From Hymenobacter psychrophilus (GTDB taxonomy: Bacteria > Bacteroidota > Bacteroidia > Cytophagales > Hymenobacteraceae): a DNA stretch of 64,000 bases. The notes under the pieces were generated by a model, which was given only the letters and a program-made list of their open reading frames with translations, was not told the origin of the DNA and did not search any database. Both the position numbers and the translations under genes were made by a program. Shown here piece after piece: positions 1 through 64,000 of this stretch (position 1 is the first letter of the stretch; every line of letters begins with the position of its first letter). The DNA lies in NCBI RefSeq assembly GCF_900107135.1, contig NZ_FNOV01000002.1, positions 310,001-374,000 of the forward strand. Direction: 5' to 3'.

Positions 1-393
1 ATCCACCAGTCCCACGCAGACTTTGCCCAGCCGCACCTGGGCCGGGTCTATCTCGGCCAGCAGCAGCTGTTGTAGCGTGGCCCGCCGGATGGCCGTGGTG
101 CCGTGCCCAAACCGCTGCCGGATGCGCGCCTGGTCGGTGCGCATGATGGGCCGCATCTGCCCATCCACCACCTCAATGGCCGTCAGGGGCACGCCTCCGG
201 CGTTTATTTTGGCCGCCACGCCCAGCCGCTCGAACACCTGCATGGCGTTGGGGGCCATCCAGATACCGGCCCCGAGCGGTAGAATCTGCGGGGCCGCCTC
301 GCACACAATGGCGGCAATGCCGCGCTGCTGCAGCGCGATGGCCGCCGTCAGCCCCGCAATTCCGCCCCCAATGATGATGCCCGATAGCTGCAT
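1..393 (-). CDS. FAD-dependent monooxygenase, N-terminal part (cut by window edge)
   Basis: The first 131 codons are visible; the rest lies left of the window. The protein opens with MQLSGIIIGGGIAGLTAAIA, a hydrophobic strand with the GxGxxG dinucleotide-binding loop, followed by an acidic residue after the next strand (VCEAAP) that would bind the FAD ribose. The phrase LGAGIWMAPNAMQVFERLG is typical of the flavoprotein aromatic hydroxylase group (PF01494). It probably uses NAD(P)H and oxygen to hydroxylate a small organic substrate, which cannot be named from this part. The ATG at 393 is chosen because the FAD-binding strand begins directly after it. The 211 bases up to mutS2 carry no gene, only a short direct repeat (tctgtgccatctgtgccatctg) near 570-591. 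Confidence 0.85.
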   Translation of the reverse strand, partial: MQLSGIIIGGGIAGLTAAIALQQRGIAAIVCEAAPQILPLGAGIWMAPNAMQVFERLGVAAKINAGGVPLTAIEVVDGQMRPIMRTDQARIRQRFGHGTTAIRRATLQQLLLAEIDPAQVRLGKVCVGLVD

Positions 394-604
394 GTAGTGC
401 GTCTGCGTGAGGTGCTAAAGGTAGGCGGGTACTGGCATTTCCTGGCAGAGACCCATACCATAATCCCTCGCCACTTGATGCGCCGAATCCGTTGGCAAAG
501 GACGTGCTTTTGGTTAAGGAATTCGCCTGACTAAGCACTAGCGCCCGAATCGGTGGTACCAGAACGAATCTGTGCCATCTGTGCCATCTGCAGCATCTGT
601 GATC

Positions 605-3031
605 CTACTTCAACACGGCCACCGTCACGCCGTCGCCGCCGCGGTCGGCGTGTTCGTCGGCTACGCTGGCTACTTCGCGGGCGCGGTGCAGGTAGTCGCG
701 GGCAATCTGGCGCAACACGCCGTTGCCGCGGCCGTGCAGGATTTTGATTTCCGGAATGCCCAGCATGATGGCGTCATCCACGTAGCTGCGGATTTTGGTG
801 AGGGCGTCTTCGGCCCGCTCGCCGCGCAAGTCCAGCGTGGGGTTGAAGCTGGCCATGCGGCTGGTGGTATTGAAGCCCCCGGAGCCGGCGTACTGGGCCG
901 GGGCCAGCCGGGCCGCCTTCTTCTCCCGCTCCCGAATCTCGGAGCGCGTCAGCTTTTCGAGCTGACCAATCTTGACGATGGTTTTCATACCGCCAAACGA
1001 CACCTCGGCCGTTTTGCCCTTCACGGCCATAATTTCGCCGTGGCCCTCCTGGCCCAGCAGGGCCACTTTGTCGCCCACTTTAAGGGTAGCGGCGTCGGCC
1101 AGCTCGCGGGTGGCGCGGGCCTTGGGCGGCTCCATCTGCAGCTTCTCGCGCACGAAGGTGTCGAGCTTGCCGCGGGCCTCCTTGGTGCGCTCCTTGTCGG
1201 CCTGGCCCAGGCGGATTTCCTGGATGGTGGCCTCGATTTGCTGGTTGGTGTCGCGTAGCAGCATCTTGGCCTGAGCCTTGGCGGCGCGTAGCGTTTCCTG
1301 GCTGGTGTCGTCGAGGAAGCGTTTGAGGTCCTGGTATTCCTGGGCGGCTTTTTTCAGGCGGCGCTCGGCTTTGGCGGCTTCGGCGGTGTGGTGCTCCAAC
1401 TCGGTTTTCTCCTTTTCGAGGCCTTCGAGCAGCTGGTCGTAGCGGATTTTATCCTTGCCCACGAGCTGGCTGGCCCGCTCCACAATCTGCCGGGGCAGAC
1501 CAATCTTGCGGGCAATTTCGATGGCGAACGAGGAGCCTGGCTTACCGATTTCGAGGCGGTAGAGGGGTTGGAGCTTGTCAGGGTCGTAGCGCATGGCCCC
1601 ATTCACGATACCGGGCGTGCGCTCGGCGTAGTTTTTCAGGTTGGTGTAGTGGGTGGTGATGACGCCGAAAGCGCGGGCGCGGTTGAGCTGCTCCAGCACG
1701 GCCTCGGCAATGGCCCCGCCCAGGCTGGGCTCGGTGCCGGTACCGAATTCGTCAATCAGCACCAGGCTGCACTTGCTGGCCAGCGTCACGAACTGCTTCA
1801 TGTTGAGCAAGTGCGACGAATACGTACTCAGGTCGTTTTCCAGGCTCTGCTCATCACCAATATCGATGAACACATCATCAAACATGCCGGCCTCCGACTT
1901 CTCGCCGGCCGGAATCAGCAGCCCGCACTGCAGCATGTACTGCACCAGCCCCACCGTTTTCATGCTCACCGACTTACCGCCGGCGTTGGGCCCCGAAATC
2001 AGCAGGATGCGCTGCTCGGGCGTCAGCTCAATATCGAGCGGCACCACTTCGCGGGGGTCGTCTTTGGCGTGGGCCAGGAAGGTGAGGTAGAGCAGCGGGT
2101 GGCGCACCTGCTTCCAGCGCATCATGGGCTGCGGGTGCAGCACGGGCAGTGTGGCCTCGATGCGGCGGGCCAACTGAGCCTTGGCGCGAATGAAATCGAT
2201 GAGGCCCAGATACTGGTAGGCCTTGCGCAGGTCCGGAATGTGGGGGCGCAGCTGGGCCGTGAGCTGGGTGAGAATGCGCATCAGCTCGCGCTGGTAAGCA
2301 TTGTCGAGGTCCTTGATGTCGTTGTTGAGCTCGAACACGGCCTCGGGCTCGATGTATACCGTCTGGCCGGTGGCCGACTCGTCATGAATCAGGCCCTTCA
2401 CGCGGCGCTTGTGCTCGGCCACCACCGGCAGCACCAGCCGTCCGCCCCGGATGGTGGGCTCGGCGCCCTCGGGCACCCAGCCCTGCTGGCGGGCGTGGCG
2501 CAGGATGCTACCAATCTGCTTGCGCAGCATCATCTGGCGCGAAATCAGCTCCTGGCGCAACTGGCGCAGCAGCGGCGAAGCGTCGTCGCGCACCTGGCCC
2601 TCGTCGTCCACCACCTTGTCCATGGCGGCCAGCAAGTTACGGTCGACCTGCACACCGATGCCCAGCAGGCGCAGCGTGGGGTACAGGTCGTCCTCGGCTC
2701 GCGAGAAAAACGTGAGGGCCTCGCGGATGGTGCGCAGGCTCATCTTGATGGCGAAGAACGCCGACACGTCGAGGTAGGAACCCGGCAGGTTGGCCCGCAC
2801 CAGGTACTGGTTTACATCGTGGTAGTGGCTGCTCGGGAAATCAACGCCACTGTTGAGCAGCTGGCGGAACTCGTCGGTTTGCAGCAGCAGCTTCTGCAGG
2901 GTCTCGGCCTGCGTCTGAAAGCTCATCTTGCCGACAAAATGACGGCCCAGGCCGCTTAGGCACAACTCGTTAAGCATGTCCCGCAGTTGGGAGAAGCCGA
3001 TTTTCTGCTCGAAATTCTGGGGAAGAATCAA
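605..3031 (-). CDS. mutS2: Endonuclease MutS2
   Basis: MutS2 family ATPase of about 808 residues, the usual size. It lacks the mismatch-recognition domain of MutS; family members bind branched DNA or collided ribosomes. Order: core and lever region (1-300) with the clamp phrase VYIEPEAVFELNN, Walker A GPNAGGKS near 345, Walker B LVLIDEFGTGTEPS near 422, THY switch region, a long coiled coil (about 500-620), and a C-terminal Smr nuclease domain with LDLRGERAEDAL near 733 and HGRGNGVLR near 765. The frame extends upstream to 3121, but homologues begin near xILPQNFEQKIGF, so I prefer the TTG at 3031; a start at 3121 cannot be excluded. It is a single gene with its own 3' end against the short gap before the FAD monooxygenase. 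Confidence 0.95.
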   Translation of the reverse strand: MILPQNFEQKIGFSQLRDMLNELCLSGLGRHFVGKMSFQTQAETLQKLLLQTDEFRQLLNSGVDFPSSHYHDVNQYLVRANLPGSYLDVSAFFAIKMSLRTIREALTFFSRAEDDLYPTLRLLGIGVQVDRNLLAAMDKVVDDEGQVRDDASPLLRQLRQELISRQMMLRKQIGSILRHARQQGWVPEGAEPTIRGGRLVLPVVAEHKRRVKGLIHDESATGQTVYIEPEAVFELNNDIKDLDNAYQRELMRILTQLTAQLRPHIPDLRKAYQYLGLIDFIRAKAQLARRIEATLPVLHPQPMMRWKQVRHPLLYLTFLAHAKDDPREVVPLDIELTPEQRILLISGPNAGGKSVSMKTVGLVQYMLQCGLLIPAGEKSEAGMFDDVFIDIGDEQSLENDLSTYSSHLLNMKQFVTLASKCSLVLIDEFGTGTEPSLGGAIAEAVLEQLNRARAFGVITTHYTNLKNYAERTPGIVNGAMRYDPDKLQPLYRLEIGKPGSSFAIEIARKIGLPRQIVERASQLVGKDKIRYDQLLEGLEKEKTELEHHTAEAAKAERRLKKAAQEYQDLKRFLDDTSQETLRAAKAQAKMLLRDTNQQIEATIQEIRLGQADKERTKEARGKLDTFVREKLQMEPPKARATRELADAATLKVGDKVALLGQEGHGEIMAVKGKTAEVSFGGMKTIVKIGQLEKLTRSEIREREKKAARLAPAQYAGSGGFNTTSRMASFNPTLDLRGERAEDALTKIRSYVDDAIMLGIPEIKILHGRGNGVLRQIARDYLHRAREVASVADEHADRGGDGVTVAVLK

Positions 3032-3140
3032 ATTGGGTGCTAGGTAGTAGGTACTGGGTAATTGGATGGCAGTGCGAAGGTAAACAGCAAATGGCCCAGG
3101 AAAGATTCGCTGAATTTGCAAGCTCCACTGTGACCTCTAG

Positions 3141-3428
3141 TTACGCTCTCCTTTTTCTGCGCCCATCCCACCAGCGCCATAAATACGCCAAGAAGTTACC
3201 GTATGTCAGCACTACTAATAGCACTGACTTCTCTGGATCGAGACCATGTGTGAGCAGATACCAGCTAAAATACACCAGCATAACTAATATCAGCCAGCCC
3301 GCTACATTTCCTATTGGCCTTTCAAAGAAAGATTTCTCGCGCTGGATGTTCACTATTGGTTTCTCTTTAACGGCGTCAGGCGCTGGTGGTAGCTGATTTT
3401 GGTACGGATGCTGGTTCTCCGAGTCCAT
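3141..3428 (-). CDS. Small two-helix membrane protein, unknown function
   Basis: A 95-residue protein with a polar, proline-rich N-terminus (1-42), two hydrophobic segments (about 43-60, VAGWLILVMLVYFSWYLL, and about 69-86, VLLVVLTYGNFLAYLW) and a basic tail RRKRR. By the positive-inside rule the tail is probably cytoplasmic. I do not recognise a family. It lies between TIGR02757 and mutS2 on the same strand, with only a short gap to the extended mutS2 frame, so it could share a transcript with mutS2. Codon use is more AT-rich than in its neighbours. The ATG at 3428 is the only good start. Confidence 0.65.
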   Translation of the reverse strand: MDSENQHPYQNQLPPAPDAVKEKPIVNIQREKSFFERPIGNVAGWLILVMLVYFSWYLLTHGLDPEKSVLLVVLTYGNFLAYLWRWWDGRRKRRA

Positions 3429-3459
3429 TACTAAATATACTTTTAAGATTTATACGGCA

Positions 3460-4218
3460 TTACATCTCCCCTTCCACGCCCAGGCCAAACAGCGCGAAAT
3501 CGTACTTCACGGGGTCGAGCGGGTCGAAGGTGCGCAGGTGGGCCGTCAGCTCTTCGGCGGCCAGCCAATCGACCTGCTTGCGCTCCAGCAGGCCCAAGCG
3601 GCGGGCCACGCGTTCGACGTGCACGTCGCAGGGGCAGATGAGGTCGGCGGGCGAGAGGCGCGTCCAAAGGCCGAAATCCACGCCGTGCTCATCGGGGCGT
3701 ACCATCCAGCGCAGGTACATGTTCAGGCGCTTGCAGGCCGAGCCACGGGCGGGCGTGGCCACATGTTTGCGGGTGCGCTGGGGCGCGTCGTCGAGGCTGA
3801 AGAACAGGGTGTGGAAGTTCTCCAGCCGATGCTTTTGAGTAGCGCCTTGCAGGAAAGCGTCTTCCAGCGACGCGTGCTGGCCGTAGTACCAGCGCAGCCA
3901 GTGCACGAAATACAGCAGGTCGGTGTCGCAGAACGTGCGGTGGCAGAAGCCCAGCAGGCGCTTCAGGTCGTCGTCGTGGTGCTGGGTGATGAACTGGTGG
4001 GGCGCGTTATCCATGCGCTGCAGCAGCTCCCGGCACTTGCTGATGATAGTGGGCCGCCGCCCCCAGGCCAGCACCGCCGCAAACAGGGCGCTGATTTCCA
4101 CGTCGGCCCGCGCCGAGAACTGGTGCGGAATGCTGACGGGGTCGAGGGCAATAAAGCCGGGCTGGTCGTAGCGGCGGTACTTCTCGTCGAGCAGCGCCCG
4201 CACCTGGGCGTGGTTCAT
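3460..4218 (-). CDS. TIGR02757 family protein (DUF2400)
   Basis: Protein of 252 residues, full length for TIGR02757/DUF2400, a family common in Bacteroidota and some Proteobacteria whose activity is not established. Recognisable blocks are the N-terminal DPVSIPHQF, the helix SALFAAVLAWGRRPTIISK, then MYLRWMVRPDEHGVDFGLW and CPCDVHVERVARRLGL near the C-terminus. The MYLRWM and D-hxH arrangement recalls the HhH-GPD DNA glycosylase fold, which is my inference and not shown function. The ATG at 4218 starts the conserved N-terminus. Downstream is the small membrane protein (31-base gap); upstream is a 40-bp-arm inverted repeat. Confidence 0.9.
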   Translation of the reverse strand: MNHAQVRALLDEKYRRYDQPGFIALDPVSIPHQFSARADVEISALFAAVLAWGRRPTIISKCRELLQRMDNAPHQFITQHHDDDLKRLLGFCHRTFCDTDLLYFVHWLRWYYGQHASLEDAFLQGATQKHRLENFHTLFFSLDDAPQRTRKHVATPARGSACKRLNMYLRWMVRPDEHGVDFGLWTRLSPADLICPCDVHVERVARRLGLLERKQVDWLAAEELTAHLRTFDPLDPVKYDFALFGLGVEGEM

Positions 4219-4245
4219 GCAGTAGTGTGATGGAATAGCAGCACA

Positions 4246-4360
4246 CCCAGAACGTCATTCTGAGCAGCGCGAAGAATCTCGCGTGCTGACGTTGTGGTGG
4301 ACTTACCTTAGTTACTTTGGCACGCGAGATTCTTCGCGCTGCTCAGAATGACGTTCTGGG
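4246..4360. repeat. Long inverted repeat, class GAAGAATCTCGCGTG
   Basis: Left arm 4246-4285 and right arm 4321-4360 are perfect complements over 40 bases with a 35-base loop. The arm carries GTCATTCTGAGC, the core AGCGC and GAAGAATCTCGCGTG. It lies downstream of the LysM gene and upstream of the TIGR02757 gene (both minus strand), so it could end LysM transcription. Related copies are at 10861-10963 and 39187-39302. Confidence 0.95.
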
Positions 4361-4382
4361 CGGTATAACGCTCACTACCAGC

Positions 4383-5351
4383 CTACGGCACGTAGCTGGT
4401 TTCTACGCGGAAGCGCTGGTCGGGGGTGGCCAGGCGCTGCACGGCGCGCTTGGAGAGGCGCAGCAGCACCTTGTCGTTTTCGCCGGTGTCGGGCAGGCGG
4501 CCGATAACGCGCACGTACACCGCCTGGCCGTTCATGATGTTGCGCACCTCCATGATGGTGCCCACGGCGGCCGTTTTGTGCAAGGCCAGGTATTTGTCCG
4601 AGGCATCGGTGGGGATAACCATGGCCAGACCGCTTTCCGTGACGCGGCGGCTGGCTTCGTTGACGCGCACCGGGGCGGGTGCCTCTTTGGCGTCGGCGGG
4701 CTCGGGCGTAACGGCCGGCGAAGTGGCTTCGTCGCGGGCCTTTTCGCGCTCGGCGTCGCGGGCCACGGCTTTCTCGCGGGCCGTGGGCTTGGTGGCGGCC
4801 ACTACGGGGGCGGCAGGGCCAGCCGCACCGGTGGCGGGCGCCGACACAATAATTACTTCGCCCACCCGCACGCTGTGGTCGGCGTCGAAGCCGTTGAGAC
4901 GGGCCAGCTCGGCGGGCGTGGTCTGGAAGCGGCGGGCAATGGCGTAGAGCGTCATGCCGGGCGTTACTTTGTACACGCGGTTGCCGCTGGCGTCGGTGGC
5001 CAGCGCGCGCGTGGCAGCCGATGCGGGCGCGGCCACTGCTACGGGGGCCGCGGGCCGGGCTGGAGTCGCAGGCGTGAGTACCACCCGGGTGCGCGGAATG
5101 AGCACTATCTGGCCCATGTTAAGCTGCCCCTTCTGGCCCGAATTAGCCTCCACAATGTCCTCGACGGGCACTTTATAGCGGCGGGCGAGGCCGTAAATGG
5201 TTTCGCCGGCCGTTACGCGGTGGCGAATCAGCAGCTTGTTGTTGCGGTATTCCACCCCGATGGAATCGGGCGGAGCCACCGGCGCGGGAGCCGCCCACGC
5301 GGAAAAGCCGGAGAGGACAAGGGCGGCGGTCAGCAACGAAAATCGGGACAT
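4383..5351 (-). CDS. Secreted protein with two LysM domains and RlpA-like C-terminus
   Basis: About 322 residues from the ATG at 5351 (a second ATG at 5366 adds five residues). The N-terminus is a Sec signal peptide ending near FSAWA-APA. Two LysM repeats follow: about 44-87 (HRVTAGETIYGLARRYKVP) and about 127-173 (YKVTPGMTLYAIARRFQTT). A linker rich in Ala, Pro, Glu and Lys leads to a C-terminal domain (about 235-322) with ESGLAMVIP, ALHKTAAVGTIMEVRN and VYVRVIGRLPDTGEND, the pattern of a double-psi beta-barrel as in RlpA. LysM binds peptidoglycan, so the protein should act in the periplasm on the cell wall. Whether the barrel is a transglycosylase or only structural is unclear, because the catalytic Asp/Glu pair cannot be assigned with certainty. 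A weak TAACTTTA -7 element lies at 5414-5421 on the minus strand. Confidence 0.88.
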   Translation of the reverse strand: MSRFSLLTAALVLSGFSAWAAPAPVAPPDSIGVEYRNNKLLIRHRVTAGETIYGLARRYKVPVEDIVEANSGQKGQLNMGQIVLIPRTRVVLTPATPARPAAPVAVAAPASAATRALATDASGNRVYKVTPGMTLYAIARRFQTTPAELARLNGFDADHSVRVGEVIIVSAPATGAAGPAAPVVAATKPTAREKAVARDAEREKARDEATSPAVTPEPADAKEAPAPVRVNEASRRVTESGLAMVIPTDASDKYLALHKTAAVGTIMEVRNIMNGQAVYVRVIGRLPDTGENDKVLLRLSKRAVQRLATPDQRFRVETSYVP

Positions 5352-5548
5352 AAGAAAGCAGAACACGAAGCGGATAAGCGGGCCGAAACCAACGCAGCCG
5401 CATAAACTTTGCCTAAAGTTACGGATTCGGGCTTTAGTACCGCCCCCGTAGCCTGTAATCCGGTTATTTTGGGGCCGCCCGGCACCATGCGGCTGGCAAT
5501 TCGCCGCATTTGCCGTTTCTTGCGCTTCGCCTTTTTCACTCCATCCCT

Positions 5549-6295
5549 ATGCTTGCCATCGGCATCATTCCCGCCCGCTACGCCTCCACCCGCCTGCCCG
5601 GCAAGCCGCTCATCGACCTCGGTGGCCAGACCATGATAGAACGCGTGGTGCGGCAGGCCCAGCAGGCCAACCTGCAACGGGTGGTAGTAGCCACCGACGA
5701 CGAGCGGATTCTGGCGCATGTGCGCGGCTTCGGCGGCGAGGCCGTGCTCACCAGCCCCAACCACCCCAGCGGCACCGACCGCGTGCGCGACGCCTACGAG
5801 CAGCTGGGCATCACGGCCGATTGCGTCGTCAACATCCAGGGCGACGAGCCCTTCATTCATCCCGACCAGATAAACGCGCTGCTGGCCCTGTTTGCCGACC
5901 CCGCCACGCAAATCGGGACGCTGGTAAAGCCGGTTGTCAGCGAGGAGGAGCTGTTCAGCCCGCACCTGCCCAAAGTGGTGCTCGACAGCCGGGGGCGGGC
6001 GCTGTATTTCAGCCGCCACCCCCTGCCCTACCAGCGCCAGCACGCGCCCACCGAGTGGCTGGCCTACCATTGCTACCTGCGCCACATCGGCCTTTACGCC
6101 TACCGTCCCGACGTGCTGCGCGCCCTCACCCAGCTGCCGCCCTCGCCCCTGGAGCTGGCCGAAAGCCTCGAACAGCTCCGCTGGCTCGAAGCCGGCTACC
6201 CCATCCAAACCGCCGAAACCGAGCTGGAAACAATTGGTATTGATACGCCGGAAGACGTGGAGCGGGCGCTACGCTTGATTGAAGCCAGGAGGTAA
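5549..6295 (+). CDS. kdsB: 3-deoxy-manno-octulosonate cytidylyltransferase
   Basis: A 248-residue enzyme that transfers CMP from CTP to Kdo, activating Kdo for lipid A-core assembly in the cytoplasm. Diagnostic blocks: IGIIPARYASTRLPGKPL at the N-terminus (nucleotide-binding loop), VVVATDDERI, SPNHPSGTDRV, VVNIQGDEPFI and the C-terminal ESLEQLRWLEAGYPI with IDTPEDVERA. The ATG at 5549 is preferred over the upstream one at 5510 because family members begin directly before IIPARY. It is divergent from the LysM gene with about 200 bases between them, and convergent with the GH97 gene across an inverted repeat. A lipopolysaccharide-bearing Gram-negative envelope is implied. Confidence 0.96.
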   Translation: MLAIGIIPARYASTRLPGKPLIDLGGQTMIERVVRQAQQANLQRVVVATDDERILAHVRGFGGEAVLTSPNHPSGTDRVRDAYEQLGITADCVVNIQGDEPFIHPDQINALLALFADPATQIGTLVKPVVSEEELFSPHLPKVVLDSRGRALYFSRHPLPYQRQHAPTEWLAYHCYLRHIGLYAYRPDVLRALTQLPPSPLELAESLEQLRWLEAGYPIQTAETELETIGIDTPEDVERALRLIEARR

Positions 6296-6309
6296 AGGGA
6301 GCAAATAAA

Positions 6310-6410
6310 ACCGACTGTTATCCTGAGCAGCGCGAAGGACCTATACAGAAGCTACTATCAGATAATAGCCTCCGTATAGGTCCTTCGCGCTGCTCAGGAT
6401 GACAGCCGGT
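6310..6410. repeat. Long inverted repeat, class GAAGGACCT, between convergent genes
   Basis: Arms 6310-6345 and 6375-6410 match in 34 of 36 positions, with a 29-base loop. The arm is GTCATCCTGAGC-AGCGC-GAAGGACCTATA. It sits between the stops of kdsB (+) and the GH97 gene (-), where a two-way terminator would be expected. Confidence 0.95.
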
Positions 6411-6429
6411 TCTGCTTTGACTTTAACGC

Positions 6430-8763
<2,334 letters not shown>

Positions 8764-8772
8764 ACTAGAAAT

Positions 8773-9189
8773 CTACTCCTGTTGGCGGGCCTGACGCTGC
8801 ACGTGGTGCTCGGCGGCGGCGCGGTGCTCATCCTTCATTTCGCGCGAGAGGAAGAAGTTGAGGGCGGTCCGGATGACGGCAATGGCCCCGAGTTTGCCAA
8901 TCTGCTCCCAACTCGGCGCGATGGTAGTGGAAAGAATATCGGCCCCGAGCTGGAATTCGAGGGCCAGCGCCAGGTAGCGGGCCAGCGTGAGGCGGATGGC
9001 CGTAAAATCGGCCGTGCGGCGCGCCAGCAGAGCTTTGACGAAATAATAGCCCGCTAGTAAAATCCCCAACACAATAATGCCCGCCCCAATGGCCTCGGCG
9101 CCCAGCTTCAGCCAGAGCACCGCGTGCACTACCGTTTCTTCAACCTGGGTGTAAGCATTGGAAACATGCGGCAGCATAGTGTCGGGCAT
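8773..9189 (-). CDS. DUF1622 membrane protein
   Basis: About 138 residues from the ATG at 9189; an alternative ATG lies four codons further in, and the open frame extends upstream only through a GTG at 9258. DUF1622 proteins are small membrane proteins of unknown function. Three hydrophobic helices are visible: LGAEAIGAGIIVLGILLAGYY, LARYLALALEFQLGADIL and LGAIAVIRTALNFFL. The loop RLTLARYLALALEFQ and the motif IRTALNFFLSREM are characteristic of the family. The C-terminus is charged (ERR and RQARQQE). It is on the same strand as the GH97 gene but separated by an inverted repeat, so probably a separate transcript. Confidence 0.85.
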   Translation of the reverse strand: MPDTMLPHVSNAYTQVEETVVHAVLWLKLGAEAIGAGIIVLGILLAGYYFVKALLARRTADFTAIRLTLARYLALALEFQLGADILSTTIAPSWEQIGKLGAIAVIRTALNFFLSREMKDEHRAAAEHHVQRQARQQE

Positions 9190-9322
9190 CGGGCGCGGGG
9201 CTTGATGAGGGAAGTAGGGTGTACGGCTGCGCCGGAGCAGCGGCCAGCCAGTAGGCACTGGAAAGAAGTTGGCAGTTAATCACGCGCGGCCCCATGCCGA
9301 AGCGCACCTGAGCCCGACTCCC

Positions 9323-9658
9323 TCAGCCGCCGGCCTTCTTCGCCTTGTAGCCCTTTTCGAGCAGCAACGCCAGCACTTTATCGCGGAAATCACCCTGAAT
9401 GATGACTTCGCCGTCCTTGGCGTTGCCGCCGACGCCGCAGCGGGTTTTGAGCAGTTTGCCCAGCGCCTGCAAGTCAGCCTCCTGGCCCACAAAGCCGGTT
9501 ATCAGCGTCACCTGCTTGCCCCCGCGCGACTTCTTATCGAGCTGCACGCGCAGGTTTTGCTGCTGGGGCGGCAGCGTAGCGGCCGTTTGTTCGGTGGGTT
9601 CGTCGTAGCTGAATTCGGGATTCGTGGAGTACACCACACCCTGTCGGTTGATTTTCAT
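9323..9658 (-). CDS. yciH: SUI1/eIF1-like translation factor (YciH family)
   Basis: A 111-residue protein. The N-terminal 40 residues are polar; the SUI1 fold follows with VQLDKKSRGGKQVTLITGF, then LKTRCGVGGNAKDGEVIIQG and DKVLALLLEKGYKAKKAGG. SUI1/eIF1 binds the small ribosomal subunit and monitors start-codon choice in eukaryotes; bacterial YciH has been linked to inhibition of translation initiation under stress. The ATG at 9658 is reliable. Directly upstream, separated by two bases, are eleven perfect copies of a 7-base repeat (9661-9737), an odd setting for a start codon; see that entry. Confidence 0.93.
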   Translation of the reverse strand: MKINRQGVVYSTNPEFSYDEPTEQTAATLPPQQQNLRVQLDKKSRGGKQVTLITGFVGQEADLQALGKLLKTRCGVGGNAKDGEVIIQGDFRDKVLALLLEKGYKAKKAGG

Positions 9659-9660
9659 GG

Positions 9661-9737
9661 TTAGGGATTAGGGATTAGGGATTAGGGATTAGGGATTAGG
9701 GATTAGGGATTAGGGATTAGGGATTAGGGATTAGGGA
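9661..9737. repeat. Tandem 7-base repeat, 11 copies, in the yciH leader
   Basis: Eleven uninterrupted copies of TTAGGGA (TCCCTAA on the coding strand of yciH) begin three bases upstream of the ATG. Arrays like this change copy number by slippage; seven is not a multiple of three, but the array is outside the frame, so a change would alter leader length or promoter spacing and not the protein. Confidence 0.98.
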
Positions 9738-9743
9738 AAATAC

Positions 9744-9870
9744 GAACGTCATGCTGAGCGCAGCGTAGCGGAGTCGAAGCATCTCTACTGCAATGGTAAC
9801 CCTGACTATTACGACGAAGCGGTAGAGATGCTTCAACTGCGGCTGCGCCTTCGCTCAGCATGACCCGTTC
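9744..9870. repeat. Long imperfect inverted repeat, class GAAGCATCTCTAC
   Basis: Left arm about 9744-9791 and right arm about 9819-9870. Outer part GTCATGCTGAGCG and inner part GAAGCATCTCTAC pair; the middle has several mismatches and unequal length (gcagcgtagcggagtc against gaaggcgcagccgcagtt). It lies between the lipid kinase start side and the 7-base array. It belongs with 15297-15392, 26334-26444 and 32053-32156. Confidence 0.85.
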
Positions 9871-9920
9871 TTTCTGCGCCGCTCGATAATTCACTCACTC
9901 ACCGAGTCACTCTCTCACCC

Positions 9921-10790
9921 CTACACCGCCACTTCCAGCGCCAGCGGCTCCAGCAGCACCTCAAAGTCGGTGGCGTCGGCCACGTAGTCACCATCGACGT
10001 GGAAGCCCAGCGGGGCGGCGGCCTGCACCCGGATGTGGCGGCTGCGGTGGAACTGGGCGCCGCCCGAGGTGGGCAACGTGCCCAGCGCCAGCCCTACGCC
10101 CACCTGCACGGCCCGCCAGATGGGCAGCGCGTCAATCAGACAGAGGTCGAGCAGGCCGTCCTGGATATTGGCGCGGGGCGCGATGTAGGCGTTGTTGCCG
10201 TATTGCGAGGCGTTAGCAAAAGCCAGCACGTAGCAGTGGGTGTCGCGCACAGCCTCGTTTTCCAGCGTCAGCTGCACGGCGGTGGGGCGGTAGTTGCGGT
10301 ATTCGCACAGGGCCACTTTCACGTAGGTAGCCAGCCCGCGGGTGCCGGCCTGGGCAAACATGCGGCTCACGTGGGCATCAAACCCCAGCCCGGCGGTGCA
10401 GAAAAACCAATACCCATTGATGCGGCCCGCGTCGATGCGCTGAAAAGTGGGGCTGCAAACCCGACGCACGGCGGCGGGCAAATCGAGCGGTACGTGCAGG
10501 TGGCGGGCCAGGCCGTTGCCCGAGCCCCGGGGCACGATGCCCAGCGCCGTGCCGGTGCCTAGCAGGCCCCGGGCCACCTCGTTCACGGTCCCATCGCCAC
10601 CCACGGCTACCACCACCCGGCAGCCGGCCGCGGCGGCCTTGCGGGCCAGCTCCTCGGCGTGGCCGGCATACTGCGTGGGCATAATATCAAACTCGGCCCC
10701 GGCCGCCGTGGCGTGCTCCGTGAGCAGCGCCGCCACATTCTGGCTCCGGTCAGTGCCGGACATGGGGTTTAAAATAAAGCAGACACGCAT
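9921..10790 (-). CDS. Diacylglycerol/lipid kinase family protein (YegS/BmrU type)
   Basis: A 289-residue enzyme of the diacylglycerol kinase catalytic fold. Hallmarks: N-terminal FILNPMSG, the ATP-site loop VVAVGGDGTVNEVARGLLGT, and LGIVPRGSGNGLARHL. A beta-sandwich C-terminal domain follows (about 130-289), with GLGFDAHVSRMF and HVDGDYV. Such enzymes phosphorylate diacylglycerol, sphingoid bases or phosphatidylglycerol at the membrane using ATP and magnesium; the substrate cannot be told from sequence. The ATG at 10788-10790 gives the family N-terminus directly. Upstream towards gap is a nested inverted repeat. Confidence 0.93.
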   Translation of the reverse strand: MRVCFILNPMSGTDRSQNVAALLTEHATAAGAEFDIMPTQYAGHAEELARKAAAAGCRVVVAVGGDGTVNEVARGLLGTGTALGIVPRGSGNGLARHLHVPLDLPAAVRRVCSPTFQRIDAGRINGYWFFCTAGLGFDAHVSRMFAQAGTRGLATYVKVALCEYRNYRPTAVQLTLENEAVRDTHCYVLAFANASQYGNNAYIAPRANIQDGLLDLCLIDALPIWRAVQVGVGLALGTLPTSGGAQFHRSRHIRVQAAAPLGFHVDGDYVADATDFEVLLEPLALEVAV

Positions 10791-10797
10791 TTTTTTG

Positions 10798-11012
10798 AGC
10801 TGTTAGCTGAGAGCTGTTAGCTGTTAGCTTTCCAGTAGAAGGCCGGAAGCTGACAACAAAAGAACGTCATTCAGAACGAAGCGAAGAATCTCGCGTGAAA
10901 TCGTTGGGAATTACCCTGACGATTAACACGCGAGATTCTTCGCTTCGCTCTGAATGACGTTCTACGAACGGTTCACGTAGCATGTTGAGCTAACAGCTCT
11001 CAGCTAACAGCT
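10798..11012. repeat. Nested double inverted repeat
   Basis: Outer arms 10798-10822 and 10988-11012 are perfect over 25 bases (AGCTGTTAGCTGAGAGCT...). Inside them a second pair, 10861-10897 and 10927-10963, matches in 36 of 37 bases and belongs to the GAAGAATCTCGCGTG class, with core GAACGAAGC. The element lies between gap (3' side) and the lipid kinase gene (5' side), both minus strand. Confidence 0.95.
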
Positions 11013-11018
11013 TGTAAA

Positions 11019-12278
<1,260 letters not shown>

Positions 12279-12286
12279 CAGCACCA

Positions 12287-12308
12287 AAACGGAAAAACGC
12301 TTCCGTTT
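12287..12308 (+). other. Hairpin in tRNA-Glu precursor leader, copy 1
   Basis: AAACGGAA (12287-12294) and TTCCGTTT (12301-12308) are perfect 8-base complements with a 6-base loop. The predicted transcription start is near 12285, so the hairpin would form the very 5' end of the precursor. Confidence 0.7.
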
Positions 12309-12314
12309 CTAGCC

Positions 12315-12386
12315 GGTCCGTTCGTCTAGGGGTTAGGACAGTAGATTTTCATTCTACCAACAGGGGTTCGATTCCCCTACGGACTA
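12315..12386 (+). tRNA. tRNA-Glu (anticodon UUC)
   Basis: A 72-base tRNA with D arm GTCTAGGGGTTAGGAC, anticodon stem GTAGA/TCTAC around TTTTCAT (anticodon TTC), T arm AGGGGTTCGATTCCCCT, acceptor GGTCCGT/ACGGACT and discriminator A. The CCA end is not encoded (ACAAA follows). The first acceptor pair would be G-U; the 5' end could be one base further in. Confidence 0.95.
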
Positions 12387-12387
12387 C

Positions 12388-12418
12388 AAAAAAGCCACCT
12401 CTAAAGGGTGGCTTTTTT
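12388..12418 (+). terminator. Terminator of first tRNA-Glu
   Basis: AAAAAAGCCACC (12388-12399) pairs with GGTGGCTTTTTT (12407-12418), ending in six T. It starts two bases after the tRNA. Confidence 0.9.
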
Positions 12419-12795
12419 CATTGATATTCAATTAGTTGCGCTATTTTTAGCAGTCGAATGCTTGCTGGTTTTGTTTGACAAGTTCGATAAACGACTATTG
12501 AACGGATTAGCATAATACTATTCAGGGATAAGCTCAGTACAAACGGGCGAGAGGTACAAGTTAGGCGGTGTTATAACTGCTTGTATTTAAAACAGCAGTA
12601 GCAGTCTACAGATACAATATGCCGCCGGATTCAGGCATATGCACCTGGGAGAAATCGGCCGGCACGGTGCTGCCGTAGTCCAACTCGCCCTCAGACCCAG
12701 GAACCAACTGGGCTCTTGCATGCAGTAATTGCCAAAACAATCCGGCTGATTCTGTTTTACTTACCCGAATTTTCCGCTTTTTTTCAACCGAAAGC
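12419..12795. other. Gap between the tRNA units; possible gene remnant
   Basis: About 377 bases without a convincing gene. The part to 12600 is AT-rich. On the minus strand an open stretch of 84 codons (12606-12860) runs through the second tRNA promoter and is therefore unlikely to be a whole gene. Its C-terminal half (ELDYGSTVPADFSQVHMPES, about 12615-12690) has a protein-like composition and may be the tail of a decayed gene. Confidence 0.4.
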
Positions 12796-12825
12796 TTGCC
12801 TGAAATAAACCGGCCCGTATCTTTG
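12796..12825 (+). promoter_or_regulatory. Promoter of second tRNA-Glu (TTG-N19-TATCTTTG)
   Basis: TTG at 12796-12798, 19 bases, TATCTTTG at 12818-12825. Identical elements and spacing to copy 1, although the sequence between them differs, so the conserved parts mark what the polymerase needs. Confidence 0.85.
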
Positions 12826-12832
12826 CACCACC

Positions 12833-12856
12833 AAAACGGAAAAACGCTTCCGTTTT
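12833..12856 (+). other. Hairpin in tRNA-Glu precursor leader, copy 2
   Basis: AAAACGGAA (12833-12841) and TTCCGTTTT (12848-12856), perfect 9-base arms. The outer bases differ from copy 1 on both sides in a paired way: copy 1 has C opposite its outer A, copy 2 has T. Confidence 0.7.
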
Positions 12857-12862
12857 CCAACC

Positions 12863-12934
12863 GGTCCGTTCGTCTAGGGGTTAGGACAGTAGATTTTCAT
12901 TCTACCAACAGGGGTTCGATTCCCCTACGGACTA
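12863..12934 (+). tRNA. tRNA-Glu (anticodon UUC), second copy
   Basis: Identical over all 72 bases to the copy at 12315-12386, with the same leader and a different terminator. The start-to-start distance is 548 bases. Confidence 0.95.
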
Positions 12935-12935
12935 C

Positions 12936-12967
12936 AAAAGGCTTTTCGCACTGCGGAAAGCCTTTTT
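12936..12967 (+). terminator. Terminator of second tRNA-Glu
   Basis: AAAAGGCTTTTCGC pairs with GCGGAAAGCCTTTT and ends in five T (to 12967). The stem sequence is unrelated to the terminator of copy 1. Confidence 0.85.
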
Positions 12968-13039
12968 GCTTTTCCGACTGCTCCGCTCAAATTTCCGGTA
13001 AAAAGCGGCGGCCCCGTGCAACGGCCCGGCGTAGGCCCC

Positions 13040-13047
13040 TACCTTTG
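13040..13047 (+). promoter_or_regulatory. -7 element TACCTTTG before the 750-codon frame
   Basis: Exact TAnnTTTG match; no TTG at the ideal distance upstream. It lies downstream of the first ATG of the frame (13016), which argues for the later start used for this gene. Confidence 0.5.
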
Positions 13048-13090
13048 CACGGGCTGCCGGTGGGTCGGGAGCCGCTTTTCTTCTGTTGCC

Positions 13091-15268
13091 GTGTTTTATT
13101 TGTCCGGATTACGGGCGGGCCAACTGCTGCCCGCCCTACTGCTAGTGCTGGGCCTGGCCCTGAATGTCCGCGCCCAGCAGGCTCCGCTTCCGCCGCTGCT
13201 ACGCGAACTGAGTTTGCGCCTCGATACCACTGCCTTCTACCTAAGCCGCAACATGGCGCTGGTACAGGACGAGCCCCACCTCTACTTTTCCTACCGCCCC
13301 GGCGACGATGCGGCCGAACTGCGGATTACCCCCGCCGACCCCACCGCCGGCCCGCTACACCTGCAGCGCTCGGCCGATTTCACGCTGCTCGATTCGCTGA
13401 CGGCCATGGACGGCGGCCAGTATTATCAGGCCAAGCTGCGCTTCCGCAACCTGGCCGATGCCCGCTTTCTGAGTCTGACGTTCCAGCAGCCGGCCGTGGC
13501 GAGCGGGTTTGCGCCCCGCACCCAAACCGTGCGGCTGCTGCCCGTCACGCGCACCACGCTGGAGTTGCGGCCGGCCGATACGGAACTGTTTGTGGGCGAA
13601 GAAAAGGTGTTCGAACTGAGCAGCAACAACTCCAAAAACATCCGCCTGAGCCCCGAATGGACCCGCGGCCAGGATATTGACTACCGCCTCGACCGCGAAA
13701 AAGGCACCCTTCGCCTGCACGTACTGCCCAATGCCCTCGGCACCCGGGTGCTCACGCTCCAGCCCCAAACCGAGCAGCCCTTCCTCACCGACCGCAACCG
13801 CCGCGCTACCTTCGCCCTGCCCCCGCTGCGCCAGGAGTTCACCGTGAAAGCCTCGCGGCTACGCTTTCTCAGCGTTGATAAGAAGGAAGTTACGCTCGAT
13901 GAGGAGTCGCGCCGCAAGGGCGTAGAGTTAATTTTGGATAACGGCCGCACCTTTAGCCTCAAGCGCACCTACCGCATTGAAGACCAGGAAGAAGCCGGCG
14001 GAACGCTGATTGCCGAGCTGTTTACGCGCCAGTACCTGACCAACGACCGGGTGCTGTGCTGGCTGCGCGTGTACAACACCCACCGCCAGGCCGAAAGCTA
14101 CCTTTATATCAAGGAAAACGACCAGGCCAAGTACATCACCAACTTCAATATTTCGCCCCCCACAGCCATTACGGGCCTAAGCGTGCGCCACCGCGGCGGC
14201 GACTGGACCAGCACCAACACAGTGAACCCGGGCGAAACCGTGGACGTGCGCCTCGAAGGCGTAGCCCTGCTGCGGGGGCGTTTTCATTTTGAAGACGTGC
14301 GCGTGGTACCCTCCGATTCGAGCGTACGCTCGGATGCCGCCGTGGTGTACCGGGTGCAGGTGCCCGTGAATATCGACAAGAAGCGGATTGCCATTGACAA
14401 CGCCGGCCAGAGCACCGGCTTCGCGCTGGCGGTGCGCGAGTTTCAGAAGCCCCACCCGCTCGATTTCGTGGGCGTTACCTTCGGCGAGGCGGTGCGGCCC
14501 ATCACCCGCCTCAATGGCCCCATCCTCTACGACCGCACCATCCGCGACGTAGTGTTTAGCTTCAACACGGGGGCCATCGATTCGCCTGAGCAGCTTTATG
14601 GCAAGCAATACCTGACCTTCGAAATCAGAACCCAGAACGCTAAGGGCGACCTGATTGAGCTGCGCACCATCGACAACGTGGTGGTATGTCCTGACGGTAA
14701 ATCGGTGCGTGCGCCCTTCTATCAGGATAAGCAGTGCCAAGTGGGCAACATCAGCCTGAACAACCTGCTGAGTGCCCGCAAAACCTACGATTTCGACGAC
14801 TGGAGCAAGATTATTGTAACCGTGAAGCATACCCAGGCGCAGTACCAGGAACCTGGCTTTACGCAGCGGCTGGAACTGGTGCTACAGCGCCGCGTCAAGT
14901 TCGATATCGACATCAGCTTCCCGGCCGGCTTGCTCACCAAGCAACTCGGGGGCGGCGAAGTCAACAACTATACGGCCTTCAGCGGCATTAGCCTGGCTAC
15001 CCTGGCGCAACTGAGCTTCTACAATCCCAATAAGATAAATAAGCTGCGCCCTTACAAAATAGGCGCGGGCTTCGTGGCCCTCAACGCCTTCAACCTGAGC
15101 CAGAACGCCAACGCCTCCCGCGACCTGGGCCTGGTGGTGCTGGGTTCGGTATACCCTACCCGCTCCGACGCCAAGCTCACCTTCCCGCTTTATCTGGGCG
15201 CTGGTTACCTGGTTAATAAGGGTAAAATGTTCTTCCTGTTCGGGCCGGGTATTGGGGTAAGGCTTTAA
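13091..15268 (+). CDS. Large secreted protein, unknown function
   Basis: About 725 residues from a GTG at 13091; a TTG at 13100 is equally possible. The ATG at 13016 opens the frame but lies ahead of a TACCTTTG -7 element, so translation from it is unlikely. A signal peptide is clear: GQLLPALLLVLGLALNVRA-QQA. The body has no motif I recognise. It is rich in beta-strand patterns; one central block repeats immunoglobulin-like phrases (FTVKASRLRFLSVDKKEV, TAITGLSVRHRGGDW, VNPGETVDVRLEGVALL). The C-terminal 110 residues (FSGISLATLAQLSFYNP, FVALNAFNLSQ, LTFPLYLGAGYLVNKG) look like strands of a small outer-membrane barrel and end in hydrophobic GIGVRL. I infer an envelope protein of Bacteroidota. 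It is followed by an inverted repeat facing the bestrophin gene. Confidence 0.8.
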   Translation: MFYLSGLRAGQLLPALLLVLGLALNVRAQQAPLPPLLRELSLRLDTTAFYLSRNMALVQDEPHLYFSYRPGDDAAELRITPADPTAGPLHLQRSADFTLLDSLTAMDGGQYYQAKLRFRNLADARFLSLTFQQPAVASGFAPRTQTVRLLPVTRTTLELRPADTELFVGEEKVFELSSNNSKNIRLSPEWTRGQDIDYRLDREKGTLRLHVLPNALGTRVLTLQPQTEQPFLTDRNRRATFALPPLRQEFTVKASRLRFLSVDKKEVTLDEESRRKGVELILDNGRTFSLKRTYRIEDQEEAGGTLIAELFTRQYLTNDRVLCWLRVYNTHRQAESYLYIKENDQAKYITNFNISPPTAITGLSVRHRGGDWTSTNTVNPGETVDVRLEGVALLRGRFHFEDVRVVPSDSSVRSDAAVVYRVQVPVNIDKKRIAIDNAGQSTGFALAVREFQKPHPLDFVGVTFGEAVRPITRLNGPILYDRTIRDVVFSFNTGAIDSPEQLYGKQYLTFEIRTQNAKGDLIELRTIDNVVVCPDGKSVRAPFYQDKQCQVGNISLNNLLSARKTYDFDDWSKIIVTVKHTQAQYQEPGFTQRLELVLQRRVKFDIDISFPAGLLTKQLGGGEVNNYTAFSGISLATLAQLSFYNPNKINKLRPYKIGAGFVALNAFNLSQNANASRDLGLVVLGSVYPTRSDAKLTFPLYLGAGYLVNKGKMFFLFGPGIGVRL

Positions 15269-15296
15269 GCAATGAAGCTGTTTAGAAAGTCAAAAA

Positions 15297-15392
15297 GACC
15301 GTCATGCTGAGCCTGTCGAAGCATCTCTGTCGCTCCGTAGCAGTCATTCGACGAAGCGGTAGAGATGCTTCGACAGACTCAGCATGACAGTC
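15297..15392. repeat. Long inverted repeat, class GAAGCATCTCT, between convergent genes
   Basis: Left arm 15297-15329 and right arm 15356-15392. GTCATGCTGAG, core CTGTC and GAAGCATCTCT pair with two mismatches. It lies between the large secreted protein (+) and bestrophin (-). Just before it, at 15284-15302, is a 19-base word also found near 45694. Confidence 0.9.
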
Positions 15393-15521
15393 TAATTAAT
15401 GCGGCATAATACTGCTTTCGGGTTCAGCACAAGGCTGAGCATACTCTTGTAGCCAAGTGCCGGGTATATGCAACGCGTAGCATGCGTACCTGCGGCTGTT
15501 TTGCTAACGGAGGCGCCTTCC

Positions 15522-16436
15522 CTACAGCATGAAATAGTGCGAATCGGGGGCCTTTACCTGGCGCACGGCCTGATGGTCACCGATCATCTCTTTCAGGTTT
15601 CGCTCGATGGTTTGGGCAATGGCAGTTACCGGTGTGTCGGTTGGCTTATTTTCGAAGGGGTCCTGTAAGTGGATAGCCATTTTCTCAATCAGAAAAAAGG
15701 CTGTCGAAATGGCCAGCACGATAAATACTTCCAGAATACCAAATACGTCGAGAAGCGCAAAGGGCAACAGCATCACGAAAAAGAACAGGCAAAAATGAGT
15801 ATACAAAGAGTACGTGACCGGAAACACTGTATTCTTGATTCGCTCGCACCGTCCCATGGAGTCGGTTAGCTTGGTTAGCGTATTGTCTAATTCTATTTGC
15901 TGGTAGCGGTTGATCCAGCCTTGTTGCAGGGCGTAGCGTAAATCCTGGGCGTGGAGCTGTAACAGAGCATTGGGAATATTTTCGTGCGTGGCGACGAACT
16001 CCAACTCCTGCTGCGATACATAGGCGCGGATTTTTTCCGGTTCCATCTGCTTGCGCAACGTCATGCCCAGCGCGTGGGGCCAGGCAATCTGCCGGTTGGT
16101 TAGTCGCGTCTGCCAGTTTTGCATTTCCTCGGAGTCGTAGGGCGTTTCCGCAAAGCAGAGAATCTGCCGCACCAGGGTCCGGGAATCATTGACAACGGCT
16201 CCCCAAACGATACGGGCCTCCCACCATCGGTCGTAGGCCTGGTTGGATTTGAAAGCCAGCAGCAGCGACAGAACCGTGCCCAGCACCATGGGTACACTCA
16301 GCGGAATGGCGATACTGATCAGGTGAATATATTTATCTTCAAGCGCAATAAGGCCGGCATAGACGAAGACAAAAAACAATTCAGTTCTTATTCCACCAAA
16401 TATATAACGCAGGGGAATTTTGGTTTTCAACAACAT
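15522..16436 (-). CDS. Bestrophin family anion channel
   Basis: 304 residues from the ATG at 16436. Homologues start near MLLKTKIPLRYIFGGIRTEL, so the 78 extra codons upstream are excluded. Four hydrophobic stretches: LFFVFVYAGLIALE, IAIPLSVPMVLGTVLSLLLAF, the pair around VTYSLYTHFCLFFFVMLLPF, and GILEVFIVLAISTAFFLI. Family phrases are SNQAYDRWWEARIVWGAVVN and the C-terminal FLIEKMAIHLQDPFENKPTD. Bestrophins form pentameric chloride or cation channels in the membrane; prokaryotic members are often called UPF0187. Convergent with the upstream plus-strand gene, divergent from the ABC exporter. Confidence 0.93.
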   Translation of the reverse strand: MLLKTKIPLRYIFGGIRTELFFVFVYAGLIALEDKYIHLISIAIPLSVPMVLGTVLSLLLAFKSNQAYDRWWEARIVWGAVVNDSRTLVRQILCFAETPYDSEEMQNWQTRLTNRQIAWPHALGMTLRKQMEPEKIRAYVSQQELEFVATHENIPNALLQLHAQDLRYALQQGWINRYQQIELDNTLTKLTDSMGRCERIKNTVFPVTYSLYTHFCLFFFVMLLPFALLDVFGILEVFIVLAISTAFFLIEKMAIHLQDPFENKPTDTPVTAIAQTIERNLKEMIGDHQAVRQVKAPDSHYFML

Positions 16437-16753
16437 GGGGTAAGCAGTGAAGGAAGTAGAAGTTGTTCGGGTGGTGCCCTGCGTACTTTGCATTTCGTAT
16501 TGAGGCAACCCGCGCATCCGGCCGAAGTTGTTCGAGTGGCACCCTGAGCACCCGTCTGTTGGGGCCAAAGCGTAGCCACGGTATAGCAGCAGCGTGGTAC
16601 CATCGGTACGCATACGGCAAATCCTCGGTTCTAAGCCATTGCTCAACGCTGCTTTGTGCTGCATACGCATTGCGGTGGGGGCGCCAGACCGCGTGCGTGC
16701 AGCAAAACCTTCTACCAGACTTGTAGCTTCTCCTTCAATTCTCCTTCTATTGC
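16437..16753. other. Divergent intergenic region, bestrophin / ABC exporter
   Basis: 317 bases without a credible gene. An imperfect direct repeat, GAAGTTGTTCGnGTGGnnCCCTG, occurs near 16459 and near 16527, about 69 bases apart. No clear TAnnTTTG element is seen on either strand. Confidence 0.5.
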
Positions 16754-18529
16754 ATGAACATCCTCTACTCCTACCTTCGGCACTACCGGGGGCTGCTGGC
16801 CTTGGCTCTTCTGCTGGCCGCCATCAACCAGGTATTTTCCCTGCTCGACCCCTACATCTTCCGCCAGATTATCGACCGGCACGTGGTAAAGGCCGGCACC
16901 AGCGCCCTCGAAAACGGGTTTTACGCCTTCCTCACGGGCGGGGCGGGCCTATTGATTCTGCAGGCTATGGGCGTGGCTATGGTGTCGCGCATCGCCAAAA
17001 ACTTTCAGGACTACTACACCAACGTCATCACCCAGCGCCTGGGGGCCGAATTGTACTCCGACGGGTTGCGCCATTCGCTGGAGCTGCCCTACCAGGTGTT
17101 CGAAGACCAGCGCTCGGGCGAAACCCTGGGCAAGCTGCAAAAGGTGCGCACCGACGTGGAGAAGCTCATCCAAAGCTTCGTCAACATCCTGTTTATCTCG
17201 CTGGTAGGCATTGTGTTCGTGACCTGGTACGCCTTGAGCGTATACTGGCCCATTGCGGTGGTTTACTTCCTCACGATTCCGCTGCTGGGCTCGTTGAGCC
17301 TGTTTCTGAGCAAGCGCATCAAGGTGATTCAGAAGACCATTGTGGCCGAAACCACGGCCCTGGCGGGCTCTACTACCGAAAGCCTGCGCAACATTGAGCT
17401 GATTAAGAGCCTCGGGCTGGCCCAGCAGGAAACGCTACGCCTGAACGCTACGACCGAGAAAATCCTGAAGCTGGAACTGCGTAAGGTGCGCTACCTGCGG
17501 TCGTTGTCGTTTATTCAGGGAACGTTCGTGAACCTGATGCGGAATGTAATTCTGCTGATGCTGCTGTTTCTGGTGGTGCGGCAGACGATTTCGGTGGGCG
17601 AGTTCTTCTCGTTCTTCATCTACTCGTTCGCCATTTTCGGGCCGCTGCAGGAAATGGGCACCATCATCAACGTGTACCGCGAAACCGAGGCCTCGCTGGC
17701 CAATTACCAGCAGATTCTCGATACGCCCAAGGAAATCAAGCCCGAGCACCCCAAAGCCATCAAGCAGATTGAGACGCTGGAGTTCGACGATGTGCATTTT
17801 CAGCACCTCACGGCCAGCGCCCCGGCCCTGGCGGGCATCAGTTTCCGCACCAAGCTAGGCGAAACCATTGCCTTTGTAGGCCCCTCGGGTTCGGGCAAAA
17901 CAACCCTGGTTAAGCTGCTGGTGGGCCTGTATCCGCCCGCCGCGGGCCAGATTCTCTACAACGACATCCCCGGCCCCGAGCTCGACCTCGACACGCTGCG
18001 CGAGCAAATCGGCTTTGTTACCCAGGACACCCAGTTGTTTGCCGGTACCATTGCCGAAAACCTGCGCTTCGTAGCTCCCAATGCTACCGACGAGCAGTGC
18101 CTGCAGGCACTGCACGAGGCGGCTGCCGACTCGCTGCTGGCCCGCGCCCCACTGGGCCTGGCCACCGTAATCGGCGAGGGCGGCGTGAAGGTATCGGGCG
18201 GCGAAAAGCAGCGCCTCAGCATTGCCCGGGCCCTGCTGCGCCGCCCCACCCTGCTGGTATTCGACGAAGCCACGTCGGCCCTCGACTCGCTTACCGAGGA
18301 GGAAATCAGCCAGACCGTGCGGGAGTTGTCGGGTTCGCGCCAGCACATCACCATCCTCATTGCTCATCGCCTGAGCACCATTATGCACGCCGACCGTATT
18401 TTTGTGCTCGAACGCGGCCACGTGGCCGAAGCCGGTCGCCACGCCGAGCTGCTCGAACAGCGCGGCCTCTACTACGCCATGTGGCGCCAGCAAATCGGCG
18501 AGCGGCCGTTGGCATTGGCGAACAAGTAG
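16754..18529 (+). CDS. ABC exporter, fused permease and ATPase (MsbA-like)
   Basis: 591 residues: a six-helix ABC transmembrane domain (about 1-310) followed by a nucleotide-binding domain. Walker A GPSGSGKTT near 376, Q-loop VTQDTQLF, signature VSGGEKQR near 479, Walker B LLVFDEATSALDS near 500 and H-loop IAHRLST. It works as a homodimer or with a partner half-transporter and exports lipids, peptides or drugs with ATP. No second half-transporter is adjacent, so a homodimer is likely. Start ATG at 16754 (MNILYSYLRHYRGLLALALL) matches the family. Confidence 0.94.
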   Translation: MNILYSYLRHYRGLLALALLLAAINQVFSLLDPYIFRQIIDRHVVKAGTSALENGFYAFLTGGAGLLILQAMGVAMVSRIAKNFQDYYTNVITQRLGAELYSDGLRHSLELPYQVFEDQRSGETLGKLQKVRTDVEKLIQSFVNILFISLVGIVFVTWYALSVYWPIAVVYFLTIPLLGSLSLFLSKRIKVIQKTIVAETTALAGSTTESLRNIELIKSLGLAQQETLRLNATTEKILKLELRKVRYLRSLSFIQGTFVNLMRNVILLMLLFLVVRQTISVGEFFSFFIYSFAIFGPLQEMGTIINVYRETEASLANYQQILDTPKEIKPEHPKAIKQIETLEFDDVHFQHLTASAPALAGISFRTKLGETIAFVGPSGSGKTTLVKLLVGLYPPAAGQILYNDIPGPELDLDTLREQIGFVTQDTQLFAGTIAENLRFVAPNATDEQCLQALHEAAADSLLARAPLGLATVIGEGGVKVSGGEKQRLSIARALLRRPTLLVFDEATSALDSLTEEEISQTVRELSGSRQHITILIAHRLSTIMHADRIFVLERGHVAEAGRHAELLEQRGLYYAMWRQQIGERPLALANK

Positions 18530-18536
18530 CGCAACC

Positions 18537-18640
18537 TGAACGGCGGTAGCGCGAAGCTTCCGCTTCGCGTATCGTTGCTAACTGCCAAACGACATCGTGC
18601 AGCGACAAGCGAAGCGGAAGCTTCGCGCTACTGCCGTTCA
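18537..18640. repeat. Inverted repeat with GCGAAGCTTCCGCTTCGC cores
   Basis: Arms 18537-18578 and 18601-18640, mostly paired. Each arm contains a near-palindrome of its own (GCGAAGCTTCCGCTTCGC), so the element can form either one long or two short hairpins. It follows the stop of the ABC exporter by seven bases. Confidence 0.9.
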
Positions 18641-18692
18641 ATCCCCTTTTGCTTAGCCTTAAATTTCAGCTCACTCTTTCACCCCGCCCCGC

Positions 18693-20354
18693 TTGGCTTC
18701 CTCGTCGCCGTTTACACCGCTGAAAATCCCGATTTTTCGGATGCTGTGGATTGCCTCGTTCGTGTCGAATGTGGGCACCTGGATGCAGAACGTGGGGGCC
18801 GTGGGGCTGATGACCGAGCTGACGCCTTCGCCCGTGCTGGTGGCGCTACTGCAAACGGCCTCGGCGCTGCCCGTGTTTCTGCTGAGTTTGCCCGCCGGCG
18901 CCCTGGCCGATTTAGTGGACCGGCGCAAGCTGCTCATCCTCACCCAGAGCTGGATGGCGCTGGTGGCGCTGCTGCTGGCGGCCATGGCTTTCGGCGGCCT
19001 TTCGTCGCCGTGGCTGCTGCTGGGCCTTACGTTTCTGCTGGGCCTGGGCGGGGCGCTCAACAACCCGGTGTGGCAGTCGGTTACGCCCGAAGTGGTGCCG
19101 CCTACCGAGCTCCCCCAGGCCATTGCCCTCAACAGCGTCAGCTTCAACCTGGCCCGGGCACTGGGGCCGGCACTGGGCGGGCTGGTTATCGGCTATTTTT
19201 CGGCCAGCGCGGCGTTTTTGCTCAACGGGCTCTCGTTTCTGGGCACCATTTACCTGGTGTACCGCTGGCGGCGCGAGCCCCAGCCCACCAGCACGCTGGC
19301 CACCGAGCGCATTGTAATGGCCATTCGGGGCGGCATTCGTTATGCCCGGTTTGCGCCCCCGGTCCAGCGGATTCTGCTGCGCGGGGCCACGTTTACGTTT
19401 GGGGGCAGCGCCCTGTTTGCCCTGATGCCGGCCGTGGTAGCCCAGCGCCTGCTGCGGCCCACGTCGTTCTACTCGCTGCTGCTTAGCTGCATGGGCGTGG
19501 GCGCGGTGCTGGCCGCCGTGCTGCTGCCGCGCCTCAACCGCCGCCTCAGCATAGACAACCGGGTGGCACTGGCTACCACGGCGTTTGCCGGCGGCCTGCT
19601 GGGGCTGGGCTACCTGAACTCGGCTTGGCTGCTGTACGCGCTGCTGGTGCTGGTGGGCATGGCCTGGATGCTGGTGCTCAACTCATTTAGTGTGGGCGTG
19701 CAGACGGTGGTGCCGCGTTGGGTGCAGGCGCGCACCATCAGCCTGTACCTGCTTACCATTCAGGGCGGTATGGCGCTGGGCAGCGTGGTGTGGGGCGCGG
19801 TGGCCGAGCGCGCGGGCCTGCCGCTGGCCTTGGCCGGGGCGGCCGGCTGGCTGCTGCTTAGCTTGCTGCTGGCCCGCCGCTACTCGCTGCAAACGCCCCC
19901 CGAGGCCCTCGATCATACCCCCACCCGCCAGCGGCCCGAGCCCGTGCTGGCCGGGGAGCCCACCCCCGCCGATGGCCCCGTCATCACCACCACCACCTAC
20001 CGCATCGCCCCCGCCGACCGGCCAGCCTTCACCTATTATATGGAGCAACTGGGCCGCATCCGCCGCCGCGAGGGCGCCATTGGCTGGGGCCTGTACGCCG
20101 ACCTGGCCGACCCCGACCGGCTGATGGAGTACTTCCTCTCGGAGTCGTGGGAAGAGTACCTGCGCCAGCACCAGCGCGGAGTGGGCCGCGAAGAAGCCGA
20201 GCTGAAAGTGACCCTGCGCCAGCTGCACCAGGGCCCCGACAGGCCGCACGTAGCCCACCTACTGGCCCAGCACTACCACCCGGTGGCCGGACACCCGCCT
20301 ATGCCGCCCGGCAGTACCCGCCTGGTAGCCAGTACTGCCGGCGAGGCTACCTGA
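18693..20354 (+). CDS. MFS transporter, MFS_3/DUF894 type with C-terminal domain
   Basis: 553 residues with twelve predicted helices up to about 410, then a soluble domain. N-terminal VSNVGTWMQNVGAVGLMTEL, GALADLVDRRKLL (the MFS loop 2-3 motif) and LGGALNNPVWQSVTPE place it in PF05977. The tail (about 430-540: PVITTTTYRIAPADRPAFT, ESWEEYLRQHQR) is the ferredoxin-like extension that many PF05977 members carry. Substrates are unknown, probably exported small molecules. The first start in the conserved frame is TTG at 18693; the next ATG would remove part of the first helix, so I accept TTG. Confidence 0.9.
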   Translation: MASSSPFTPLKIPIFRMLWIASFVSNVGTWMQNVGAVGLMTELTPSPVLVALLQTASALPVFLLSLPAGALADLVDRRKLLILTQSWMALVALLLAAMAFGGLSSPWLLLGLTFLLGLGGALNNPVWQSVTPEVVPPTELPQAIALNSVSFNLARALGPALGGLVIGYFSASAAFLLNGLSFLGTIYLVYRWRREPQPTSTLATERIVMAIRGGIRYARFAPPVQRILLRGATFTFGGSALFALMPAVVAQRLLRPTSFYSLLLSCMGVGAVLAAVLLPRLNRRLSIDNRVALATTAFAGGLLGLGYLNSAWLLYALLVLVGMAWMLVLNSFSVGVQTVVPRWVQARTISLYLLTIQGGMALGSVVWGAVAERAGLPLALAGAAGWLLLSLLLARRYSLQTPPEALDHTPTRQRPEPVLAGEPTPADGPVITTTTYRIAPADRPAFTYYMEQLGRIRRREGAIGWGLYADLADPDRLMEYFLSESWEEYLRQHQRGVGREEAELKVTLRQLHQGPDRPHVAHLLAQHYHPVAGHPPMPPGSTRLVASTAGEAT

Positions 20355-20367
20355 GTTGAAAACGGGT

Positions 20368-20443
20368 AGTATGAACGGGTGGGGTGCGGGGCTTCGCTTC
20401 GCTGTCCTACAGTTGGTCCCGCACCCTACCCGCTCTGCATACT
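20368..20443. repeat. Imperfect inverted repeat after the MFS gene
   Basis: AGTATGnnnGGGTnGGGTGCGGGG (20368-20392) pairs with TCCCGCACCCTACCCGCTCTGCATACT (20417-20443) with a few mismatches. The loop holds gcttcgcttcgctgtcc, resembling the loop text near 28130. Confidence 0.75.
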
Positions 20444-20583
20444 TATCTTTTCAGCTTAAAGCGGAATAAATTCGGCGCGGTTGGCGTTCTACTGACAACC
20501 TACCGACGCCGCAGACGCATCCTGTCAGCGCTGTTCCGGCAAGGTAGTTGCCTACTTTCCAGCGCACTTTATCCGACTTATCC

Positions 20584-21471
20584 ATGACCATTACCCTTCG
20601 CTTTTTCCGCCGCATGGCCGGCCTGCTGGCCACCGGACTACTGCTGGCCGGCTCCGTTTCGGCCCAGAACACTACCAATGGCCAGCGCGACGTGCTGCGC
20701 GAAATAACCGACGTGGTGGGCCTGAAGCCCCGCTTCCAGTTGCGGGCCACCACTGAGGTGCAGAACGCCGCGGCCGTACTATATGGCGGGCAGCGCTACC
20801 TGCTCTACAACCCGCAGTTTGTGGCCGCCGTGAATCGGGCCGGCCGCACCGACTGGGCCGGCATCAGCATTCTGGCGCACGAGATGGGCCACCATCTCAA
20901 TGGCCACACCCTGCGCGCCGGTGGCTCGAACCCCACCGACGAGCTGGAGGCCGACGAGTTTTCGGGCTTTGTGCTGCGCAAGATGGGTGCCAGCCTCGCC
21001 CAGGCCCAGGCTGGCATGGCCGTTGTATCGGATGAGCAGGCCTCCCGCACCCACCCCGGCCGCCAAACCCGCCTGACGGCCATCGGCCAGGGTTGGCAGC
21101 GCGCCAGCCAGCAGATTACGGCCAGCACCCACGGAGCCGCGCCCTCTGCCGAGCCCGCTAGGCTGGCCACCCAGCCGGCGCCGGTGCGGCAGGTAGTAGC
21201 CCGCTCGGCCGCGCCGGTGAGTGTGCTGGGGAAAATCACGTTTCGCGCTAAGCCCGAAGTGGATTTTTACGTGACCAACCGCCTGAGTGTGGTACGCCTT
21301 GACGCGGCCGGCCAGACCGCCGAAGTCGTGGGCCGCCTCACCCGCTCCGAAAGTCTCTCCTACCCCTACGTGCTCATCGACGGCCAGCAGCGCCGCCTCT
21401 ATATCAGCCGGCAAGGCGAAATCTACGACCCCAATGGCCGCCCGGTAGCTCTGCTCACCGACCCGTCGTAG
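20584..21471 (+). CDS. Secreted M48-like zinc metallopeptidase
   Basis: 295 residues from the ATG at 20584 with a signal peptide (MAGLLATGLLLAGSVSA-QN). The zinc site ISILAHEMGHHLNGHTL (HExxH at about 99-103) and a downstream NPTDELEADEFSGFVLRKMG, where the third ligand Glu and the partner Asp lie, match M48-type peptidases. The shape differs from membrane-bound HtpX: no transmembrane helices surround the site, so it should act in the periplasm or outside. Residues 190-295 form an unknown beta-rich tail (FRAKPEVDFYVTNRLSVV, RRLYISRQGEIYDP). It is followed by a terminator hairpin. Confidence 0.88.
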   Translation: MTITLRFFRRMAGLLATGLLLAGSVSAQNTTNGQRDVLREITDVVGLKPRFQLRATTEVQNAAAVLYGGQRYLLYNPQFVAAVNRAGRTDWAGISILAHEMGHHLNGHTLRAGGSNPTDELEADEFSGFVLRKMGASLAQAQAGMAVVSDEQASRTHPGRQTRLTAIGQGWQRASQQITASTHGAAPSAEPARLATQPAPVRQVVARSAAPVSVLGKITFRAKPEVDFYVTNRLSVVRLDAAGQTAEVVGRLTRSESLSYPYVLIDGQQRRLYISRQGEIYDPNGRPVALLTDPS

Positions 21472-21508
21472 GGCGGCGCCTGCCCCCGTCCCTACGCTGT
21501 TCTATCAG

Positions 21509-21540
21509 ACGGCCGGTTTCCCGCGGGGGAAGCCGGTCGT
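21509..21540 (+). terminator. Terminator-like hairpin after the metallopeptidase
   Basis: ACGGCCGGTTTCCC (21509-21522) pairs with GGGAAGCCGGTCGT (21527-21540), two G-U pairs, 4-base loop, then TTTAT. The -7 element of the next gene begins one base later. Confidence 0.7.
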
Positions 21541-21541
21541 T

Positions 21542-21549
21542 TATCTTTG
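21542..21549 (+). promoter_or_regulatory. -7 element TATCTTTG of the PhzF-like gene
   Basis: Exact TAnnTTTG match, 24 bases before the ATG. A TTTC at 21517-21520 lies about 21 bases upstream inside the preceding hairpin; it is a weak -33 candidate. Confidence 0.6.
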
Positions 21550-21572
21550 GTGCTCACTTTGCCCTTTATTTG

Positions 21573-22475
21573 ATGCCGGTTTACCCGTTTTTGCTGGTTG
21601 ATGCCTTTACTGATACTGCCCTGGGTGGCAACCCCTGCGCTGTAGTGCTCGATGCCGACGACCTGAGCCCCGACCAGATGCAACGGCTGGCCCGGGAGTT
21701 CAACCAGTCGGAAACGGCCTTCGTGCGCCGTTCGGCGGTGGCCGAGTTCGGGGTGCGCTACTTTACGCCGGGCGAGGAAATTCCGCTGGCCGGTCATCCC
21801 ACCATTGCCACGCTCACGGCCCTGCTGCACACCGGCCGCCTGCCCCGCCCCACCGGAGAGCAGCTCCACGACCTGCAACTGGAGTTGCTGCACGGCCCGG
21901 TAGCCATCCGGGTTTCGCCCGCCGAAGCCGGGCAGCCCCACTTCATCCGCATGACCCAGCGCCGCCCCGAGTTCGGGCCGCTGCACGATCCGGCCGAGGT
22001 ACTGCCCCTGTTTGGCCTCACGCCCGCCGACCTGCTGCCCGGCGCTGTGGTACAGACGGTGAGCACCGGCACGCCCCAGCTCATGGTGCCCTTGCGCAAC
22101 GCAGCCACGTTGCGGCGGGCGCATTTACCCGACCCGGCCGCCCTCGATGCGTACCGCCGAGTCAGCGGCTTTTTCAGCTCCCACCTGTTTTGCCTTGAAG
22201 GGGCTACGCCCGCCGGCACCACCTTCGCCCGCCACTTCTGCACCCCGCCCGACCTGCCCGAAGACCCCGTAACCGGCTCGGCCACCGGCGGCATGGCCGC
22301 CTACCTCTGGCACTACGGCCTGCTTTCCACTCCCGACTTCATGGCCGAGCAGGGTCACTGGATGGGCCGCCCCGGCACCGTGCACGTAGCGGTGCAGGGC
22401 CCTCCCGAGGCCATTGAAGCCGTCCAAATCAGCGGCCAAGGCGTGGTAGTAGTGCAGGGCGAGCTGAGGGTGTGA
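21573..22475 (+). CDS. PhzF family isomerase-like protein
   Basis: 300 residues from the ATG at 21573. Two similar halves of the diaminopimelate-epimerase fold: the first begins FLLVDAFTDTALGGNPCAVV and contains REFNQSETAFV, where the Glu aligns with the catalytic Glu45 of PhzF, then RYFTPGEEIPLAGHPTIAT; the second has HFCTPPDLPEDPVTGSATGG. PhzF isomerises a phenazine precursor, but most family members act on other, unknown substrates and no phenazine genes are near. Cytoplasmic, probably dimeric. Confidence 0.93.
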   Translation: MPVYPFLLVDAFTDTALGGNPCAVVLDADDLSPDQMQRLAREFNQSETAFVRRSAVAEFGVRYFTPGEEIPLAGHPTIATLTALLHTGRLPRPTGEQLHDLQLELLHGPVAIRVSPAEAGQPHFIRMTQRRPEFGPLHDPAEVLPLFGLTPADLLPGAVVQTVSTGTPQLMVPLRNAATLRRAHLPDPAALDAYRRVSGFFSSHLFCLEGATPAGTTFARHFCTPPDLPEDPVTGSATGGMAAYLWHYGLLSTPDFMAEQGHWMGRPGTVHVAVQGPPEAIEAVQISGQGVVVVQGELRV

Positions 22476-22739
22476 TAGGAGCGAAACAAACAACCCATCA
22501 GCCCTCCTTTTTACCTTCGCAAATACCTCTGCGCACCTCTGCGCACCTCTGCGAGAAAGCCTATTGGAAACGTCAGCCGTAGCTGGGTTGAGAAGTTGGA
22601 AACAGACGCTGTGGCGGCCTCATCGGAAGCATAGTTTCGGCCACGACTGACAATCGGCGCAACGGCCTGTTATGGCCTGAGCGAGCCTCCACTGCTCGCT
22701 TTCCTGCTCGTAAACTTCTCCCCTCAGAAACTCCGCCGA

Positions 22740-23564
22740 ATGCCCGAATTACCCGAAGTTGAAACCTACCGCCGCTTCTTGGATGAGCTGGTGGTGGACC
22801 AGACAATTACCGCTTTCGAAGTGCTCGACGCCCATGTGCTGGGCACGCCCGAAGACACGTTACGGCAGGCGCTGGTGGGCCGCACCATCACGGGTACCAG
22901 TCGGCTGGGGAAGAACTGCTTTTTGCAACTCAACAGCGGTCAGGTACTGGTGCTGCACTTCGGCATGAGCGGCGACGTGGGCGCCTACCGCGACGTGCCC
23001 GACGCGCCCCGCTTCACCCGCGTAGCCCTGCACCTGGATTCGGGCCTGCGTGCTGCCTTCGTCGACCCGCGCAAATTCGGCCGCATCCGGCTGGCCGAAA
23101 GCGTGGCCGCCTATCAGCAGGCCAAAAAGCTGGGGCCCGACGCACTGGAGCTGACCGTGGCCGAGCTAACAGACAAGCTGGCCAAGCGCAAAACGCTGCT
23201 CAAGCCCCTGCTGCTGGACCAGCGCCTCACGGCCGGCCTGGGCAACTGGATTGTGGATGAAGTGCTGTTTCAGGCCAAAATTCACCCCGAGCGGGTCGCC
23301 AACACCGTAACGGCCGCCGAGGTAAGGCGCCTGCACGCAGCTATCCAACTGGTGCTCATCACGGCCATTGCCGCCGAGGCCAACTACCGGAACTTCCCAG
23401 CCAGCTTCCTTATCCACGCCCGCGAGTGGGACGAGTCGCCCACGCCCGGCACCGATTCCCACGAGTTCTGCTCCCGCCACCCACGCACCCGCATAGCGAA
23501 GAAGTATGTGAGCGGCCGGGCGACGTACTACTGCCCCAAGTGCCAGCCGGAGCCAGAATTGTAA
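22740..23564 (+). CDS. mutM: Fpg/Nei family DNA glycosylase
   Basis: 274 residues. After Met is PELPEVETY: Pro2 forms the covalent imine and Glu3 is the second catalytic residue. The lysine near 60 (RLGKNCFLQL), LVLHFGMSGDVG, DPRKFGRI and LGNWIVDEVLFQAKIHP follow as in Fpg. It would excise oxidised purines from DNA and cut the strand by beta/delta elimination. The C-terminal zinc finger is unusual: the first ligand pair reads CSRH (Cys-x2-His) where most Fpg have CxxC, while the second is the normal CPKC. Length and order are otherwise complete. The ATG must be exact because Pro2 is catalytic. The 264 bases upstream hold a TACCTTCG at 22513 and three copies of a CACCTCTGCG word, but no gene. 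Confidence 0.92.
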   Translation: MPELPEVETYRRFLDELVVDQTITAFEVLDAHVLGTPEDTLRQALVGRTITGTSRLGKNCFLQLNSGQVLVLHFGMSGDVGAYRDVPDAPRFTRVALHLDSGLRAAFVDPRKFGRIRLAESVAAYQQAKKLGPDALELTVAELTDKLAKRKTLLKPLLLDQRLTAGLGNWIVDEVLFQAKIHPERVANTVTAAEVRRLHAAIQLVLITAIAAEANYRNFPASFLIHAREWDESPTPGTDSHEFCSRHPRTRIAKKYVSGRATYYCPKCQPEPEL

Positions 23565-23611
23565 ACGGCATTCAGAGCCAACGAGGCATTAGTTGCAGTG
23601 CCTTCAGAACT

Positions 23612-23710
23612 GTGTATGTGTGGGGCTTGCCCCCGCCCGCCATTCACCCCGTTATAACGAGTCCGCTCGATGGCGTTAACGGCGGGCGGGGACAAGCCCC
23701 ACACATACAC
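23612..23710. repeat. Inverted repeat GTGTGGGGCTTGnCCCCGCCCGCC between convergent genes
   Basis: Arms 23612-23641 and 23681-23710 match in 29 of 30 bases, loop 39 bases with further weak pairing. It lies between the Fpg-like gene (+) and the SDR (-). A related element is at 61326-61410. Confidence 0.95.
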
Positions 23711-23743
23711 CACACGGCAGTATGACCAGCGGTTTGGCTTCCC

Positions 23744-24778
23744 TTACTTGAACTCCTCGTTGTTTTTCTCTTCGGCGCGGCGGTTGAGCGTAGTGAGCCA
23801 GGAACGGGTGATGGGCGATTCGCTTTCGTAGCCGAAGCGGCGGGCGTCGCCGCGATTGGTGTCGGGGGCGGGCAGGGCGCTGTTGACCCAGGCGAGCAGG
23901 TCGGTGGTGGTGCCGGGCAGCAGGCCGTGCAGGCCCGAGAGCAGCTTGGCAGGCAGGCTGAGGATGATTTCGGCGTCGCCGCGGCGGCAGGCGTTCCAGA
24001 TGCGGCGGGCGGCGTTATCGGCATTCATCGAGATGGCCGGCAGCGAATCGGCCACCGTAAACCAGGCGTACTCCTTGCGGTGCTGGCCCTTCACGATGGC
24101 GTGGCGGGCGCTGCCGGTGCGCAGCAGGCCGGGGCACACGGTGGTTACGCGCACGCCATATTGGAGCAGCTCGGCCCGGAAGCTTTCCGAGAGGCCCACC
24201 AGCGCAAACTTGCTGGCGCAGTAGGGCGCCAGGTGCGGCACGGCCACCTTGCCCCCCACCGAGGCAATATTCACGATGCGACCTTCGCCCCGCTGGCGCA
24301 TGCTGGGTAGCACGGCCTGCATGGCATGCAGCGGGGCCCAGAAATGGGTGTCCATCGACTCTTCGAACTCGCGTACGTCCATGTTGTCGAGCGGGCCGGC
24401 CGTGATGATGCCGGCGTTGTTGACCAGCACCTCAATGGGGCCCATCTGCTGCTCTACGTCGGCCACCAGCTGGCGCACTTCGTCGGGCTGGGTCAGGTCG
24501 CAGACGAAGGCCCGGACCAGCTCGGAGCCAGCGGCGGCCAACTCGCGGCGGGCTTCTTCCAGTTCCTGCGCGTCGCGGGCACAGATGGCTACTCGGGCAC
24601 CTTCGGCTACGGCCTGCCGGGCCAGAATTAGGCCCAGGCCGCGCGAACCGCCAGTGATAAGCACGGTGCGGCCAGCCAACTCGAAGGAGCCGCGGCGGTT
24701 GGCGTAGAGGGTAGCGGCCAGCAGGCCGGCGGCACTGGCAGCGGCCAGCAGCAGAGAGTTACGGGTATCAGATTTCAT
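23744..24778 (-). CDS. SDR family oxidoreductase with N-terminal membrane segment
   Basis: 344 residues. A hydrophobic N-terminus (about 8-26) anchors or directs the protein to the membrane. The Rossmann core has VLITGGSRGLGL near 40, the NNAG motif (VLVNNAGIITAG) near 120, Ser in IASVGGK, and the catalytic YCASK near 187-191. The C-terminal part (240-344) contains a helix pair typical of membrane-associated SDRs that act on sterols or lipids. Cofactor NADP(H) or NAD(H); substrate unknown. Divergent from the Spy-like gene with about 220 bases between them. Confidence 0.92.
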   Translation of the reverse strand: MKSDTRNSLLLAAASAAGLLAATLYANRRGSFELAGRTVLITGGSRGLGLILARQAVAEGARVAICARDAQELEEARRELAAAGSELVRAFVCDLTQPDEVRQLVADVEQQMGPIEVLVNNAGIITAGPLDNMDVREFEESMDTHFWAPLHAMQAVLPSMRQRGEGRIVNIASVGGKVAVPHLAPYCASKFALVGLSESFRAELLQYGVRVTTVCPGLLRTGSARHAIVKGQHRKEYAWFTVADSLPAISMNADNAARRIWNACRRGDAEIILSLPAKLLSGLHGLLPGTTTDLLAWVNSALPAPDTNRGDARRFGYESESPITRSWLTTLNRRAEEKNNEEFK

Positions 24779-24999
24779 AGAAGAGCGGATTAGCAGGAGG
24801 ACTACTTGGGTGTATGGGTTTCGGAACCGAAAGGTTGCGGTCCGCTTAGCCGACCGGCACTAATCAGGCTTTCCTGGGGAATATAACTGCGCCACCGCGC
24901 GTTGCAACCAGTGGTTGGCCGAAACTGGCACCATCTTTACTGTGCCGGCCCCTTCCGGCCTTCACCCGCTACTTACCTTTCGCCTCAAATCCTCTGCTC

Positions 25000-25458
25000 A
25001 TGAAAGCGCCTCTGCTCATCGCCCTGCTCACCCTCACCACCGCTCCGGCCCTGCTGGCCCAGACTGCCGGCCGCCCCAAAATGCCCCCGCCCCGTACCGC
25101 CGCGCCCGCCGCTGCGCTGCAACTGGATGAGAACAAGATTACCGAGCGCGCCACCGCCCTCACGGCCAACATGCAGAAAGCCCTGGGCCTCAACCCGCAG
25201 CAAATGGCCAAGGTGGGCCAGATAAACCTGATAAGTGTGCGCGGCGTGGAAACCGCCCGCCAGACCTACCGCCAGAACGTGCGCAAAATGGGCGGCGTTA
25301 TCGAGGACATCGGTCAGGCCCGCATGGCGCAGCTCAAGGAGGTGCTCAGCCCCGCCCAATTCGACAAGTACCAGCGCAAGCGCGAAGAGAAAATGGGCGT
25401 CCCCAGCTCCCAAGGCAACCAAGGCAACCCCGTTCCCGGCATGCCGGGGCAGGAGTAG
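25000..25458 (+). CDS. Small secreted helical protein, LTxxQ-like
   Basis: 152 residues with signal peptide (LLIALLTLTTAPALLA-QT), a Pro/Ala stretch (25-40), and two helices around MQKALGLNPQQMAKVGQINL and VLSPAQFDKYQRKREEKMG. The NPQQ and SPAQFxKY phrases recall the LTxxQ motif of the Spy/CpxP periplasmic chaperones, but similarity is weak. Its C-terminus is a Gly/Asn/Pro tail. Its stop codon (25456-25458) lies in the left arm of an inverted repeat shared with the convergent permease gene. Confidence 0.75.
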   Translation: MKAPLLIALLTLTTAPALLAQTAGRPKMPPPRTAAPAAALQLDENKITERATALTANMQKALGLNPQQMAKVGQINLISVRGVETARQTYRQNVRKMGGVIEDIGQARMAQLKEVLSPAQFDKYQRKREEKMGVPSSQGNQGNPVPGMPGQE

Positions 25459-25522
25459 TGATGATTGAAAGGAACGTCATTCTTTGCTGCGCCCTGCATG
25501 ACGTTCCTTTCAATCATCACTA
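25456..25522. terminator. Perfect 25-base-arm hairpin holding the stop codons of both flanking genes
   Basis: Arms 25456-25480 and 25498-25522 are perfect complements; loop 17 bases. The first three bases are the TAG of the plus-strand gene and the last three the TAG of the minus-strand permease gene. Convergent genes with a symmetric hairpin suggest a two-way terminator. Confidence 0.9.
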
Positions 25523-26293
25523 GCCACCGAAAAATACCTGCCAGCTCAGCTTCAGAATAAACGCGCTGACCATGAACAGAAACAGCACGCGCACAAAGCC
25601 GGTGCCGTGGCGCAGGGCCAGGTGCGCACCCAGCGTGGAGCCGACGATGTTGCTGGCGGCCATGGGCAGGGCCACTGCCCACAGAATCTGGCCCGAGGCG
25701 GCAAAGTACACGAGGGCCGTGAGGTTGGTGACGGCATTGACGAGCTTGGCCGAGGCTGAGGCCGTTATAAAATCGTAGCCGAACAGCCCCACGAAGGCGA
25801 ACAGCAGAAACGAGCCCATGCCAGGGCCGAAAAATCCGTCGTAGAAGCCCAGCACGAGGCCCAGGGCGGCCCCGTAGTACGGCTCGCGGCTGGCGGGCAG
25901 CCGGGGCGCATGGATGCTGCCAAAATCTTTGCGCCAGAAGGTGTAGGCGGCAATAACTACCAGCAGCCCCAGCACCAGCGGCGGCAGCAGCTCCTGGGGC
26001 AGCTTGCTCACCACCCGCGCCCCCAGAAACGAGAACACGCCCGCCACAGCCGCCGCCGTACCCACCGCCCGCCACCGCAACGGCACCTGCCCCGCATAGC
26101 GCCGCAGCGCCGCCACCGTACCCAGCAACGACGATACTTTGCCCGTGCCCAGCAGCGTGGGCACCGGCACGCCCGGCAACAGCACCAGCAGCGCCGGCAG
26201 CTGAATCAGCCCGCCGCCACCTACTACGGCATCAATCAAACCGGCCAAAAAGGCGAACAGGCACAGCAGGGCGAGAGTAGTAGCAGTCAGCAT
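25520..26293 (-). CDS. TauE/SafE family anion permease
   Basis: 257 residues of eight hydrophobic segments. Two inverted half-repeats carry the family signatures: FLAGLIDAVVGGGGLIQLPAL near the N-terminus and LGFYDGFFGPGMGSFLLF after the middle, with NAVTNLTALVYF nearby. TauE/SafE proteins export or import sulfite, sulfoacetate or related organosulfonates; others carry unknown anions. The substrate is not clear here. The ATG at 26293 starts the first helix directly. Convergent with the LTxxQ-like gene. Confidence 0.92.
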   Translation of the reverse strand: MLTATTLALLCLFAFLAGLIDAVVGGGGLIQLPALLVLLPGVPVPTLLGTGKVSSLLGTVAALRRYAGQVPLRWRAVGTAAAVAGVFSFLGARVVSKLPQELLPPLVLGLLVVIAAYTFWRKDFGSIHAPRLPASREPYYGAALGLVLGFYDGFFGPGMGSFLLFAFVGLFGYDFITASASAKLVNAVTNLTALVYFAASGQILWAVALPMAASNIVGSTLGAHLALRHGTGFVRVLFLFMVSAFILKLSWQVFFGG

Positions 26294-26333
26294 CGGGCCG
26301 CGAAGGTAAGCGGCGAGGTGGGTAATAGGAAAC

Positions 26334-26444
26334 GGTCATGCTGAGTGAAGGCGCAGCCGTAGCCGAAGCATCTCTACCGCAGTGCTAATCCTGTTGTTGA
26401 TTTTACCAATGCAGTAGAGATGCTTCGACTGCGCTCAGCATGGC
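26334..26444. repeat. Long inverted repeat, class GAAGCATCTCTAC, in a divergent gap
   Basis: Left arm about 26334-26383 and right arm about 26408-26444. GTCATGCTGAG and GAAGCATCTCTAC pair; the middle differs between arms (gaaggcgcagccgtagc against cgcagt). It lies upstream of both neighbours, so a terminator role is unlikely for this copy. Confidence 0.85.
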
Positions 26445-26528
26445 AACCTGCTCGGTCTTGGCAGGCTACTTATTCTTCCTTCCGCCCGCTTAACAACCGG
26501 CACCGCCGCCGGCCGTACAGCCTGGCTT

Positions 26529-28115
26529 ATGACCGAACAACTTACGCACCGGCAAAAAATGCTCACGTTTGGCGCCGTGCTGCTGGCCATGTTTTTGGGC
26601 GCCCTCGACCAGACGATTGTCAGCACCGCGCTACCACGCATTGTGGAAGACCTGCACGGCCTCGAACGGTTTACCTGGGTTGCCACCTCTTACCTGGTAG
26701 CCAGCACAGCGCTGGTGCCCATCTATGGCAAGCTGGCCGATACGTACTCGCGGCGCACCATCGAGATTGTGGCCGTGAGCGTGTTTTTGCTGGGGTCGGC
26801 GCTGTGCGGGCTGGCCGGCGAGTTCGGAACGCTACCCCTGCTCGGCGACGGCATGACCCAGTTGATTGTGTTCCGGGCCGTGCAGGGACTGGGCGGAGCG
26901 GGCCTGTTCGCCATGGCCTTCATCGTTATTGCCGACTTGTTTCCGCCGGCCGAGCGGGGGCGCTACCAGGGTTTCGTGGGGGCCGTGTTTGGCACCTCGT
27001 CAGTGCTGGGGCCATTTCTGGGCGGCTTCCTGACCGACAACGGCACTGGCCTGATTCCAGGCGTGGCAGGCTGGCGGCTGGTATTCTACGTAAACCTGCC
27101 ACTGGGCGCGCTGGCCCTGTGGTTTATTCTGACGCAGATGCCGCCGCTGCGCCCGCGCGCCGAACCCAAGCCCCTCGACTACCTCTCGATGCTGCTACTT
27201 ATCCTGGGGCTGGGGCCGCTGGTGATTGGGCTGCAGCTCAACAAAAATGAGTACGGCTGGACCGACCCCGTCACGCTGGGCCTGCTGGCCACCGCCGCCC
27301 TGATGCTGCTCTTATTCGTACGCCGCAGCCTGCGCCATCCCAACCCGATTCTGGCCTTCAGCCTGTTCAAAAACCCAGTGTTCCGCACGGCCAACGCGGC
27401 GCTGTTTCTGTTGGGCGGGGCCTTTCTGGGTCTCATCATCTTCGAGCCTCTGTTCATGGTGAACGTGCTGGGCGAATCGGCCACCCGGGCCGGCGTAAGC
27501 CTGATTCCGCTGTCGATGGGCGTGGTAACGGGCTCTTTGCTGGCCGGCCAGATGGTGTCGCGCTACGGCCACTACAAGCGCTGGATGCTGGCCGGACTGG
27601 TGGTGCTAATGGGCGGACTGGCGCTGCTGGCCACCATGCCCGCCACCGTTGGCTACAACCAGGTGTTGCTGTACCTACTGATTTGCGGTGTGGGCCTGGG
27701 GCCGAGTATGCCCCTCTACACGCTGGCCATTCAGAACGCTGTGGAGCCCCGTTTTATCGGGCAGGCCACGTCGGCCAGTCAGTTTTTCCGGCAAATTGGC
27801 GGGGCCATTGCGGCCTCGGTGCTGGGCGTAATTCTAACGCAGGGCCTGAGCAGCGTACTGCCCGCTGCCGGCCCGGCGGGCGGCGTGGCCCCCACCACGG
27901 CCGCGGCCCATGTAGCCCCGGTAAGCGAGAGCCCGGCGGGTGTGCCGGCCGGCACGCCCGCCTCACCGGCCCTGAAAGCGGCGTTTTCGGGGGCTATTTC
28001 GCAGGTGTACCTGGTAACGCTGCTGCTGGTGGCTGCCGGCTTCCTGGTCACGCTGCTTGTGCCCGAACTGCCACTGCGCAAAACCAACCACGAAACGCCG
28101 CCAGTGGTAGAGTAG
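26529..28115 (+). CDS. DHA2-family multidrug MFS transporter (EmrB/QacA type)
   Basis: 528 residues and about fourteen hydrophobic helices. MFLGALDQTIVSTALPRIVEDL is the DHA2 helix-1 signature (motif D1), GKLADTYSRRTI the loop 2-3 motif, and IADLFPPAERGRYQG plus VLGPFLGGFLTD the antiporter motif C region. Proton-driven drug or metabolite export is the family role. A Pro/Ala-rich periplasmic loop (about 465-490) precedes the last helix. No regulator or membrane-fusion protein is adjacent. Confidence 0.93.
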   Translation: MTEQLTHRQKMLTFGAVLLAMFLGALDQTIVSTALPRIVEDLHGLERFTWVATSYLVASTALVPIYGKLADTYSRRTIEIVAVSVFLLGSALCGLAGEFGTLPLLGDGMTQLIVFRAVQGLGGAGLFAMAFIVIADLFPPAERGRYQGFVGAVFGTSSVLGPFLGGFLTDNGTGLIPGVAGWRLVFYVNLPLGALALWFILTQMPPLRPRAEPKPLDYLSMLLLILGLGPLVIGLQLNKNEYGWTDPVTLGLLATAALMLLLFVRRSLRHPNPILAFSLFKNPVFRTANAALFLLGGAFLGLIIFEPLFMVNVLGESATRAGVSLIPLSMGVVTGSLLAGQMVSRYGHYKRWMLAGLVVLMGGLALLATMPATVGYNQVLLYLLICGVGLGPSMPLYTLAIQNAVEPRFIGQATSASQFFRQIGGAIAASVLGVILTQGLSSVLPAAGPAGGVAPTTAAAHVAPVSESPAGVPAGTPASPALKAAFSGAISQVYLVTLLLVAAGFLVTLLVPELPLRKTNHETPPVVE

Positions 28116-28258
28116 AACGACGCTGGAGCTTCGCATTGCTGTCCTTTGGTTCGCGCTACAGCCGTTCTACAGTCAGCAAACTACTTCCCGCTGGTGGCTG
28201 TTATAAGTGCTTCACTCCGGCTTCAGGGCCGGGGCTCACTTCTTGACTCCTATTTTAC

Positions 28259-29314
28259 ATGTCTACTCAAAACAAGCTACAACTCAGCGTCCTCGACCAG
28301 TCGCCGGTGCCGGCGGGGCGCACCCCGCGCGAGGCCCTGCAACACACAGTGGAGCTGGCCCGCCTGACTGACCGCCTGGGCTTCACCCGTTTCTGGGTGA
28401 GCGAGCACCACAATACCCGCACGCTGGCTGGCTCTTCGCCCGAGGTGCTGCTGGGCCGGCTGGGGGCCGAAACCAGCCGCATCCGTCTGGGTTCGGGCGG
28501 CGTGATGCTGCCCCACTACGCCGCCCTGAAAGTGGCCGAGAACTTCCGCCTGCTCGAAACCCTGTACCCCGGCCGCATCGACCTGGGCATTGGCCGCGCC
28601 CCCGGCACCGACCGCATCACGGCCCACGCCCTCAACCCCCATAATACCTTTAGCGACCAGGATTTTGCCGAGCAGCTGATGGATTTGCGCGCTTACCTGC
28701 GCGACGACGTGGTAGCCGACACCGTGCATGCCCGCGTGAAAGCCGCGCCTTTCGCCGATACGGTGCCCGAAATGTGGCTGCTGAGTTCTAGCGGGCAAAG
28801 TGGCCTGTTTGCAGCCCATGTGGGCGCGGCCTTTAGCTTCGCCCACTTCATCAACCCCAACGGCGGGCCGGAGATGGTGGAGATGTACCGGGAGCGGTTC
28901 CGCCCCTCGCCCGAACTGGCCGCGCCCCAGGCCAACGTGGCCATTTTTGTGGTGTGCGCCGACACGGCTGGCCGCGCCCAGCTGCTGGCCGACAACCTGG
29001 CCCTGCAGATGCTCAAGCTCGAAACCGGCCAGTTTACGCCCATCGAGGCGGCCGAAACAGTGAATGTGGCGGCCCTTTCGCCCGATTTACAGGCCCGCCT
29101 GGCCTACCACCACCAGCGCATCATCAGCGGCACGCCCGATAAGGTGAAAGCCGAGATAGAGGCCCTGGCCGCCAGCTATGGCGTACATGAAGTGGTAGCC
29201 GTGACCATCACCCACGACTACGACGACCGGCTCCGCTCCTACGAACTGTTGGCCGACGCTTTTGCCCTGCCTACAATGGCAGCCCCAAAACAGGTGGAGC
29301 TCGCGACAGTCTAG
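28259..29314 (+). CDS. LLM-class flavin-dependent monooxygenase (luciferase-like)
   Basis: 351 residues, (beta/alpha)8 luciferase-like fold using FMNH2 and oxygen. Blocks: LSVLDQSPVPAG at the N-terminus, FTRFWVSEHHNTRTLAGSSP (the SEHH motif of the MsnO8/YwcH-type group), RLGSGGVMLPHYAALKVAE, RIDLGIGRAPGTDRIT and FAHFINPNGG. Substrate unknown. It is separated from the upstream pump by about 140 bases and followed by a strong terminator. Confidence 0.94.
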   Translation: MSTQNKLQLSVLDQSPVPAGRTPREALQHTVELARLTDRLGFTRFWVSEHHNTRTLAGSSPEVLLGRLGAETSRIRLGSGGVMLPHYAALKVAENFRLLETLYPGRIDLGIGRAPGTDRITAHALNPHNTFSDQDFAEQLMDLRAYLRDDVVADTVHARVKAAPFADTVPEMWLLSSSGQSGLFAAHVGAAFSFAHFINPNGGPEMVEMYRERFRPSPELAAPQANVAIFVVCADTAGRAQLLADNLALQMLKLETGQFTPIEAAETVNVAALSPDLQARLAYHHQRIISGTPDKVKAEIEALAASYGVHEVVAVTITHDYDDRLRSYELLADAFALPTMAAPKQVELATV

Positions 29315-29332
29315 TTTGCGTTTTGCAGTCAG

Positions 29333-29365
29333 CAAGAAAAGCCCGGCTTAGCCGGGCTTTTCTTG
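29333..29365. terminator. Intrinsic terminator after the LLM gene
   Basis: CAAGAAAAGCCCGGCT pairs with AGCCGGGCTTTTCTTG around a single-base centre, perfect over 16 bases. Being symmetric it would also stop transcription from the other side. Confidence 0.92.
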
Positions 29366-29443
29366 TTTCCGAGCTTCGCCCATGCAGGACGCCAGCAATA
29401 AAAACAGCTTATGGTCAGCCATTTATAGGTTAAAATAGATTTT

Positions 29444-29463
29444 TTCTAAATAGCTATTTTGAA
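29444..29463. promoter_or_regulatory. Palindromic operator candidate upstream of the siderophore receptor
   Basis: TTCTAAATAGCTATTTTGAA is a 20-base palindrome with one mismatched pair, centred on the perfect AAATAGCTATTT. It overlaps the putative -33 element (29459-29461). Position and AT content fit a repressor site such as an iron regulator, but it does not read as a classical Fur box. Confidence 0.5.
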
Positions 29464-29488
29464 TTAATCTAGATAGACCAGAGCTTTG
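29459..29488 (+). promoter_or_regulatory. Candidate promoter TTG-N19-GAGCTTTG
   Basis: TTG 29459-29461, 19 bases, GAGCTTTG 29481-29488. The -7 element differs from TAnnTTTG only at its first base, and the spacing equals that of the tRNA promoters. Transcription would start about 35 bases before the receptor ATG. Confidence 0.5.
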
Positions 29489-29531
29489 TATTGTTTTTAA
29501 TCGATCTAAACAAGCGTAATGCTTCTGCCCT

Positions 29532-32036
29532 ATGGCCCGCTCCCTTCCGCTACTGCTTCTTCTGGGTCTACCGGCCTTCGTGCCTGCCGCCCAAGCGGCG
29601 CCTGCCACTGTACTCGCGACCGTTAATGGCCCCGATGATGATCTGGCCCAGAAGGGCCGGCTGAGCGGGATGGTTCGCGACGAGAAGGGCCGGCCACTTG
29701 AGGGGATTTCGGTAGCGCTGAAGGGCACCTACCACGGTACAGCCACCGATGCTGCCGGCCGTTTTCGGCTGACGGCTCCGGAGGGCAATTACCAGCTCGT
29801 TATCAGCAGCCTGGGCTATACTGCGCAGGAAATGACCGTGCGCATAATGGCGGGCCAGACCATCGAGCTGCCCACCTTTGCGCTGGCCGCCGGCAGCCAA
29901 GCGCTGCAGGAAGTAACGATTAATGGCAGCCGCAGCCAGAATGAGCGGCCGGTGGCCTTGGGCAAGATGCCCATCGCCCCGCTTGACTTGCCCCAGAGCA
30001 CTGCCACCGTGGAACGCCAGGTGCTGGAGCAGCAGCAGGTGGTGCGCCTGAGCGACGCGCTGGCCAACGTGAACGGCGTGTATGTAATGGGCAATACGGG
30101 CGGCTACCAGCAGGAAATTGCGGGCCGTGGCTTTGCCTATGGCAGCAGCAACACCTTCAAAAACGGGGTCCGTTACAACAACAGTATTCTGCCCGAAACC
30201 AGCTCTTTGGAGCGTCTGGAGGTGCTTAAAGGCAGCGCAGCCATCCTTTATGGCAATGTAGCGGCCGGGGGAGTGCTCAACTTGGTTACTAAAAAACCCC
30301 GTTTCGAGCCGGGCGGCTCCATTGCCATGCGTGCTGGCAGCTACGACTTCTACAAGCCCATGCTCGACGTGTACGGGGCCGTGAACGGCAGTGAGCACGT
30401 AGCATTCCGGGTGAACACGACGTATGAGAACAGTCGCAGCTTCCGCGACGGCGTGAAGGGCGAGCGGTTCTATGTGAACCCCTCACTGCTATTCAAGGTG
30501 GGCGCCAAGACCGATTTTCTGCTTGAAGGTGACTACCTCAACGACAACCGCACGCCCGACTTCGGCCTCGGCGCCATCAACTACCGCATTGCCGACGTAC
30601 CGCGCAGCCGTACGCTGAATACCGACTGGGCCAACATCGCCACCCAGCAGAAATCGGCCACCGCCACCCTCACCCACCGCCTGAATGAAAGCTGGCAGCT
30701 GCGCGGTGTGGCGGCTTACCAGGGCTTCCGCAGCAACCTGCGCTCGGCCGTGCGCCCCACCACCATCCGCGACCGGGTGGATATTTTTGCGGGGGTGGCT
30801 AAAGATGGTACGCCCAAGAAAATTCTGACTGGCAGCCCGGCCCTCTACGGCAACCTGGTGCGCAGCCTGCAGGCCACTGACATCAGCGAAGACTATTTCC
30901 TGGGCCAGCTCGACCTAACGGGCCAGCTGCGCACCGGCATTCTGAGCCACACGTTGCTGGTGGGGGTTGATGCCGACAAGTACAACACCGTGAACGTGGC
31001 CTACAACCGCGTAGCCAACTACGATTCCATCAACGTGTTCGAGCCCGGCCGCTATGCCGAGCGCAGCAGCCAGCCCGAATTTAGCCGCAACACCCGCACC
31101 TTTTCGCCCATTCGCCGGGTGGGCGTATACGTGCAGGACCTGATTGGCATCACCGACAACCTGAAACTACTGGCCGGCGTGCGCTACAGCTACCAGGAAA
31201 CCGGCAGCCAGCAACTTACCTACCAGAATGGCCAGCCCGACCAATCCGGCGGGCTGAGCAAAAGCCAAGACGATGCCTTTTCGCCCCGGGTGGGCCTGGT
31301 GTACCAGCCGCTGAAAACCATGGCGGTGTTTGCCTCCTACGCCAACTCGTTCAACCTGAACACCGGCACCGATAACACTGGCCAAGCCCTCTCGCCCACC
31401 CTGGTCGACCAGTACGAGCTGGGCGTAAAGAAGGAGTTACTTGATGGTCGCCTGTCGGCCAACATTACCGCCTACCAAATTGTGAACGGCAACCTGGCCC
31501 AAACCATCCTCAGCGACGCCGGCAACTACAACCCCACCTTCCCGAACGCCCGCGAGCTGGCTGGCGAGGTAACCAGCCGCGGCGTGGAGGTAGATGTGCA
31601 AAGCAAGCCGCTGAATGGCTGGACGGTACTGGCTGGCTACAGCTACAACCGCACCATCTATACCAAAAGCAACATTTACACCGTGGGCAGCCTGCTGCGC
31701 TACAACCCCAGCCACACGGCCAACGCCTCGGCCTTCTACACCGTCGAGCAGGGCCCATTACGGGGCCTGACCACGGGCCTGACCGCCCTGTATATCGGTG
31801 AGCGACAGGCGGGCCGCAGCACCCGCGGCAACGTCGCCAACGACCAGTACCGCCTGATTGAGGTTCCTGCCTACGCCCAGCTCGACGCCTCGGTTGGCTA
31901 TTCTCTCAACCGGCTCTCACTGCAGGTAAAGCTCTCGAACCTGCTCAACGAATTGAGCTACAATGTACACGACGACAATAGTGTGAACCCCATTGCCCCC
32001 CGCCAATTCCTGACGACGCTGAGCTACCGGCTGTAG
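29532..32036 (+). CDS. TonB-dependent siderophore receptor
   Basis: 834 residues. Signal peptide (1-22, ending VPAAQA-AP), a carboxypeptidase-regulatory-like domain (about 42-125, LSGMVRDEKGRPLEGISVAL), plug domain (about 150-270, with LDLPQSTATVERQVLEQQ, LSDALANVNGVYV, SLERLEVLKGSAAILYGN and GGVLNLVTKKP) and a 22-strand barrel to the C-terminal LTTLSYRL. The plug phrases are those of ferric-siderophore receptors (TIGR01783). It imports a ferric chelate across the outer membrane with energy from TonB. A PepSY membrane protein follows, a typical partner. The AT-rich upstream region with a palindrome suggests iron control. Confidence 0.95.
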   Translation: MARSLPLLLLLGLPAFVPAAQAAPATVLATVNGPDDDLAQKGRLSGMVRDEKGRPLEGISVALKGTYHGTATDAAGRFRLTAPEGNYQLVISSLGYTAQEMTVRIMAGQTIELPTFALAAGSQALQEVTINGSRSQNERPVALGKMPIAPLDLPQSTATVERQVLEQQQVVRLSDALANVNGVYVMGNTGGYQQEIAGRGFAYGSSNTFKNGVRYNNSILPETSSLERLEVLKGSAAILYGNVAAGGVLNLVTKKPRFEPGGSIAMRAGSYDFYKPMLDVYGAVNGSEHVAFRVNTTYENSRSFRDGVKGERFYVNPSLLFKVGAKTDFLLEGDYLNDNRTPDFGLGAINYRIADVPRSRTLNTDWANIATQQKSATATLTHRLNESWQLRGVAAYQGFRSNLRSAVRPTTIRDRVDIFAGVAKDGTPKKILTGSPALYGNLVRSLQATDISEDYFLGQLDLTGQLRTGILSHTLLVGVDADKYNTVNVAYNRVANYDSINVFEPGRYAERSSQPEFSRNTRTFSPIRRVGVYVQDLIGITDNLKLLAGVRYSYQETGSQQLTYQNGQPDQSGGLSKSQDDAFSPRVGLVYQPLKTMAVFASYANSFNLNTGTDNTGQALSPTLVDQYELGVKKELLDGRLSANITAYQIVNGNLAQTILSDAGNYNPTFPNARELAGEVTSRGVEVDVQSKPLNGWTVLAGYSYNRTIYTKSNIYTVGSLLRYNPSHTANASAFYTVEQGPLRGLTTGLTALYIGERQAGRSTRGNVANDQYRLIEVPAYAQLDASVGYSLNRLSLQVKLSNLLNELSYNVHDDNSVNPIAPRQFLTTLSYRL

Positions 32037-32052
32037 GCTAGAAGGGTTAGGG

Positions 32053-32156
32053 AATGAACGTTATACTGGGCTTGCCGAAGAATCTCTACCGCTTCATTGT
32101 AATGACTTAGACGAAGCGGTAGAGATTCTTCGGCAAGCTCAGCATGACATTTCATT
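32053..32156. repeat. Long inverted repeat, GAAGAATCTCTACCGCTTC type
   Basis: Arms 32053-32095 and 32113-32156. Core CTTGCC and GAAGAATCTCTACCGCTTC pair perfectly; the outer GTCATnCTGAGC has three changes in the left arm (gttatactggg). It lies between the receptor and PepSY genes, which may still be co-transcribed. Confidence 0.9.
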
Positions 32157-32195
32157 TAGCACAATGGCGTTCTTTTTACCCGTTAGAATATTCAG

Positions 32196-33443
32196 ATGAA
32201 ACTGTTTTTCCGCACTATTCACCTCTACCTGAGCCTGGCATCGGGGTTTGTTGTTGCCATTGTTTGTTTTACGGGCGGCGTGTTGGTGTTTGAGAAGGAG
32301 CTTGAGCAGGCCTGGCATCCCGAGCGGTATTTTGTAGCACCGCCTGCTGCCAATGCGCCGCGCCAGCCCCTGAGCCAGCTAACGGCCGCTGCGCAGGCCG
32401 CCCGGCCCGGCGCCCGCATTACGGGCCTGAAGGTATACGCCGACCCCACCCGCACCGTGGAGCTCAGCCTGGCCGCCACCCCCGAGGGCGGTGGTGCCGG
32501 GGGCCGGCGTGTGGCAACGAGTAAGCCAAATAGCGAAGGCCGGGGCGGCAAAGGCGGTCCTGAAGGTAAAAGCGGCAAGGGCGGAGAAGGTAAAGGCGGC
32601 GGCCGCGGGCCAACCCTGTTCGTGAACCCCTACACAGCGGCCGTAACGGGCGAGCTGAACTACCGCGACACCTTCTTCTACTCGGTTATGGCCATTCATC
32701 GCGGCATGGTGGGCGGTGAGGTGGGCAAGCTAGTGGTGGGCGTGAGCACGGTGCTGTTTCTGTTCATCATCGGGACCGGGCTGGTGCTATGGTGGCCGGC
32801 CACGCGCAAAGCCCTGCGGCAGCGCCTGAACGTGAAATGGGACAGCAACTGGAAACGTCTCAACCACGATTTGCACATTGTGCTGGGCTTTTATGCCTCC
32901 CTGCTGCTGTTCATCTTCGCCTTCACGGGCTTGGTCTGGTCGTTCGAGTGGTTCAACAAGAGCATCTACGCCGTTACCAACTCGCCGATGGAACGGCCCG
33001 AGCCGCCCGTTTCGGCAGTGCCGGCCGCGGCAGCTTCCGGCACTGCCCTCTTGCCCGACCAGGCACTGGCCCGCGCCCGCACGCTGGCTCCCACGGCCGT
33101 TTTCTACGCGCTCCAGTTGCCCAAAGACTCAGCGGCCAGCCTCAAAGTAGCTACCCTGCGGCCCAACGCCGCCTACGAAAACGCCACCGACGAAGCCTAT
33201 ATCGACCAGTACAGCGGGCAGGTGATAGGAAGCCAGACTTACGCGCAACGCAACCTGGGCCAGCGGGTGCGCGGTCTGTTTAAGCCGGTGCACACAGGCG
33301 CCATTTACGGCTGGCCCTCCAAAATCCTCAGTCTCGTGGCCTGCCTACTGGGCGTTACGTTCCCCATCACGGGCGTTATCATGTGGCTGAACCGGCTGAA
33401 AAAGGAGCGTAAAAAGCAGGCAAAACAACTGGTAGCGTATTAG
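32196..33443 (+). CDS. PepSY-associated membrane protein (PiuB-like)
   Basis: 415 residues with four hydrophobic helices: near 12-32 (LSLASGFVVAIVCFTGGVLVF), about 185-205, about 225-250 (LHIVLGFYASLLLFIFAF) and about 380-400. The first two periplasmic sections contain PepSY-like beta strands. Conserved histidines in FRTIHLYLSL, AIHRGMV, LNHDLHIVLG and FKPVHTG could bind haem as in reductase-type members. Such proteins accompany siderophore receptors and are thought to reduce the imported ferric chelate. An unusual Gly/Lys/Glu-rich stretch (about 108-140, GKGGPEGKSGKGGEGKGGG) breaks the first periplasmic domain. Confidence 0.92.
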   Translation: MKLFFRTIHLYLSLASGFVVAIVCFTGGVLVFEKELEQAWHPERYFVAPPAANAPRQPLSQLTAAAQAARPGARITGLKVYADPTRTVELSLAATPEGGGAGGRRVATSKPNSEGRGGKGGPEGKSGKGGEGKGGGRGPTLFVNPYTAAVTGELNYRDTFFYSVMAIHRGMVGGEVGKLVVGVSTVLFLFIIGTGLVLWWPATRKALRQRLNVKWDSNWKRLNHDLHIVLGFYASLLLFIFAFTGLVWSFEWFNKSIYAVTNSPMERPEPPVSAVPAAAASGTALLPDQALARARTLAPTAVFYALQLPKDSAASLKVATLRPNAAYENATDEAYIDQYSGQVIGSQTYAQRNLGQRVRGLFKPVHTGAIYGWPSKILSLVACLLGVTFPITGVIMWLNRLKKERKKQAKQLVAY

Positions 33444-33569
33444 CTGTTTGCCTTACCAAGACGAGGGAGCAGGCTCTGTTCATGCTTCACCGACCGCGCG
33501 CCACTGGCCCGGCACTGTTCAACGACGAGGCGCAAACAGGCCTGTCTGCATCGTACCAAACCGCCATCC

Positions 33570-33614
33570 AAAACTAAGCGCGCCGACCCAATTGGGCCGG
33601 CGCGCTTAGTTTTG
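33570..33614. terminator. 44-base palindrome, terminator overlapping a -7 element
   Basis: AAAACTAAGCGCGCCG (33570-33585) pairs perfectly with CGGCGCGCTTAGTTTT (33598-33613); the loop contains CCCAATTGGG, itself a palindrome. The right arm ends in TAGTTTTG (33607-33614), an exact TAnnTTTG -7 element nine bases before the next ATG, so the same bases may end one transcript and start the next. Confidence 0.75.
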
Positions 33615-33622
33615 CGGCACCT

Positions 33623-34681
33623 ATGGCCACTGCTACTCCTACCTCGCCTATGCCCCCCACCGAAAGCCGCCTGGCAGCCTGGCTGCGCCGCGCCGGCCTG
33701 CTCGACTGGTTTCTGCCCGCACTGGCCGCTGTGGTGGGCCTGGCCTACCTGTTTCCGCAAGCGGGTGGCCCGGGCAGCCCTTTGCCCTGGGACGCACTTA
33801 ATAGCGGGGGCGTGGCGTTGGTTTTCTTCCTATACGGCCTTAAACTCAGCCTGAGCAGCCTGCGTAATGGCACCCGCAACTGGCGCCTGCATCTGCTGAT
33901 ACAGCTGACCACCTTCCTTCTTTTTCCGCTGCTGGCACTGGCGGTACGGCCCCTGTTCGGGGGTGCGCAGGGGCAGTTGCTGTGGCCAAGCATTTTTTTT
34001 CTGTGCGTGCTGCCGAGCACGGTTTCCACCTCGGTGGTAATGGTGAGCATGGGGCGCGGCAACGTACCGGCCGCCATTTTCAATGCCAGCCTGAGCGCCC
34101 TGATTGGCATAGTTCTCACGCCGCTATGGGTGCGGGCGGTGCTGCAGCCCACCGGCGGGGGCAGCGAGGGGCTAAGCGCGCTGGCCCTGAGCCTTGCCTG
34201 GCAGGTAGTAGTGCCGGTGGGGGCCGGTGTGCTGCTCAACTCCCGCTTCGGGGAGTGGGCCGGGAGCCACAAGGGCCACCTGCGGGTGCTCGACCAAGTC
34301 GTTATCCTGAGCATTGTGTTCACCTCGTTCTGCGAGTCGTTTGCCCAAGGCGTATTCCGCAGCTACGCACCGGCCACGGTGGCGCTGCTGGGCGCAGGCA
34401 TGGTGGGGTTGTATTTTGGGGTATTTGGGCTGGTGGCCGGGGCCAGCCGGCTATTGGGCTTCGCGGCTCCCGACCGCACCACGGCCATTTTCTGCGGCTC
34501 CAAAAAGTCGCTGGTGCATGGCAGCGTGTTTGCCAGTCTGCTGTTTCCCGGGGCCGCTGCTACCGGGGCGCTGCTGCTGCCGCTCATGCTCTACCACGCT
34601 CTGCAAATCGTGCTGGCCAGCATCATGGCCCAGCAGTTTGGGCGGGCAGCCCTGCGCGCCGAAGCCCAACCGGAGAGCTAG
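33623..34681 (+). CDS. SBF-like CPA carrier (bile acid:sodium symporter family)
   Basis: 352 residues and ten hydrophobic segments of the NhaA/ASBT fold. Family blocks are VALVFFLYGLKLSL, FLCVLPSTVSTSVVMVSMGRGN (crossing region with the substrate site), NASLSALIGIVLTPLW and AIFCGSKKSLVHGSV. This is the PF13593 subgroup (formerly DUF4137), related to human SLC10A7; the natural substrate in bacteria is not established. The first ATG at 33623 is nine bases after a TAGTTTTG element, so the mRNA may be nearly leaderless. Confidence 0.92.
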   Translation: MATATPTSPMPPTESRLAAWLRRAGLLDWFLPALAAVVGLAYLFPQAGGPGSPLPWDALNSGGVALVFFLYGLKLSLSSLRNGTRNWRLHLLIQLTTFLLFPLLALAVRPLFGGAQGQLLWPSIFFLCVLPSTVSTSVVMVSMGRGNVPAAIFNASLSALIGIVLTPLWVRAVLQPTGGGSEGLSALALSLAWQVVVPVGAGVLLNSRFGEWAGSHKGHLRVLDQVVILSIVFTSFCESFAQGVFRSYAPATVALLGAGMVGLYFGVFGLVAGASRLLGFAAPDRTTAIFCGSKKSLVHGSVFASLLFPGAAATGALLLPLMLYHALQIVLASIMAQQFGRAALRAEAQPES

Positions 34682-34809
34682 GCAAAATTGACTTTTAGGC
34701 TGATACCAGCCGGATCGGAAAGTTCTTAAACGAAATGCCTGACAGCAGATTTTCCTCCGAAATCGTATCTTCCGACCGTTTTCCCTATATTTCACGCCTG
34801 CTTTCCGGA

Positions 34810-35262
34810 ATGAAAAAACTTCTTCTTGTTTTTGCGCTATTTCTGACCGGCGCCACCGTAGCCGTGGCCCAGACGACGCCTACCCAGAAAGTGTATTCGG
34901 CAGTAGTCAAAAATAATCCTGCCGATGTGGAGGCGCTACTCGCGGCCGGCGCCGACGCCAACGCGCCGGTCGAAATGATGCCCGGCTTCCCGACCACCTT
35001 CCTGGTTATTGCCGCCGGCAATGGCCACTTGGCCGTGGTAAAAGCCCTGCTCCAAAATAAGGCGCAGATAGATAAAACCGATTCCTTCCAGATGACCCCG
35101 CTCATGGCCGCTGCCGCCAACGGCAGCCTCGATGTGGTAGAGTTTCTGCTGGCTAACGGTGCCAACCCCAAGGCCAAGGACAAGGAAGGCAAAGACGTAC
35201 TGGCCGCCGCCAAAGAAGGCGAGAACGAACAGGTTATTAAGCTAATAAAAAGCAAGATGTAA
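34810..35262 (+). CDS. Secreted ankyrin-repeat protein
   Basis: 150 residues from the ATG at 34810; the ATG at 34735 would add 25 residues before a clear signal peptide (MKKLLLVFALFLTGATVAVA-QT) and is rejected. About three ankyrin repeats: VKNNPADVEALLAAGADANA, IAAGNGHLAVVKALLQNKAQ, AAANGSLDVVEFLLANGANP, with a degenerate fourth. A periplasmic protein-binding role is likely; the partner is unknown. A TATCTTCC -7-like element lies near 34763. Convergent with the GH63-like gene across a perfect inverted repeat. Confidence 0.9.
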   Translation: MKKLLLVFALFLTGATVAVAQTTPTQKVYSAVVKNNPADVEALLAAGADANAPVEMMPGFPTTFLVIAAGNGHLAVVKALLQNKAQIDKTDSFQMTPLMAAAANGSLDVVEFLLANGANPKAKDKEGKDVLAAAKEGENEQVIKLIKSKM

Positions 35263-35269
35263 ATTTCAA

Positions 35270-35358
35270 ATCAAGGAGAAAAAGCCAAAAGTAAAAGCCG
35301 TTGAACAAACCAAGGGGTGATGTTCAACGGCTTTTACTTTTGGCTTTTTCTCCTTGAT
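35270..35358. terminator. Perfect 38-base-arm hairpin between convergent genes
   Basis: Arms 35270-35307 and 35321-35358 are perfect complements with a 13-base loop. Both sides carry AAAAAGCC/GGCTTTTT runs, so it can act as a terminator in both directions. Its sequence is unrelated to the GTCATnCTGAGC elements. Confidence 0.92.
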
Positions 35359-35365
35359 CTACATT

Positions 35366-38035
35366 CTATTTCGACTTCTTCCCGCCCAAAAGCCGTACCA
35401 CGAGGCCGGTCCAGCCGGTTTGGTGGCTGGCGCCGAGGCCGCGGCCGGTGTCGCCGTGGAAGTACTCGTGGAAGAGCAGGTGGTCGCGGAAGTGCGGGTC
35501 GGTCTGCATTAGCTCGTCGCCATTGAAGGCCGGGCGCAGGCCGTTGGCGTCCTTCAGGAAAAGTCGCGTTAGGCGCTCCGAAAGAGCCTCGGCAATTTGT
35601 TGGAGCGTGTGCATGTTGCCCGATCCGGTCGGGTATTCCACCTGGAAAGCGTCGCCGTAGTAAGCGTAAAAGCGCTGCAACGACTCAATGATGAGGTAGT
35701 TGATGGGAAACCAGATGGGTCCGCGCCAGTTGCTGTTGCCCCCGAACATGCTGCTTTCGGCTTCGCCGGGCACATACTGCACCGTGAAGTCGGTTTCGGG
35801 GGTGTGGTACACGTAGGGGTTGGCCAGGTGGTCGCGCGACAGGGAGCGAATGCCGTAGTCGGAGAGGAACTCGGTTTCGTCGAGCATGCGGTGCAGCAGG
35901 GCCCGCAGGCGCGAGCGGCGCAGCAGGCTTAGCAGGTGGCGGGCACCTTTACCGTCGCCGTCGGTTCCCTTCTCGCGCCAGCGCGACACGAGCTGGGCCA
36001 GGTGCGGGCGGTTTTCGAGCAGCCAGCGGGCCCGCTCCGTGAAGTCGGGCAGCTCGCTGAGTAGCTCCTCGTCAATCACTTCCACGGCAAACAACGGAAT
36101 CAATCCTACGATAGAGCGCACTTTGAGCATGGTGCGGGCACCGTCGGGGGTGTGCAGCACGTCGTAGTAGAACTGGTCGTCCTCGTCCCAGAGGTTGAAC
36201 TGGCCGTCGCCGCCGCGCGTCATGGCATCGGCGATGTAGAGGAAGTGCTCGAAGAATTTGCCGGCCATTTCCTGGTACACCGAGTTGGTGCGGGCCAGCT
36301 CCATGGCAATGCGCATCAGGTTGAGGGCAAACATGGCCATCCAGCTCGTGCCGTCCGACTGCTCGATGTGGCCGCCGGTGGGCAGCGGGGCCGAGCGGTC
36401 GAATACGCCGATGTTGTCGAGACCCAGAAAACCGCCCTCAAACACGTTTCGCTCGCTTTTGTCCTTGCGGTTTACCCACCAGGTAAAGTTGAGCACCAGC
36501 TTGTGGAACACGGCTTCGAGGAAAGCCGGGTCGCCGTGGCCATTGCGCTTCTTGTCCATCTGGTACACCCGCCAAGTGGCCCAGGCATGCACCGGCGGGT
36601 TCACATCGGACAGGTGCCACTCGTAGGCCGGCAGCTGGCCGTTGGGGTGCATGTACCAGTCGCGGCACAGCAGCCGGAGCTGGTTTTTGGCGAATTCGGC
36701 ATCCACCATGGCCAGCGGAATGCAGTGAAAAGCCAGGTCCCAGGCCGCGTACCAGGGGTATTCCCAAGTATCAGGCATCGAAATGATGTCGTGGTTGCGC
36801 AGGTGACGCCAGTTGTGGTTGCGGCCCTTGCGGCGGCGGGTGGCGGGCACCCGTGGCAGGGCCGGGTCGCCGTCGAGCCATTGGGCCACATCGTAGTAGT
36901 AGAACTGCTTGCTCCAGAGCATGCCCGCGAAAGCCTGACGCTGCACGTTGCGGGCGTCGGTAGCATCGGCAGGCAAATCCTGCTGAATGCCCTCGTAAAA
37001 CTCGTCGGCCTCGCGCTGACGGGCTTCGAACACGGCCCCAAAATCGGCGAAGGGCATTTCCAGCGCGGCCTGGGTCAGGCGCACCTGTACGGTAACCGAC
37101 TCGCCGGCCGGCACCTCGAACTGGTAGTGAGCGGCCATTTTGGTACCCCGGCGAGCCGGATTTACGGCCGTTGGGTCGCCCTCCACCACGTAGTCGTTGA
37201 TGCCATCCTTGAAGTAGCGGCCGGGGTTATGGTAGTCGGCCATGCTCCCGGTGCGGTAGGCATTGGTGTCGTTGTCGCAGAACAGCAGCTCGGCCGCCGG
37301 CTGGTCGCAGTAGCAGTAGTACTGGCCCAGCGCAGGATGGGCGGCCAGGGCCGTGCCGGGAGCATGGGCGGCCAGCACCGGCCGAACCTCCTGACCGGGG
37401 TAGCCCCAACTCCAGGTGTTGCGGAACCACAGCTGGGGCAGCACATGCAGCGGCGCCGCTTCGGGCCCGCGGTTGTGGGCCCTAATGCGCAGCAGCATGT
37501 CATCGGGGCCGGCTTTTGCGTACTCGATGAACACATCAAAGTAGCGCTGCTGGTCGAACACGCCGGTATCGAGCAGCTCGAATTCGGGCTCCTGGCGGGT
37601 GCGGGCGGCACTTTCGCGCCGGAGCTGCTCGTACGGAAATTCGGCCTGCGGATACTTGTAAAGCATCCGCATGTAGGAGTGCGTGGGGGTGCTGTCGAGG
37701 TAGTAGTACAGCTCCTTCACGTCCTCACCGTGGTTGCCTTCGGGGTTGGTCAGGCCAAAGAGGCGCTCCTTAAGCAGTTCGTCCTGCCCGTTCCAGAGGC
37801 CCACGGCCAGGCACAGGCGCTGCTCATCGTCGCTGATGCCACCAATGCCATCCTCGCCCCAACGGTAGGCGGTACTGCGGGCCTCGTCGTGAGGCAGGAA
37901 GCTCCAGGCCTGTCCGTCGGGGCTATAGTCTTCGCGGACTGTGCCCCACTGTCGCTCAGTGAGGTAGGGGCCGAATTTCTTCCAGGGAGTGGTCAGGGCA
38001 TTGGCATCGGCCAGCCGCAGTTGTTCGTGCGTCAT
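35366..38035 (-). CDS. GH63/MGH1-like glycoside hydrolase
   Basis: About 889 residues from the ATG at 38035 (the ATG at 38056 adds seven). No signal peptide, so cytoplasmic. The N-terminal half is a beta-sandwich ([36 protein letters not shown]); from about 400 an (alpha/alpha)6 toroid begins, with [63 protein letters not shown] and [20 protein letters not shown] near the end. These are the marks of the glucosidase/mannosylglycerate hydrolase-like group in GH63 (clan GH-G). The acid is probably the Asp of the WDLA block, as in that clan, though this is inference. Substrate unknown; perhaps a compatible solute or an alpha-glucoside. Confidence 0.88.
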
Positions 38036-38144
38036 AAATAGAATCGGGCCGGCCAAAGGCCGCCGGTTCAGGAAACCAGAAATCAGGCCCTGTTAAGCTG
38101 GCAAAGATACCGGGTTATGGGTTGCCAGTGATGAGTTACCAGCA

Positions 38145-38247
38145 AAAAACCCTGTCATCCTGAGCGGAGCGAAGGACCTTACCACGTAACAACGACCTGT
38201 GCTTACGTGATAAGGTCCTTCGCTCCGCTCAGGATGACAGGGTTTTT
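38145..38247. repeat. Perfect inverted repeat, class GAAGGACCTTA, A/T-flanked
   Basis: Arms 38145-38181 and 38211-38247 are perfect over 37 bases, pairing on into the loop (CCACGTAA/TTACGTGA) with one mismatch. Outer ends are five A and five T, so this copy is a textbook two-way terminator. Core: GGAGC. Confidence 0.95.
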
Positions 38248-38269
38248 CCTTGCAAACGTTTTCTCCCGC

Positions 38270-39148
38270 TTACTCCGCCAGCTCCGTCATCGGCTTGGCG
38301 TACTCGGGGTGTTCGGGCACCTCGCCGTTGGGCAACGCCCAGGTATCCTGGGGTTCCAGGGGCAGGGCCAGCAGGCGGGCCACGGTTTGGCCGGCCGGGT
38401 CGGCGTAGGCGGGCACCCCGATGGTGAGGTCCTGCTGGGGCACGTTGAGGCGCAGGGTGCGGTGGAGCCGGTCCCAGAGCGTAAGCACGACGCCGAAGTT
38501 GCTCTGCGTTTCGCGGTCGACCATGGAGTGGTGAATGCCGTGGGCCCGGGGCGTAACCATGAACGGGGCCAGGCGGCGCTCTACTTTGAAGGGCAGCTCC
38601 AGGTTGGTGTGGTGGAAGGCGGTGCAGGCTTCAAACACCACCTCGAAGCCCAGGGCCGTGGAGCCGCGCACGCCCATTAGGGCCGCAATACCGGCCCGAT
38701 ACGGAATGCTGGCCAGCATCTCGCCGAAATGGAAGCGCCAGCCGGTGGTCAGGTCCATATCGAGGTCGGAGTGGTGGACGCGGTGGAAACGCCAGAGCAG
38801 CGGCGAGTGCAGCAGCCGGTGCCAGGAGTAGCCCAGGTAGTCGAGCAGCAGCACTTCGGCCAGCATGCGGGCCGGCTCGGGCAGGCGCGAGAGGGGCGTG
38901 CGGTACGGGGCCATCAGGTTGCCCAGGCCTACCATGGCGGGCAGCAGCGTCAGGCGCATGGCGGGCATGGAAGGAGCCGCCAGCACCGCGTTGCGTACCC
39001 ACCGCTCGGTGCGGGGCCGGGTGCGCTGGCGCAACGGCCGGCGGGTTTCAAGCAGCAGCAACCCCAGGCCCACCACGGCCAGAATGGGCGTGGCGTATTT
39101 ATCGAAGCGCTTGAGCAGCGGGTGAGAGGTAGGAAATAGGTTCATCAT
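38270..39148 (-). CDS. Sterol desaturase / fatty acid hydroxylase family protein
   Basis: 292 residues with about four hydrophobic helices and the di-iron histidine clusters of the family: HRLLH (near 110), HRVHH (near 122) and HGIHH (near 205), plus FHHTN. Such membrane di-iron enzymes hydroxylate or desaturate lipids, sterols or carotenoids using oxygen. The specific substrate is not clear. The two adjacent ATGs at 39148/39145 are equivalent. Followed by an A/T-flanked inverted repeat; divergent from the SulP gene. Confidence 0.92.
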   Translation of the reverse strand: MMNLFPTSHPLLKRFDKYATPILAVVGLGLLLLETRRPLRQRTRPRTERWVRNAVLAAPSMPAMRLTLLPAMVGLGNLMAPYRTPLSRLPEPARMLAEVLLLDYLGYSWHRLLHSPLLWRFHRVHHSDLDMDLTTGWRFHFGEMLASIPYRAGIAALMGVRGSTALGFEVVFEACTAFHHTNLELPFKVERRLAPFMVTPRAHGIHHSMVDRETQSNFGVVLTLWDRLHRTLRLNVPQQDLTIGVPAYADPAGQTVARLLALPLEPQDTWALPNGEVPEHPEYAKPMTELAE

Positions 39149-39186
39149 TTGTCAGTTGCTGGTTGTCAGATACGGGAAGTAAACAA

Positions 39187-39302
39187 AGAACGTCATTCCG
39201 AGCGGAGCCGAGGAATCTCGCGTGCTGACATTGTGCTAGTAATCATACGTCAGGATTACCATTGCACGCGAGATTCCTCGGCTCCGCTCGGAATGACGTT
39301 CT
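39187..39302. repeat. Perfect inverted repeat, class GGAATCTCGCGTG, in a divergent gap
   Basis: Arms 39187-39225 and 39264-39302 are perfect over 39 bases; core GGAGCC. It is wrapped in a weaker outer pair, GTTGCTGGTTGTCAG (about 39155-39169) and CTGACAACCAACAAC (39311-39325), one mismatch. The gap is 341 bases; besides this element it holds the SulP leader. Confidence 0.95.
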
Positions 39303-39347
39303 ACTAACAACTGACAACCAACAACTGCTACCCAATAACTGAATCCG

Positions 39348-39355
39348 TACCTTTG
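39348..39355 (+). promoter_or_regulatory. -7 element TACCTTTG of the SulP leader
   Basis: Exact TAnnTTTG match; no TTG 19 bases upstream. Transcription would begin near 39362, giving a leader of about 130 bases before the SulP ATG. Confidence 0.6.
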
Positions 39356-39364
39356 CGGGCGCTT

Positions 39365-39409
39365 ATGCTCTTTTTCGGTTTCCCCATCTTTCAGCTGACC
39401 CCACCCTGA
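39365..39409 (+). CDS. Possible 14-residue leader peptide
   Basis: MLFFGFPIFQLTPP then TGA. The ATG lies about ten bases after the -7 element and so almost at the predicted transcript start. It has no cysteine or methionine run that would suggest classical amino-acid attenuation. Its last codons lie in the first hairpin of the leader, so ribosomes on it would open that hairpin. Unproven. Confidence 0.35.
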   Translation: MLFFGFPIFQLTPP

Positions 39410-39471
39410 GGCCGGGTCCTTAGCTTGTCCGCCGCCGCTCCTGATTCCAGGGGCTGGCGGCTTTTCTTTGG
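39393..39471 (+). promoter_or_regulatory. Two-hairpin leader with terminator-like end before SulP
   Basis: Hairpin 1: AGCTGACCC (39393-39401) with GGGTC-ctt-AGCT (39414-39425). Hairpin 2: GCCGCCGCTCC (39431-39441) with GGGCTGGCGGC (39451-39461), 8 of 11 pairs, followed by TTTTCTTTG. The second resembles an intrinsic terminator inside the leader, so premature termination could control the transporter. No known riboswitch class is recognised. Confidence 0.45.
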
Positions 39472-39489
39472 CCTTTTTCAACCGCATTT

Positions 39490-41034
39490 ATGCAACAAGT
39501 CCTGCACTACTTCACGCAGTATAAAGTCAATTACAAGAACGAAATCCTTTCGGGCCTAACGGTAGCTTTGGCCCTGATTCCGGAGGCCGTGGCCTTTTCC
39601 ATCATTGCCGGCGTGCCCCCGCTGGTGGGCCTATACGCGGCCTTCATGATGGGCCTCGTAACTTCGGTGCTCGGCGGCCGGCCGGGCATGATTTCCGGGG
39701 CGACCGGGGCCGTGGCCGTGGTGCTGGTGGCGCTGGCCAAAACGCACGGGGTCGAGTACATCTTCGCTACCGTGATTTTGGCGGGCCTGCTACAGGTGCT
39801 GGCGGGCGTGCTGCGCCTGGGCAAGTTCATCCGGCTGGTGCCCCACTCCGTGATGTTCGGCTTCGTTAATGGCCTGGCCATCATTATCTTCCTGTCGCAG
39901 CTGGTCCAGTTCCAGGCCGTGGGGGCCGATGGGACGTTGCACTGGCTGACGGGAACTGCGCTGCTGACGATGGCGGGCCTCGTGGGCCTCACCATTGCCA
40001 TCATCGTGCTGCTGCCGCGCCTGACGAAGGTGGTGCCGGCCTCACTGACGGCCATTCTGGTGGTTTCGGCGCTGGTTATCGGCTTCGGCATCAACACCAA
40101 AACGGTGGGCGACATTGCCTCGATTCAGGGCGGCTTCCCTCCCTTCCACATCCCGAGCGTGCCGTTCACGCTGGGCACCCTGGGCCTGATTTTCCCCTAC
40201 GCCGCCATCGTGGCCGGGGTGGGTCTGATTGAGAGCCTGCTCACGCTGAACCTGATCGACGAAATCACCGAAACCCGGGGCCGCAGCAACAAGGAGTGTG
40301 TGGCCCAGGGTACGGCCAACATCCTCTCGGGCCTGTTTTCGGGCATGGGTGGCTGCGCCATGATCGGCCAGAGCCTCATCAACATCTCCTCCGGGGCCCG
40401 GGCCCGCCTTTCGGGCATAGTGGCCTCCATTATGCTGCTGGTGTTCATCATGTTCGGCGCTTCGCTGATTGAGCAGGTGCCGATGGCGGCCCTCACCGGC
40501 CTCATGATTATGGTGTCGGTGGGCACTTTCGAGTGGGCTTCGCTCAAAACGTTCGGCAAAATGCCGGTTTCCGACCTCGTGGTAATGATTCTGGTGACTT
40601 TGATTACGGTCGTGCTCCACAACCTGGCCCTGGCCGTGCTCATCGGGGTAGTTATTGCGGCGCTGGTATTCGCCTGGGAGAATGCTCGCCGCATCCGGGC
40701 CCGCAAGCACCTCGACGAGGCCGGCGTGAAGCACTACGAAATCTTCGGGCCGCTGTTCTTCGGCTCGGTGCAGGCCTTCGCGGAGAAGTTCGACGTAGCC
40801 GACGACCCTACCGAAGTCATCATCGACTTCGCCGAAAGCCGGGTGACCGATATGTCGGCCATCGAAGCCCTCAACAAGCTCACCGAGCGCTACCATCGCC
40901 TGGGTAAAACCGTGCACCTGCGCCACCTCAGCCCCGACTGCCGCCACCTGCTCCAGCGCGCCGACTCCCTCATCGACGTGAATATCCTGGAAGACCCGAC
41001 GTACCACGTCGCGGGGGCGGATTTGATGTACTAG
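39490..41034 (+). CDS. SulP (SLC26) family anion transporter with STAS domain
   Basis: 514 residues. Membrane part with about 12-14 helices (1-400), starting NEILSGLTVALALIPEAVAFSIIAGV, the SulP signature, then GMISGATGAVAVVLVALAKT and CVAQGTANILSGLFSGMGGC. The C-terminal STAS domain (about 425-514) includes VIIDFAESRVTDMSAIEAL, with the usual regulatory position at Ser/Asp. Members carry sulfate, bicarbonate or other anions with sodium or protons; the substrate here is open. A structured leader with a possible small peptide and terminator precedes it. Convergent with the radical SAM gene. Confidence 0.94.
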   Translation: MQQVLHYFTQYKVNYKNEILSGLTVALALIPEAVAFSIIAGVPPLVGLYAAFMMGLVTSVLGGRPGMISGATGAVAVVLVALAKTHGVEYIFATVILAGLLQVLAGVLRLGKFIRLVPHSVMFGFVNGLAIIIFLSQLVQFQAVGADGTLHWLTGTALLTMAGLVGLTIAIIVLLPRLTKVVPASLTAILVVSALVIGFGINTKTVGDIASIQGGFPPFHIPSVPFTLGTLGLIFPYAAIVAGVGLIESLLTLNLIDEITETRGRSNKECVAQGTANILSGLFSGMGGCAMIGQSLINISSGARARLSGIVASIMLLVFIMFGASLIEQVPMAALTGLMIMVSVGTFEWASLKTFGKMPVSDLVVMILVTLITVVLHNLALAVLIGVVIAALVFAWENARRIRARKHLDEAGVKHYEIFGPLFFGSVQAFAEKFDVADDPTEVIIDFAESRVTDMSAIEALNKLTERYHRLGKTVHLRHLSPDCRHLLQRADSLIDVNILEDPTYHVAGADLMY

Positions 41035-41051
41035 ACATTTATTGGTTGAAT

Positions 41052-41168
41052 TAGAAACCGCCTGTCATCCTGACGAAGGAAGGACCTTATAACGTTGCAG
41101 CACGTCGTTTCAACGTTCGTGCAAGCGTAATAAGGTCCTTCCTTCGTCAGGATGACAGGCGGTTTCTA
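41052..41168. repeat. Perfect inverted repeat, class GAAGGACCTTAT, between convergent genes
   Basis: Arms 41052-41090 and 41130-41168 are perfect over 39 bases. Here the variable core is GAAGGAAGGACC directly after GTCATCCTGAC, so the GAGC step is altered in both arms alike. Confidence 0.95.
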
Positions 41169-41187
41169 CGTCCTGTTTTTCACTAAT

Positions 41188-42135
41188 TTACGCCAACACC
41201 TTCGGCTCTTCTGAGGCTACCAGCGGGCCTTCGAAGTGCTGCTCAAAGAACTCGTCGCACCACTTGCATACATTCTGAAGGTCCTCGGTACGGGCCAGGG
41301 CGTGGGCTTCCGAGACGCCGATGGATTCGCCCATTTTCCAGGGCTCGCCCGCGTTGAGGCGCTGCATGATTTCCGATTTGGAGGCCCGTAGCAGCACATC
41401 GGCCACCTTTTCCTTGCGGGCGTCGCCGAGGGGGAACTTGGTGCCGGGGCAGCAGGGGTTGATTTTCCAGAGCTGGATGCTGATTTCCTGGGGCAGCTCG
41501 GTGCCGCCCAAAAAGCCCTTCGCGCCCGAGAGAATGGCGCAGAAGTTATGGCTGGGGTCCTTGAGCCAGATGTCTTTTTCCAGGGCCCGGCCGCGGGCCC
41601 AGTTGCCGCCCAGCCACATATCCTCGCTGGCGCCCCAGTAGCCCCAGCTCAGGCGGTGCTCCTCGATGGTGGTCAGGTGCTCCTTGTCGATGAGCGGGTC
41701 GTGGTCGTCACCGTTTACGCCGCGGCTTTCGAACAGGTCGGCCAGCGTCATCAGCCGGGCCCCAGCAGCCTTGTGGTAGCGGTCGATGCTGGCAATATCG
41801 AAGCGGGTAACGCCCTTTTCGATGAGCAGATCCAGGATTTTCTCGGTGAGCAAGTCGCCGTTGGTTTGCAGCATAATCTGGGTGCGGCCCTGGTACTTGC
41901 GCTGCAAGGCCTCCAGAATGGAGTAGAGCTTGACCTTATCGGCCAGCGGCTCGCCGCCCGACAGAATCAGGCGGTCCACCCGCTCGGGCAGGTTGTCAAT
42001 AATTCGGAAGCAATCCTGGACACTGATGCGTGTGCCCTGGGGCCCGGAGCTGTTGTAGCAATGGTCGCACTTGTCGTTGCAGACCTGGGTAAATACCCAG
42101 TAAATGGATTCGCAGTGCGTGAAATCGGTCTTCAT
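41188..42135 (-). CDS. Radical SAM protein of unknown substrate
   Basis: 315 residues. The 4Fe-4S/SAM motif is CNDKCDHC (Cys19, 23 and 26), with GGEP (LILSGGEPLADKV) near 60, so it should cleave S-adenosylmethionine to a 5'-deoxyadenosyl radical. The C-terminal half has five more cysteines (NFCAIL, NPCCPGT, VCKWC near 296-299), which may hold an auxiliary iron-sulfur cluster in a SPASM-like or twitch-like way. It does not read as ArsS, MoaA or PqqE. It ends the minus-strand block of receptor, ABC transporter and paralogous pair, so I infer it acts on the imported compound or a product of it. An inverted repeat separates it from the ATPase gene. Confidence 0.88.
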   Translation of the reverse strand: MKTDFTHCESIYWVFTQVCNDKCDHCYNSSGPQGTRISVQDCFRIIDNLPERVDRLILSGGEPLADKVKLYSILEALQRKYQGRTQIMLQTNGDLLTEKILDLLIEKGVTRFDIASIDRYHKAAGARLMTLADLFESRGVNGDDHDPLIDKEHLTTIEEHRLSWGYWGASEDMWLGGNWARGRALEKDIWLKDPSHNFCAILSGAKGFLGGTELPQEISIQLWKINPCCPGTKFPLGDARKEKVADVLLRASKSEIMQRLNAGEPWKMGESIGVSEAHALARTEDLQNVCKWCDEFFEQHFEGPLVASEEPKVLA

Positions 42136-42185
42136 TCGGTGATTTTAGGGGATGCGGGTTGCTGTCTAAAACTTAGAAGCTATAG

Positions 42186-42316
42186 CTAGTTCCCCTCCTT
42201 GGAAAGGAGGGGTTAGGGGTGGTTGATGATGGAAGAACAGCTGCTAGGTCGCCCTTAATAACCGTTCTGCTAGCTTCCACCACCCCTAACCCCTCCTTTC
42301 CAAGGAGGGGAACTAG
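42186..42316. repeat. Perfect inverted repeat CTAGTTCCCCTCCTTGG...
   Basis: Arms 42186-42223 and 42279-42316 are perfect over 38 bases. Each arm contains the inner CCCCTCCTTGGAAAGGAGGGG palindrome and GTTAGGGGTGGT. A similar element is at 48103-48234. Confidence 0.95.
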
Positions 42317-42365
42317 ATTCTAACTCTAGTCAGTGCGCAACTTGAGTTAACGGTCATTCTATTGT

Positions 42366-43109
42366 TCATTCGGCAACCGATAGGTTAGCCGTGCGCTGGA
42401 TATTCTCCCAGAAAGACAGCTCGGCGGCAATATTGGTGCGCGGGTCCTGGATAAACTCGGCCACCGTGGCGAAGCTGGTGAGCACGCCCCGCTCCAGGTA
42501 GCCGAGGCGGGAGCCCACGGTGAGGGCCTCGCGGCTGTCGTGGGTGACGAAGATGGAGGTGATGCCGTGCTGGCGGCTGACACAGCCGAAGAGCTCCTGC
42601 ATGGCGGCGCGGGTCTGGGCGTCGAGGTTGCCGAAGGGCTCGTCGAGGAGCAGCAGGCGCGGCCGGATGATGAGCGCCCGCCCGAACGACACCCGTTGCC
42701 GCTGCCCGCCCGAGAGCTGGTGGGGTGCCTTCTGGGCATGCTCGCTCAGCTCCAGCTCGGCCAGCAACTCCGTTACCTGCCGCTTGATTTCCGCCTCCTT
42801 CACCTTGCGAATCCGCAGCCCGAAGGCCACGTTCTCGAACACCGTGAGGTGCGGGAACAGCAGCGGCTCCTGGTACAGGTACACCATCTGCCGCTCGTTG
42901 GGCGGCACGGGCAACAAATCCTGGCCGTGGAGCGTGAGCGTGCCGGTATCGGGCGTTTCGAGGCCGGCCAGGATCTTGAGCAGGGTGGTTTTGCCGCAGC
43001 CGGAGCGCCCGAGCACCGCCAGTACCTCGCCCTCGGCCAGCCGCAGCGAAATGTCGCGCAGCACGGGTTGGTCGTGGAAGTGTTTGGAGAGGTGGGAAAC
43101 GGTGAGCAT
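42366..43109 (-). CDS. ABC transporter ATP-binding protein (YnjD-like)
   Basis: 247 residues. Walker A GRSGCGKTT near 34, Q-loop YLYQEPLLFPHLTVFENV near 78, signature LSGGQRQRVSFGRAL near 133, Walker B LLLLDEPFGNLD near 152 and H-loop VTHDSREAL. It belongs to the importer ATPases of the spermidine/thiamine/iron group. It should power the two permeases at 44836-46623; the binding protein at 46854 is of the YnjB type, so the best name is a YnjBCD-like importer. It is unusual that two unrelated genes separate it from the permeases. Confidence 0.93.
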   Translation of the reverse strand: MLTVSHLSKHFHDQPVLRDISLRLAEGEVLAVLGRSGCGKTTLLKILAGLETPDTGTLTLHGQDLLPVPPNERQMVYLYQEPLLFPHLTVFENVAFGLRIRKVKEAEIKRQVTELLAELELSEHAQKAPHQLSGGQRQRVSFGRALIIRPRLLLLDEPFGNLDAQTRAAMQELFGCVSRQHGITSIFVTHDSREALTVGSRLGYLERGVLTSFATVAEFIQDPRTNIAAELSFWENIQRTANLSVAE

Positions 43110-43143
43110 GGGGTGGGTTTGAGGGTTTGGGGGGGGCGGGGGG
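43110..43143 (+). other. G-run array touching the ATPase start codon
   Basis: Plus-strand runs GGGG-T-GGG-TTTGA-GGG-TTT-GGGGGGGG-C-GGGGGG begin at the base next to the ATG of the minus-strand ATPase gene. Four or more G-tracts with short spacers could form a quadruplex in the template strand. Confidence 0.5.
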
Positions 43144-43199
43144 ACTGAGTTGATGGGGGACTGGAGGCTGAGGGATTAGGTTGGCAGAGGTTTAGGGAC

Positions 43200-43286
43200 C
43201 TGTCATCCTGAGCTTGCGAAGGACCTTATCATGTTTGAACGAATCGTTATGACGTGGCAAGGTCCTTCGCAAGCTCAGGATGACAG
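43200..43286. repeat. Perfect inverted repeat CTGTCATCCTGAGCTTGCGAAGG...
   Basis: Arms 43200-43227 and 43259-43286 are perfect over 28 bases; core TTGC. The arms are identical to those at 60583-60677, 17 kb away, while the loops differ. Confidence 0.95.
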
Positions 43287-43330
43287 AACCGCAACCCAGT
43301 TCCTCAGCCCCCGAGTCCCTCACAAACTCA

Positions 43331-43984
43331 TTACACCACCGCCCCTACCCCGTACGCAGCCGCGTCAATCGTCATGCGGGCGGCGCTGGGCTGTTCGCCG
43401 CTGAGCCAGTACGTGAGGCGGTCGACGTAGTTATCGAGGTGGGTGATTTGCTGGACGCCGTGCTCCACCAGCGGGTCGAGGGTGGTGGCCAGCAGGGTGC
43501 CGCCGTAGGCGTGGGTCTGCCAGGTGATAACGTCGCCGGTGGCGTTGGTCTGGATGATTTCGGCCGATTCGGGGACGCGGGTGTACACGCCGTGGGTGTG
43601 CCAGCAGGCCTGGCGGGGAGTGAGGCCCTGGTAAACGGGGTGGTCGTAGTTGGTTTCCGAAACCGGCGGGTTCGTGGGGTCGTCTACCCACCAGTAGTTG
43701 TTCACGGGGCGGTCTTCCCACTGGGCATCGAGCCAAGCGGTGGAGGAGTCGCCCTCCAGAAACACCTTCTTGCCGGCCTTCAGGAAGTCGTAGATAATGG
43801 CCTGCTTCTCGGTCAGCACCTGCTGGTTCGACTGGAACGGGATGGCCAGCGCGTCGAGGTGCTGCACGGCTTCGGCCGTGAGCTCGTGCACGTAGAGCAG
43901 CTCGTACAAGTCGCGGTACTTGGGGGCCGTAGCCAGGGCGTAGTGCGACCACACGCCGTTGAAAATCAAGCCAATCTTAGCCAT
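43331..43984 (-). CDS. Unknown protein B of a paralogous pair (GATase-like fold suspected)
   Basis: 217 residues, no signal peptide or membrane helix. Alternating strands and helices (KIGLIFNGVWSHYAL, LAIPFQSNQ, FLKAGKKVFLEGDSSTAW, GLTPRQACWHTHGVYTRVP, YGGTLLATTLDPLVEH) suggest a flavodoxin-like class I glutamine amidotransferase or ThuA-type fold. There is no Cys at the place of the usual nucleophile (LEGDSS), so amidotransferase activity is doubtful. It is paralogous to the gene at 43977-44597: FLKAGKKVFLEGDSSTAW against FLAAGKALMCCDGFFTAW. Its ATG overlaps the 3' end of that gene by eight bases, so the two are translated together, perhaps as a complex. Confidence 0.75.
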   Translation of the reverse strand: MAKIGLIFNGVWSHYALATAPKYRDLYELLYVHELTAEAVQHLDALAIPFQSNQQVLTEKQAIIYDFLKAGKKVFLEGDSSTAWLDAQWEDRPVNNYWWVDDPTNPPVSETNYDHPVYQGLTPRQACWHTHGVYTRVPESAEIIQTNATGDVITWQTHAYGGTLLATTLDPLVEHGVQQITHLDNYVDRLTYWLSGEQPSAARMTIDAAAYGVGAVV

Positions 43985-44597
43985 GAGCGGGAACGGTTTC
44001 TGAGGAAAGCAGACGAAGAAAATTGCGATACATCACCACCAGCGCGGTTTCCGATTTACCGGCGTAGGTTACATCGGCCAGCGGGCCGCTGGCTGTGAGC
44101 AGCATACGGCCCGGGGTGCTCACCTCATCGAGCACCACAATCGGGCGCTGCCAGGTGTCGGCCAGCAGCACCTCGGCCCCGGGGGCGGCCTGAATGTAGC
44201 CGCAGGACCACCAGCCGCTCATGCCGTGGGAGAAGTTGAGCTCGTCGAGGTCCAGGTTTTCGAGCAGGCCGTGGGCGTCGGGGCCGGGGGTGTAGCGCAG
44301 GTCCAGGGTGCGGCGGGAGTTATCCATTACCCACTGGTTGCCGGGGACCCAGGCCGTGAAAAACCCGTCGCAGCACATCAGGGCCTTGCCGGCAGCGAGG
44401 AAGGCGCGCACCTGCTCCTTTATTTTGAGCATTGCCACGTGGTCGGAGCCGTTGGGCACTACCAGCAGGTCATAGGGCGTGAGGTCGGGGGCAAAGTCGC
44501 GGGTAACGGGGCAGATGGTGTACTGCACCAGCTCATTGGAAACGTAGTACTTCTCCAGCCCCTGGAGGCCGTTGGAAATCAGCAGGGCTTGTAGCAT
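43977..44597 (-). CDS. Unknown protein A of a paralogous pair (GATase-like fold suspected)
   Basis: 206 residues, soluble. Phrases LQALLISNGLQGLEKYYV, YDLLVVPNGSDHVAMLKI, FLAAGKALMCCDGFFTAW, LNFSHGMSGWWSCGYI and STPGRMLLTASGPLADVTY follow the order of strands in DJ-1/ThuA-like proteins. Here a CysCys pair (MCCDG) sits at the elbow position that is LEGD in the partner, so this member might keep a catalytic thiol. Immediately followed by partner B (8-base overlap). It lies between the permease and ATPase genes of the importer, which suggests a role tied to the imported compound. Family not recognised with confidence. Confidence 0.75.
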   Translation of the reverse strand: MLQALLISNGLQGLEKYYVSNELVQYTICPVTRDFAPDLTPYDLLVVPNGSDHVAMLKIKEQVRAFLAAGKALMCCDGFFTAWVPGNQWVMDNSRRTLDLRYTPGPDAHGLLENLDLDELNFSHGMSGWWSCGYIQAAPGAEVLLADTWQRPIVVLDEVSTPGRMLLTASGPLADVTYAGKSETALVVMYRNFLRLLSSETVPAHG

Positions 44598-44637
44598 GTT
44601 GGTGGGTAGTGGTTCCTAGTTGTCAGTGCGTGCGTTT

Positions 44638-44702
44638 CGTTCTGCCGTTTCGCCTCACCCCCCGGCCCCCTCTCCGAAAAAGGAGAGGGGGAGCCAGACG
44701 AC
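44638..44702. repeat. Single arm of the CGCCTCACCCCCCGGCC element
   Basis: About 65 bases nearly identical to the left arm at 46629-46696, including the inner CCCCTCTCCGAAAAAGGAGAGGGG hairpin, but without the right arm. The 238-base gap (44598-44835) has no gene; its ends carry a short inverted pair, AGTTGTCAG/CTGACAACT. Confidence 0.85.
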
Positions 44703-44835
44703 TACGGTTACTGGAGACTGACTTGGTAACAGGTTGTAATGCACAGACGATTATATTGTGAGTGCCTAGCTATTAGCGTTGAGTGGTTGGTTAGTGATTG
44801 AGCGAGCAGGTGGCCGAACTGACAACTGTTTAAAG

Positions 44836-45597
44836 CTACGGCTTTCGCAGCAGGGCAGATTTATTGGCCAGTAACAGCAGCGCCGGTGGCAGCAGCAGCA
44901 GCAGCGAAGCCACGGCGGCCAGCGGGCCGTTGGCCTCGCCCACGTAGGTGAACACCTGCACCGTTAGGGTGCGGACCTTGCCCACGCTCAGCACGTTGGT
45001 CAGGCCGAAGTCAAACCAGCCCAGCAGGAAGGTCTGGACCAGGGTGGTGCGCAGCAGCGGGGCGGCCAGGGGCAGCAGCACCCGGCGCAGGGCCTGGCGG
45101 GGCGTGCAGCCAAGGGTGCGGGCCAGCTGCTCGTACTCGGTGGCGCGCTGGGTCCAGAAGCTGCTCAGCAGCAGCGTGGCGAAGGGCAGCGCCACCACCA
45201 GCAGCCCCAGCAGCACCCCACCCACCGAGCCCGAGAGGTGCATCCGGATGATGAACGGCTGAATAAGTACGGCCAACAGCACCGGCGGCAGCGCGTAGGG
45301 CAGGTAGCTCAGGGCCGTCCAGCGGCCCGGCCGGCGGCTGCGGGCCACGGCCCGCGCCACCACGAAGCCCCCGGCCGTGGCCAGCACCGCCACGGCCCCG
45401 GCCAGCAGCAGACTCTGGCCCAGGCCAGTCAGCAAATCGTTATCCGCCGCCACCAGCCCCCGCAAGGGCTCCAGCGAGTAGGCGGGCGGCAGCGCGTCCG
45501 GAAAGCGCCACCCCTCTCCCACCGCCAGCAACCCCAGCAGCCCAAACGGCAGGGCGAAGAGAATCAGTAGGAAGAAGATGAGGAGTCTGGAGCGCAT
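44836..45597 (-). CDS. ABC transporter permease 2 (YnjC C-terminal half-like)
   Basis: 253 residues with six helices. The EAA loop, which contacts the ATPase, reads EYEQLARTLGCTPRQALRRVLLPLAAP near 160-185. YnjC of E. coli is a double-length permease; here its two halves are separate genes, this one and 45778-46623. Together with the ATPase and binding protein it would form an inner-membrane importer. It lies downstream of the first permease with an AT-rich inverted repeat between them. Confidence 0.9.
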   Translation of the reverse strand: MRSRLLIFFLLILFALPFGLLGLLAVGEGWRFPDALPPAYSLEPLRGLVAADNDLLTGLGQSLLLAGAVAVLATAGGFVVARAVARSRRPGRWTALSYLPYALPPVLLAVLIQPFIIRMHLSGSVGGVLLGLLVVALPFATLLLSSFWTQRATEYEQLARTLGCTPRQALRRVLLPLAAPLLRTTLVQTFLLGWFDFGLTNVLSVGKVRTLTVQVFTYVGEANGPLAAVASLLLLLPPALLLLANKSALLRKP

Positions 45598-45602
45598 TTT
45601 TT

Positions 45603-45799
45603 GAATTAAAAATTAAAAGTAAAAAGTTAAAAATGGCTGTTCTTTTTACTTCCTGACTTCAAATTTGAAGGAGCGAAGACGAGGTTAGGTCAGGCGAAGC
45701 TGTTTAGAAAGTCAGCTCCGGCAATGCAATTCGATACAGCGGTTTCGTAAACGGTGGACCTGGATAATTTTTCACTTTTAATTTTTCACTTTTAATTTC
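45603..45799. repeat. AT-rich inverted repeat overlapping the end of permease 1
   Basis: GAATTAAAAATTAAAAGTAAAAAGTTAAAAAT (45603-45634, shown in part) pairs imperfectly with the region 45767-45799, which is a direct repeat of TTTTTCACTTTTAA. The inside holds GAAGCTGTTTAGAAAGTCA (about 45695-45713), a word also found at 15284. Confidence 0.75.
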
Positions 45800-46623
45800 A
45801 AAACCCGCAGCAGCACCAGAATCAAACCCAGCAGGCCCGCGGCCACCAGGAAACCGGCCAGGTAGGCGGCGGGCAGCTCGCGCAGGTCGAAGCGCTGGAG
45901 CTTGGTGGCGATGAACACGCTCAACATCTGGGGGTACGGGCGGCCCAGCAGCAGCGGGATGTCGTAGGCCCCGAGGGTGGCAATGAAGCTGAGCAGCACC
46001 GTGGGCGCGGCCCGGCGCAGCAGCACCGGCGCGGCCACCCGCCGCCGGAACTGCCCCGCGCTGGCCCCGAGCGTACTCGTGAGCTGGCCCAGCTCCGCCA
46101 GCCGGCTTTCCTGGTATATGGCCTGGAACAGTAGCGTCAGGAACGGAAACGTGAGCAGCACGTGGGCCCCGATGATGCCCAGCCCGGTCGCATCCTGCAC
46201 CAGCTCTGGAAACGCCTCAATGCTGCCGGTGAGGCCCAGCTGAGAGCTGAGGCGCGAGAGCCAGCCGGCCCGGCTCAGCAGCTGGAACAGGTAGAAAGCC
46301 ATGACCAGCGCGGGCATCACCAGCGGCACATAGAGCAGCCCCGGCAACGGCCCGCGCCGCAGCGTGGGCTGGGCCCGCAGCACCAGCAGTAGCGCCAGCC
46401 CCACCGAAACTCCCACCGAAGCCACCGCAATCCACAGGCTGTAAGCCGCCGCGTAGAGCAGCCCCGTATCGTGGGCCAGGGCCTGCCAGTAGCGCCCCGT
46501 GAAGCCCTCGGCCAGCGGCCCCACCACGCCCACGCTGCCCAGCAGCGCATACCCCAGCCCCGCCAGCGGCAGACCGATGACGAGCAGGGCGTAGAGCGGG
46601 AGAATGGGTTTGAGGGGTTTCAT
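45778..46623 (-). CDS. ABC transporter permease 1 (YnjC N-terminal half-like)
   Basis: 281 residues with six helices (ILPLYALLVIGLPLAGLGYAL first). The ATPase-contact loop is ELGQLTSTLGASAGQFRRRVAAPVL near 185-205. It pairs with permease 2. The last codons are lysine-rich and lie in an AT-rich inverted repeat. The gene follows the binding-protein gene across a C/G-rich inverted repeat. Confidence 0.9.
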   Translation of the reverse strand: MKPLKPILPLYALLVIGLPLAGLGYALLGSVGVVGPLAEGFTGRYWQALAHDTGLLYAAAYSLWIAVASVGVSVGLALLLVLRAQPTLRRGPLPGLLYVPLVMPALVMAFYLFQLLSRAGWLSRLSSQLGLTGSIEAFPELVQDATGLGIIGAHVLLTFPFLTLLFQAIYQESRLAELGQLTSTLGASAGQFRRRVAAPVLLRRAAPTVLLSFIATLGAYDIPLLLGRPYPQMLSVFIATKLQRFDLRELPAAYLAGFLVAAGLLGLILVLLRVLKLKVKN

Positions 46624-46628
46624 AATAC

Positions 46629-46826
46629 GTCGTTCTGGCGTCGCGCCTCACCCCCCGGCCCCCTCTCCGAAAAAGGAGAGGGGGTGCCAGACGATTTGAG
46701 TCGATGGCCGCTGCAACAGGATGGACATAACGGCCGGTTTTTCGCTAACCGAAACCATCTATTTCGTCAGGCTCCCCCTCTCCCCCTGGAGAGGGGGCCG
46801 GGGGGTGAGGCGCGACGGAAGAACGA
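46629..46826. repeat. Inverted repeat of the CGCCTCACCCCCCGGCC class
   Basis: Arms 46629-46668 and 46788-46826 pair except at three positions. Both arms contain their own CCCCTCTCC/GGAGAGGGG hairpin. The 44638 solo arm is the same sequence. Confidence 0.9.
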
Positions 46827-46853
46827 CACACCCGAGTTGCTTCACACAAATAC

Positions 46854-48071
46854 TTACTTCTCCATTACCTGCGTCCGGAAGTCCTTGAACAGGCGGGTCA
46901 TGTACTCCGGGTCGGGTTCCATGAGGGCCAGGCCCTGGATGTTCTCCCGTTTGGGGGCGTAGCGGCGCGAGGGCAGCTGCTGAAACTGCTGGCGCTGCGC
47001 CGGGGTGAGGGCGGCCAGGTTGAGTACCGTGTGGTCGCCCCACACGTCGGGGTCCATCTTTTTGAGCTGGGCCTCGGGCGAAATCAGGAAGTTGATGACC
47101 AGCATAGCCGCCTCGGGGTGTTGGGCCCCGCGCACGATGCCCAGGTAGTGCGAGTTCTGGATGGTGCCGGGCGCGGGCACGTAAGCGCGGGCCGTAGCCG
47201 GAAACACCTTTTGGTTGATCTTATTGTCTACCTCCGCATCGTTATTCGAGAAGGTGAAGGCCACCTCGCCGTTGGCAAACAGCTGGTGTAGCGGAGCCAA
47301 CTGCTCGGGGAAGGTCTTGCCCTGCTTCCAGAAGTAGGGCTTGCTGGCGTTAATGGTCTTCCACAGCTCGCCCGACCACTTGGCATACACGGCCTCATCG
47401 AACTTGCCCTGGAACTGCTTCGGGTCGCCCGACAGCGCCATCATCCACGATTTAAGCAGGGTCATGCCCGTGAACTCGTTCGGGATGGTGAACTGGCCGG
47501 GGTGGGCCCGCACGAAGGCCGGCAGCTCGGCAAACGACTTCGGCGGGGCGGCTACCCGGGCCGAGTCGTAGATGAAGTTGAACTGCACGTTGCCCCAGGG
47601 GGCCTCCATGCCAGCCACGGGCTGCTGGAAATCAGTATTGATGAACGGGTTTTCCAGGTCGAGCAGGCGGGCGTTGGGCAGCTTCTCGACGAAGGGGCCG
47701 AGCAACGCGTTTACCTGCCGGAGCTGGTAGAACGTTTCGCCGTTTATCCAGACCAGATCGGCCTCGCTGGGCTGGCCGGCCTGCTGCTCAGCGGCCAGCG
47801 TCTGCACCAGCTGGGCGCCCTGGCCGGCGGCTAGCTGCAGCTCGATGCCGTAGCGGCGCTTTACCTCGGGCTTCACGTAGGTGCTCATGTAGGCATTGAT
47901 GAGCGGGTCGCCCATCCACATGAGCATGCTCACCGGCTGGCTCTTACCCGCAGCCTCAATTTGCGGCCAGGTCTGAGCCAGCGTCTGCTCGGGCGTTTTG
48001 GCCTGTTCGCCCGCGCCGCAGGCGGTCAGCAGGGTAAGCAGCGGCAGGAATAGAAAGGAGGTTTTTTTCAT
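46854..48071 (-). CDS. ABC transporter substrate-binding lipoprotein (YnjB-like)
   Basis: 405 residues with a lipoprotein signal peptide (FLFLPLLTLLTAC, Cys18 lipidated). In the periplasm it would capture the substrate and deliver it to the permeases. The phrases DPLINAYMSTYV, SEADLVWINGETFYQLRQ, LLGPFVEKLPN, APWGNVQFNFIYDSAR and ISPEAQLKKMDPDVWGD agree with YnjB (COG4134), an E. coli protein of unknown ligand in the iron/thiamine/spermidine cluster. Start ATG at 48071. Flanked on both sides by inverted repeats. Confidence 0.92.
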   Translation of the reverse strand: MKKTSFLFLPLLTLLTACGAGEQAKTPEQTLAQTWPQIEAAGKSQPVSMLMWMGDPLINAYMSTYVKPEVKRRYGIELQLAAGQGAQLVQTLAAEQQAGQPSEADLVWINGETFYQLRQVNALLGPFVEKLPNARLLDLENPFINTDFQQPVAGMEAPWGNVQFNFIYDSARVAAPPKSFAELPAFVRAHPGQFTIPNEFTGMTLLKSWMMALSGDPKQFQGKFDEAVYAKWSGELWKTINASKPYFWKQGKTFPEQLAPLHQLFANGEVAFTFSNNDAEVDNKINQKVFPATARAYVPAPGTIQNSHYLGIVRGAQHPEAAMLVINFLISPEAQLKKMDPDVWGDHTVLNLAALTPAQRQQFQQLPSRRYAPKRENIQGLALMEPDPEYMTRLFKDFRTQVMEK

Positions 48072-48102
48072 GCTAGAAATTCTACAACCAGAAAATTAAA
48101 AT

Positions 48103-48234
48103 TAGCTCCCCTCCTCAGATGAGGAGGGGTTGGGGGTGGTTGAATACCGCTGAACGACAACTAGAAACTAGTTCTAGAAGACGTGCCGCTAGCATCAACC
48201 ACCCCCAACCCCTCCTTTCCAAGGAGGGGAGCTA
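48103..48234. repeat. Inverted repeat TAGCTCCCCTCC...GGTTGGGGGTGGTTGA
   Basis: Arms 48103-48143 and 48195-48234, about 35 of 40 paired; the left inner hairpin reads CTCCTCAGATGAGGAGG, the right CTCCTTTCCAAGGAG. Same class as 42186-42316. It separates the receptor gene from the binding-protein gene. Confidence 0.9.
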
Positions 48235-48238
48235 CGTT

Positions 48239-51200
48239 CTAAAACGCGTACCGGGCACCGAACTGGAACTGGCGGGGGGCGCTGGCGTTCTTGCGCACGA
48301 TGCCCGAGCCGGCGGGGCCCACCTGAATCTGGTTGCTTTGGGTGGCGTTGTTGGCGTAGCCGCTCAGGTTCTGGGTGTTGAAGACGTTGAACACATCGGC
48401 CCGGAATTCCAGGCGGCTCAGCTTTTCGCCGAAGTGTAGGTTGTACTGGGCGCCCACGTCAATGGTTTTCGACCAGGGCAGGCGGTCGGAGTTGCGGCTT
48501 TCGCCGGGCTGGCGGTCGGCGTTGCCCACGTAGGCGGTGCTGAACGAGCTGCCGTCGCCGTTCAGGTCGTTGGTGACGCTACCCGGAGCGCCGCCCGGCA
48601 GCGGATAGGTTCCGGCCACGCGGTTGATGGGCTGGCCGCTCTGCACCAGCGCTGCCACGTTCAAATTGAAGTTGCGGATGGGCTGGTAGAAGCCCAGCAC
48701 GTTGAACACGTGGGTACGGTCGTTGATGGAGTTGGCGTATTCCGAGCCGTACTGGTTGGCGTTCTGGGCCCGGAAGTTGATATCCTCGGTGTCGTTTTTG
48801 AGGTTGGACAGCGTGTAGGTGAAGCGGTAGCCGTACTGGTCGTCGGCCAGCAGGTCCTTCTTCAGGTTCACGTTCAGGGCCAGGTAGCGCGAGCGGCCGG
48901 CGGTTTCGCTCACGATAATGTCGCGGGCCACGCCGCGCACCCGCTGGCCGTTGATGAGGGCGTAGGGGCCGTTGGCGTCGCTCAGAATCGGGACCGGGCG
49001 GCTGGCATCGGCCTGGGCCGGGGTGCGCACTACCACGTTGGCGGGGTCGGTTACGGGGTAGTTGGCCGCCCCGTTCAGGCTGGCCAGCCGCAGCAAATTC
49101 GACGAGCGGTTGTACACGGCATCCACGTAAAACAGCGTTTTGGCGCTCACCTGGTACTGGTAGCCCAACGTGCTCTGCTGGGTGTAGGGGTTCTGGTAGC
49201 CGTTGGGGTTGAGGATGCGCCGCTCGTTGCTGAACGCCGCCTCGCGCTGCCCCTGCAAGCTGGCCGCCGAGGGCCCGTTGAGGTAGGTGGTATTGTTGAA
49301 CGAGGCCCCGGCGTTGCCGGCAAATGTCACCCGGTCGAGGTCAGTATCGGCGGGCAGCGCGCCCACCCGCACCAGCTCGGTTAGCTGGGCGCGGTAGTCG
49401 GCCGAGGTGGTGTTCTGCTGCAAAGCGTCGCTGTAGATGGCGTACTGTACCTTGTCGTAGAACAGGCCGTAGCCGCCGCGCAGGCTGCTGCGCTCCGTCA
49501 GCTGGTAGTTGAAGCTGGCCCGGGGCGCGATGTTGTTGAAGTCACCCTTGTCGGAGCCGCCCTTCGAGAGGTTGTCGTAATCGTAGCGCAAACCCAGCGT
49601 CAGGTTCAGGCGGTCGGTTACGGCCACCAGGTCTTCGAGGTAGATGTTGTACAGGTTCTGCGTAGTGCCGAACGAGGCCGGCCGCAGCTCCACGCCGTAG
49701 TTAACCACCTGCACATCGGCCGGAATATCGTTGATGCTCAGGTTGCCGCCGAGGTTGCGGGCCCGCAGCGCCGCCAGCTGGGCCGCGCTCAGCTGCACCG
49801 TGTAGCTGCCGTTGGGGTTGCCGCCGCCAAACAGCGAGTGCTGGGAGCTGATCAGGCCAAAACCCGCCTTAAAGGTGTTGCGGCCGGCCAGGTAGGTGAA
49901 TTTCTGCTGGCCCTGCCAGGTGTTTTCCAGCGCATCGAACAGGTAGCCGGGGTGGCCGAGCACGGCAATAGTCTGCCCGTCGGGGCCGCGCACGCCCACG
50001 TCGGGGCTGTTGGGGTTGTCGGCCGCGGCGTAGTTCCAACGGAAGCGCGCGTACTGCAGGCTGGTTTCGGAAGTGATTCGCTCGCCCACGTACACGTTCT
50101 GCGAGGCAATGCTCACCGAATTGCGGTCCTGCTGGTTGCCGGCCGAGTTGAAGTTCACGCCCCCATCGAGGCCGCCGCCCTGCCGCTCAATATTCACAAT
50201 ACCCACGTTGGCCCGCAACGACGAGGTGAACCGCTCGTTCCAGCGCTGGTCGAGGCGGGTGCTCAGGTAGCTGAAGCGGTTCTGGCCGCGCACCGTTTCG
50301 TTCACGCCCAGTGCGGGCGAGTTCAGCAGGTTGTCCTTGAGGTCGAAGGTCTGCTCGGCGTTGAGGTAGAAGAACGTTTTGTCCTTCACCAGCGCCCCGC
50401 CCACGCCAAACCCGAACTGCTGGCGCTGGAAGCCACTTTTCACCTGGTTGCCGGAAAGGTCGCGCTGGGCAAAATCCGATTTGCCATCAATGCCCGGACC
50501 GGGCCGCGTGAGGTAGAACGCCTCCCCCGTCAGCTCATTGGAGCCCGACTTGGTCGTCACGTTGACAATGCCGTTGGCCGAGTTGCCGTACTCGGTCGAG
50601 AAGTTGTTGGTCAGCACGTTCAGGTTCTGCACGAAACCCGTCGGAATGGCGAAGCGCTGGCCGCCCAAAAAGTTCTCGTTGTTGTCGAGCCCGTCGATCA
50701 GGTAGTTGGTGTACAGGCCGTTGGCCCCGTTGATGCTCACGTTGGGCGCCTCGGTGAAGAAGCCGGTGGCCTGCGTGACGTTGGGCAGGCGGTAGAGGGC
50801 GCGGGTGATGTCGCGGGCCTCAATGGGCACCTGGCGCAGTTCCCGGGCCGAGAGCTGGGAGGCCACCTCGGCGTTCTGGGTGTTGAGGGTGGTGGCGTTG
50901 GGGGCCCGCACCGTTACCTCGCCCAGGGCCTGGCCGTTAGCGCGGGGCAGCACCAGCGTCACGCTCGGGCTGGAGTTGGCCCGCAGCAGGATGTTGGCCT
51001 CGCGCACCTGCTGAAACTGGTCCGACAGGTCGGTGCTCACGGCGTAGGAGCCGGCCGTGCTCAGCCCCCGAAACCGGACTTTACCCTGGTTGTCACTGGT
51101 TTGCTGGGTACTGAAGCCGATGGCGGCGTTGTCGAGGTGTACCACCTGGCCCACCACCGGCTGGCGGTTGCGCACGTCCACCACGGATACCACCAAATCA

Positions 51201-51280
51201 ACGGATTGGGCCAGCGCCGCCGACACGGGCAGCACCAGCAAGCCCAGCGTAGACGCCGCGCGAGAGGAAAATTTACTCAT
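48239..51280 (-). CDS. Oar-like TonB-dependent receptor
   Basis: 1013 residues. Signal peptide (TLGLLVLPVSAALA-QS), carboxypeptidase-regulatory domain (about 30-110), plug domain with RELRQVPIEARDITRALYRL and SINGANGLYTNYLIDGLDNN, then FSTEYGNSANGIVNVTTKSG, and a barrel of the Oar type up to the C-terminal FQFGARYAF. Oar-like receptors are large outer-membrane proteins; some secrete or import proteins or peptides and others small ligands. As first gene of the minus-strand block it would admit the compound that the YnjB-type importer takes over. The start at 51280 is unambiguous. The promoter is not clear: a TATTTGGG near 51316-51323 is only an approximate match. Confidence 0.93.
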   Translation of the reverse strand: MSKFSSRAASTLGLLVLPVSAALAQSVDLVVSVVDVRNRQPVVGQVVHLDNAAIGFSTQQTSDNQGKVRFRGLSTAGSYAVSTDLSDQFQQVREANILLRANSSPSVTLVLPRANGQALGEVTVRAPNATTLNTQNAEVASQLSARELRQVPIEARDITRALYRLPNVTQATGFFTEAPNVSINGANGLYTNYLIDGLDNNENFLGGQRFAIPTGFVQNLNVLTNNFSTEYGNSANGIVNVTTKSGSNELTGEAFYLTRPGPGIDGKSDFAQRDLSGNQVKSGFQRQQFGFGVGGALVKDKTFFYLNAEQTFDLKDNLLNSPALGVNETVRGQNRFSYLSTRLDQRWNERFTSSLRANVGIVNIERQGGGLDGGVNFNSAGNQQDRNSVSIASQNVYVGERITSETSLQYARFRWNYAAADNPNSPDVGVRGPDGQTIAVLGHPGYLFDALENTWQGQQKFTYLAGRNTFKAGFGLISSQHSLFGGGNPNGSYTVQLSAAQLAALRARNLGGNLSINDIPADVQVVNYGVELRPASFGTTQNLYNIYLEDLVAVTDRLNLTLGLRYDYDNLSKGGSDKGDFNNIAPRASFNYQLTERSSLRGGYGLFYDKVQYAIYSDALQQNTTSADYRAQLTELVRVGALPADTDLDRVTFAGNAGASFNNTTYLNGPSAASLQGQREAAFSNERRILNPNGYQNPYTQQSTLGYQYQVSAKTLFYVDAVYNRSSNLLRLASLNGAANYPVTDPANVVVRTPAQADASRPVPILSDANGPYALINGQRVRGVARDIIVSETAGRSRYLALNVNLKKDLLADDQYGYRFTYTLSNLKNDTEDINFRAQNANQYGSEYANSINDRTHVFNVLGFYQPIRNFNLNVAALVQSGQPINRVAGTYPLPGGAPGSVTNDLNGDGSSFSTAYVGNADRQPGESRNSDRLPWSKTIDVGAQYNLHFGEKLSRLEFRADVFNVFNTQNLSGYANNATQSNQIQVGPAGSGIVRKNASAPRQFQFGARYAF

Positions 51281-51390
51281 CTGAAAAAAAGCCGAAAGCC
51301 TGAAAACGAAAAACCCAAATACCCCCGCCAGCCGGCCGGCAGCCCCCCCGGGCTACCCCACCGCCCACCCAGAGGCCATGCACGAAGTTT

Positions 51391-52089
51391 TCAGCAAGCA
51401 GGCGGCCCGCGCAACGGCAGCGGCGCGGCTACGGCCGCCACCCGCGGGCGGAGCCGAAGCGCCCGGCCAGCCGGCGGGGCAGGTTGCCGCAGCTGCTGGA
51501 GGCGGCGGCGCAGGGCGGCGGCGGGCAGCTGGCGCAGCAGCCGGGCCAAATCGTGGGCATTGTTCACCCCGGCCAGGGGCCGGAGCCGGCACACGGTGGC
51601 CCCGGCGCGGTGCAGGCAGCGGGCCAGGGCCGCGCCCAGCACGGCGCTCTGCCAGGGCAGCGCGGCCCAGGCATCGGCCGCGAAAAAGTGCCGGCTCACG
51701 CCCAGCAGGTACACGCCTCCATCGGGGTCGGGGCCCAGCACGGCGTCGGCCGTTTCGAGGCTGGCTACGGCTTGGCGCAGCCGGGCGGGCGTGAGTTGGG
51801 GGCAGTCGTTGCCGATAACTACCAGCCGCTCGTAGCCCTGCCCGAAACCGTAGGCTAGGGCCGAGCTCAGGCGCTGCCCGAATGTGCGCCCCACCTGCAG
51901 CTCGGGGCCGGCATACAGAAAATCGACGCCCGCTTGCCGGGCCGTGGCCGTGGCCTGGGCAATGAGCTGCGCGGCCACTGCGGCATCGGTCCCGCGGCCG
52001 CCGCCAAACGACTTGTGCGCGGCCTCCTCGCCTGCCGGGCGGGTAAAAAGCAGAACGGCAGTAGTAGTGCGAGAAGCGGCAGAAAGCAC
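51391..52089 (-). CDS. TIGR04282/DUF2064 glycosyltransferase-like protein
   Basis: About 232 residues if GTG at 52089 is the start; TTG at 52125 adds twelve residues. GT-A fold with TTAVLLFTRPAGEE at the N-terminus, RLVVIGNDCPQLTPARL (metal-binding region), AVLGPDPDGGVYLLGVSR and LAGVNNAHDLARLL. TIGR04282 proteins are found in arsenosugar gene sets with ArsS. The usual VKTRL phrase near the N-terminus is replaced here by HKSFGGGRGTD, so this copy is diverged. The C-terminus (190-232) is an Arg/Pro/Leu-rich tail of low complexity. Possible partners are TIGR04283 (58864) and DUF547 (59794). Confidence 0.78.
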   Translation of the reverse strand: MLSAASRTTTAVLLFTRPAGEEAAHKSFGGGRGTDAAVAAQLIAQATATARQAGVDFLYAGPELQVGRTFGQRLSSALAYGFGQGYERLVVIGNDCPQLTPARLRQAVASLETADAVLGPDPDGGVYLLGVSRHFFAADAWAALPWQSAVLGAALARCLHRAGATVCRLRPLAGVNNAHDLARLLRQLPAAALRRRLQQLRQPAPPAGRALRLRPRVAAVAAPLPLRGPPAC

Positions 52090-52265
52090 GGGGCGGGCGA
52101 AATTGGGCAGGGTTGCAACCGGCAAATTGCCGACTATTGCGTTGGGAGGCGCAATGTACGGTAGCGCCGGTTAGAGTGGATTGGCAGAGGCAAAGCCGGT
52201 AACCCATCATTTATCCATTTGGCCCACCCGATTGTTCTGCATTTTTCCAACCATCTCCCCCGCTC

Positions 52266-53324
52266 ATGACTTCCCTTACCACCTACCGCGCCCTAGGCCG
52301 CTCCGGCCTTATCATCAGTCCGCTTACGCTGGGCACCATGACCTTCGGCACCTCCCGCTGGGGGGCCGCGGAGCCGGACGCCCGCGCTATTTTTAACGCC
52401 TACGTCGAGGCCGGGGGAAACTCTATCGATACGGCCGATATTTATTCGGGCGGCACGAGCGAGGAGCTGGTGGGCCGGTTCGTGGCCGAGGGCCACCGCC
52501 GCGACGAGCTGGTGCTGGCCACCAAGTTTGGCTTTTCGGCCCAGCAGGGCAACCCCAACGCCGGCGGCAACGGCCGCAAGCAGATTCACCGGGCCCTCGA
52601 AGGCTCCTTGCGCCGCCTCGGCACCGACTACATCGACCTGTACTGGCTGCACGTCTGGGACCAGGTGACGCCGGCCGACGAGGTGCTGCAAACGCTGGGC
52701 GACTTGGTGCGGGCAGGCAAAATACGCTACTTCGGCCTCTCGGATATGCCCGCCTGGTACGCCACCCAGCTCGCCACGCTGGCCCGCGCCCACGGCGTGC
52801 CCGGGCCTATTGCCATGCAGCTCGAATACTCGCTGGTGGCCCGCACCCTCGAAACCGAATACGTACCCGCCGCCCGCGCCTGCGGCCTTGGCATTATGCC
52901 CTGGAGCCCGCTGGCGGGCGGTTTTCTGGCCGGCAAGTACGAGCAGAGCGCCGAAGGCACCCAGCCGGCCGGCGGCGAGGGCCGCCTCAGCGGAGCCAAC
53001 CCGTTCTCGGGCCCGTTCACTAAATTCACGGCCCGCAACTGGCAGATTCTGGCGGCCCTGCGCGAAGTAGCCGGCCAGCTCGACCGGCCCCTGGCCCAGG
53101 TGGCCCTGGCCTGGACGCTGACCCGGCCCGGCATCACGAGCACGCTCATCGGAGCCAGCCGCCCCGCCCAGGTGCCCGACAACCTGGCGGCACTAGAAAT
53201 TGAATTCAGCCCCGACCAGCTGACCACCCTCAACCACGCCAGCGCCCCCGAGGCCCCGGAGTTTTTCTCGGCCGGCCTGAAGCAGGCGGTTTTTGGCGGG
53301 GTTGAGGTGCAGGGCTGGGAGTAG
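52266..53324 (+). CDS. Aldo/keto reductase
   Basis: 352 residues, TIM barrel, NADPH-dependent. The tetrad residues are seen in NSIDTADIYSGGTSEEL (Asp, Tyr), ELVLATKFGF (Lys) and DLYWLHVWD (His); the C-terminal cofactor block is TSTLIGASRPAQVPDNLAAL. Length and order fit the YajO/AKR11-14 type. Substrate unknown, probably an aldehyde or ketone. Start ATG at 52266. It is 159 bases upstream of a second AKR gene and on the same strand. Confidence 0.93.
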   Translation: MTSLTTYRALGRSGLIISPLTLGTMTFGTSRWGAAEPDARAIFNAYVEAGGNSIDTADIYSGGTSEELVGRFVAEGHRRDELVLATKFGFSAQQGNPNAGGNGRKQIHRALEGSLRRLGTDYIDLYWLHVWDQVTPADEVLQTLGDLVRAGKIRYFGLSDMPAWYATQLATLARAHGVPGPIAMQLEYSLVARTLETEYVPAARACGLGIMPWSPLAGGFLAGKYEQSAEGTQPAGGEGRLSGANPFSGPFTKFTARNWQILAALREVAGQLDRPLAQVALAWTLTRPGITSTLIGASRPAQVPDNLAALEIEFSPDQLTTLNHASAPEAPEFFSAGLKQAVFGGVEVQGWE

Positions 53325-53483
53325 GCTTAGATGCAGGCGAAAGCCGCGTTTTGTATTGCGGAAACTGCGGTTTGTGTAACACCGGCACCAAGTCGGAGCC
53401 AGACCTTTGTGGAGTAGATAGCGAGTGGCTGAGTGCATCGCCGCCCGTTATCATTTCTCTTCACCATTGCCTCCTTACGCAGT

Positions 53484-54476
53484 ATGAGCAACCTCAAAAA
53501 AGTAGCCTTGGGCAGCCAGGGCCTGGAAGTATCCATCGAAGGGCTGGGCTGCATGGGTATGTCGGACTTTAGCGGCGGCACCATTTACGGCCCCACCAAC
53601 GACGCCGAAAGCCTCGCCACCATCCATCGGGCCCAGGAGTTGGGCATCACCATGCTCGACACGGCCGACGTGTACGGTCCCTTTCACAACGAGCAGCTGC
53701 TGGGCCGCGCCCTGGCCGGCCGCCGCACGCAGTTCACCGTTGCCACCAAGTTCGGGTTTGAAATCGGCGACGATGGCCAGTGGAACTACCAGTACAACGG
53801 CCGGCCGGAATACGTGCGCAAGTCCATCGAACGGTCGTTGCGGCACTTGAACACCGACTACATCGACCTTTACTACCTGCACCGCGTGGATGCCAGCACG
53901 CCCATTGAAGACACTGTGGGGGCCATGAGCCGGCTGGTGGAAGAAGGCAAAGTCCGCTACCTGGGCCTGAGCGAGGTATCGGCCGACGAGCTGCGCCGGG
54001 GCCACGCCGTGCACCCCATTTCGGCCCTGGAAACCGAATACTCGCTCTTCGACCGGACGGTGGAGGAAAACGGCATGCTGGCCCTGACCCGGAAGCTGGG
54101 CATCGGTTTTGTGGGCTACTCGCCACTGGGCCGGGGGTTTTTGTCGGGCCAAATCAAGCACCCCGACGACTTCGCGGCCGATGATTCGCGGCGCATGTTT
54201 CCGCGCTACCAGGGCGAGAATTTTGTTCGGAATCTGGAGCTGGTGGCAAAGCTGGAGGCCCTGGCTCAGGCTAAAGGAGTTACGTCGGCCCAGCTGGCCC
54301 TGGCCTGGGTGCTGGCCCAGGGCGTGGTGACCATTCCGGGCACCAAGCGCCGCGCCTATCTGGCCGCCAACGTGGCCGCTGCCGACATTGTCCTCAGCCC
54401 AGCCGAGCTGGCCGAACTCGATGCCATCATGCCGGTGGGCAGCGTGGCCGGCGCGGCGTATCCGAGCTTTGGCTGA
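53484..54476 (+). CDS. Aldo/keto reductase, YakC/AKR13 type
   Basis: 330 residues from the ATG at 53484; the frame extends to 53433 without conservation. LGSQGLEVSIEGLGCMGMSDF is the AKR13 N-terminus, then TMLDTADVYGPFHNEQLLG (Asp, Tyr), FTVATKFGFEI (Lys), IDLYYLHRVD (His), GYSPLGRGFLSG and VTIPGTKRRAYLAANV at the cofactor site. The two AKR proteins differ clearly and are not a recent duplication. The AraC regulator begins 28 bases after its stop, so the two may share a transcript. Confidence 0.94.
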   Translation: MSNLKKVALGSQGLEVSIEGLGCMGMSDFSGGTIYGPTNDAESLATIHRAQELGITMLDTADVYGPFHNEQLLGRALAGRRTQFTVATKFGFEIGDDGQWNYQYNGRPEYVRKSIERSLRHLNTDYIDLYYLHRVDASTPIEDTVGAMSRLVEEGKVRYLGLSEVSADELRRGHAVHPISALETEYSLFDRTVEENGMLALTRKLGIGFVGYSPLGRGFLSGQIKHPDDFAADDSRRMFPRYQGENFVRNLELVAKLEALAQAKGVTSAQLALAWVLAQGVVTIPGTKRRAYLAANVAAADIVLSPAELAELDAIMPVGSVAGAAYPSFG

Positions 54477-54504
54477 AGCCAACCGTCCTTCTTTTCTCAT
54501 TCCC

Positions 54505-55443
54505 ATGAAGCAGCCCGCCCAGGAGTTCCAGGTGCTGGAAACTGTAACCGACTACACCCGCTTTTACGAGCTGCCCGCCCCGGCCCATCCGCTGCTGACG
54601 CTCATCGACCTGCAGCCGTCCGGCGGCGCTGGCCCGGCCGCCAGCCGCCCGGAGGTGCTGGGCCCGGTGGTGCCGGGACTGTACACGGTGTTTCTGAAGC
54701 GTAACCTCAACGGCCCGCTCTATTACGGGCACCACACCTACGATTTTCGGGAGGGCGTGATGGGTTTTTCGGCCCCGGGGCAGGTGTTTCGGGTGGCCCG
54801 GGAGCTCGACACCTCCCGGTTGAGCGGCTGGATGCTGGTGTTCCACCCCGACCTGCTGCGGCACCATCCGCTGGCCCGGAAAATAGCCAGCTACGGGTTT
54901 TTCGCCTACGATGTGCACGAAGCCCTGCACCTCTCGGCGTCGGAGGAAGCCCTGCTCGATACGCTGCTGCTGGGCCTGCGGCAGGAATATGAGCGGCCCA
55001 TTGATGCCTTCAGCCAGGATGTGCTGGTGGCCCAGCTGGAAGTGCTGCTCCACTATGCCAACCGCTTCTACCACCGCCAGTTTCTAACCCGCCGCACCGC
55101 CGGCCACGACTTGCTGCAGCGGTTTGAGGCGCTGCTGGCCGCCTACTTCACGCCCGGCGCGGCGCGGCCCCTGCCCACCGTGCGCTATTTCGCCGACGAG
55201 CTGCACGTGTCAGTCGCCTACCTCAGCGACCTGCTCCGGACGCTCACCCACCAGAATGCCCAGCAGCATATCCACCACGCCCTCATCGAGCGGGCTAAGC
55301 ACTTACTGCTGAGCACCAACCTGACTATCAGCGAAACGGCGTTCCAGTTGGGGTTCGAGTATCCGCAGTATTTCAGCCGCTTGTTCAAGCGCAAAACGGG
55401 CCGTAGCCCAGCGGCCTTCCGCACCGAAGGCTGGTTCCAGTAG
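54505..55443 (+). CDS. AraC family transcriptional regulator
   Basis: 312 residues. N-terminal cupin-like effector domain (about 1-190) with FREGVMGFSAPGQVFRV, then a C-terminal double helix-turn-helix (about 215-312): VRYFADELHVSVAYLSDLL (first recognition helix) and LTISETAFQLGFEYPQYFSR with LFKRKTGRSPAAFR (second). The upstream AKR gene is 28 bases away, so it probably controls that gene or the oxidoreductases around it. The ATG at 54505 is chosen because upstream codons belong to the overlapping AKR end. Convergent with an SDR gene, only 7 bases between the stops. Confidence 0.92.
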   Translation: MKQPAQEFQVLETVTDYTRFYELPAPAHPLLTLIDLQPSGGAGPAASRPEVLGPVVPGLYTVFLKRNLNGPLYYGHHTYDFREGVMGFSAPGQVFRVARELDTSRLSGWMLVFHPDLLRHHPLARKIASYGFFAYDVHEALHLSASEEALLDTLLLGLRQEYERPIDAFSQDVLVAQLEVLLHYANRFYHRQFLTRRTAGHDLLQRFEALLAAYFTPGAARPLPTVRYFADELHVSVAYLSDLLRTLTHQNAQQHIHHALIERAKHLLLSTNLTISETAFQLGFEYPQYFSRLFKRKTGRSPAAFRTEGWFQ

Positions 55444-55450
55444 GCGCGGG

Positions 55451-56335
55451 TTACTCGTAGAAATTCCGCATCCGGCGCATGGTTGTCAGCACCACCCAGT
55501 CGCCGAGGCGGGGGAAGTTGCCGTGGACGATGGCAATGAGCCAGCCCAGGGCCGAAATAACGGTGCGCTGCTTCCGCTTGCGGATGTGGCGCAGGATGAT
55601 GGCGGCCACTTCGGCCTGGGTTTTCTGCCAACGGGGCTTGCGGTAGGCAATGGGCACGGGCTGGCCGGCCGCATCGAGCACGCGCTTGTCGTCGTCGTTT
55701 TCGGTGAAGCCGATGTGCACCACCCCGAAGTGCACGCCCGTCCCGTCGAGCTCCAGGCGCAGGGTGTGGGCCAGATTGGTGAGGGCGGCCTTGCCGGCGC
55801 AGTAGGCCGAGCCGCTGGGCATGCCGTTCAGCGCCGAAATCGAGGAAATAAACGTGACGCTGCCCTGGCTTTTGAGCAGGTGCGGCAGGGCGGCCTTGAG
55901 CGGAAACACGGCCCCGTACACGTTGCTGTCAAGCACCCGCTTAAACACCTCGGGGCTCATGTCGAGGAAGTAGGCGCGCTGCGAGATGCTGGCGTTGGCA
56001 ATCAGGATATCGAGCCGGCCAAACACCTGGATGGCCGTTTGCACCAGCGCCTCGCAGGCGGCGTAATCGGTGATGTCGGCCAGGCTGGTGGCCACGGTGG
56101 CTCCGGCGGCCTCGAGCTGCCGGCGGGTGGCTTCGAGGCAGTCGGCGCGGCGGCCGTTGAGCACCACGGCGGCCCCGGCCGCGCACAAGGCCCGGGCCGT
56201 TTCGCGCCCAATGCCCGACTCCGAGCCCGTGACAATAGCTACCTGCCCGGCCAAGGGGCCGGCCGTAGGCAGGGCGCGGCGCGCAACCGGGGCAGCAGCG
56301 GCGGCAACAGGTTCAGAAATTTGAGTGAGTACCAT
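55451..56335 (-). CDS. SDR family NAD(P)-dependent oxidoreductase
   Basis: 294 residues from the ATG at 56335 (GTG at 56353 also in frame). An Ala/Pro-rich N-terminus precedes VAIVTGSESGIGRETARAL (cofactor loop), IANAS in place of the usual NNAG, SSISA with the catalytic Ser, and YCAGKAAL (Tyr-x3-Lys). The tail (250-294) has a hydrophobic helix ALGWLIAIVHGNFPRL that may touch the membrane. Its place beside an AraC regulator and two AKR genes suggests a shared detoxification role, which remains a guess. Confidence 0.9.
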   Translation of the reverse strand: MVLTQISEPVAAAAAPVARRALPTAGPLAGQVAIVTGSESGIGRETARALCAAGAAVVLNGRRADCLEATRRQLEAAGATVATSLADITDYAACEALVQTAIQVFGRLDILIANASISQRAYFLDMSPEVFKRVLDSNVYGAVFPLKAALPHLLKSQGSVTFISSISALNGMPSGSAYCAGKAALTNLAHTLRLELDGTGVHFGVVHIGFTENDDDKRVLDAAGQPVPIAYRKPRWQKTQAEVAAIILRHIRKRKQRTVISALGWLIAIVHGNFPRLGDWVVLTTMRRMRNFYE

Positions 56336-56385
56336 TAACAAGGATTCGAGCACGGCCGGGGCCAGGCGTAGTGCAAAGATACGGG

Positions 56386-57450
56386 TTAAACGTACCGATG
56401 GGCTTTAAACCACGCAAAAGCCTCCGTAATGGCCTGGGCCACCGGGGTTTGGGGCAGACCCAGTTCGCGGCGCGCTTTCTCGACCCCGAAATAATGGCCG
56501 TCGTTGGCTACGGCCGTCATGGCGGCGTTCAGGCGGCCCGGCTGGCCCGTGAGACGGGCTTGCAGGCTGCACAGTTGGCCATACAGCTGAGCCAGGCCGG
56601 CCGGCAGGGGCCAGCGCGGAGCCGGCACGTTCAGCAACCCAGCCATCAGGGCGAAGGCCTCGCGGTAGCGCAGGTTCTCGTTGCCCAAAATGTACGACTC
56701 CCCCACGCTACCCATAGTCAGCGCATTCACAGTGGCCACGGCCACGTCGCGCACGTGCACGTAGTTTTTGCCGCCGGGCGGGTAGCCGGGCACCCTGCCC
56801 CGGTAAATCTCCAGCAGCAGCGCCCCGGAAGTCGGTTTCCGGTCCTCGGGCCCGAGCATAAAGGTGGGATGCACCAACACGGCCGGCAGCTGCTCGTCGG
56901 CCACGGCGGCCAGCACCAGGTCGGTGGCGGCGCGCTTGCTGTCCATGTAGTCGAGGCCGTAGCGGGTGCCGGCGTAGGGCCGGGTTTCGTCGCCGGGGTT
57001 TTGCTGGGTTCCGAAGCCGAAGACGTTGGCCGTGCCCACGTACACCAGCCGCCCCACGGCGGCCCGGCGGGCCTCGGCCAGCACGGCGCGGGTGCCCTCC
57101 ACGTTCACCGTCCAAAGTGCCGGGTTGCGGGCCGGATTCACGCTGGCCAGCGCGGCGGCATGGATAATAGCCCCGCAGCCCTCGGCCGCGCCGGTCAGGG
57201 TGGCGGGCTGGGTGAGGTCGCCGGGCCAGTATTCCACATTCCAGTCGGTGGGGAAGGGCGGCGCGGTGCCGGGTCGCACCAGCACCCGCACGGCGTGGCC
57301 CCGGCGGTGCAGTTCGGCCACTAAGTGCCGGCCCAAAAACCCGTTGGCCCCGGTAACAAGGACGTCCAATGGCCGCAAACAATCATTGGCCGGCCCAGGC
57401 GCGCGGCTCTTTACATTGTCTGATATTGCAGGGTTATTTCGCGACTCCAT
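56386..57450 (-). CDS. NAD(P)-dependent epimerase/dehydratase (extended SDR)
   Basis: 354 residues. DVLVTGANGFLGRHLVAEL (GxxGxxG), HAVRVLVRPG, AIIHAAALASV, YVGTANVFGFG and, in place of the usual YxxxK context, YGLDYMDSKRAATDL. The group includes dihydroflavonol-4-reductase-like and 3-beta-hydroxysteroid dehydrogenase-like proteins; I cannot tell the substrate. The ATG at 57450 stands only 22 bases from the ATG of the divergent S41 peptidase. Confidence 0.92.
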   Translation of the reverse strand: MESRNNPAISDNVKSRAPGPANDCLRPLDVLVTGANGFLGRHLVAELHRRGHAVRVLVRPGTAPPFPTDWNVEYWPGDLTQPATLTGAAEGCGAIIHAAALASVNPARNPALWTVNVEGTRAVLAEARRAAVGRLVYVGTANVFGFGTQQNPGDETRPYAGTRYGLDYMDSKRAATDLVLAAVADEQLPAVLVHPTFMLGPEDRKPTSGALLLEIYRGRVPGYPPGGKNYVHVRDVAVATVNALTMGSVGESYILGNENLRYREAFALMAGLLNVPAPRWPLPAGLAQLYGQLCSLQARLTGQPGRLNAAMTAVANDGHYFGVEKARRELGLPQTPVAQAITEAFAWFKAHRYV

Positions 57451-57472
57451 TCTCCGGTTGATTCGTCTTTTT

Positions 57473-58777
57473 ATGCCTTATTCTCTGCATGCTTCTTTGG
57501 GCAATTTATTCGCTGGACTGGTTGTTTGCCTGGCCCCCTATTCCGGGCAGGCCCAGTCGGTGCCCGCGGCGGCGGCCGTGCCCGGTTTGGCAGCCAGTCC
57601 CGCGCCGGGTAGCTCCTTCGATTCGGCCGCCGCTTGGCTGGAGTTCACCGAGCTGGTGCGCATGCAGTACGCCTATTTTACGCGCCCCGGGATTGATGGT
57701 GAGGCTATTCTGACCGACTTCAAGCTCAGAGCCCAGGCGGCCACCACCAAGGCGGCCTTCCGCGACGTGCTGCAACTCATTGCCCACAATTTTGCCGATC
57801 CACATTTTATCGTTGGCCCGCTCGATACGCTGGACTACAACGTGGTGCCGACCAATTCGGATCTGGTAGCGCAGTACAGGGACGGAAAGTATACGGTGGT
57901 TGATGTCAGGAGTGAGAGTGAGGCGCAAAGGCAGGAGATTCGCCCCGGCGCCCAGGTTGTCCGCATCGATGGTTTGGCCCCCCAGGCGGCGGTAGAGGCC
58001 GTGATGGGACGGCCGCTGGCAGCTCTGTCCGGCGTGCAGATTGATGCCGGAATTACCATCGCCCTGGCGGGGCGGCGGCAGCACACCCGCCAGCTTACGC
58101 TGCAAAATGGCCGCCAGTCCCGCACCTATACCCTGCTCTCGCCCGAGGTGCAAGCCCGGCTCCTGCGGAAGGATTCGGCACTGAGCACCGAGCAGCGGGG
58201 CCGTGTAACCGTTATCCGTTTCAATAACTCGCTGGGCAACAACGCCACCATTGCGGCTTTCCGGGAGGCGCTGGCAGCGGCCCAGTCGTCGGCCGGACTG
58301 GTACTCGACTTTCGCAATACGCCCAGCGGCGGCAACACCACCGTTGCCCGCAGCATTATGGGCCATTTCGTGCGCACCGAAAAGCCCTATCAAGTGCATG
58401 TAGTGCCCGGGGAGGAACGCCGCTACGGAGTGCCCCGCAAGTTTGTGGAATACGTGCTGCCGCTGGCACCCTATTTCGGCGGGAAAGTACTGGTGCTCGG
58501 GGGCCACTGGACGGGTAGTATGGGCGAGGGGTTGCTGGTTGGATTTTCGGCGTTGGGAGTGCCCACGGCCGGCTCCGAGCTGGCCGACTTGCTCGGGGCG
58601 TTGTTCAACGACAAGCTCAGCCACTGCGACGCCCTAATTGATTTGGGGAAAGAGCAGCTGTTCCAGGTGAATGGCGAGCCGCGGGAAAATTTTGTTCCCA
58701 CGCTTTACCGGCCGGCCAGCGAGGGAACCGCCGAGCGGGATGAGCTGCTGGAGCAAGCCATTCGGGCAGTGGAATAG
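57473..58777 (+). CDS. Secreted S41 family peptidase-like protein
   Basis: 434 residues from the ATG at 57473; the frame is open to 57026 but the extra part only mirrors the opposite gene. Signal peptide ending YSGQA-QS. An alpha-helical N-terminal part (about 50-110), a PDZ-like region (EIRPGAQVVRIDGLAPQAAV) and the S41 core: VIRFNNSLGNN, GLVLDFRNTPSGGNTTVA and VLGGHWTGSMGEGLLV with the presumed nucleophile Ser near 350. The Lys partner is not clear. Unlike CtpA it has no C-terminal extension. Probably a periplasmic protease or inactive relative. Confidence 0.86.
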   Translation: MPYSLHASLGNLFAGLVVCLAPYSGQAQSVPAAAAVPGLAASPAPGSSFDSAAAWLEFTELVRMQYAYFTRPGIDGEAILTDFKLRAQAATTKAAFRDVLQLIAHNFADPHFIVGPLDTLDYNVVPTNSDLVAQYRDGKYTVVDVRSESEAQRQEIRPGAQVVRIDGLAPQAAVEAVMGRPLAALSGVQIDAGITIALAGRRQHTRQLTLQNGRQSRTYTLLSPEVQARLLRKDSALSTEQRGRVTVIRFNNSLGNNATIAAFREALAAAQSSAGLVLDFRNTPSGGNTTVARSIMGHFVRTEKPYQVHVVPGEERRYGVPRKFVEYVLPLAPYFGGKVLVLGGHWTGSMGEGLLVGFSALGVPTAGSELADLLGALFNDKLSHCDALIDLGKEQLFQVNGEPRENFVPTLYRPASEGTAERDELLEQAIRAVE

Positions 58778-58863
58778 AAACCGGCCACCGTTGCCTCCGG
58801 TAGTCAGCGTCGCCAAGGAGCCGCCACCTAACCAAAGAACAAAAGCGACTCACCAAAACCTAC

Positions 58864-59562
58864 CTACCGGTGGTTGATGAGGGTTTTGTAGGTGCGGCCG
58901 ATGCGGGCGGGCTCCACTTTCAGGAAGTAAAGCGCGAAGGCCGTAAGGTTGGCCAGCTGCACCCGCAGCCAGCTGTTCTGCTCGTATTTGCGGGCCGATA
59001 CCACCACGCTTTCGGGCACGATATGGAACGCGGCTACTCGGCGGATGCGCTGGATAATCTCGAAATCCTCCATCACCACAAACCGCTCGTTGAAGCCGCC
59101 CAGCTGCCCGAATAGCTCCCTGGTAATAAACAACGTCTGGTCGCCGCCGCGGCTCATGAGGCCCGGAAAGCGGGTGCCGTAGCTGTTGAGGCGCAGCATG
59201 GGGTGGGTCGAGTCGAAGCGGAAGCGGTAGCAGCCGGCGGGGTAGCCCGCCGCCACGGCCTGCCCGATAGTGGCCACGTAGCCCGGGCAGATACCCACGT
59301 CGGCGTGCACGAAATACAGGATGCGGCCGGTGGCGTGGGCCGCGCCGTAGTTCATTTGGGCGGCGCGGCCGGGGTGCGGGGCCCGCAGCACGGTGGCCCC
59401 GGCGGCCTCGGCCACCGCGGCCGTGCCATCGGCACTGTGGGCATCGACTACCAGAATTTCTATCGCCTCGCCGGAGGGGGCATGCTGGCGCAGCTGCTGC
59501 ACCAGCCCGGCAATGTGGGGCGCTTCGTTATAGGTAGGAATGATGACGCTAAGCTCGGGCAT
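58864..59562 (-). CDS. TIGR04283 family glycosyltransferase
   Basis: 232 residues, family 2 glycosyltransferase fold: LSVIIPTYNEAPHIAGL at the start, ILVVDAHSADGTAAVAEAAG, then APHPGRAAQMNYGAAHATG, ILYFVHADV (DxD-like metal site), GLMSRGGDQTLFITRELF and VMEDFEIIQRIRR. TIGR04283 enzymes occur with ArsS and TIGR04282 in arsenosugar gene sets. Here no ArsS or ArsM is in view, so the product may be another glycoside. C-terminal helix FALYFLKVEPARIGRTYK. Divergent from the DUF547 gene (59794). Confidence 0.9.
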   Translation of the reverse strand: MPELSVIIPTYNEAPHIAGLVQQLRQHAPSGEAIEILVVDAHSADGTAAVAEAAGATVLRAPHPGRAAQMNYGAAHATGRILYFVHADVGICPGYVATIGQAVAAGYPAGCYRFRFDSTHPMLRLNSYGTRFPGLMSRGGDQTLFITRELFGQLGGFNERFVVMEDFEIIQRIRRVAAFHIVPESVVVSARKYEQNSWLRVQLANLTAFALYFLKVEPARIGRTYKTLINHR

Positions 59563-59793
59563 GGACAGCTAAAAAGGAGGGCAATTTGCGTAATTCCCGG
59601 CGGCCACGAAGCACAGCCGGCTTGGCAGATACGTAAAGCCGGGACCGGCTAGTTTGCGCAGGTGAGCAATCCGGCGGCCGCGCGCAACGCGTTTATTGCA
59701 ACGGGTAACGCCACGGCCGGGTTTTTGCCCGTATGCCTTAACTACTTGGCAAAATTGCCCCGGCCGCTGGCCATTTCTTTTACATTCCGACCC

Positions 59794-60573
59794 ATGCTTT
59801 TTTTCCGCAATTTTCTGCTGACGGCGCTTAGCGCTTCTACCCTTTCGGTGACGGCATGCAACGGCCCCGCCGAAACTGCCACCGCTCCGGCGGCCCTGGC
59901 AGCCACACCGGCCGCGGCAGCGGCCTTCGACCACAGCGCCTTCGACCGGCTGCTGAAAAAGTACGTCGATGCCCGGGGACGGGTAAACTACAAGGGCTTC
60001 AGGAGCGAGGAAAAGGATTTCGATGCCTACCTGGCCCGCCTCAGCCAGAACCCGCCCAAGGCCACCGACGCCCAGGCCGAGCAGATGGCCTTCTGGATTA
60101 ACGCCTACAACGCCTACACCATCCGGCTCATTCTCGACAATTATCCGCTCAAGAGCATCAAGGATATCGGGGAGCCTTGGAAGAAGGTATTCTTCAGCAT
60201 CGGAGGCACCAAAATGAGCCTCGACGACATCGAGCACGGCATTCTGCGCAAGAAGTTCGATGATCCGCGCATTCACTTTGCGCTGGTGTGTGCCTCCATC
60301 TCGTGCCCGCCGCTGCGCCCCGAGGCTTACACCGCCGCCCGCCTCAGTGCCCAGCTCGATGCCCAGGGCCGAGCCTTCCTCAACGACACCGGCAAAAACA
60401 AGCTTAACGCCCAAAGCGCCCAGCTTTCCAACTACTTCAACTGGTACAAAGACGACTGGAACAAGAACGGCCAGTCGGTAGTGAAGTGGGTGAACAAGTA
60501 CGCCAAAACCAACATCAGCGACAACACCAAGATTGGCTACCTGGACTACAACTGGAACCTGAACGAGCAATAG
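59794..60573 (+). CDS. DUF547 lipoprotein
   Basis: 259 residues from the ATG at 59794; upstream codons to 59662 are not conserved. Signal LLTALSASTLSVTAC suggests a lipoprotein with Cys22. The DUF547 domain (about 50-259) includes LKKYVDARGRVNYKGF, MAFWINAYNAYTIRLIL, KSIKDIGEPWKKVFF, SLDDIEHGILRK, HFALVCASISCPPLRPEAY and FNWYKDDWN. The VCASxSCPPL phrase has two conserved cysteines. DUF547 proteins are widespread and of unknown function; some sit next to arsenosugar-type glycosyltransferase genes, as here. Confidence 0.93.
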   Translation: MLFFRNFLLTALSASTLSVTACNGPAETATAPAALAATPAAAAAFDHSAFDRLLKKYVDARGRVNYKGFRSEEKDFDAYLARLSQNPPKATDAQAEQMAFWINAYNAYTIRLILDNYPLKSIKDIGEPWKKVFFSIGGTKMSLDDIEHGILRKKFDDPRIHFALVCASISCPPLRPEAYTAARLSAQLDAQGRAFLNDTGKNKLNAQSAQLSNYFNWYKDDWNKNGQSVVKWVNKYAKTNISDNTKIGYLDYNWNLNEQ

Positions 60574-60582
60574 GTATAGTAC

Positions 60583-60677
60583 CTGTCATCCTGAGCTTGC
60601 GAAGGACCTTATTCCATTCGACCTGATGTAACCATCAGTTGAGCGGGGTAAGGTCCTTCGCAAGCTCAGGATGACAG
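60583..60677. repeat. Perfect inverted repeat CTGTCATCCTGAGCTTGCGAAGG..., second copy
   Basis: Arms 60583-60611 and 60649-60677, perfect over 29 bases, followed by CGGTTTTTT, which makes it a good plus-strand terminator for the DUF547 gene. Arms equal those at 43200-43286. Confidence 0.95.
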
Positions 60678-60695
60678 CGGTTTTTTGATGTCCGT

Positions 60696-61301
60696 ATGAA
60701 GCTTTTCTTATCACTAGTGCTGCTGCTGCTGCTGCCCTTCCTCACCCGGGCCCAAACACCCGAAACGCGACGCTATGCCATTGAGGTGGCGGGCCTGCGG
60801 GTGGGCACCATGACGGCCACGCGCCAGCTGCCCACGCCTGCCAACCCCGAAACCGTGAGCACGCTCACCAGCGACGTGCAGGTGGATATTCTGTTCTACC
60901 ACCTCATCATCTACTACAAGGTAACCAACTACATGCGCGGCGGTCAGCTGCGGCTGTCTACCGTGGATGCCCGCACCAACCAGGGCAACTTTTCGTCGCG
61001 CACCGAGTGGAAGAACGACCACTACGACATTGTGGCCAACCAGTACAAGTACCAGTACAAGGCCACCGAAACCAGGCCCATACGCTACACGGTTACCGAT
61101 ATGTTTTTCGGGGAGCCCACCGGCCAGAACCGCGCCTTTGCGGAGTATTTCGGCGACTTTTTCGTGGTGAAGCCCGGCAAGCCCGGGCGCTACCAGGCCA
61201 CCCGCGCCGGCCGCGAAGACGAGTACCAGTACCAGAACGGCCAGTTGGTTACGCTGATCAAGAAGAATCCCCTCAAGAACTTCATCATCCGGCTGCTATA
61301 G
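60696..61301 (+). CDS. Secreted DUF6134-like protein
   Basis: 201 residues with signal peptide (FLSLVLLLLLPFLTRA-QT). The mature part is beta-rich: YAIEVAGLRVGTMTATRQ, VDILFYHLIIYYKVTNYM, YDIVANQYKYQYKATETRPI, TDMFFGEPTGQNRAFAEYFG and YQYQNGQLVTLIKKNPLK. This order agrees with the DUF6134 group, related to DUF3108, of the Bacteroidota periplasm; function unknown. It starts 12 bases after the T-run of the inverted-repeat terminator. A GC-rich inverted repeat follows. Confidence 0.82.
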   Translation: MKLFLSLVLLLLLPFLTRAQTPETRRYAIEVAGLRVGTMTATRQLPTPANPETVSTLTSDVQVDILFYHLIIYYKVTNYMRGGQLRLSTVDARTNQGNFSSRTEWKNDHYDIVANQYKYQYKATETRPIRYTVTDMFFGEPTGQNRAFAEYFGDFFVVKPGKPGRYQATRAGREDEYQYQNGQLVTLIKKNPLKNFIIRLL

Positions 61302-61325
61302 AGCGCATGCGTACTTAAAACGATG

Positions 61326-61410
61326 TAGGGGCGGGGCTTGTCCCCGCCCGCCGTTCGCACCGCTGCAACGATAATCGTTCAACGGCGGGCGGGGACAAGC
61401 CCCCCCCCCA
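61326..61410. repeat. Inverted repeat GGGGCTTGTCCCCGCCCGCCGTT
   Basis: Arms 61326-61355 and 61381-61410 pair over the inner 22 bases and less well outside, where the right arm ends in a run of ten C. Same class as 23612-23710. Confidence 0.9.
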
Positions 61411-61498
61411 CCTGTTCAAGCCACTACGCTCCCAACCCGTTTCTACAAACCCCGGCCGAAACGGCTACTTTGCGGGCTCCTACCCTGCTCCCGTTCTC

Positions 61499-62695
61499 AT
61501 GTCCCGCATTCTTCCCACCATTGTGCTGGCGCAGTTCTGCTGCACGTCGCTGTGGTTTGCCGGCAACGCCGTGGCCCCCGAGCTGGCGGCCCGCGTAGCC
61601 CAGCCGGCCGGCTTCGTGGCCGCCCTCACCAGCGCCGTGCAGCTGGGCTTTATTGCCGGCACGCTGGTATTTGCGCTGCTGGCCCTGGCCGATAGGTTTT
61701 CGCCCTCGCGGGTGTTTTTTACGAGTGCGCTGCTGGCGGCGGGCTGCAACTTGGCCCTTAACCTGCCGGGCCTGGGGGCCGAGGGGCTGCTGACGGCGCG
61801 GGTGCTCACCGGATTTTTTCTGGCCGGCATCTACCCGGTGGGCATGAAGATCGCGGCCGACTATTACGAGGCCGGGCTGGGCCGCTCGCTGGGCTTTTTG
61901 GTAGGCGCGCTGGTACTGGGCACGGCTTTTCCGCACCTGCTGCGTGGCCTGCTGACGGACCCCGGCGGCGCGGGCGGCGCACTGCCGTGGCAAACCGTAA
62001 CCACTACCACCTCGGCGCTGGCAGCCCTGGGCGGACTGGCCCTGGTGCTGCTCGTGCCCGATGGCCCCCACCGCCGCCCCGGCCAGCGCCTGCGCCCCGC
62101 CGCGCTGCTGGCCGGCTTCCGCGAGCCGCAGTTTCGGGCCGCGGCCTTCGGCTACTTCGGCCACATGTGGGAGCTGTACACGTTCTGGGCCTTCGTGCCG
62201 GCGGTGCTCACGGCCTTTAACGCCGCACGGCCGGCCGAGGCGGCGCTGCCGGTGTCGCTGCTCTCGTTCGGTATTATTGGGGGGGGCAGCCTGGCCTGCG
62301 TGGGGGCGGGCCTGCTGGCGCAGCGGCGCGGGGCCCGGCCGGTGGCGGCGGGGGCGCTGGCGTTGTCGGGGCTGTGCTGTCTGGGGTCGCCGCTGGTGCT
62401 GGGCAGCGCTTCGGCGCCGCTGCTGCTGGCGTTTCTGGGGTTCTGGGGGCTGGTGGTAGTGGCCGACTCGCCCCTGTTCTCGACGCTGGTAGCCCGGCAC
62501 GCCCCGGCCCCCACCCGCGCCACGGCCCTCACGCTGGTTACCTGCCTGGGCTTCGCCCTCACCATCGTCAGCATCCAGCTCACGAGCCTGCTCGCCCGCT
62601 CCCTCGATCCGCGCTACCTGTTTCTGCCGCTGGCCATCGGTCCGGCGCTGGGGTTGTGGGCGTTGTTTGGGCGGAGGCGGGACTTGGCTGCGTGA
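61499..62695 (+). CDS. MFS transporter, unknown substrate
   Basis: 398 residues and twelve hydrophobic helices, with ALLALADRFSPSRVFFTSAL as the loop 2-3 region and GFFLAGIYPVGMKIAADYYEAG as the helix-4/5 region. The second half starts after a short loop (DGPHRRPGQRLRPAALL). It has features of the CynX/NimT-like carriers but no diagnostic residues that I can name. The ATG at 61499 directly precedes the first helix. A GCTACTTTGC at 61465-61474 is a shortened -7-like match. Confidence 0.88.
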   Translation: MSRILPTIVLAQFCCTSLWFAGNAVAPELAARVAQPAGFVAALTSAVQLGFIAGTLVFALLALADRFSPSRVFFTSALLAAGCNLALNLPGLGAEGLLTARVLTGFFLAGIYPVGMKIAADYYEAGLGRSLGFLVGALVLGTAFPHLLRGLLTDPGGAGGALPWQTVTTTTSALAALGGLALVLLVPDGPHRRPGQRLRPAALLAGFREPQFRAAAFGYFGHMWELYTFWAFVPAVLTAFNAARPAEAALPVSLLSFGIIGGGSLACVGAGLLAQRRGARPVAAGALALSGLCCLGSPLVLGSASAPLLLAFLGFWGLVVVADSPLFSTLVARHAPAPTRATALTLVTCLGFALTIVSIQLTSLLARSLDPRYLFLPLAIGPALGLWALFGRRRDLAA

Positions 62696-62846
62696 AGCAT
62701 CGATAGTGCCCACGTCACTAAGAAGCATTCTTTATCTTGTGCGTATCTGGATATAGTACCTAGCTTCGCATATCATCTAAGTTGCACAACCAGTAAGCCT
62801 TATTGTAATTTGGGCGACATAATTGACAGAAATACGAAATAGAGTT

Positions 62847-63812
62847 ATGATCAATAGCGATGTAAAAGTTTTGCGCAGAAACACCTTAGAAGTTCACTAC
62901 TTCTTTAATGATGACACACACACGATGGACGCTGTGGTTCAAAACAGGTGTGAATATGAACTTCTTGGGATTGCCAAAGAAGTTGCTTCTATGTTCGGTG
63001 TTGCAATCTATATCGAAACAGAACCTTTAGCGGATGGTGGACTGAAGAGATGGTTCAGCCTTATATCTAAAGAGGAAGACAAAAAGGCAAATATTACAAC
63101 TGCCTTATTGACAGCACTAATAATGGCTATAGTCGTCAATCCTTTAAGTAAATTGACGGATAAATCAATAGAAAATATATTTGAAGACAGTGAAGTAAAA
63201 GAACTTGAAAAGGAAAAATTAAAACTTGAAGTAGAGAAACTAAAACAAGATACTTATATTATCAATCATAAACTCGAAGAAAATAATATTATAAAAAAGA
63301 AAAAATCAAACTTTTATGAATCTTTAGATAAATATCCTAAAATAAAAGCAGTTTCTTTTACAGTAGATACTCAAAAAACAAGAGAGGTCATAATTAAAAA
63401 GAAAATGTTTAACGAGTTTATCCTCGTAAGCAATGATATAGATCCAATTGAAATCGAAGATACTAGCATAGAAATCATTTCACCAGTCCTAAAAAAAGGC
63501 AACTACAAGTGGATGGGAATATATAACGGGATTCCCACTGCGTTCAATATGAAATCTAACGAATTTAAATCTTTAGTACAAACCGGCGCTATTCAATTTA
63601 AAAATGGATCAACTATAAACTGCTCTTTATACATAAACAAGAAAATTGATAATCAAGGACATGAGAAAGTAACTAGTTATGACATAATGAGAGTTAATAG
63701 TTATTTTGAAAACAATAAACCTGTAGAAACACCAGAGGGCAAACAACATAGAAGAGCAAAGGCGGCAGACAAGCAACAACTCAATCTATTTGCAATCAAC
63801 GATAATAATTAA
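62847..63812 (+). CDS. AT-rich orphan gene: membrane/coiled-coil protein of unknown function
   Basis: 321 residues from the ATG at 62847 (TTG at 62823 adds eight). Its base composition is strikingly AT-rich (lysine codons AAA, isoleucine ATA/ATT) against GC-rich neighbours, which suggests recent acquisition. A soluble N-terminal domain (1-80, LEVHYFFNDDTHTMDAVVQN, MFGVAIYIETEPLADGGLKR) is followed by one hydrophobic segment (about 83-100, ITTALLTALIMAIVVNPL), a charged coiled coil (about 112-158, KELEKEKLKLEVEKLKQD) and a beta-rich C-terminal domain (about 165-300) with a polar tail. I do not recognise a family. A terminator follows. An accessory role such as defence is possible but unsupported. 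Confidence 0.82.
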   Translation: MINSDVKVLRRNTLEVHYFFNDDTHTMDAVVQNRCEYELLGIAKEVASMFGVAIYIETEPLADGGLKRWFSLISKEEDKKANITTALLTALIMAIVVNPLSKLTDKSIENIFEDSEVKELEKEKLKLEVEKLKQDTYIINHKLEENNIIKKKKSNFYESLDKYPKIKAVSFTVDTQKTREVIIKKKMFNEFILVSNDIDPIEIEDTSIEIISPVLKKGNYKWMGIYNGIPTAFNMKSNEFKSLVQTGAIQFKNGSTINCSLYINKKIDNQGHEKVTSYDIMRVNSYFENNKPVETPEGKQHRRAKAADKQQLNLFAINDNN

Positions 63813-63828
63813 CCAAATTTCACCACAC

Positions 63829-63865
63829 AAAAGCGCCCCGAAACCTCACGGTTCTGGGGCGTTTT
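63829..63865. terminator. Intrinsic terminator after the orphan gene
   Basis: AAAGCGCCCCGAAACC and GGTTCTGGGGCGTTTT pair with few mismatches, loop TCAC, ending in TTTTG. Nearly symmetric, so it can also end the minus-strand fragment. Confidence 0.85.
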
Positions 63866-63886
63866 GCGTTACGTCAGCGGCATCAG

Positions 63887-63982
63887 TTACAGCAGCTTAT
63901 CAAGCATGATGGGCAGGTCGCGGACGCGCTTGCCTGTGGCGTGGAAAACGGCGTTGGCAACGGCGGCCGGCGAAGCGCTAGG
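63887..63982 (-). pseudogene. C-terminal fragment of a molybdopterin-binding dehydrogenase subunit
   Basis: The minus strand encodes PSASPAAVANAVFHATGKRV then RDLPIMLDKLL and a stop at 63887-63889. This is the usual C-terminus of xanthine/aldehyde oxidoreductase large subunits (GEPxxxPxAxANAVFxATGKRxRxLP). Directly before it, at 63983-63985, is an in-frame TAA, where the family has Gly-Glu, so in this window the frame is broken 32 codons before its end. The rest of the gene is beyond the edge. A frameshift, a real stop or a fragment left by an insertion are all possible; an assembly error is also possible. Confidence 0.7.
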
Positions 63983-64000
63983 TTATTTGGGCAGCGAGGT

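Follow-up and report, generated by a model that had tools for sequence, protein, structure and literature searches.

The family of long intergenic inverted repeats predicted in Hymenobacter psychrophilus is one of dispersed REP-like dimers, and we think it somewhat probable that the match between their arms reflects pairs that spread ready-matched and were then occasionally re-copied, arm to arm, by template switching. All 12 elements that the original prediction had named within the window, by which we mean the whole 64,000-nt stretch of DNA analyzed, consist of two inverted copies of a single REP-like repeat that carries a CGTC or TGTC tag. The predicted family is real, since the full motif has 214 exact matches genome-wide (109 forward and 105 reverse) vs. 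none for the motif read backwards as a control. Its words also exceed what composition would give: dinucleotide shuffling yields 0.9 matches to GTCATNCTGAGC with up to one mismatch, whereas the window has 22, all but two of them inside the 12 named elements.

Results

Eleven of the 12 named gaps were among the longest 25 of the 39 inverted repeats found in the window; their arms measure 31-54 nt and are 80-100% complementary, the match being perfect in element 4246 (41 nt) and element 39187 (39 nt). The twelfth, element 9744, falls outside those 25, and both its halves were found by motif matching. Counted over 160 arms, the tag is TGTC in 83, CGTC in 54 and CCTC in one, with no GTAG tag of the REPIN/RAYT type, and the arm tails are CTC in 79 and CTT in 54 rather than of the CCA type. 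Of the 35 exact arms in 554 kb of contig C18, 9 lack an exact partner and the others make up 13 close pairs, the tags of which point outward in 13 of 13 cases. The stem starts of the common arm forms read AT..AT in the T and G classes and AT..AC in the C class. Three arms that were folded gave 5+2 or 4+2 pairs round a 2x2 mismatch, or five pairs, rather than a stem of 8-9 bp; position 6 and its partner are able to pair in 143 of 160 arms, and the folding of a single arm was on a par with that of shuffled sequence (z about 0).

Three T-class dimers occupy the window, at 4246..4360 (arms 4246-4286 and 4320-4360, 100% complementary, core AGCGC in both; tandem gap), 10861..10963 (arms 10861-10897 and 10927-10963, core GAAGC in both, with a change, AGAACG, in the left arm only) and 39187..39302 (core GGAGCC in both arms; divergent gap). 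The C class is represented at 6309..6411 (arms 6309-6359 and 6361-6411, core AGCGC in both; convergent gap), at 38145..38247 (core GGAGC in both arms, with a 9-nt outer extension, AAAAACCCT) and at 43189..43297 and 60583..60677 (core TTGC in both arms of each); a variant of this class, with CTGACGAAGGAAGG in both arms, lies in a convergent gap at 41052..41168 and was identified by visual reading, as the dimer search did not pick it up. G-class dimers are found at 9748..9864 (tandem gap; unlike cores, GCAGCGTAGCGGAGTC and GAAGGCGCAGCCGCAGTT), 15296..15393 (convergent gap; core CTGTC in both arms) and 26335..26444 (divergent gap; unlike cores, GAAGGCGCAGCCGTAGCC and GCAGTC), and the dimer at 32057..32151 (tandem gap) has core TTGCC in both arms and a class base that is A in one arm and G in the other. 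A MITE-like end at 15275-15291 adjoins the dimer at 15296..15393, and the arms of the orthologous copy of 26335..26444 in L261 are unlike too.

Core matching was counted in about 0.9 Mb of the 4.76-Mb genome, some sampled loci overlapping, after three false calls lying within coding sequence (C18 314951, C18 342314 and C17 8940) had been removed from the core and partner sets; the core counts leave out 10 of the 90 remaining dimers, in which two cores could not be told apart. Cores, which vary in length from 3 to about 20 nt, were identical in 54 of the 80 parsed pairs vs. 5.6 expected (5,000 shuffles, maximum 15). The claim that the core is the same in both arms of every copy is wrong because 26 of the 80 parsed pairs differ, as do elements 9744 and 26334 of the window. 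Three stem classes coexist, and both arms belong to the same class in 74 of 80 pairs (C-C 32, G-G 23 and T-T 19). Matched sub-types recur within the genome, and 23 of the 90 dimers have a partner elsewhere in the sample scoring above 0.85 per base. Much of the arm matching is thus explained by descent, the pairs being members of a REP-dimer family that is dispersed in the genome and divided into three stem classes with sub-types.

The prediction also held that no RAYT or other transposase gene lies in the window. For Y1-type proteins, at which our genome search was directed, this stands and can be extended, as the single Y1_Tnp match in the genome is on a contig other than the window's and the search found no transposase tied to the repeat. 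A RAYT as mover was rejected, since the only Y1 protein is IS200-like (60.8 bits, cut-off 55, vs. 31.7 for RAYT, cut-off 80) and the repeat does not flank its gene; its 3.3-kb locus holds no copy of the full motif. Rfam, at gathering scores, matched two tRNAs in the window and nothing else. Our literature searches found no paper joining Hymenobacter, "inverted repeat" and "intergenic"; judged by title, none of the papers on Hymenobacter with "palindrom" was about such repeats, and papers containing any of six 12-letter words taken from the repeat had unrelated titles among the matches listed. By term search, Hymenobacter is absent from the main text of the RepRanger paper (PMC12306157).

The motif was present in all eight same-genus genomes sampled and, elsewhere in the order, in 6 of 100 genomes, and its elements turn over fast at orthologous gaps. 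In 745 ortholog gaps (both directions counted), surveyed from 233 called dimers that include two false calls, an element was present in the other species in 308, the dimers of relatives being taken as called; some other orthologous gaps contain unrelated palindromes. Among the 157 same-site pairs, 41 are unclear or mixed in class; of the 116 clear ones, 58 agree in class and 58 do not. In a first set, spacers were alike above the 99% null in only 6 of 72 same-site pairs. At site 39187, four different insides stand behind the same outer ends in H. psychrophilus, G004, G008 and L262. The dimer at 38145..38247 is absent from G004, G016, L261 and L262; that at 60583..60677 is present also in G016 and absent in G008 and G002; and the right arm orthologous to that of 43189..43297 has GGAGC instead in L259 (G039). 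The gap of 41052..41168 holds a T-class dimer in G004, and in G016, G039 and G040 the position of 10861..10963 is occupied by dimers whose flanks match. The changes of class, the scarcity of like spacers, the recurrent matched sub-types and the 39187 series would all follow if descent and replacement alone were at work, that is, if matched units spread, sites were re-used and two-arm changes were new or recombined copies, with no arm-to-arm copying.

Comparison of arms between species speaks partly for and partly against that account. One REP set comprised 17 sites, one pair per site, chosen by spacer or flank likeness only, two of 34 selected pairs having been removed (one false, one with arms too short). 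Both arms had changed in 24 columns, 21 of them concertedly, and 40 changes were solo; column shuffling gave 5.6 (maximum 15 of 10,000) and cross-site pairing 5.7 (maximum 14 of 5,000) both-changed columns. Indels at these sites were solo in nine cases, concerted in three and other in two. In a less biased test, with one pair per site and the palindrome called in one species only, 12 REP sites showed 8 both-changed columns vs. 2.4 expected (p 0.0004), 6 of them complementary, with 35 solo changes. One-arm changes exceed two-arm changes in the one-per-site tests, REP and non-REP alike, and the idea that mutation is always corrected was rejected, as solo changes dominate. Wider counts of lost columns, not restricted to one pair per site, likewise gave 10 in one arm vs. 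0 in both for REP dimers and 74 vs. 3 for non-REP hairpins. The strictest REP subset (three sites), in which 14 of 14 changes were solo, favors replacement; in the strictest non-REP set of the wider counts (14 pairs), both-changed columns numbered 5 vs. 3.0 expected, and only two were complementary. Five REP pairs had spacers more alike than every off-site match, and of these four showed solo changes only (12 columns) and one concerted changes only. Since several other "homologous" spacers had off-site matches equally good, replacement by another copy may have occurred at those sites.

Nevertheless, we regard descent and replacement alone as a rather unlikely explanation. The two-arm excess persists at 10 spacer-homologous REP sites (10 columns vs. 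2.2 and 2.1 expected) and extends to non-REP hairpins, for which the less biased test at 21 sites, in a set containing repeated palindrome families, gave 43 both-changed columns vs. 14.1 (maximum 24 of 5,000), 29 of the 43 complementary, with 74 solo changes. Orthologs of a non-REP hairpin between convergent genes at 35270..35358 (perfect 38-nt arms) show concerted arm changes, and between G004 (C117) and L261 the 10-nt loop is exactly inverted, with three concerted changes and one solo, which would not be expected of a new insertion in an otherwise alignable hairpin. A dimer pair (G008 C109 and G040 C34) has an inverted spacer with one difference in 34, three concerted changes and no solo change, and a further pair (G004 C147 and G008 C59) has 13 concerted and two solo changes with loops alike, or 8 and 2 by another alignment; the 13 pairs that include this one and the G004-L261 hairpin had palindromes in both species, which favors matched arms. 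Copying in place may well occur in REP dimers, a reading that these comparisons support without proving it, and the two-arm excess and inverted loops would fit the known template-switch homogenization of arms atop inherited matched units, judged at species level. The original prediction had offered arm copying or selection on pairing as causes; the first gains from these orthologous changes, and descent, a third cause, had been missed.

Selection on folded RNA, as terminator or as protection of 3' ends, could instead maintain pairing through compensatory mutation. Of 180 arm ends, 49 have TTTT in the 20 nt beyond them, vs. 8.8% of random intergenic 20-mers, and convergent gaps contain a long inverted repeat, whether REP dimer or other, more often (30/54) than tandem (56/192) or divergent ones (12/52). 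For REP dimers themselves the figures are 9/54 in convergent, 16/192 in tandem and 6/52 in divergent gaps, two false dimers on C18 being excluded and the gaps following our own codon-usage gene calls (397 genes in 554 kb) rather than annotation. Moreover, some two-arm changes are multi-base indels, and core differences are tolerated in the 26 unlike dimers; we consider this explanation improbable. Most window elements had been placed in terminator positions and two (26334 and 39187) in divergent gaps: the latter placement holds, with three other elements in convergent and seven in tandem gaps, whereas selection on dimers as terminators is weakly supported. The dimers do not look like dedicated terminators, and a terminator-only role was set aside because they also occur in divergent gaps.

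The dimers sit at a sharp switch from G-rich to C-rich sequence. GC skew was positive in 207 of 230 left flanks and negative in 209 of 230 right flanks, and in 146 and 146 of 162 where no outer palindrome adjoins; outer quasi-palindromes exceeded the 99% cross-element level in 47 of 230 elements vs. 2.3 expected (the 230 include the false dimer C17 8940). These figures are consistent with dimers inserting at the tip of a G-rich/C-rich quasi-palindrome already present, so that the arms beyond the REP would be the target. In one gap, L259 (G039) has a palindrome free of any dimer, and L263 has that palindrome with a dimer inside it; other REP dimers inside palindromes have been described (PMC3733652). 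At C17:190700, however, the right flank is common to H. psychrophilus and G039 and the left flank differs; because the left flank fully fits the right one only in G039, the pattern points to copying in one lineage. In addition, the empty sites at 38145 (G004, G016, L261 and L262) have no long palindrome by eye, and a recognizable copy of the outer arm is kept in only 8 of 81 ortholog gaps (21 elements). We hold insertion into such targets to be plausible, if short of an even chance; it explains the outer arms only and is compatible with ready-matched spread followed by template switching.

Discussion

In the explanation that we favor, tagged REP-like inverted pairs would scatter between Hymenobacter genes as ready-matched units, moved by a transposition-like process for which our enzyme search yielded no candidate. 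A replication fork meeting the hairpin could then switch template and re-copy one arm from the other, and such switching, rather than replacement or selection, would have made the two-arm changes. The long outer arms may have two sources, namely quasi-palindromes in which dimers landed and palindromes lengthened by the same copying. More speculatively, and in our opinion unlikely as a whole, Hymenobacter gaps might be palindrome workshops, in which dimers home to the tips of short G-rich/C-rich quasi-palindromes and template switching at forks rewrites arms, inverts loops and lengthens palindromes, so that a gap would retain its palindromicity, though not its sequence, from species to species.

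Most work on arm homogenization has used reporter genes in E. coli and yeast. If the copying is true, a mutation process that is usually invisible becomes visible in nature, and hundreds of natural inverted pairs with fast turnover in many sequenced species would make its rate, tract length and direction measurable in the wild. Complementary changes in bacterial hairpins would not by themselves be proof of selection on RNA structure, and the skewed surroundings are a testable clue to how CGTC-type REPs spread.

REPINs are described as inverted REP pairs that occur as units in intergenic space (PMC3733652); the Hymenobacter repeat shares the inverted, unit-like, intergenic arrangement, but has neither the GTAG tag nor a RAYT flanked by the repeat. 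Arm homogenization and spacer inversion form the published signature of template switching (PMC8604942; PMC8794818), and the identical arms and spacers inverted between relatives agree with quasi-palindrome correction as described there. Those descriptions concern yeast coding DNA and RNA genes, whereas here the process is suggested for bacterial intergenic REP dimers and hairpins, from species-level rather than strain-level comparison. By description rather than by consensus letters, the family resembles the published CGTC-tagged REP dimers (Di Nocera et al., 2013; PMC3733652), without having all their features. The Hymenobacter stem has an internal 2x2 mismatch, vs. the 8-9 bp of the published stem, and a core of 3 to about 20 nt, its tail is CTC or CTT where the published one is mostly CCA, and three covarying stem classes coexist. 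AT stands at the stem start in both, but the complementary AT of the published first two stem positions is seen in the T and G classes (AT..AT) and not in the C class (AT..AC). As in the published description, it is a small intergenic repeat with a CGTC or TGTC tag, it forms inverted dimers that predominantly have one orientation and most of whose spacers are 20-100 bp long, and it has no linked transposase (here for Y1-type proteins), a dedicated one being likewise absent from that account, which lists Bacteroidetes among the phyla with CGTC-tagged REPs.

Results and Discussion

The original prediction described a family of intergenic inverted repeats, and inverted pairs of REP-like arms were indeed present in 12 gaps of the window. 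The genome-wide search that it proposed bore this out, with 109 forward and 105 reverse matches to the motif GTCATNCTGAGC-N3..12-GAAGNANCT in the 4.76-Mb genome of H. psychrophilus vs. 0 for a backwards-read control. Among 108 genomes sampled across the order, the motif was present in 14, comprising 8/8 of the same genus (30 to 342 matches each) and 6/100 of the others (1 to 35 matches each). In about 0.9 Mb of H. psychrophilus sequence we recorded 90 dimers, excluding three false calls within coding sequence; 23 of these had a partner elsewhere in the sample scoring >0.85 per base, a score to which the arms they have in common contribute.

Each arm consists of a tag, a stem with a variable core, and a tail. 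Among 160 arms, the predominant tags were TGTC (83) and CGTC (54) and the predominant tails CTC (79) and CTT (54). Stem position 6 and its partner were C-G (64), G-C (42) or T-A (37), which makes pairing possible in 143 arms and defines three stem classes. Single arms folded weakly, no better than shuffles, and three whole dimers folded as DNA gave z values of -13 to -18. Tags pointed outward in 13/13 close pairs of exact arms on contig C18. A short hairpin form of 42-45 nt, with REP ends in common and a different inside, was seen at C18:153962 and, on contig C17, at 90554, 99495 and 343417, as well as in relative G008 at the site of window dimer 39187.

The core had been predicted to be the same in both arms of each copy. 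When 80 dimers were parsed, 54 had identical cores vs. 5.6 expected from shuffling (maximum 15 of 5,000), and both arms belonged to one stem class in 74. Cores differed in the remaining 26, including window elements 9744 and 26334; therefore, matching is strong, yet not universal. There were 44 distinct cores, 22 of them found in a single arm. Nine were found twice, and for seven of these (CTGTC, GCCGCC, GAGGTC, AGAGC, GTGGC, GGAGCCGGAGGCGAAGTC, and GAAGGCGGAGCCGTAGTC) both sightings were the two arms of one element, counts that cover the sampled sequence and leave room for further copies in the remaining genome. We conclude that arms match in the first place by descent, within a family of dimers whose sub-types are themselves matched.

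On C18, dimers occupied 9/54 convergent, 16/192 tandem and 6/52 divergent gaps of >=60 bp, with orientation taken from our own gene calls. Inverted repeats of any kind with arms >=18 were present in 30 of these convergent, 56 of the tandem and 12 of the divergent gaps. This pattern argues against dimers being dedicated terminators, although TTTT was located near 49/180 of their arm ends vs. 8.8% of random intergenic 20-mers. Two tRNA genes of equal score, 548 bases apart, were also noted in the window (12315-12386 and 12863-12934).

In some elements, similarity between arms extended beyond the tag. Flanks matched with a score of 8 or more in 17/80 elements vs. 31/6,320 cross-element pairs, the longest match being 36 nt (C17:317829). 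When gaps were permitted, the 99% cross-element level was exceeded by 47 of the 230 dimers called in H. psychrophilus and its relatives (at least one of them a false call), where 2.3 were expected. In the 50 nt beside these dimers, GC skew was positive on the left in 207/230 and negative on the right in 209/230; the signature faded within 60-90 nt, persisted where no outer palindrome adjoined (146/162 on either side), and was weak around non-REP palindromes (146/240 and 149/240). Dimers lie at a sharp local switch from G-rich sequence on the left to C-rich sequence on the right, which on C18 had equal sign in convergent, divergent and tandem gaps. A GGGATTA-unit array (window about 9664-9740) adjoins dimer 9744, and comparable simple arrays lie next to other dimers, in some instances facing complementary arrays on the opposite side. 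Several dimers have a MITE-like end, AAGCTGTTTAnAAAGTC or a close variant of it, next to them on one side or both (window 15275-15291 and 45697-45713; C18:489729, C17:54719, and C14:212742 on a third contig), as though they were cargo of a larger element. In relatives G004 and G002, at the sites of C18:510444 and C17:150387, the dimer spacer contains all or part of a second palindrome, as though insertion favored hairpin loops.

Gaps were compared in six relatives and seven named loci, the nearest being from H. rubripertinctus (99% identical in the protein product of one gene). An element was present in the other species at 308/745 ortholog gaps, counting each direction. Stem class was alike in 58 of 157 same-site pairs, unlike in 58, and unclear or mixed in 41; since class frequencies alone predict 34% agreement, occupants are partly kept and partly exchanged. 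In a first set, spacers were alike at the 99% null level in only 6/72 same-site pairs. Relatives G004 and G016 have a fourth stem class, ATTGCGAGC..GAAGCAATC, and in some relatives an unrelated long palindrome occupies the gap. Other long palindrome families (CCCCTCC.., GGCCCCCTCTCC.., GGGGCTTGTCCCCGC..) fill window gaps at 42186-42316, 46629-46827, 48122-48216, 23612-23710, and 61325-61411, and the compared gaps differ between species.

Changes in the two arms were counted in pairs whose choice rested solely on resemblance of spacers or flanks, with the arms left out of account. This selected 34 of the 157 pairs, of which 32 were usable, at 17 sites. With one pair per site, 21 columns had changed in both arms and stayed matched, 40 had changed in one arm, 4 were other and 2 were kept mismatches; the corresponding indels numbered 3 matched, 9 one-armed and 2 other. 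In total, 24 columns had changes in each arm, vs. 5.6 with right-arm changes shuffled (maximum 15) and 5.7 with left arms paired to right arms of other sites (maximum 14). Ten spacer-homologous sites gave 10 such columns vs. 2.2 and 2.1. Because palindrome calls in two species favor matched arms, a second test required the call in one species only. With one pair per site, it gave 8 both-changed columns vs. 2.4 (p 0.0004) at 12 REP sites, 6 of them complementary, with 35 one-arm changes, and 43 vs. 14.1 at 21 non-REP sites, 29 of them complementary, with 74 one-arm changes. Column losses in the wide non-REP set were mostly one-armed (74 vs. 3 in both). In the most stringent non-REP selection, comprising 14 pairs, 5 columns had changed in both arms vs. 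3.0.

Spacers were alike in the inverted sense only in 5/157 pairs and in the same sense in 11/157. In the clearest REP inversion, between contigs of relatives G008 (C109) and G040 (C34), 33/34 spacer bases agree once inverted, and the arms differ at three places, in both arms each time; the spacer score of 63 is close to those of off-site spacers (58 and 53). The clearest inverted hairpin is a non-REP one between convergent genes (window 35270-35358), whose 10-nt loop is exactly inverted between G004 and Hymenobacter locus L261, with three matched two-arm changes and one one-arm change. In addition to descent, template switching between arms is a likely source of two-arm complementary changes and inverted loops, both of which it yields in yeast and RNA genes (PMC8604942, PMC8794818); we infer that the same process acts in these Hymenobacter elements. 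Some cases are explained by replacement with another copy. Against template switching, the best-anchored REP orthologs have mostly one-arm changes; under stricter identity in the second test, 3 REP sites were left, with 14 one-arm and 0 two-arm changes.

The genome of H. psychrophilus has one Y1 transposase, which is IS200-like, and the full motif was not found around it. Among published repeats that we came across, the CGTC-tagged REP dimer (PMC3733652) comes nearest, sharing the tag, the dimer form and the lack of a transposase. Because its stem form and tail disagree with those of that group, the Hymenobacter repeat is called a CGTC-like variant rather than a member of the CGTC-tagged REPs.
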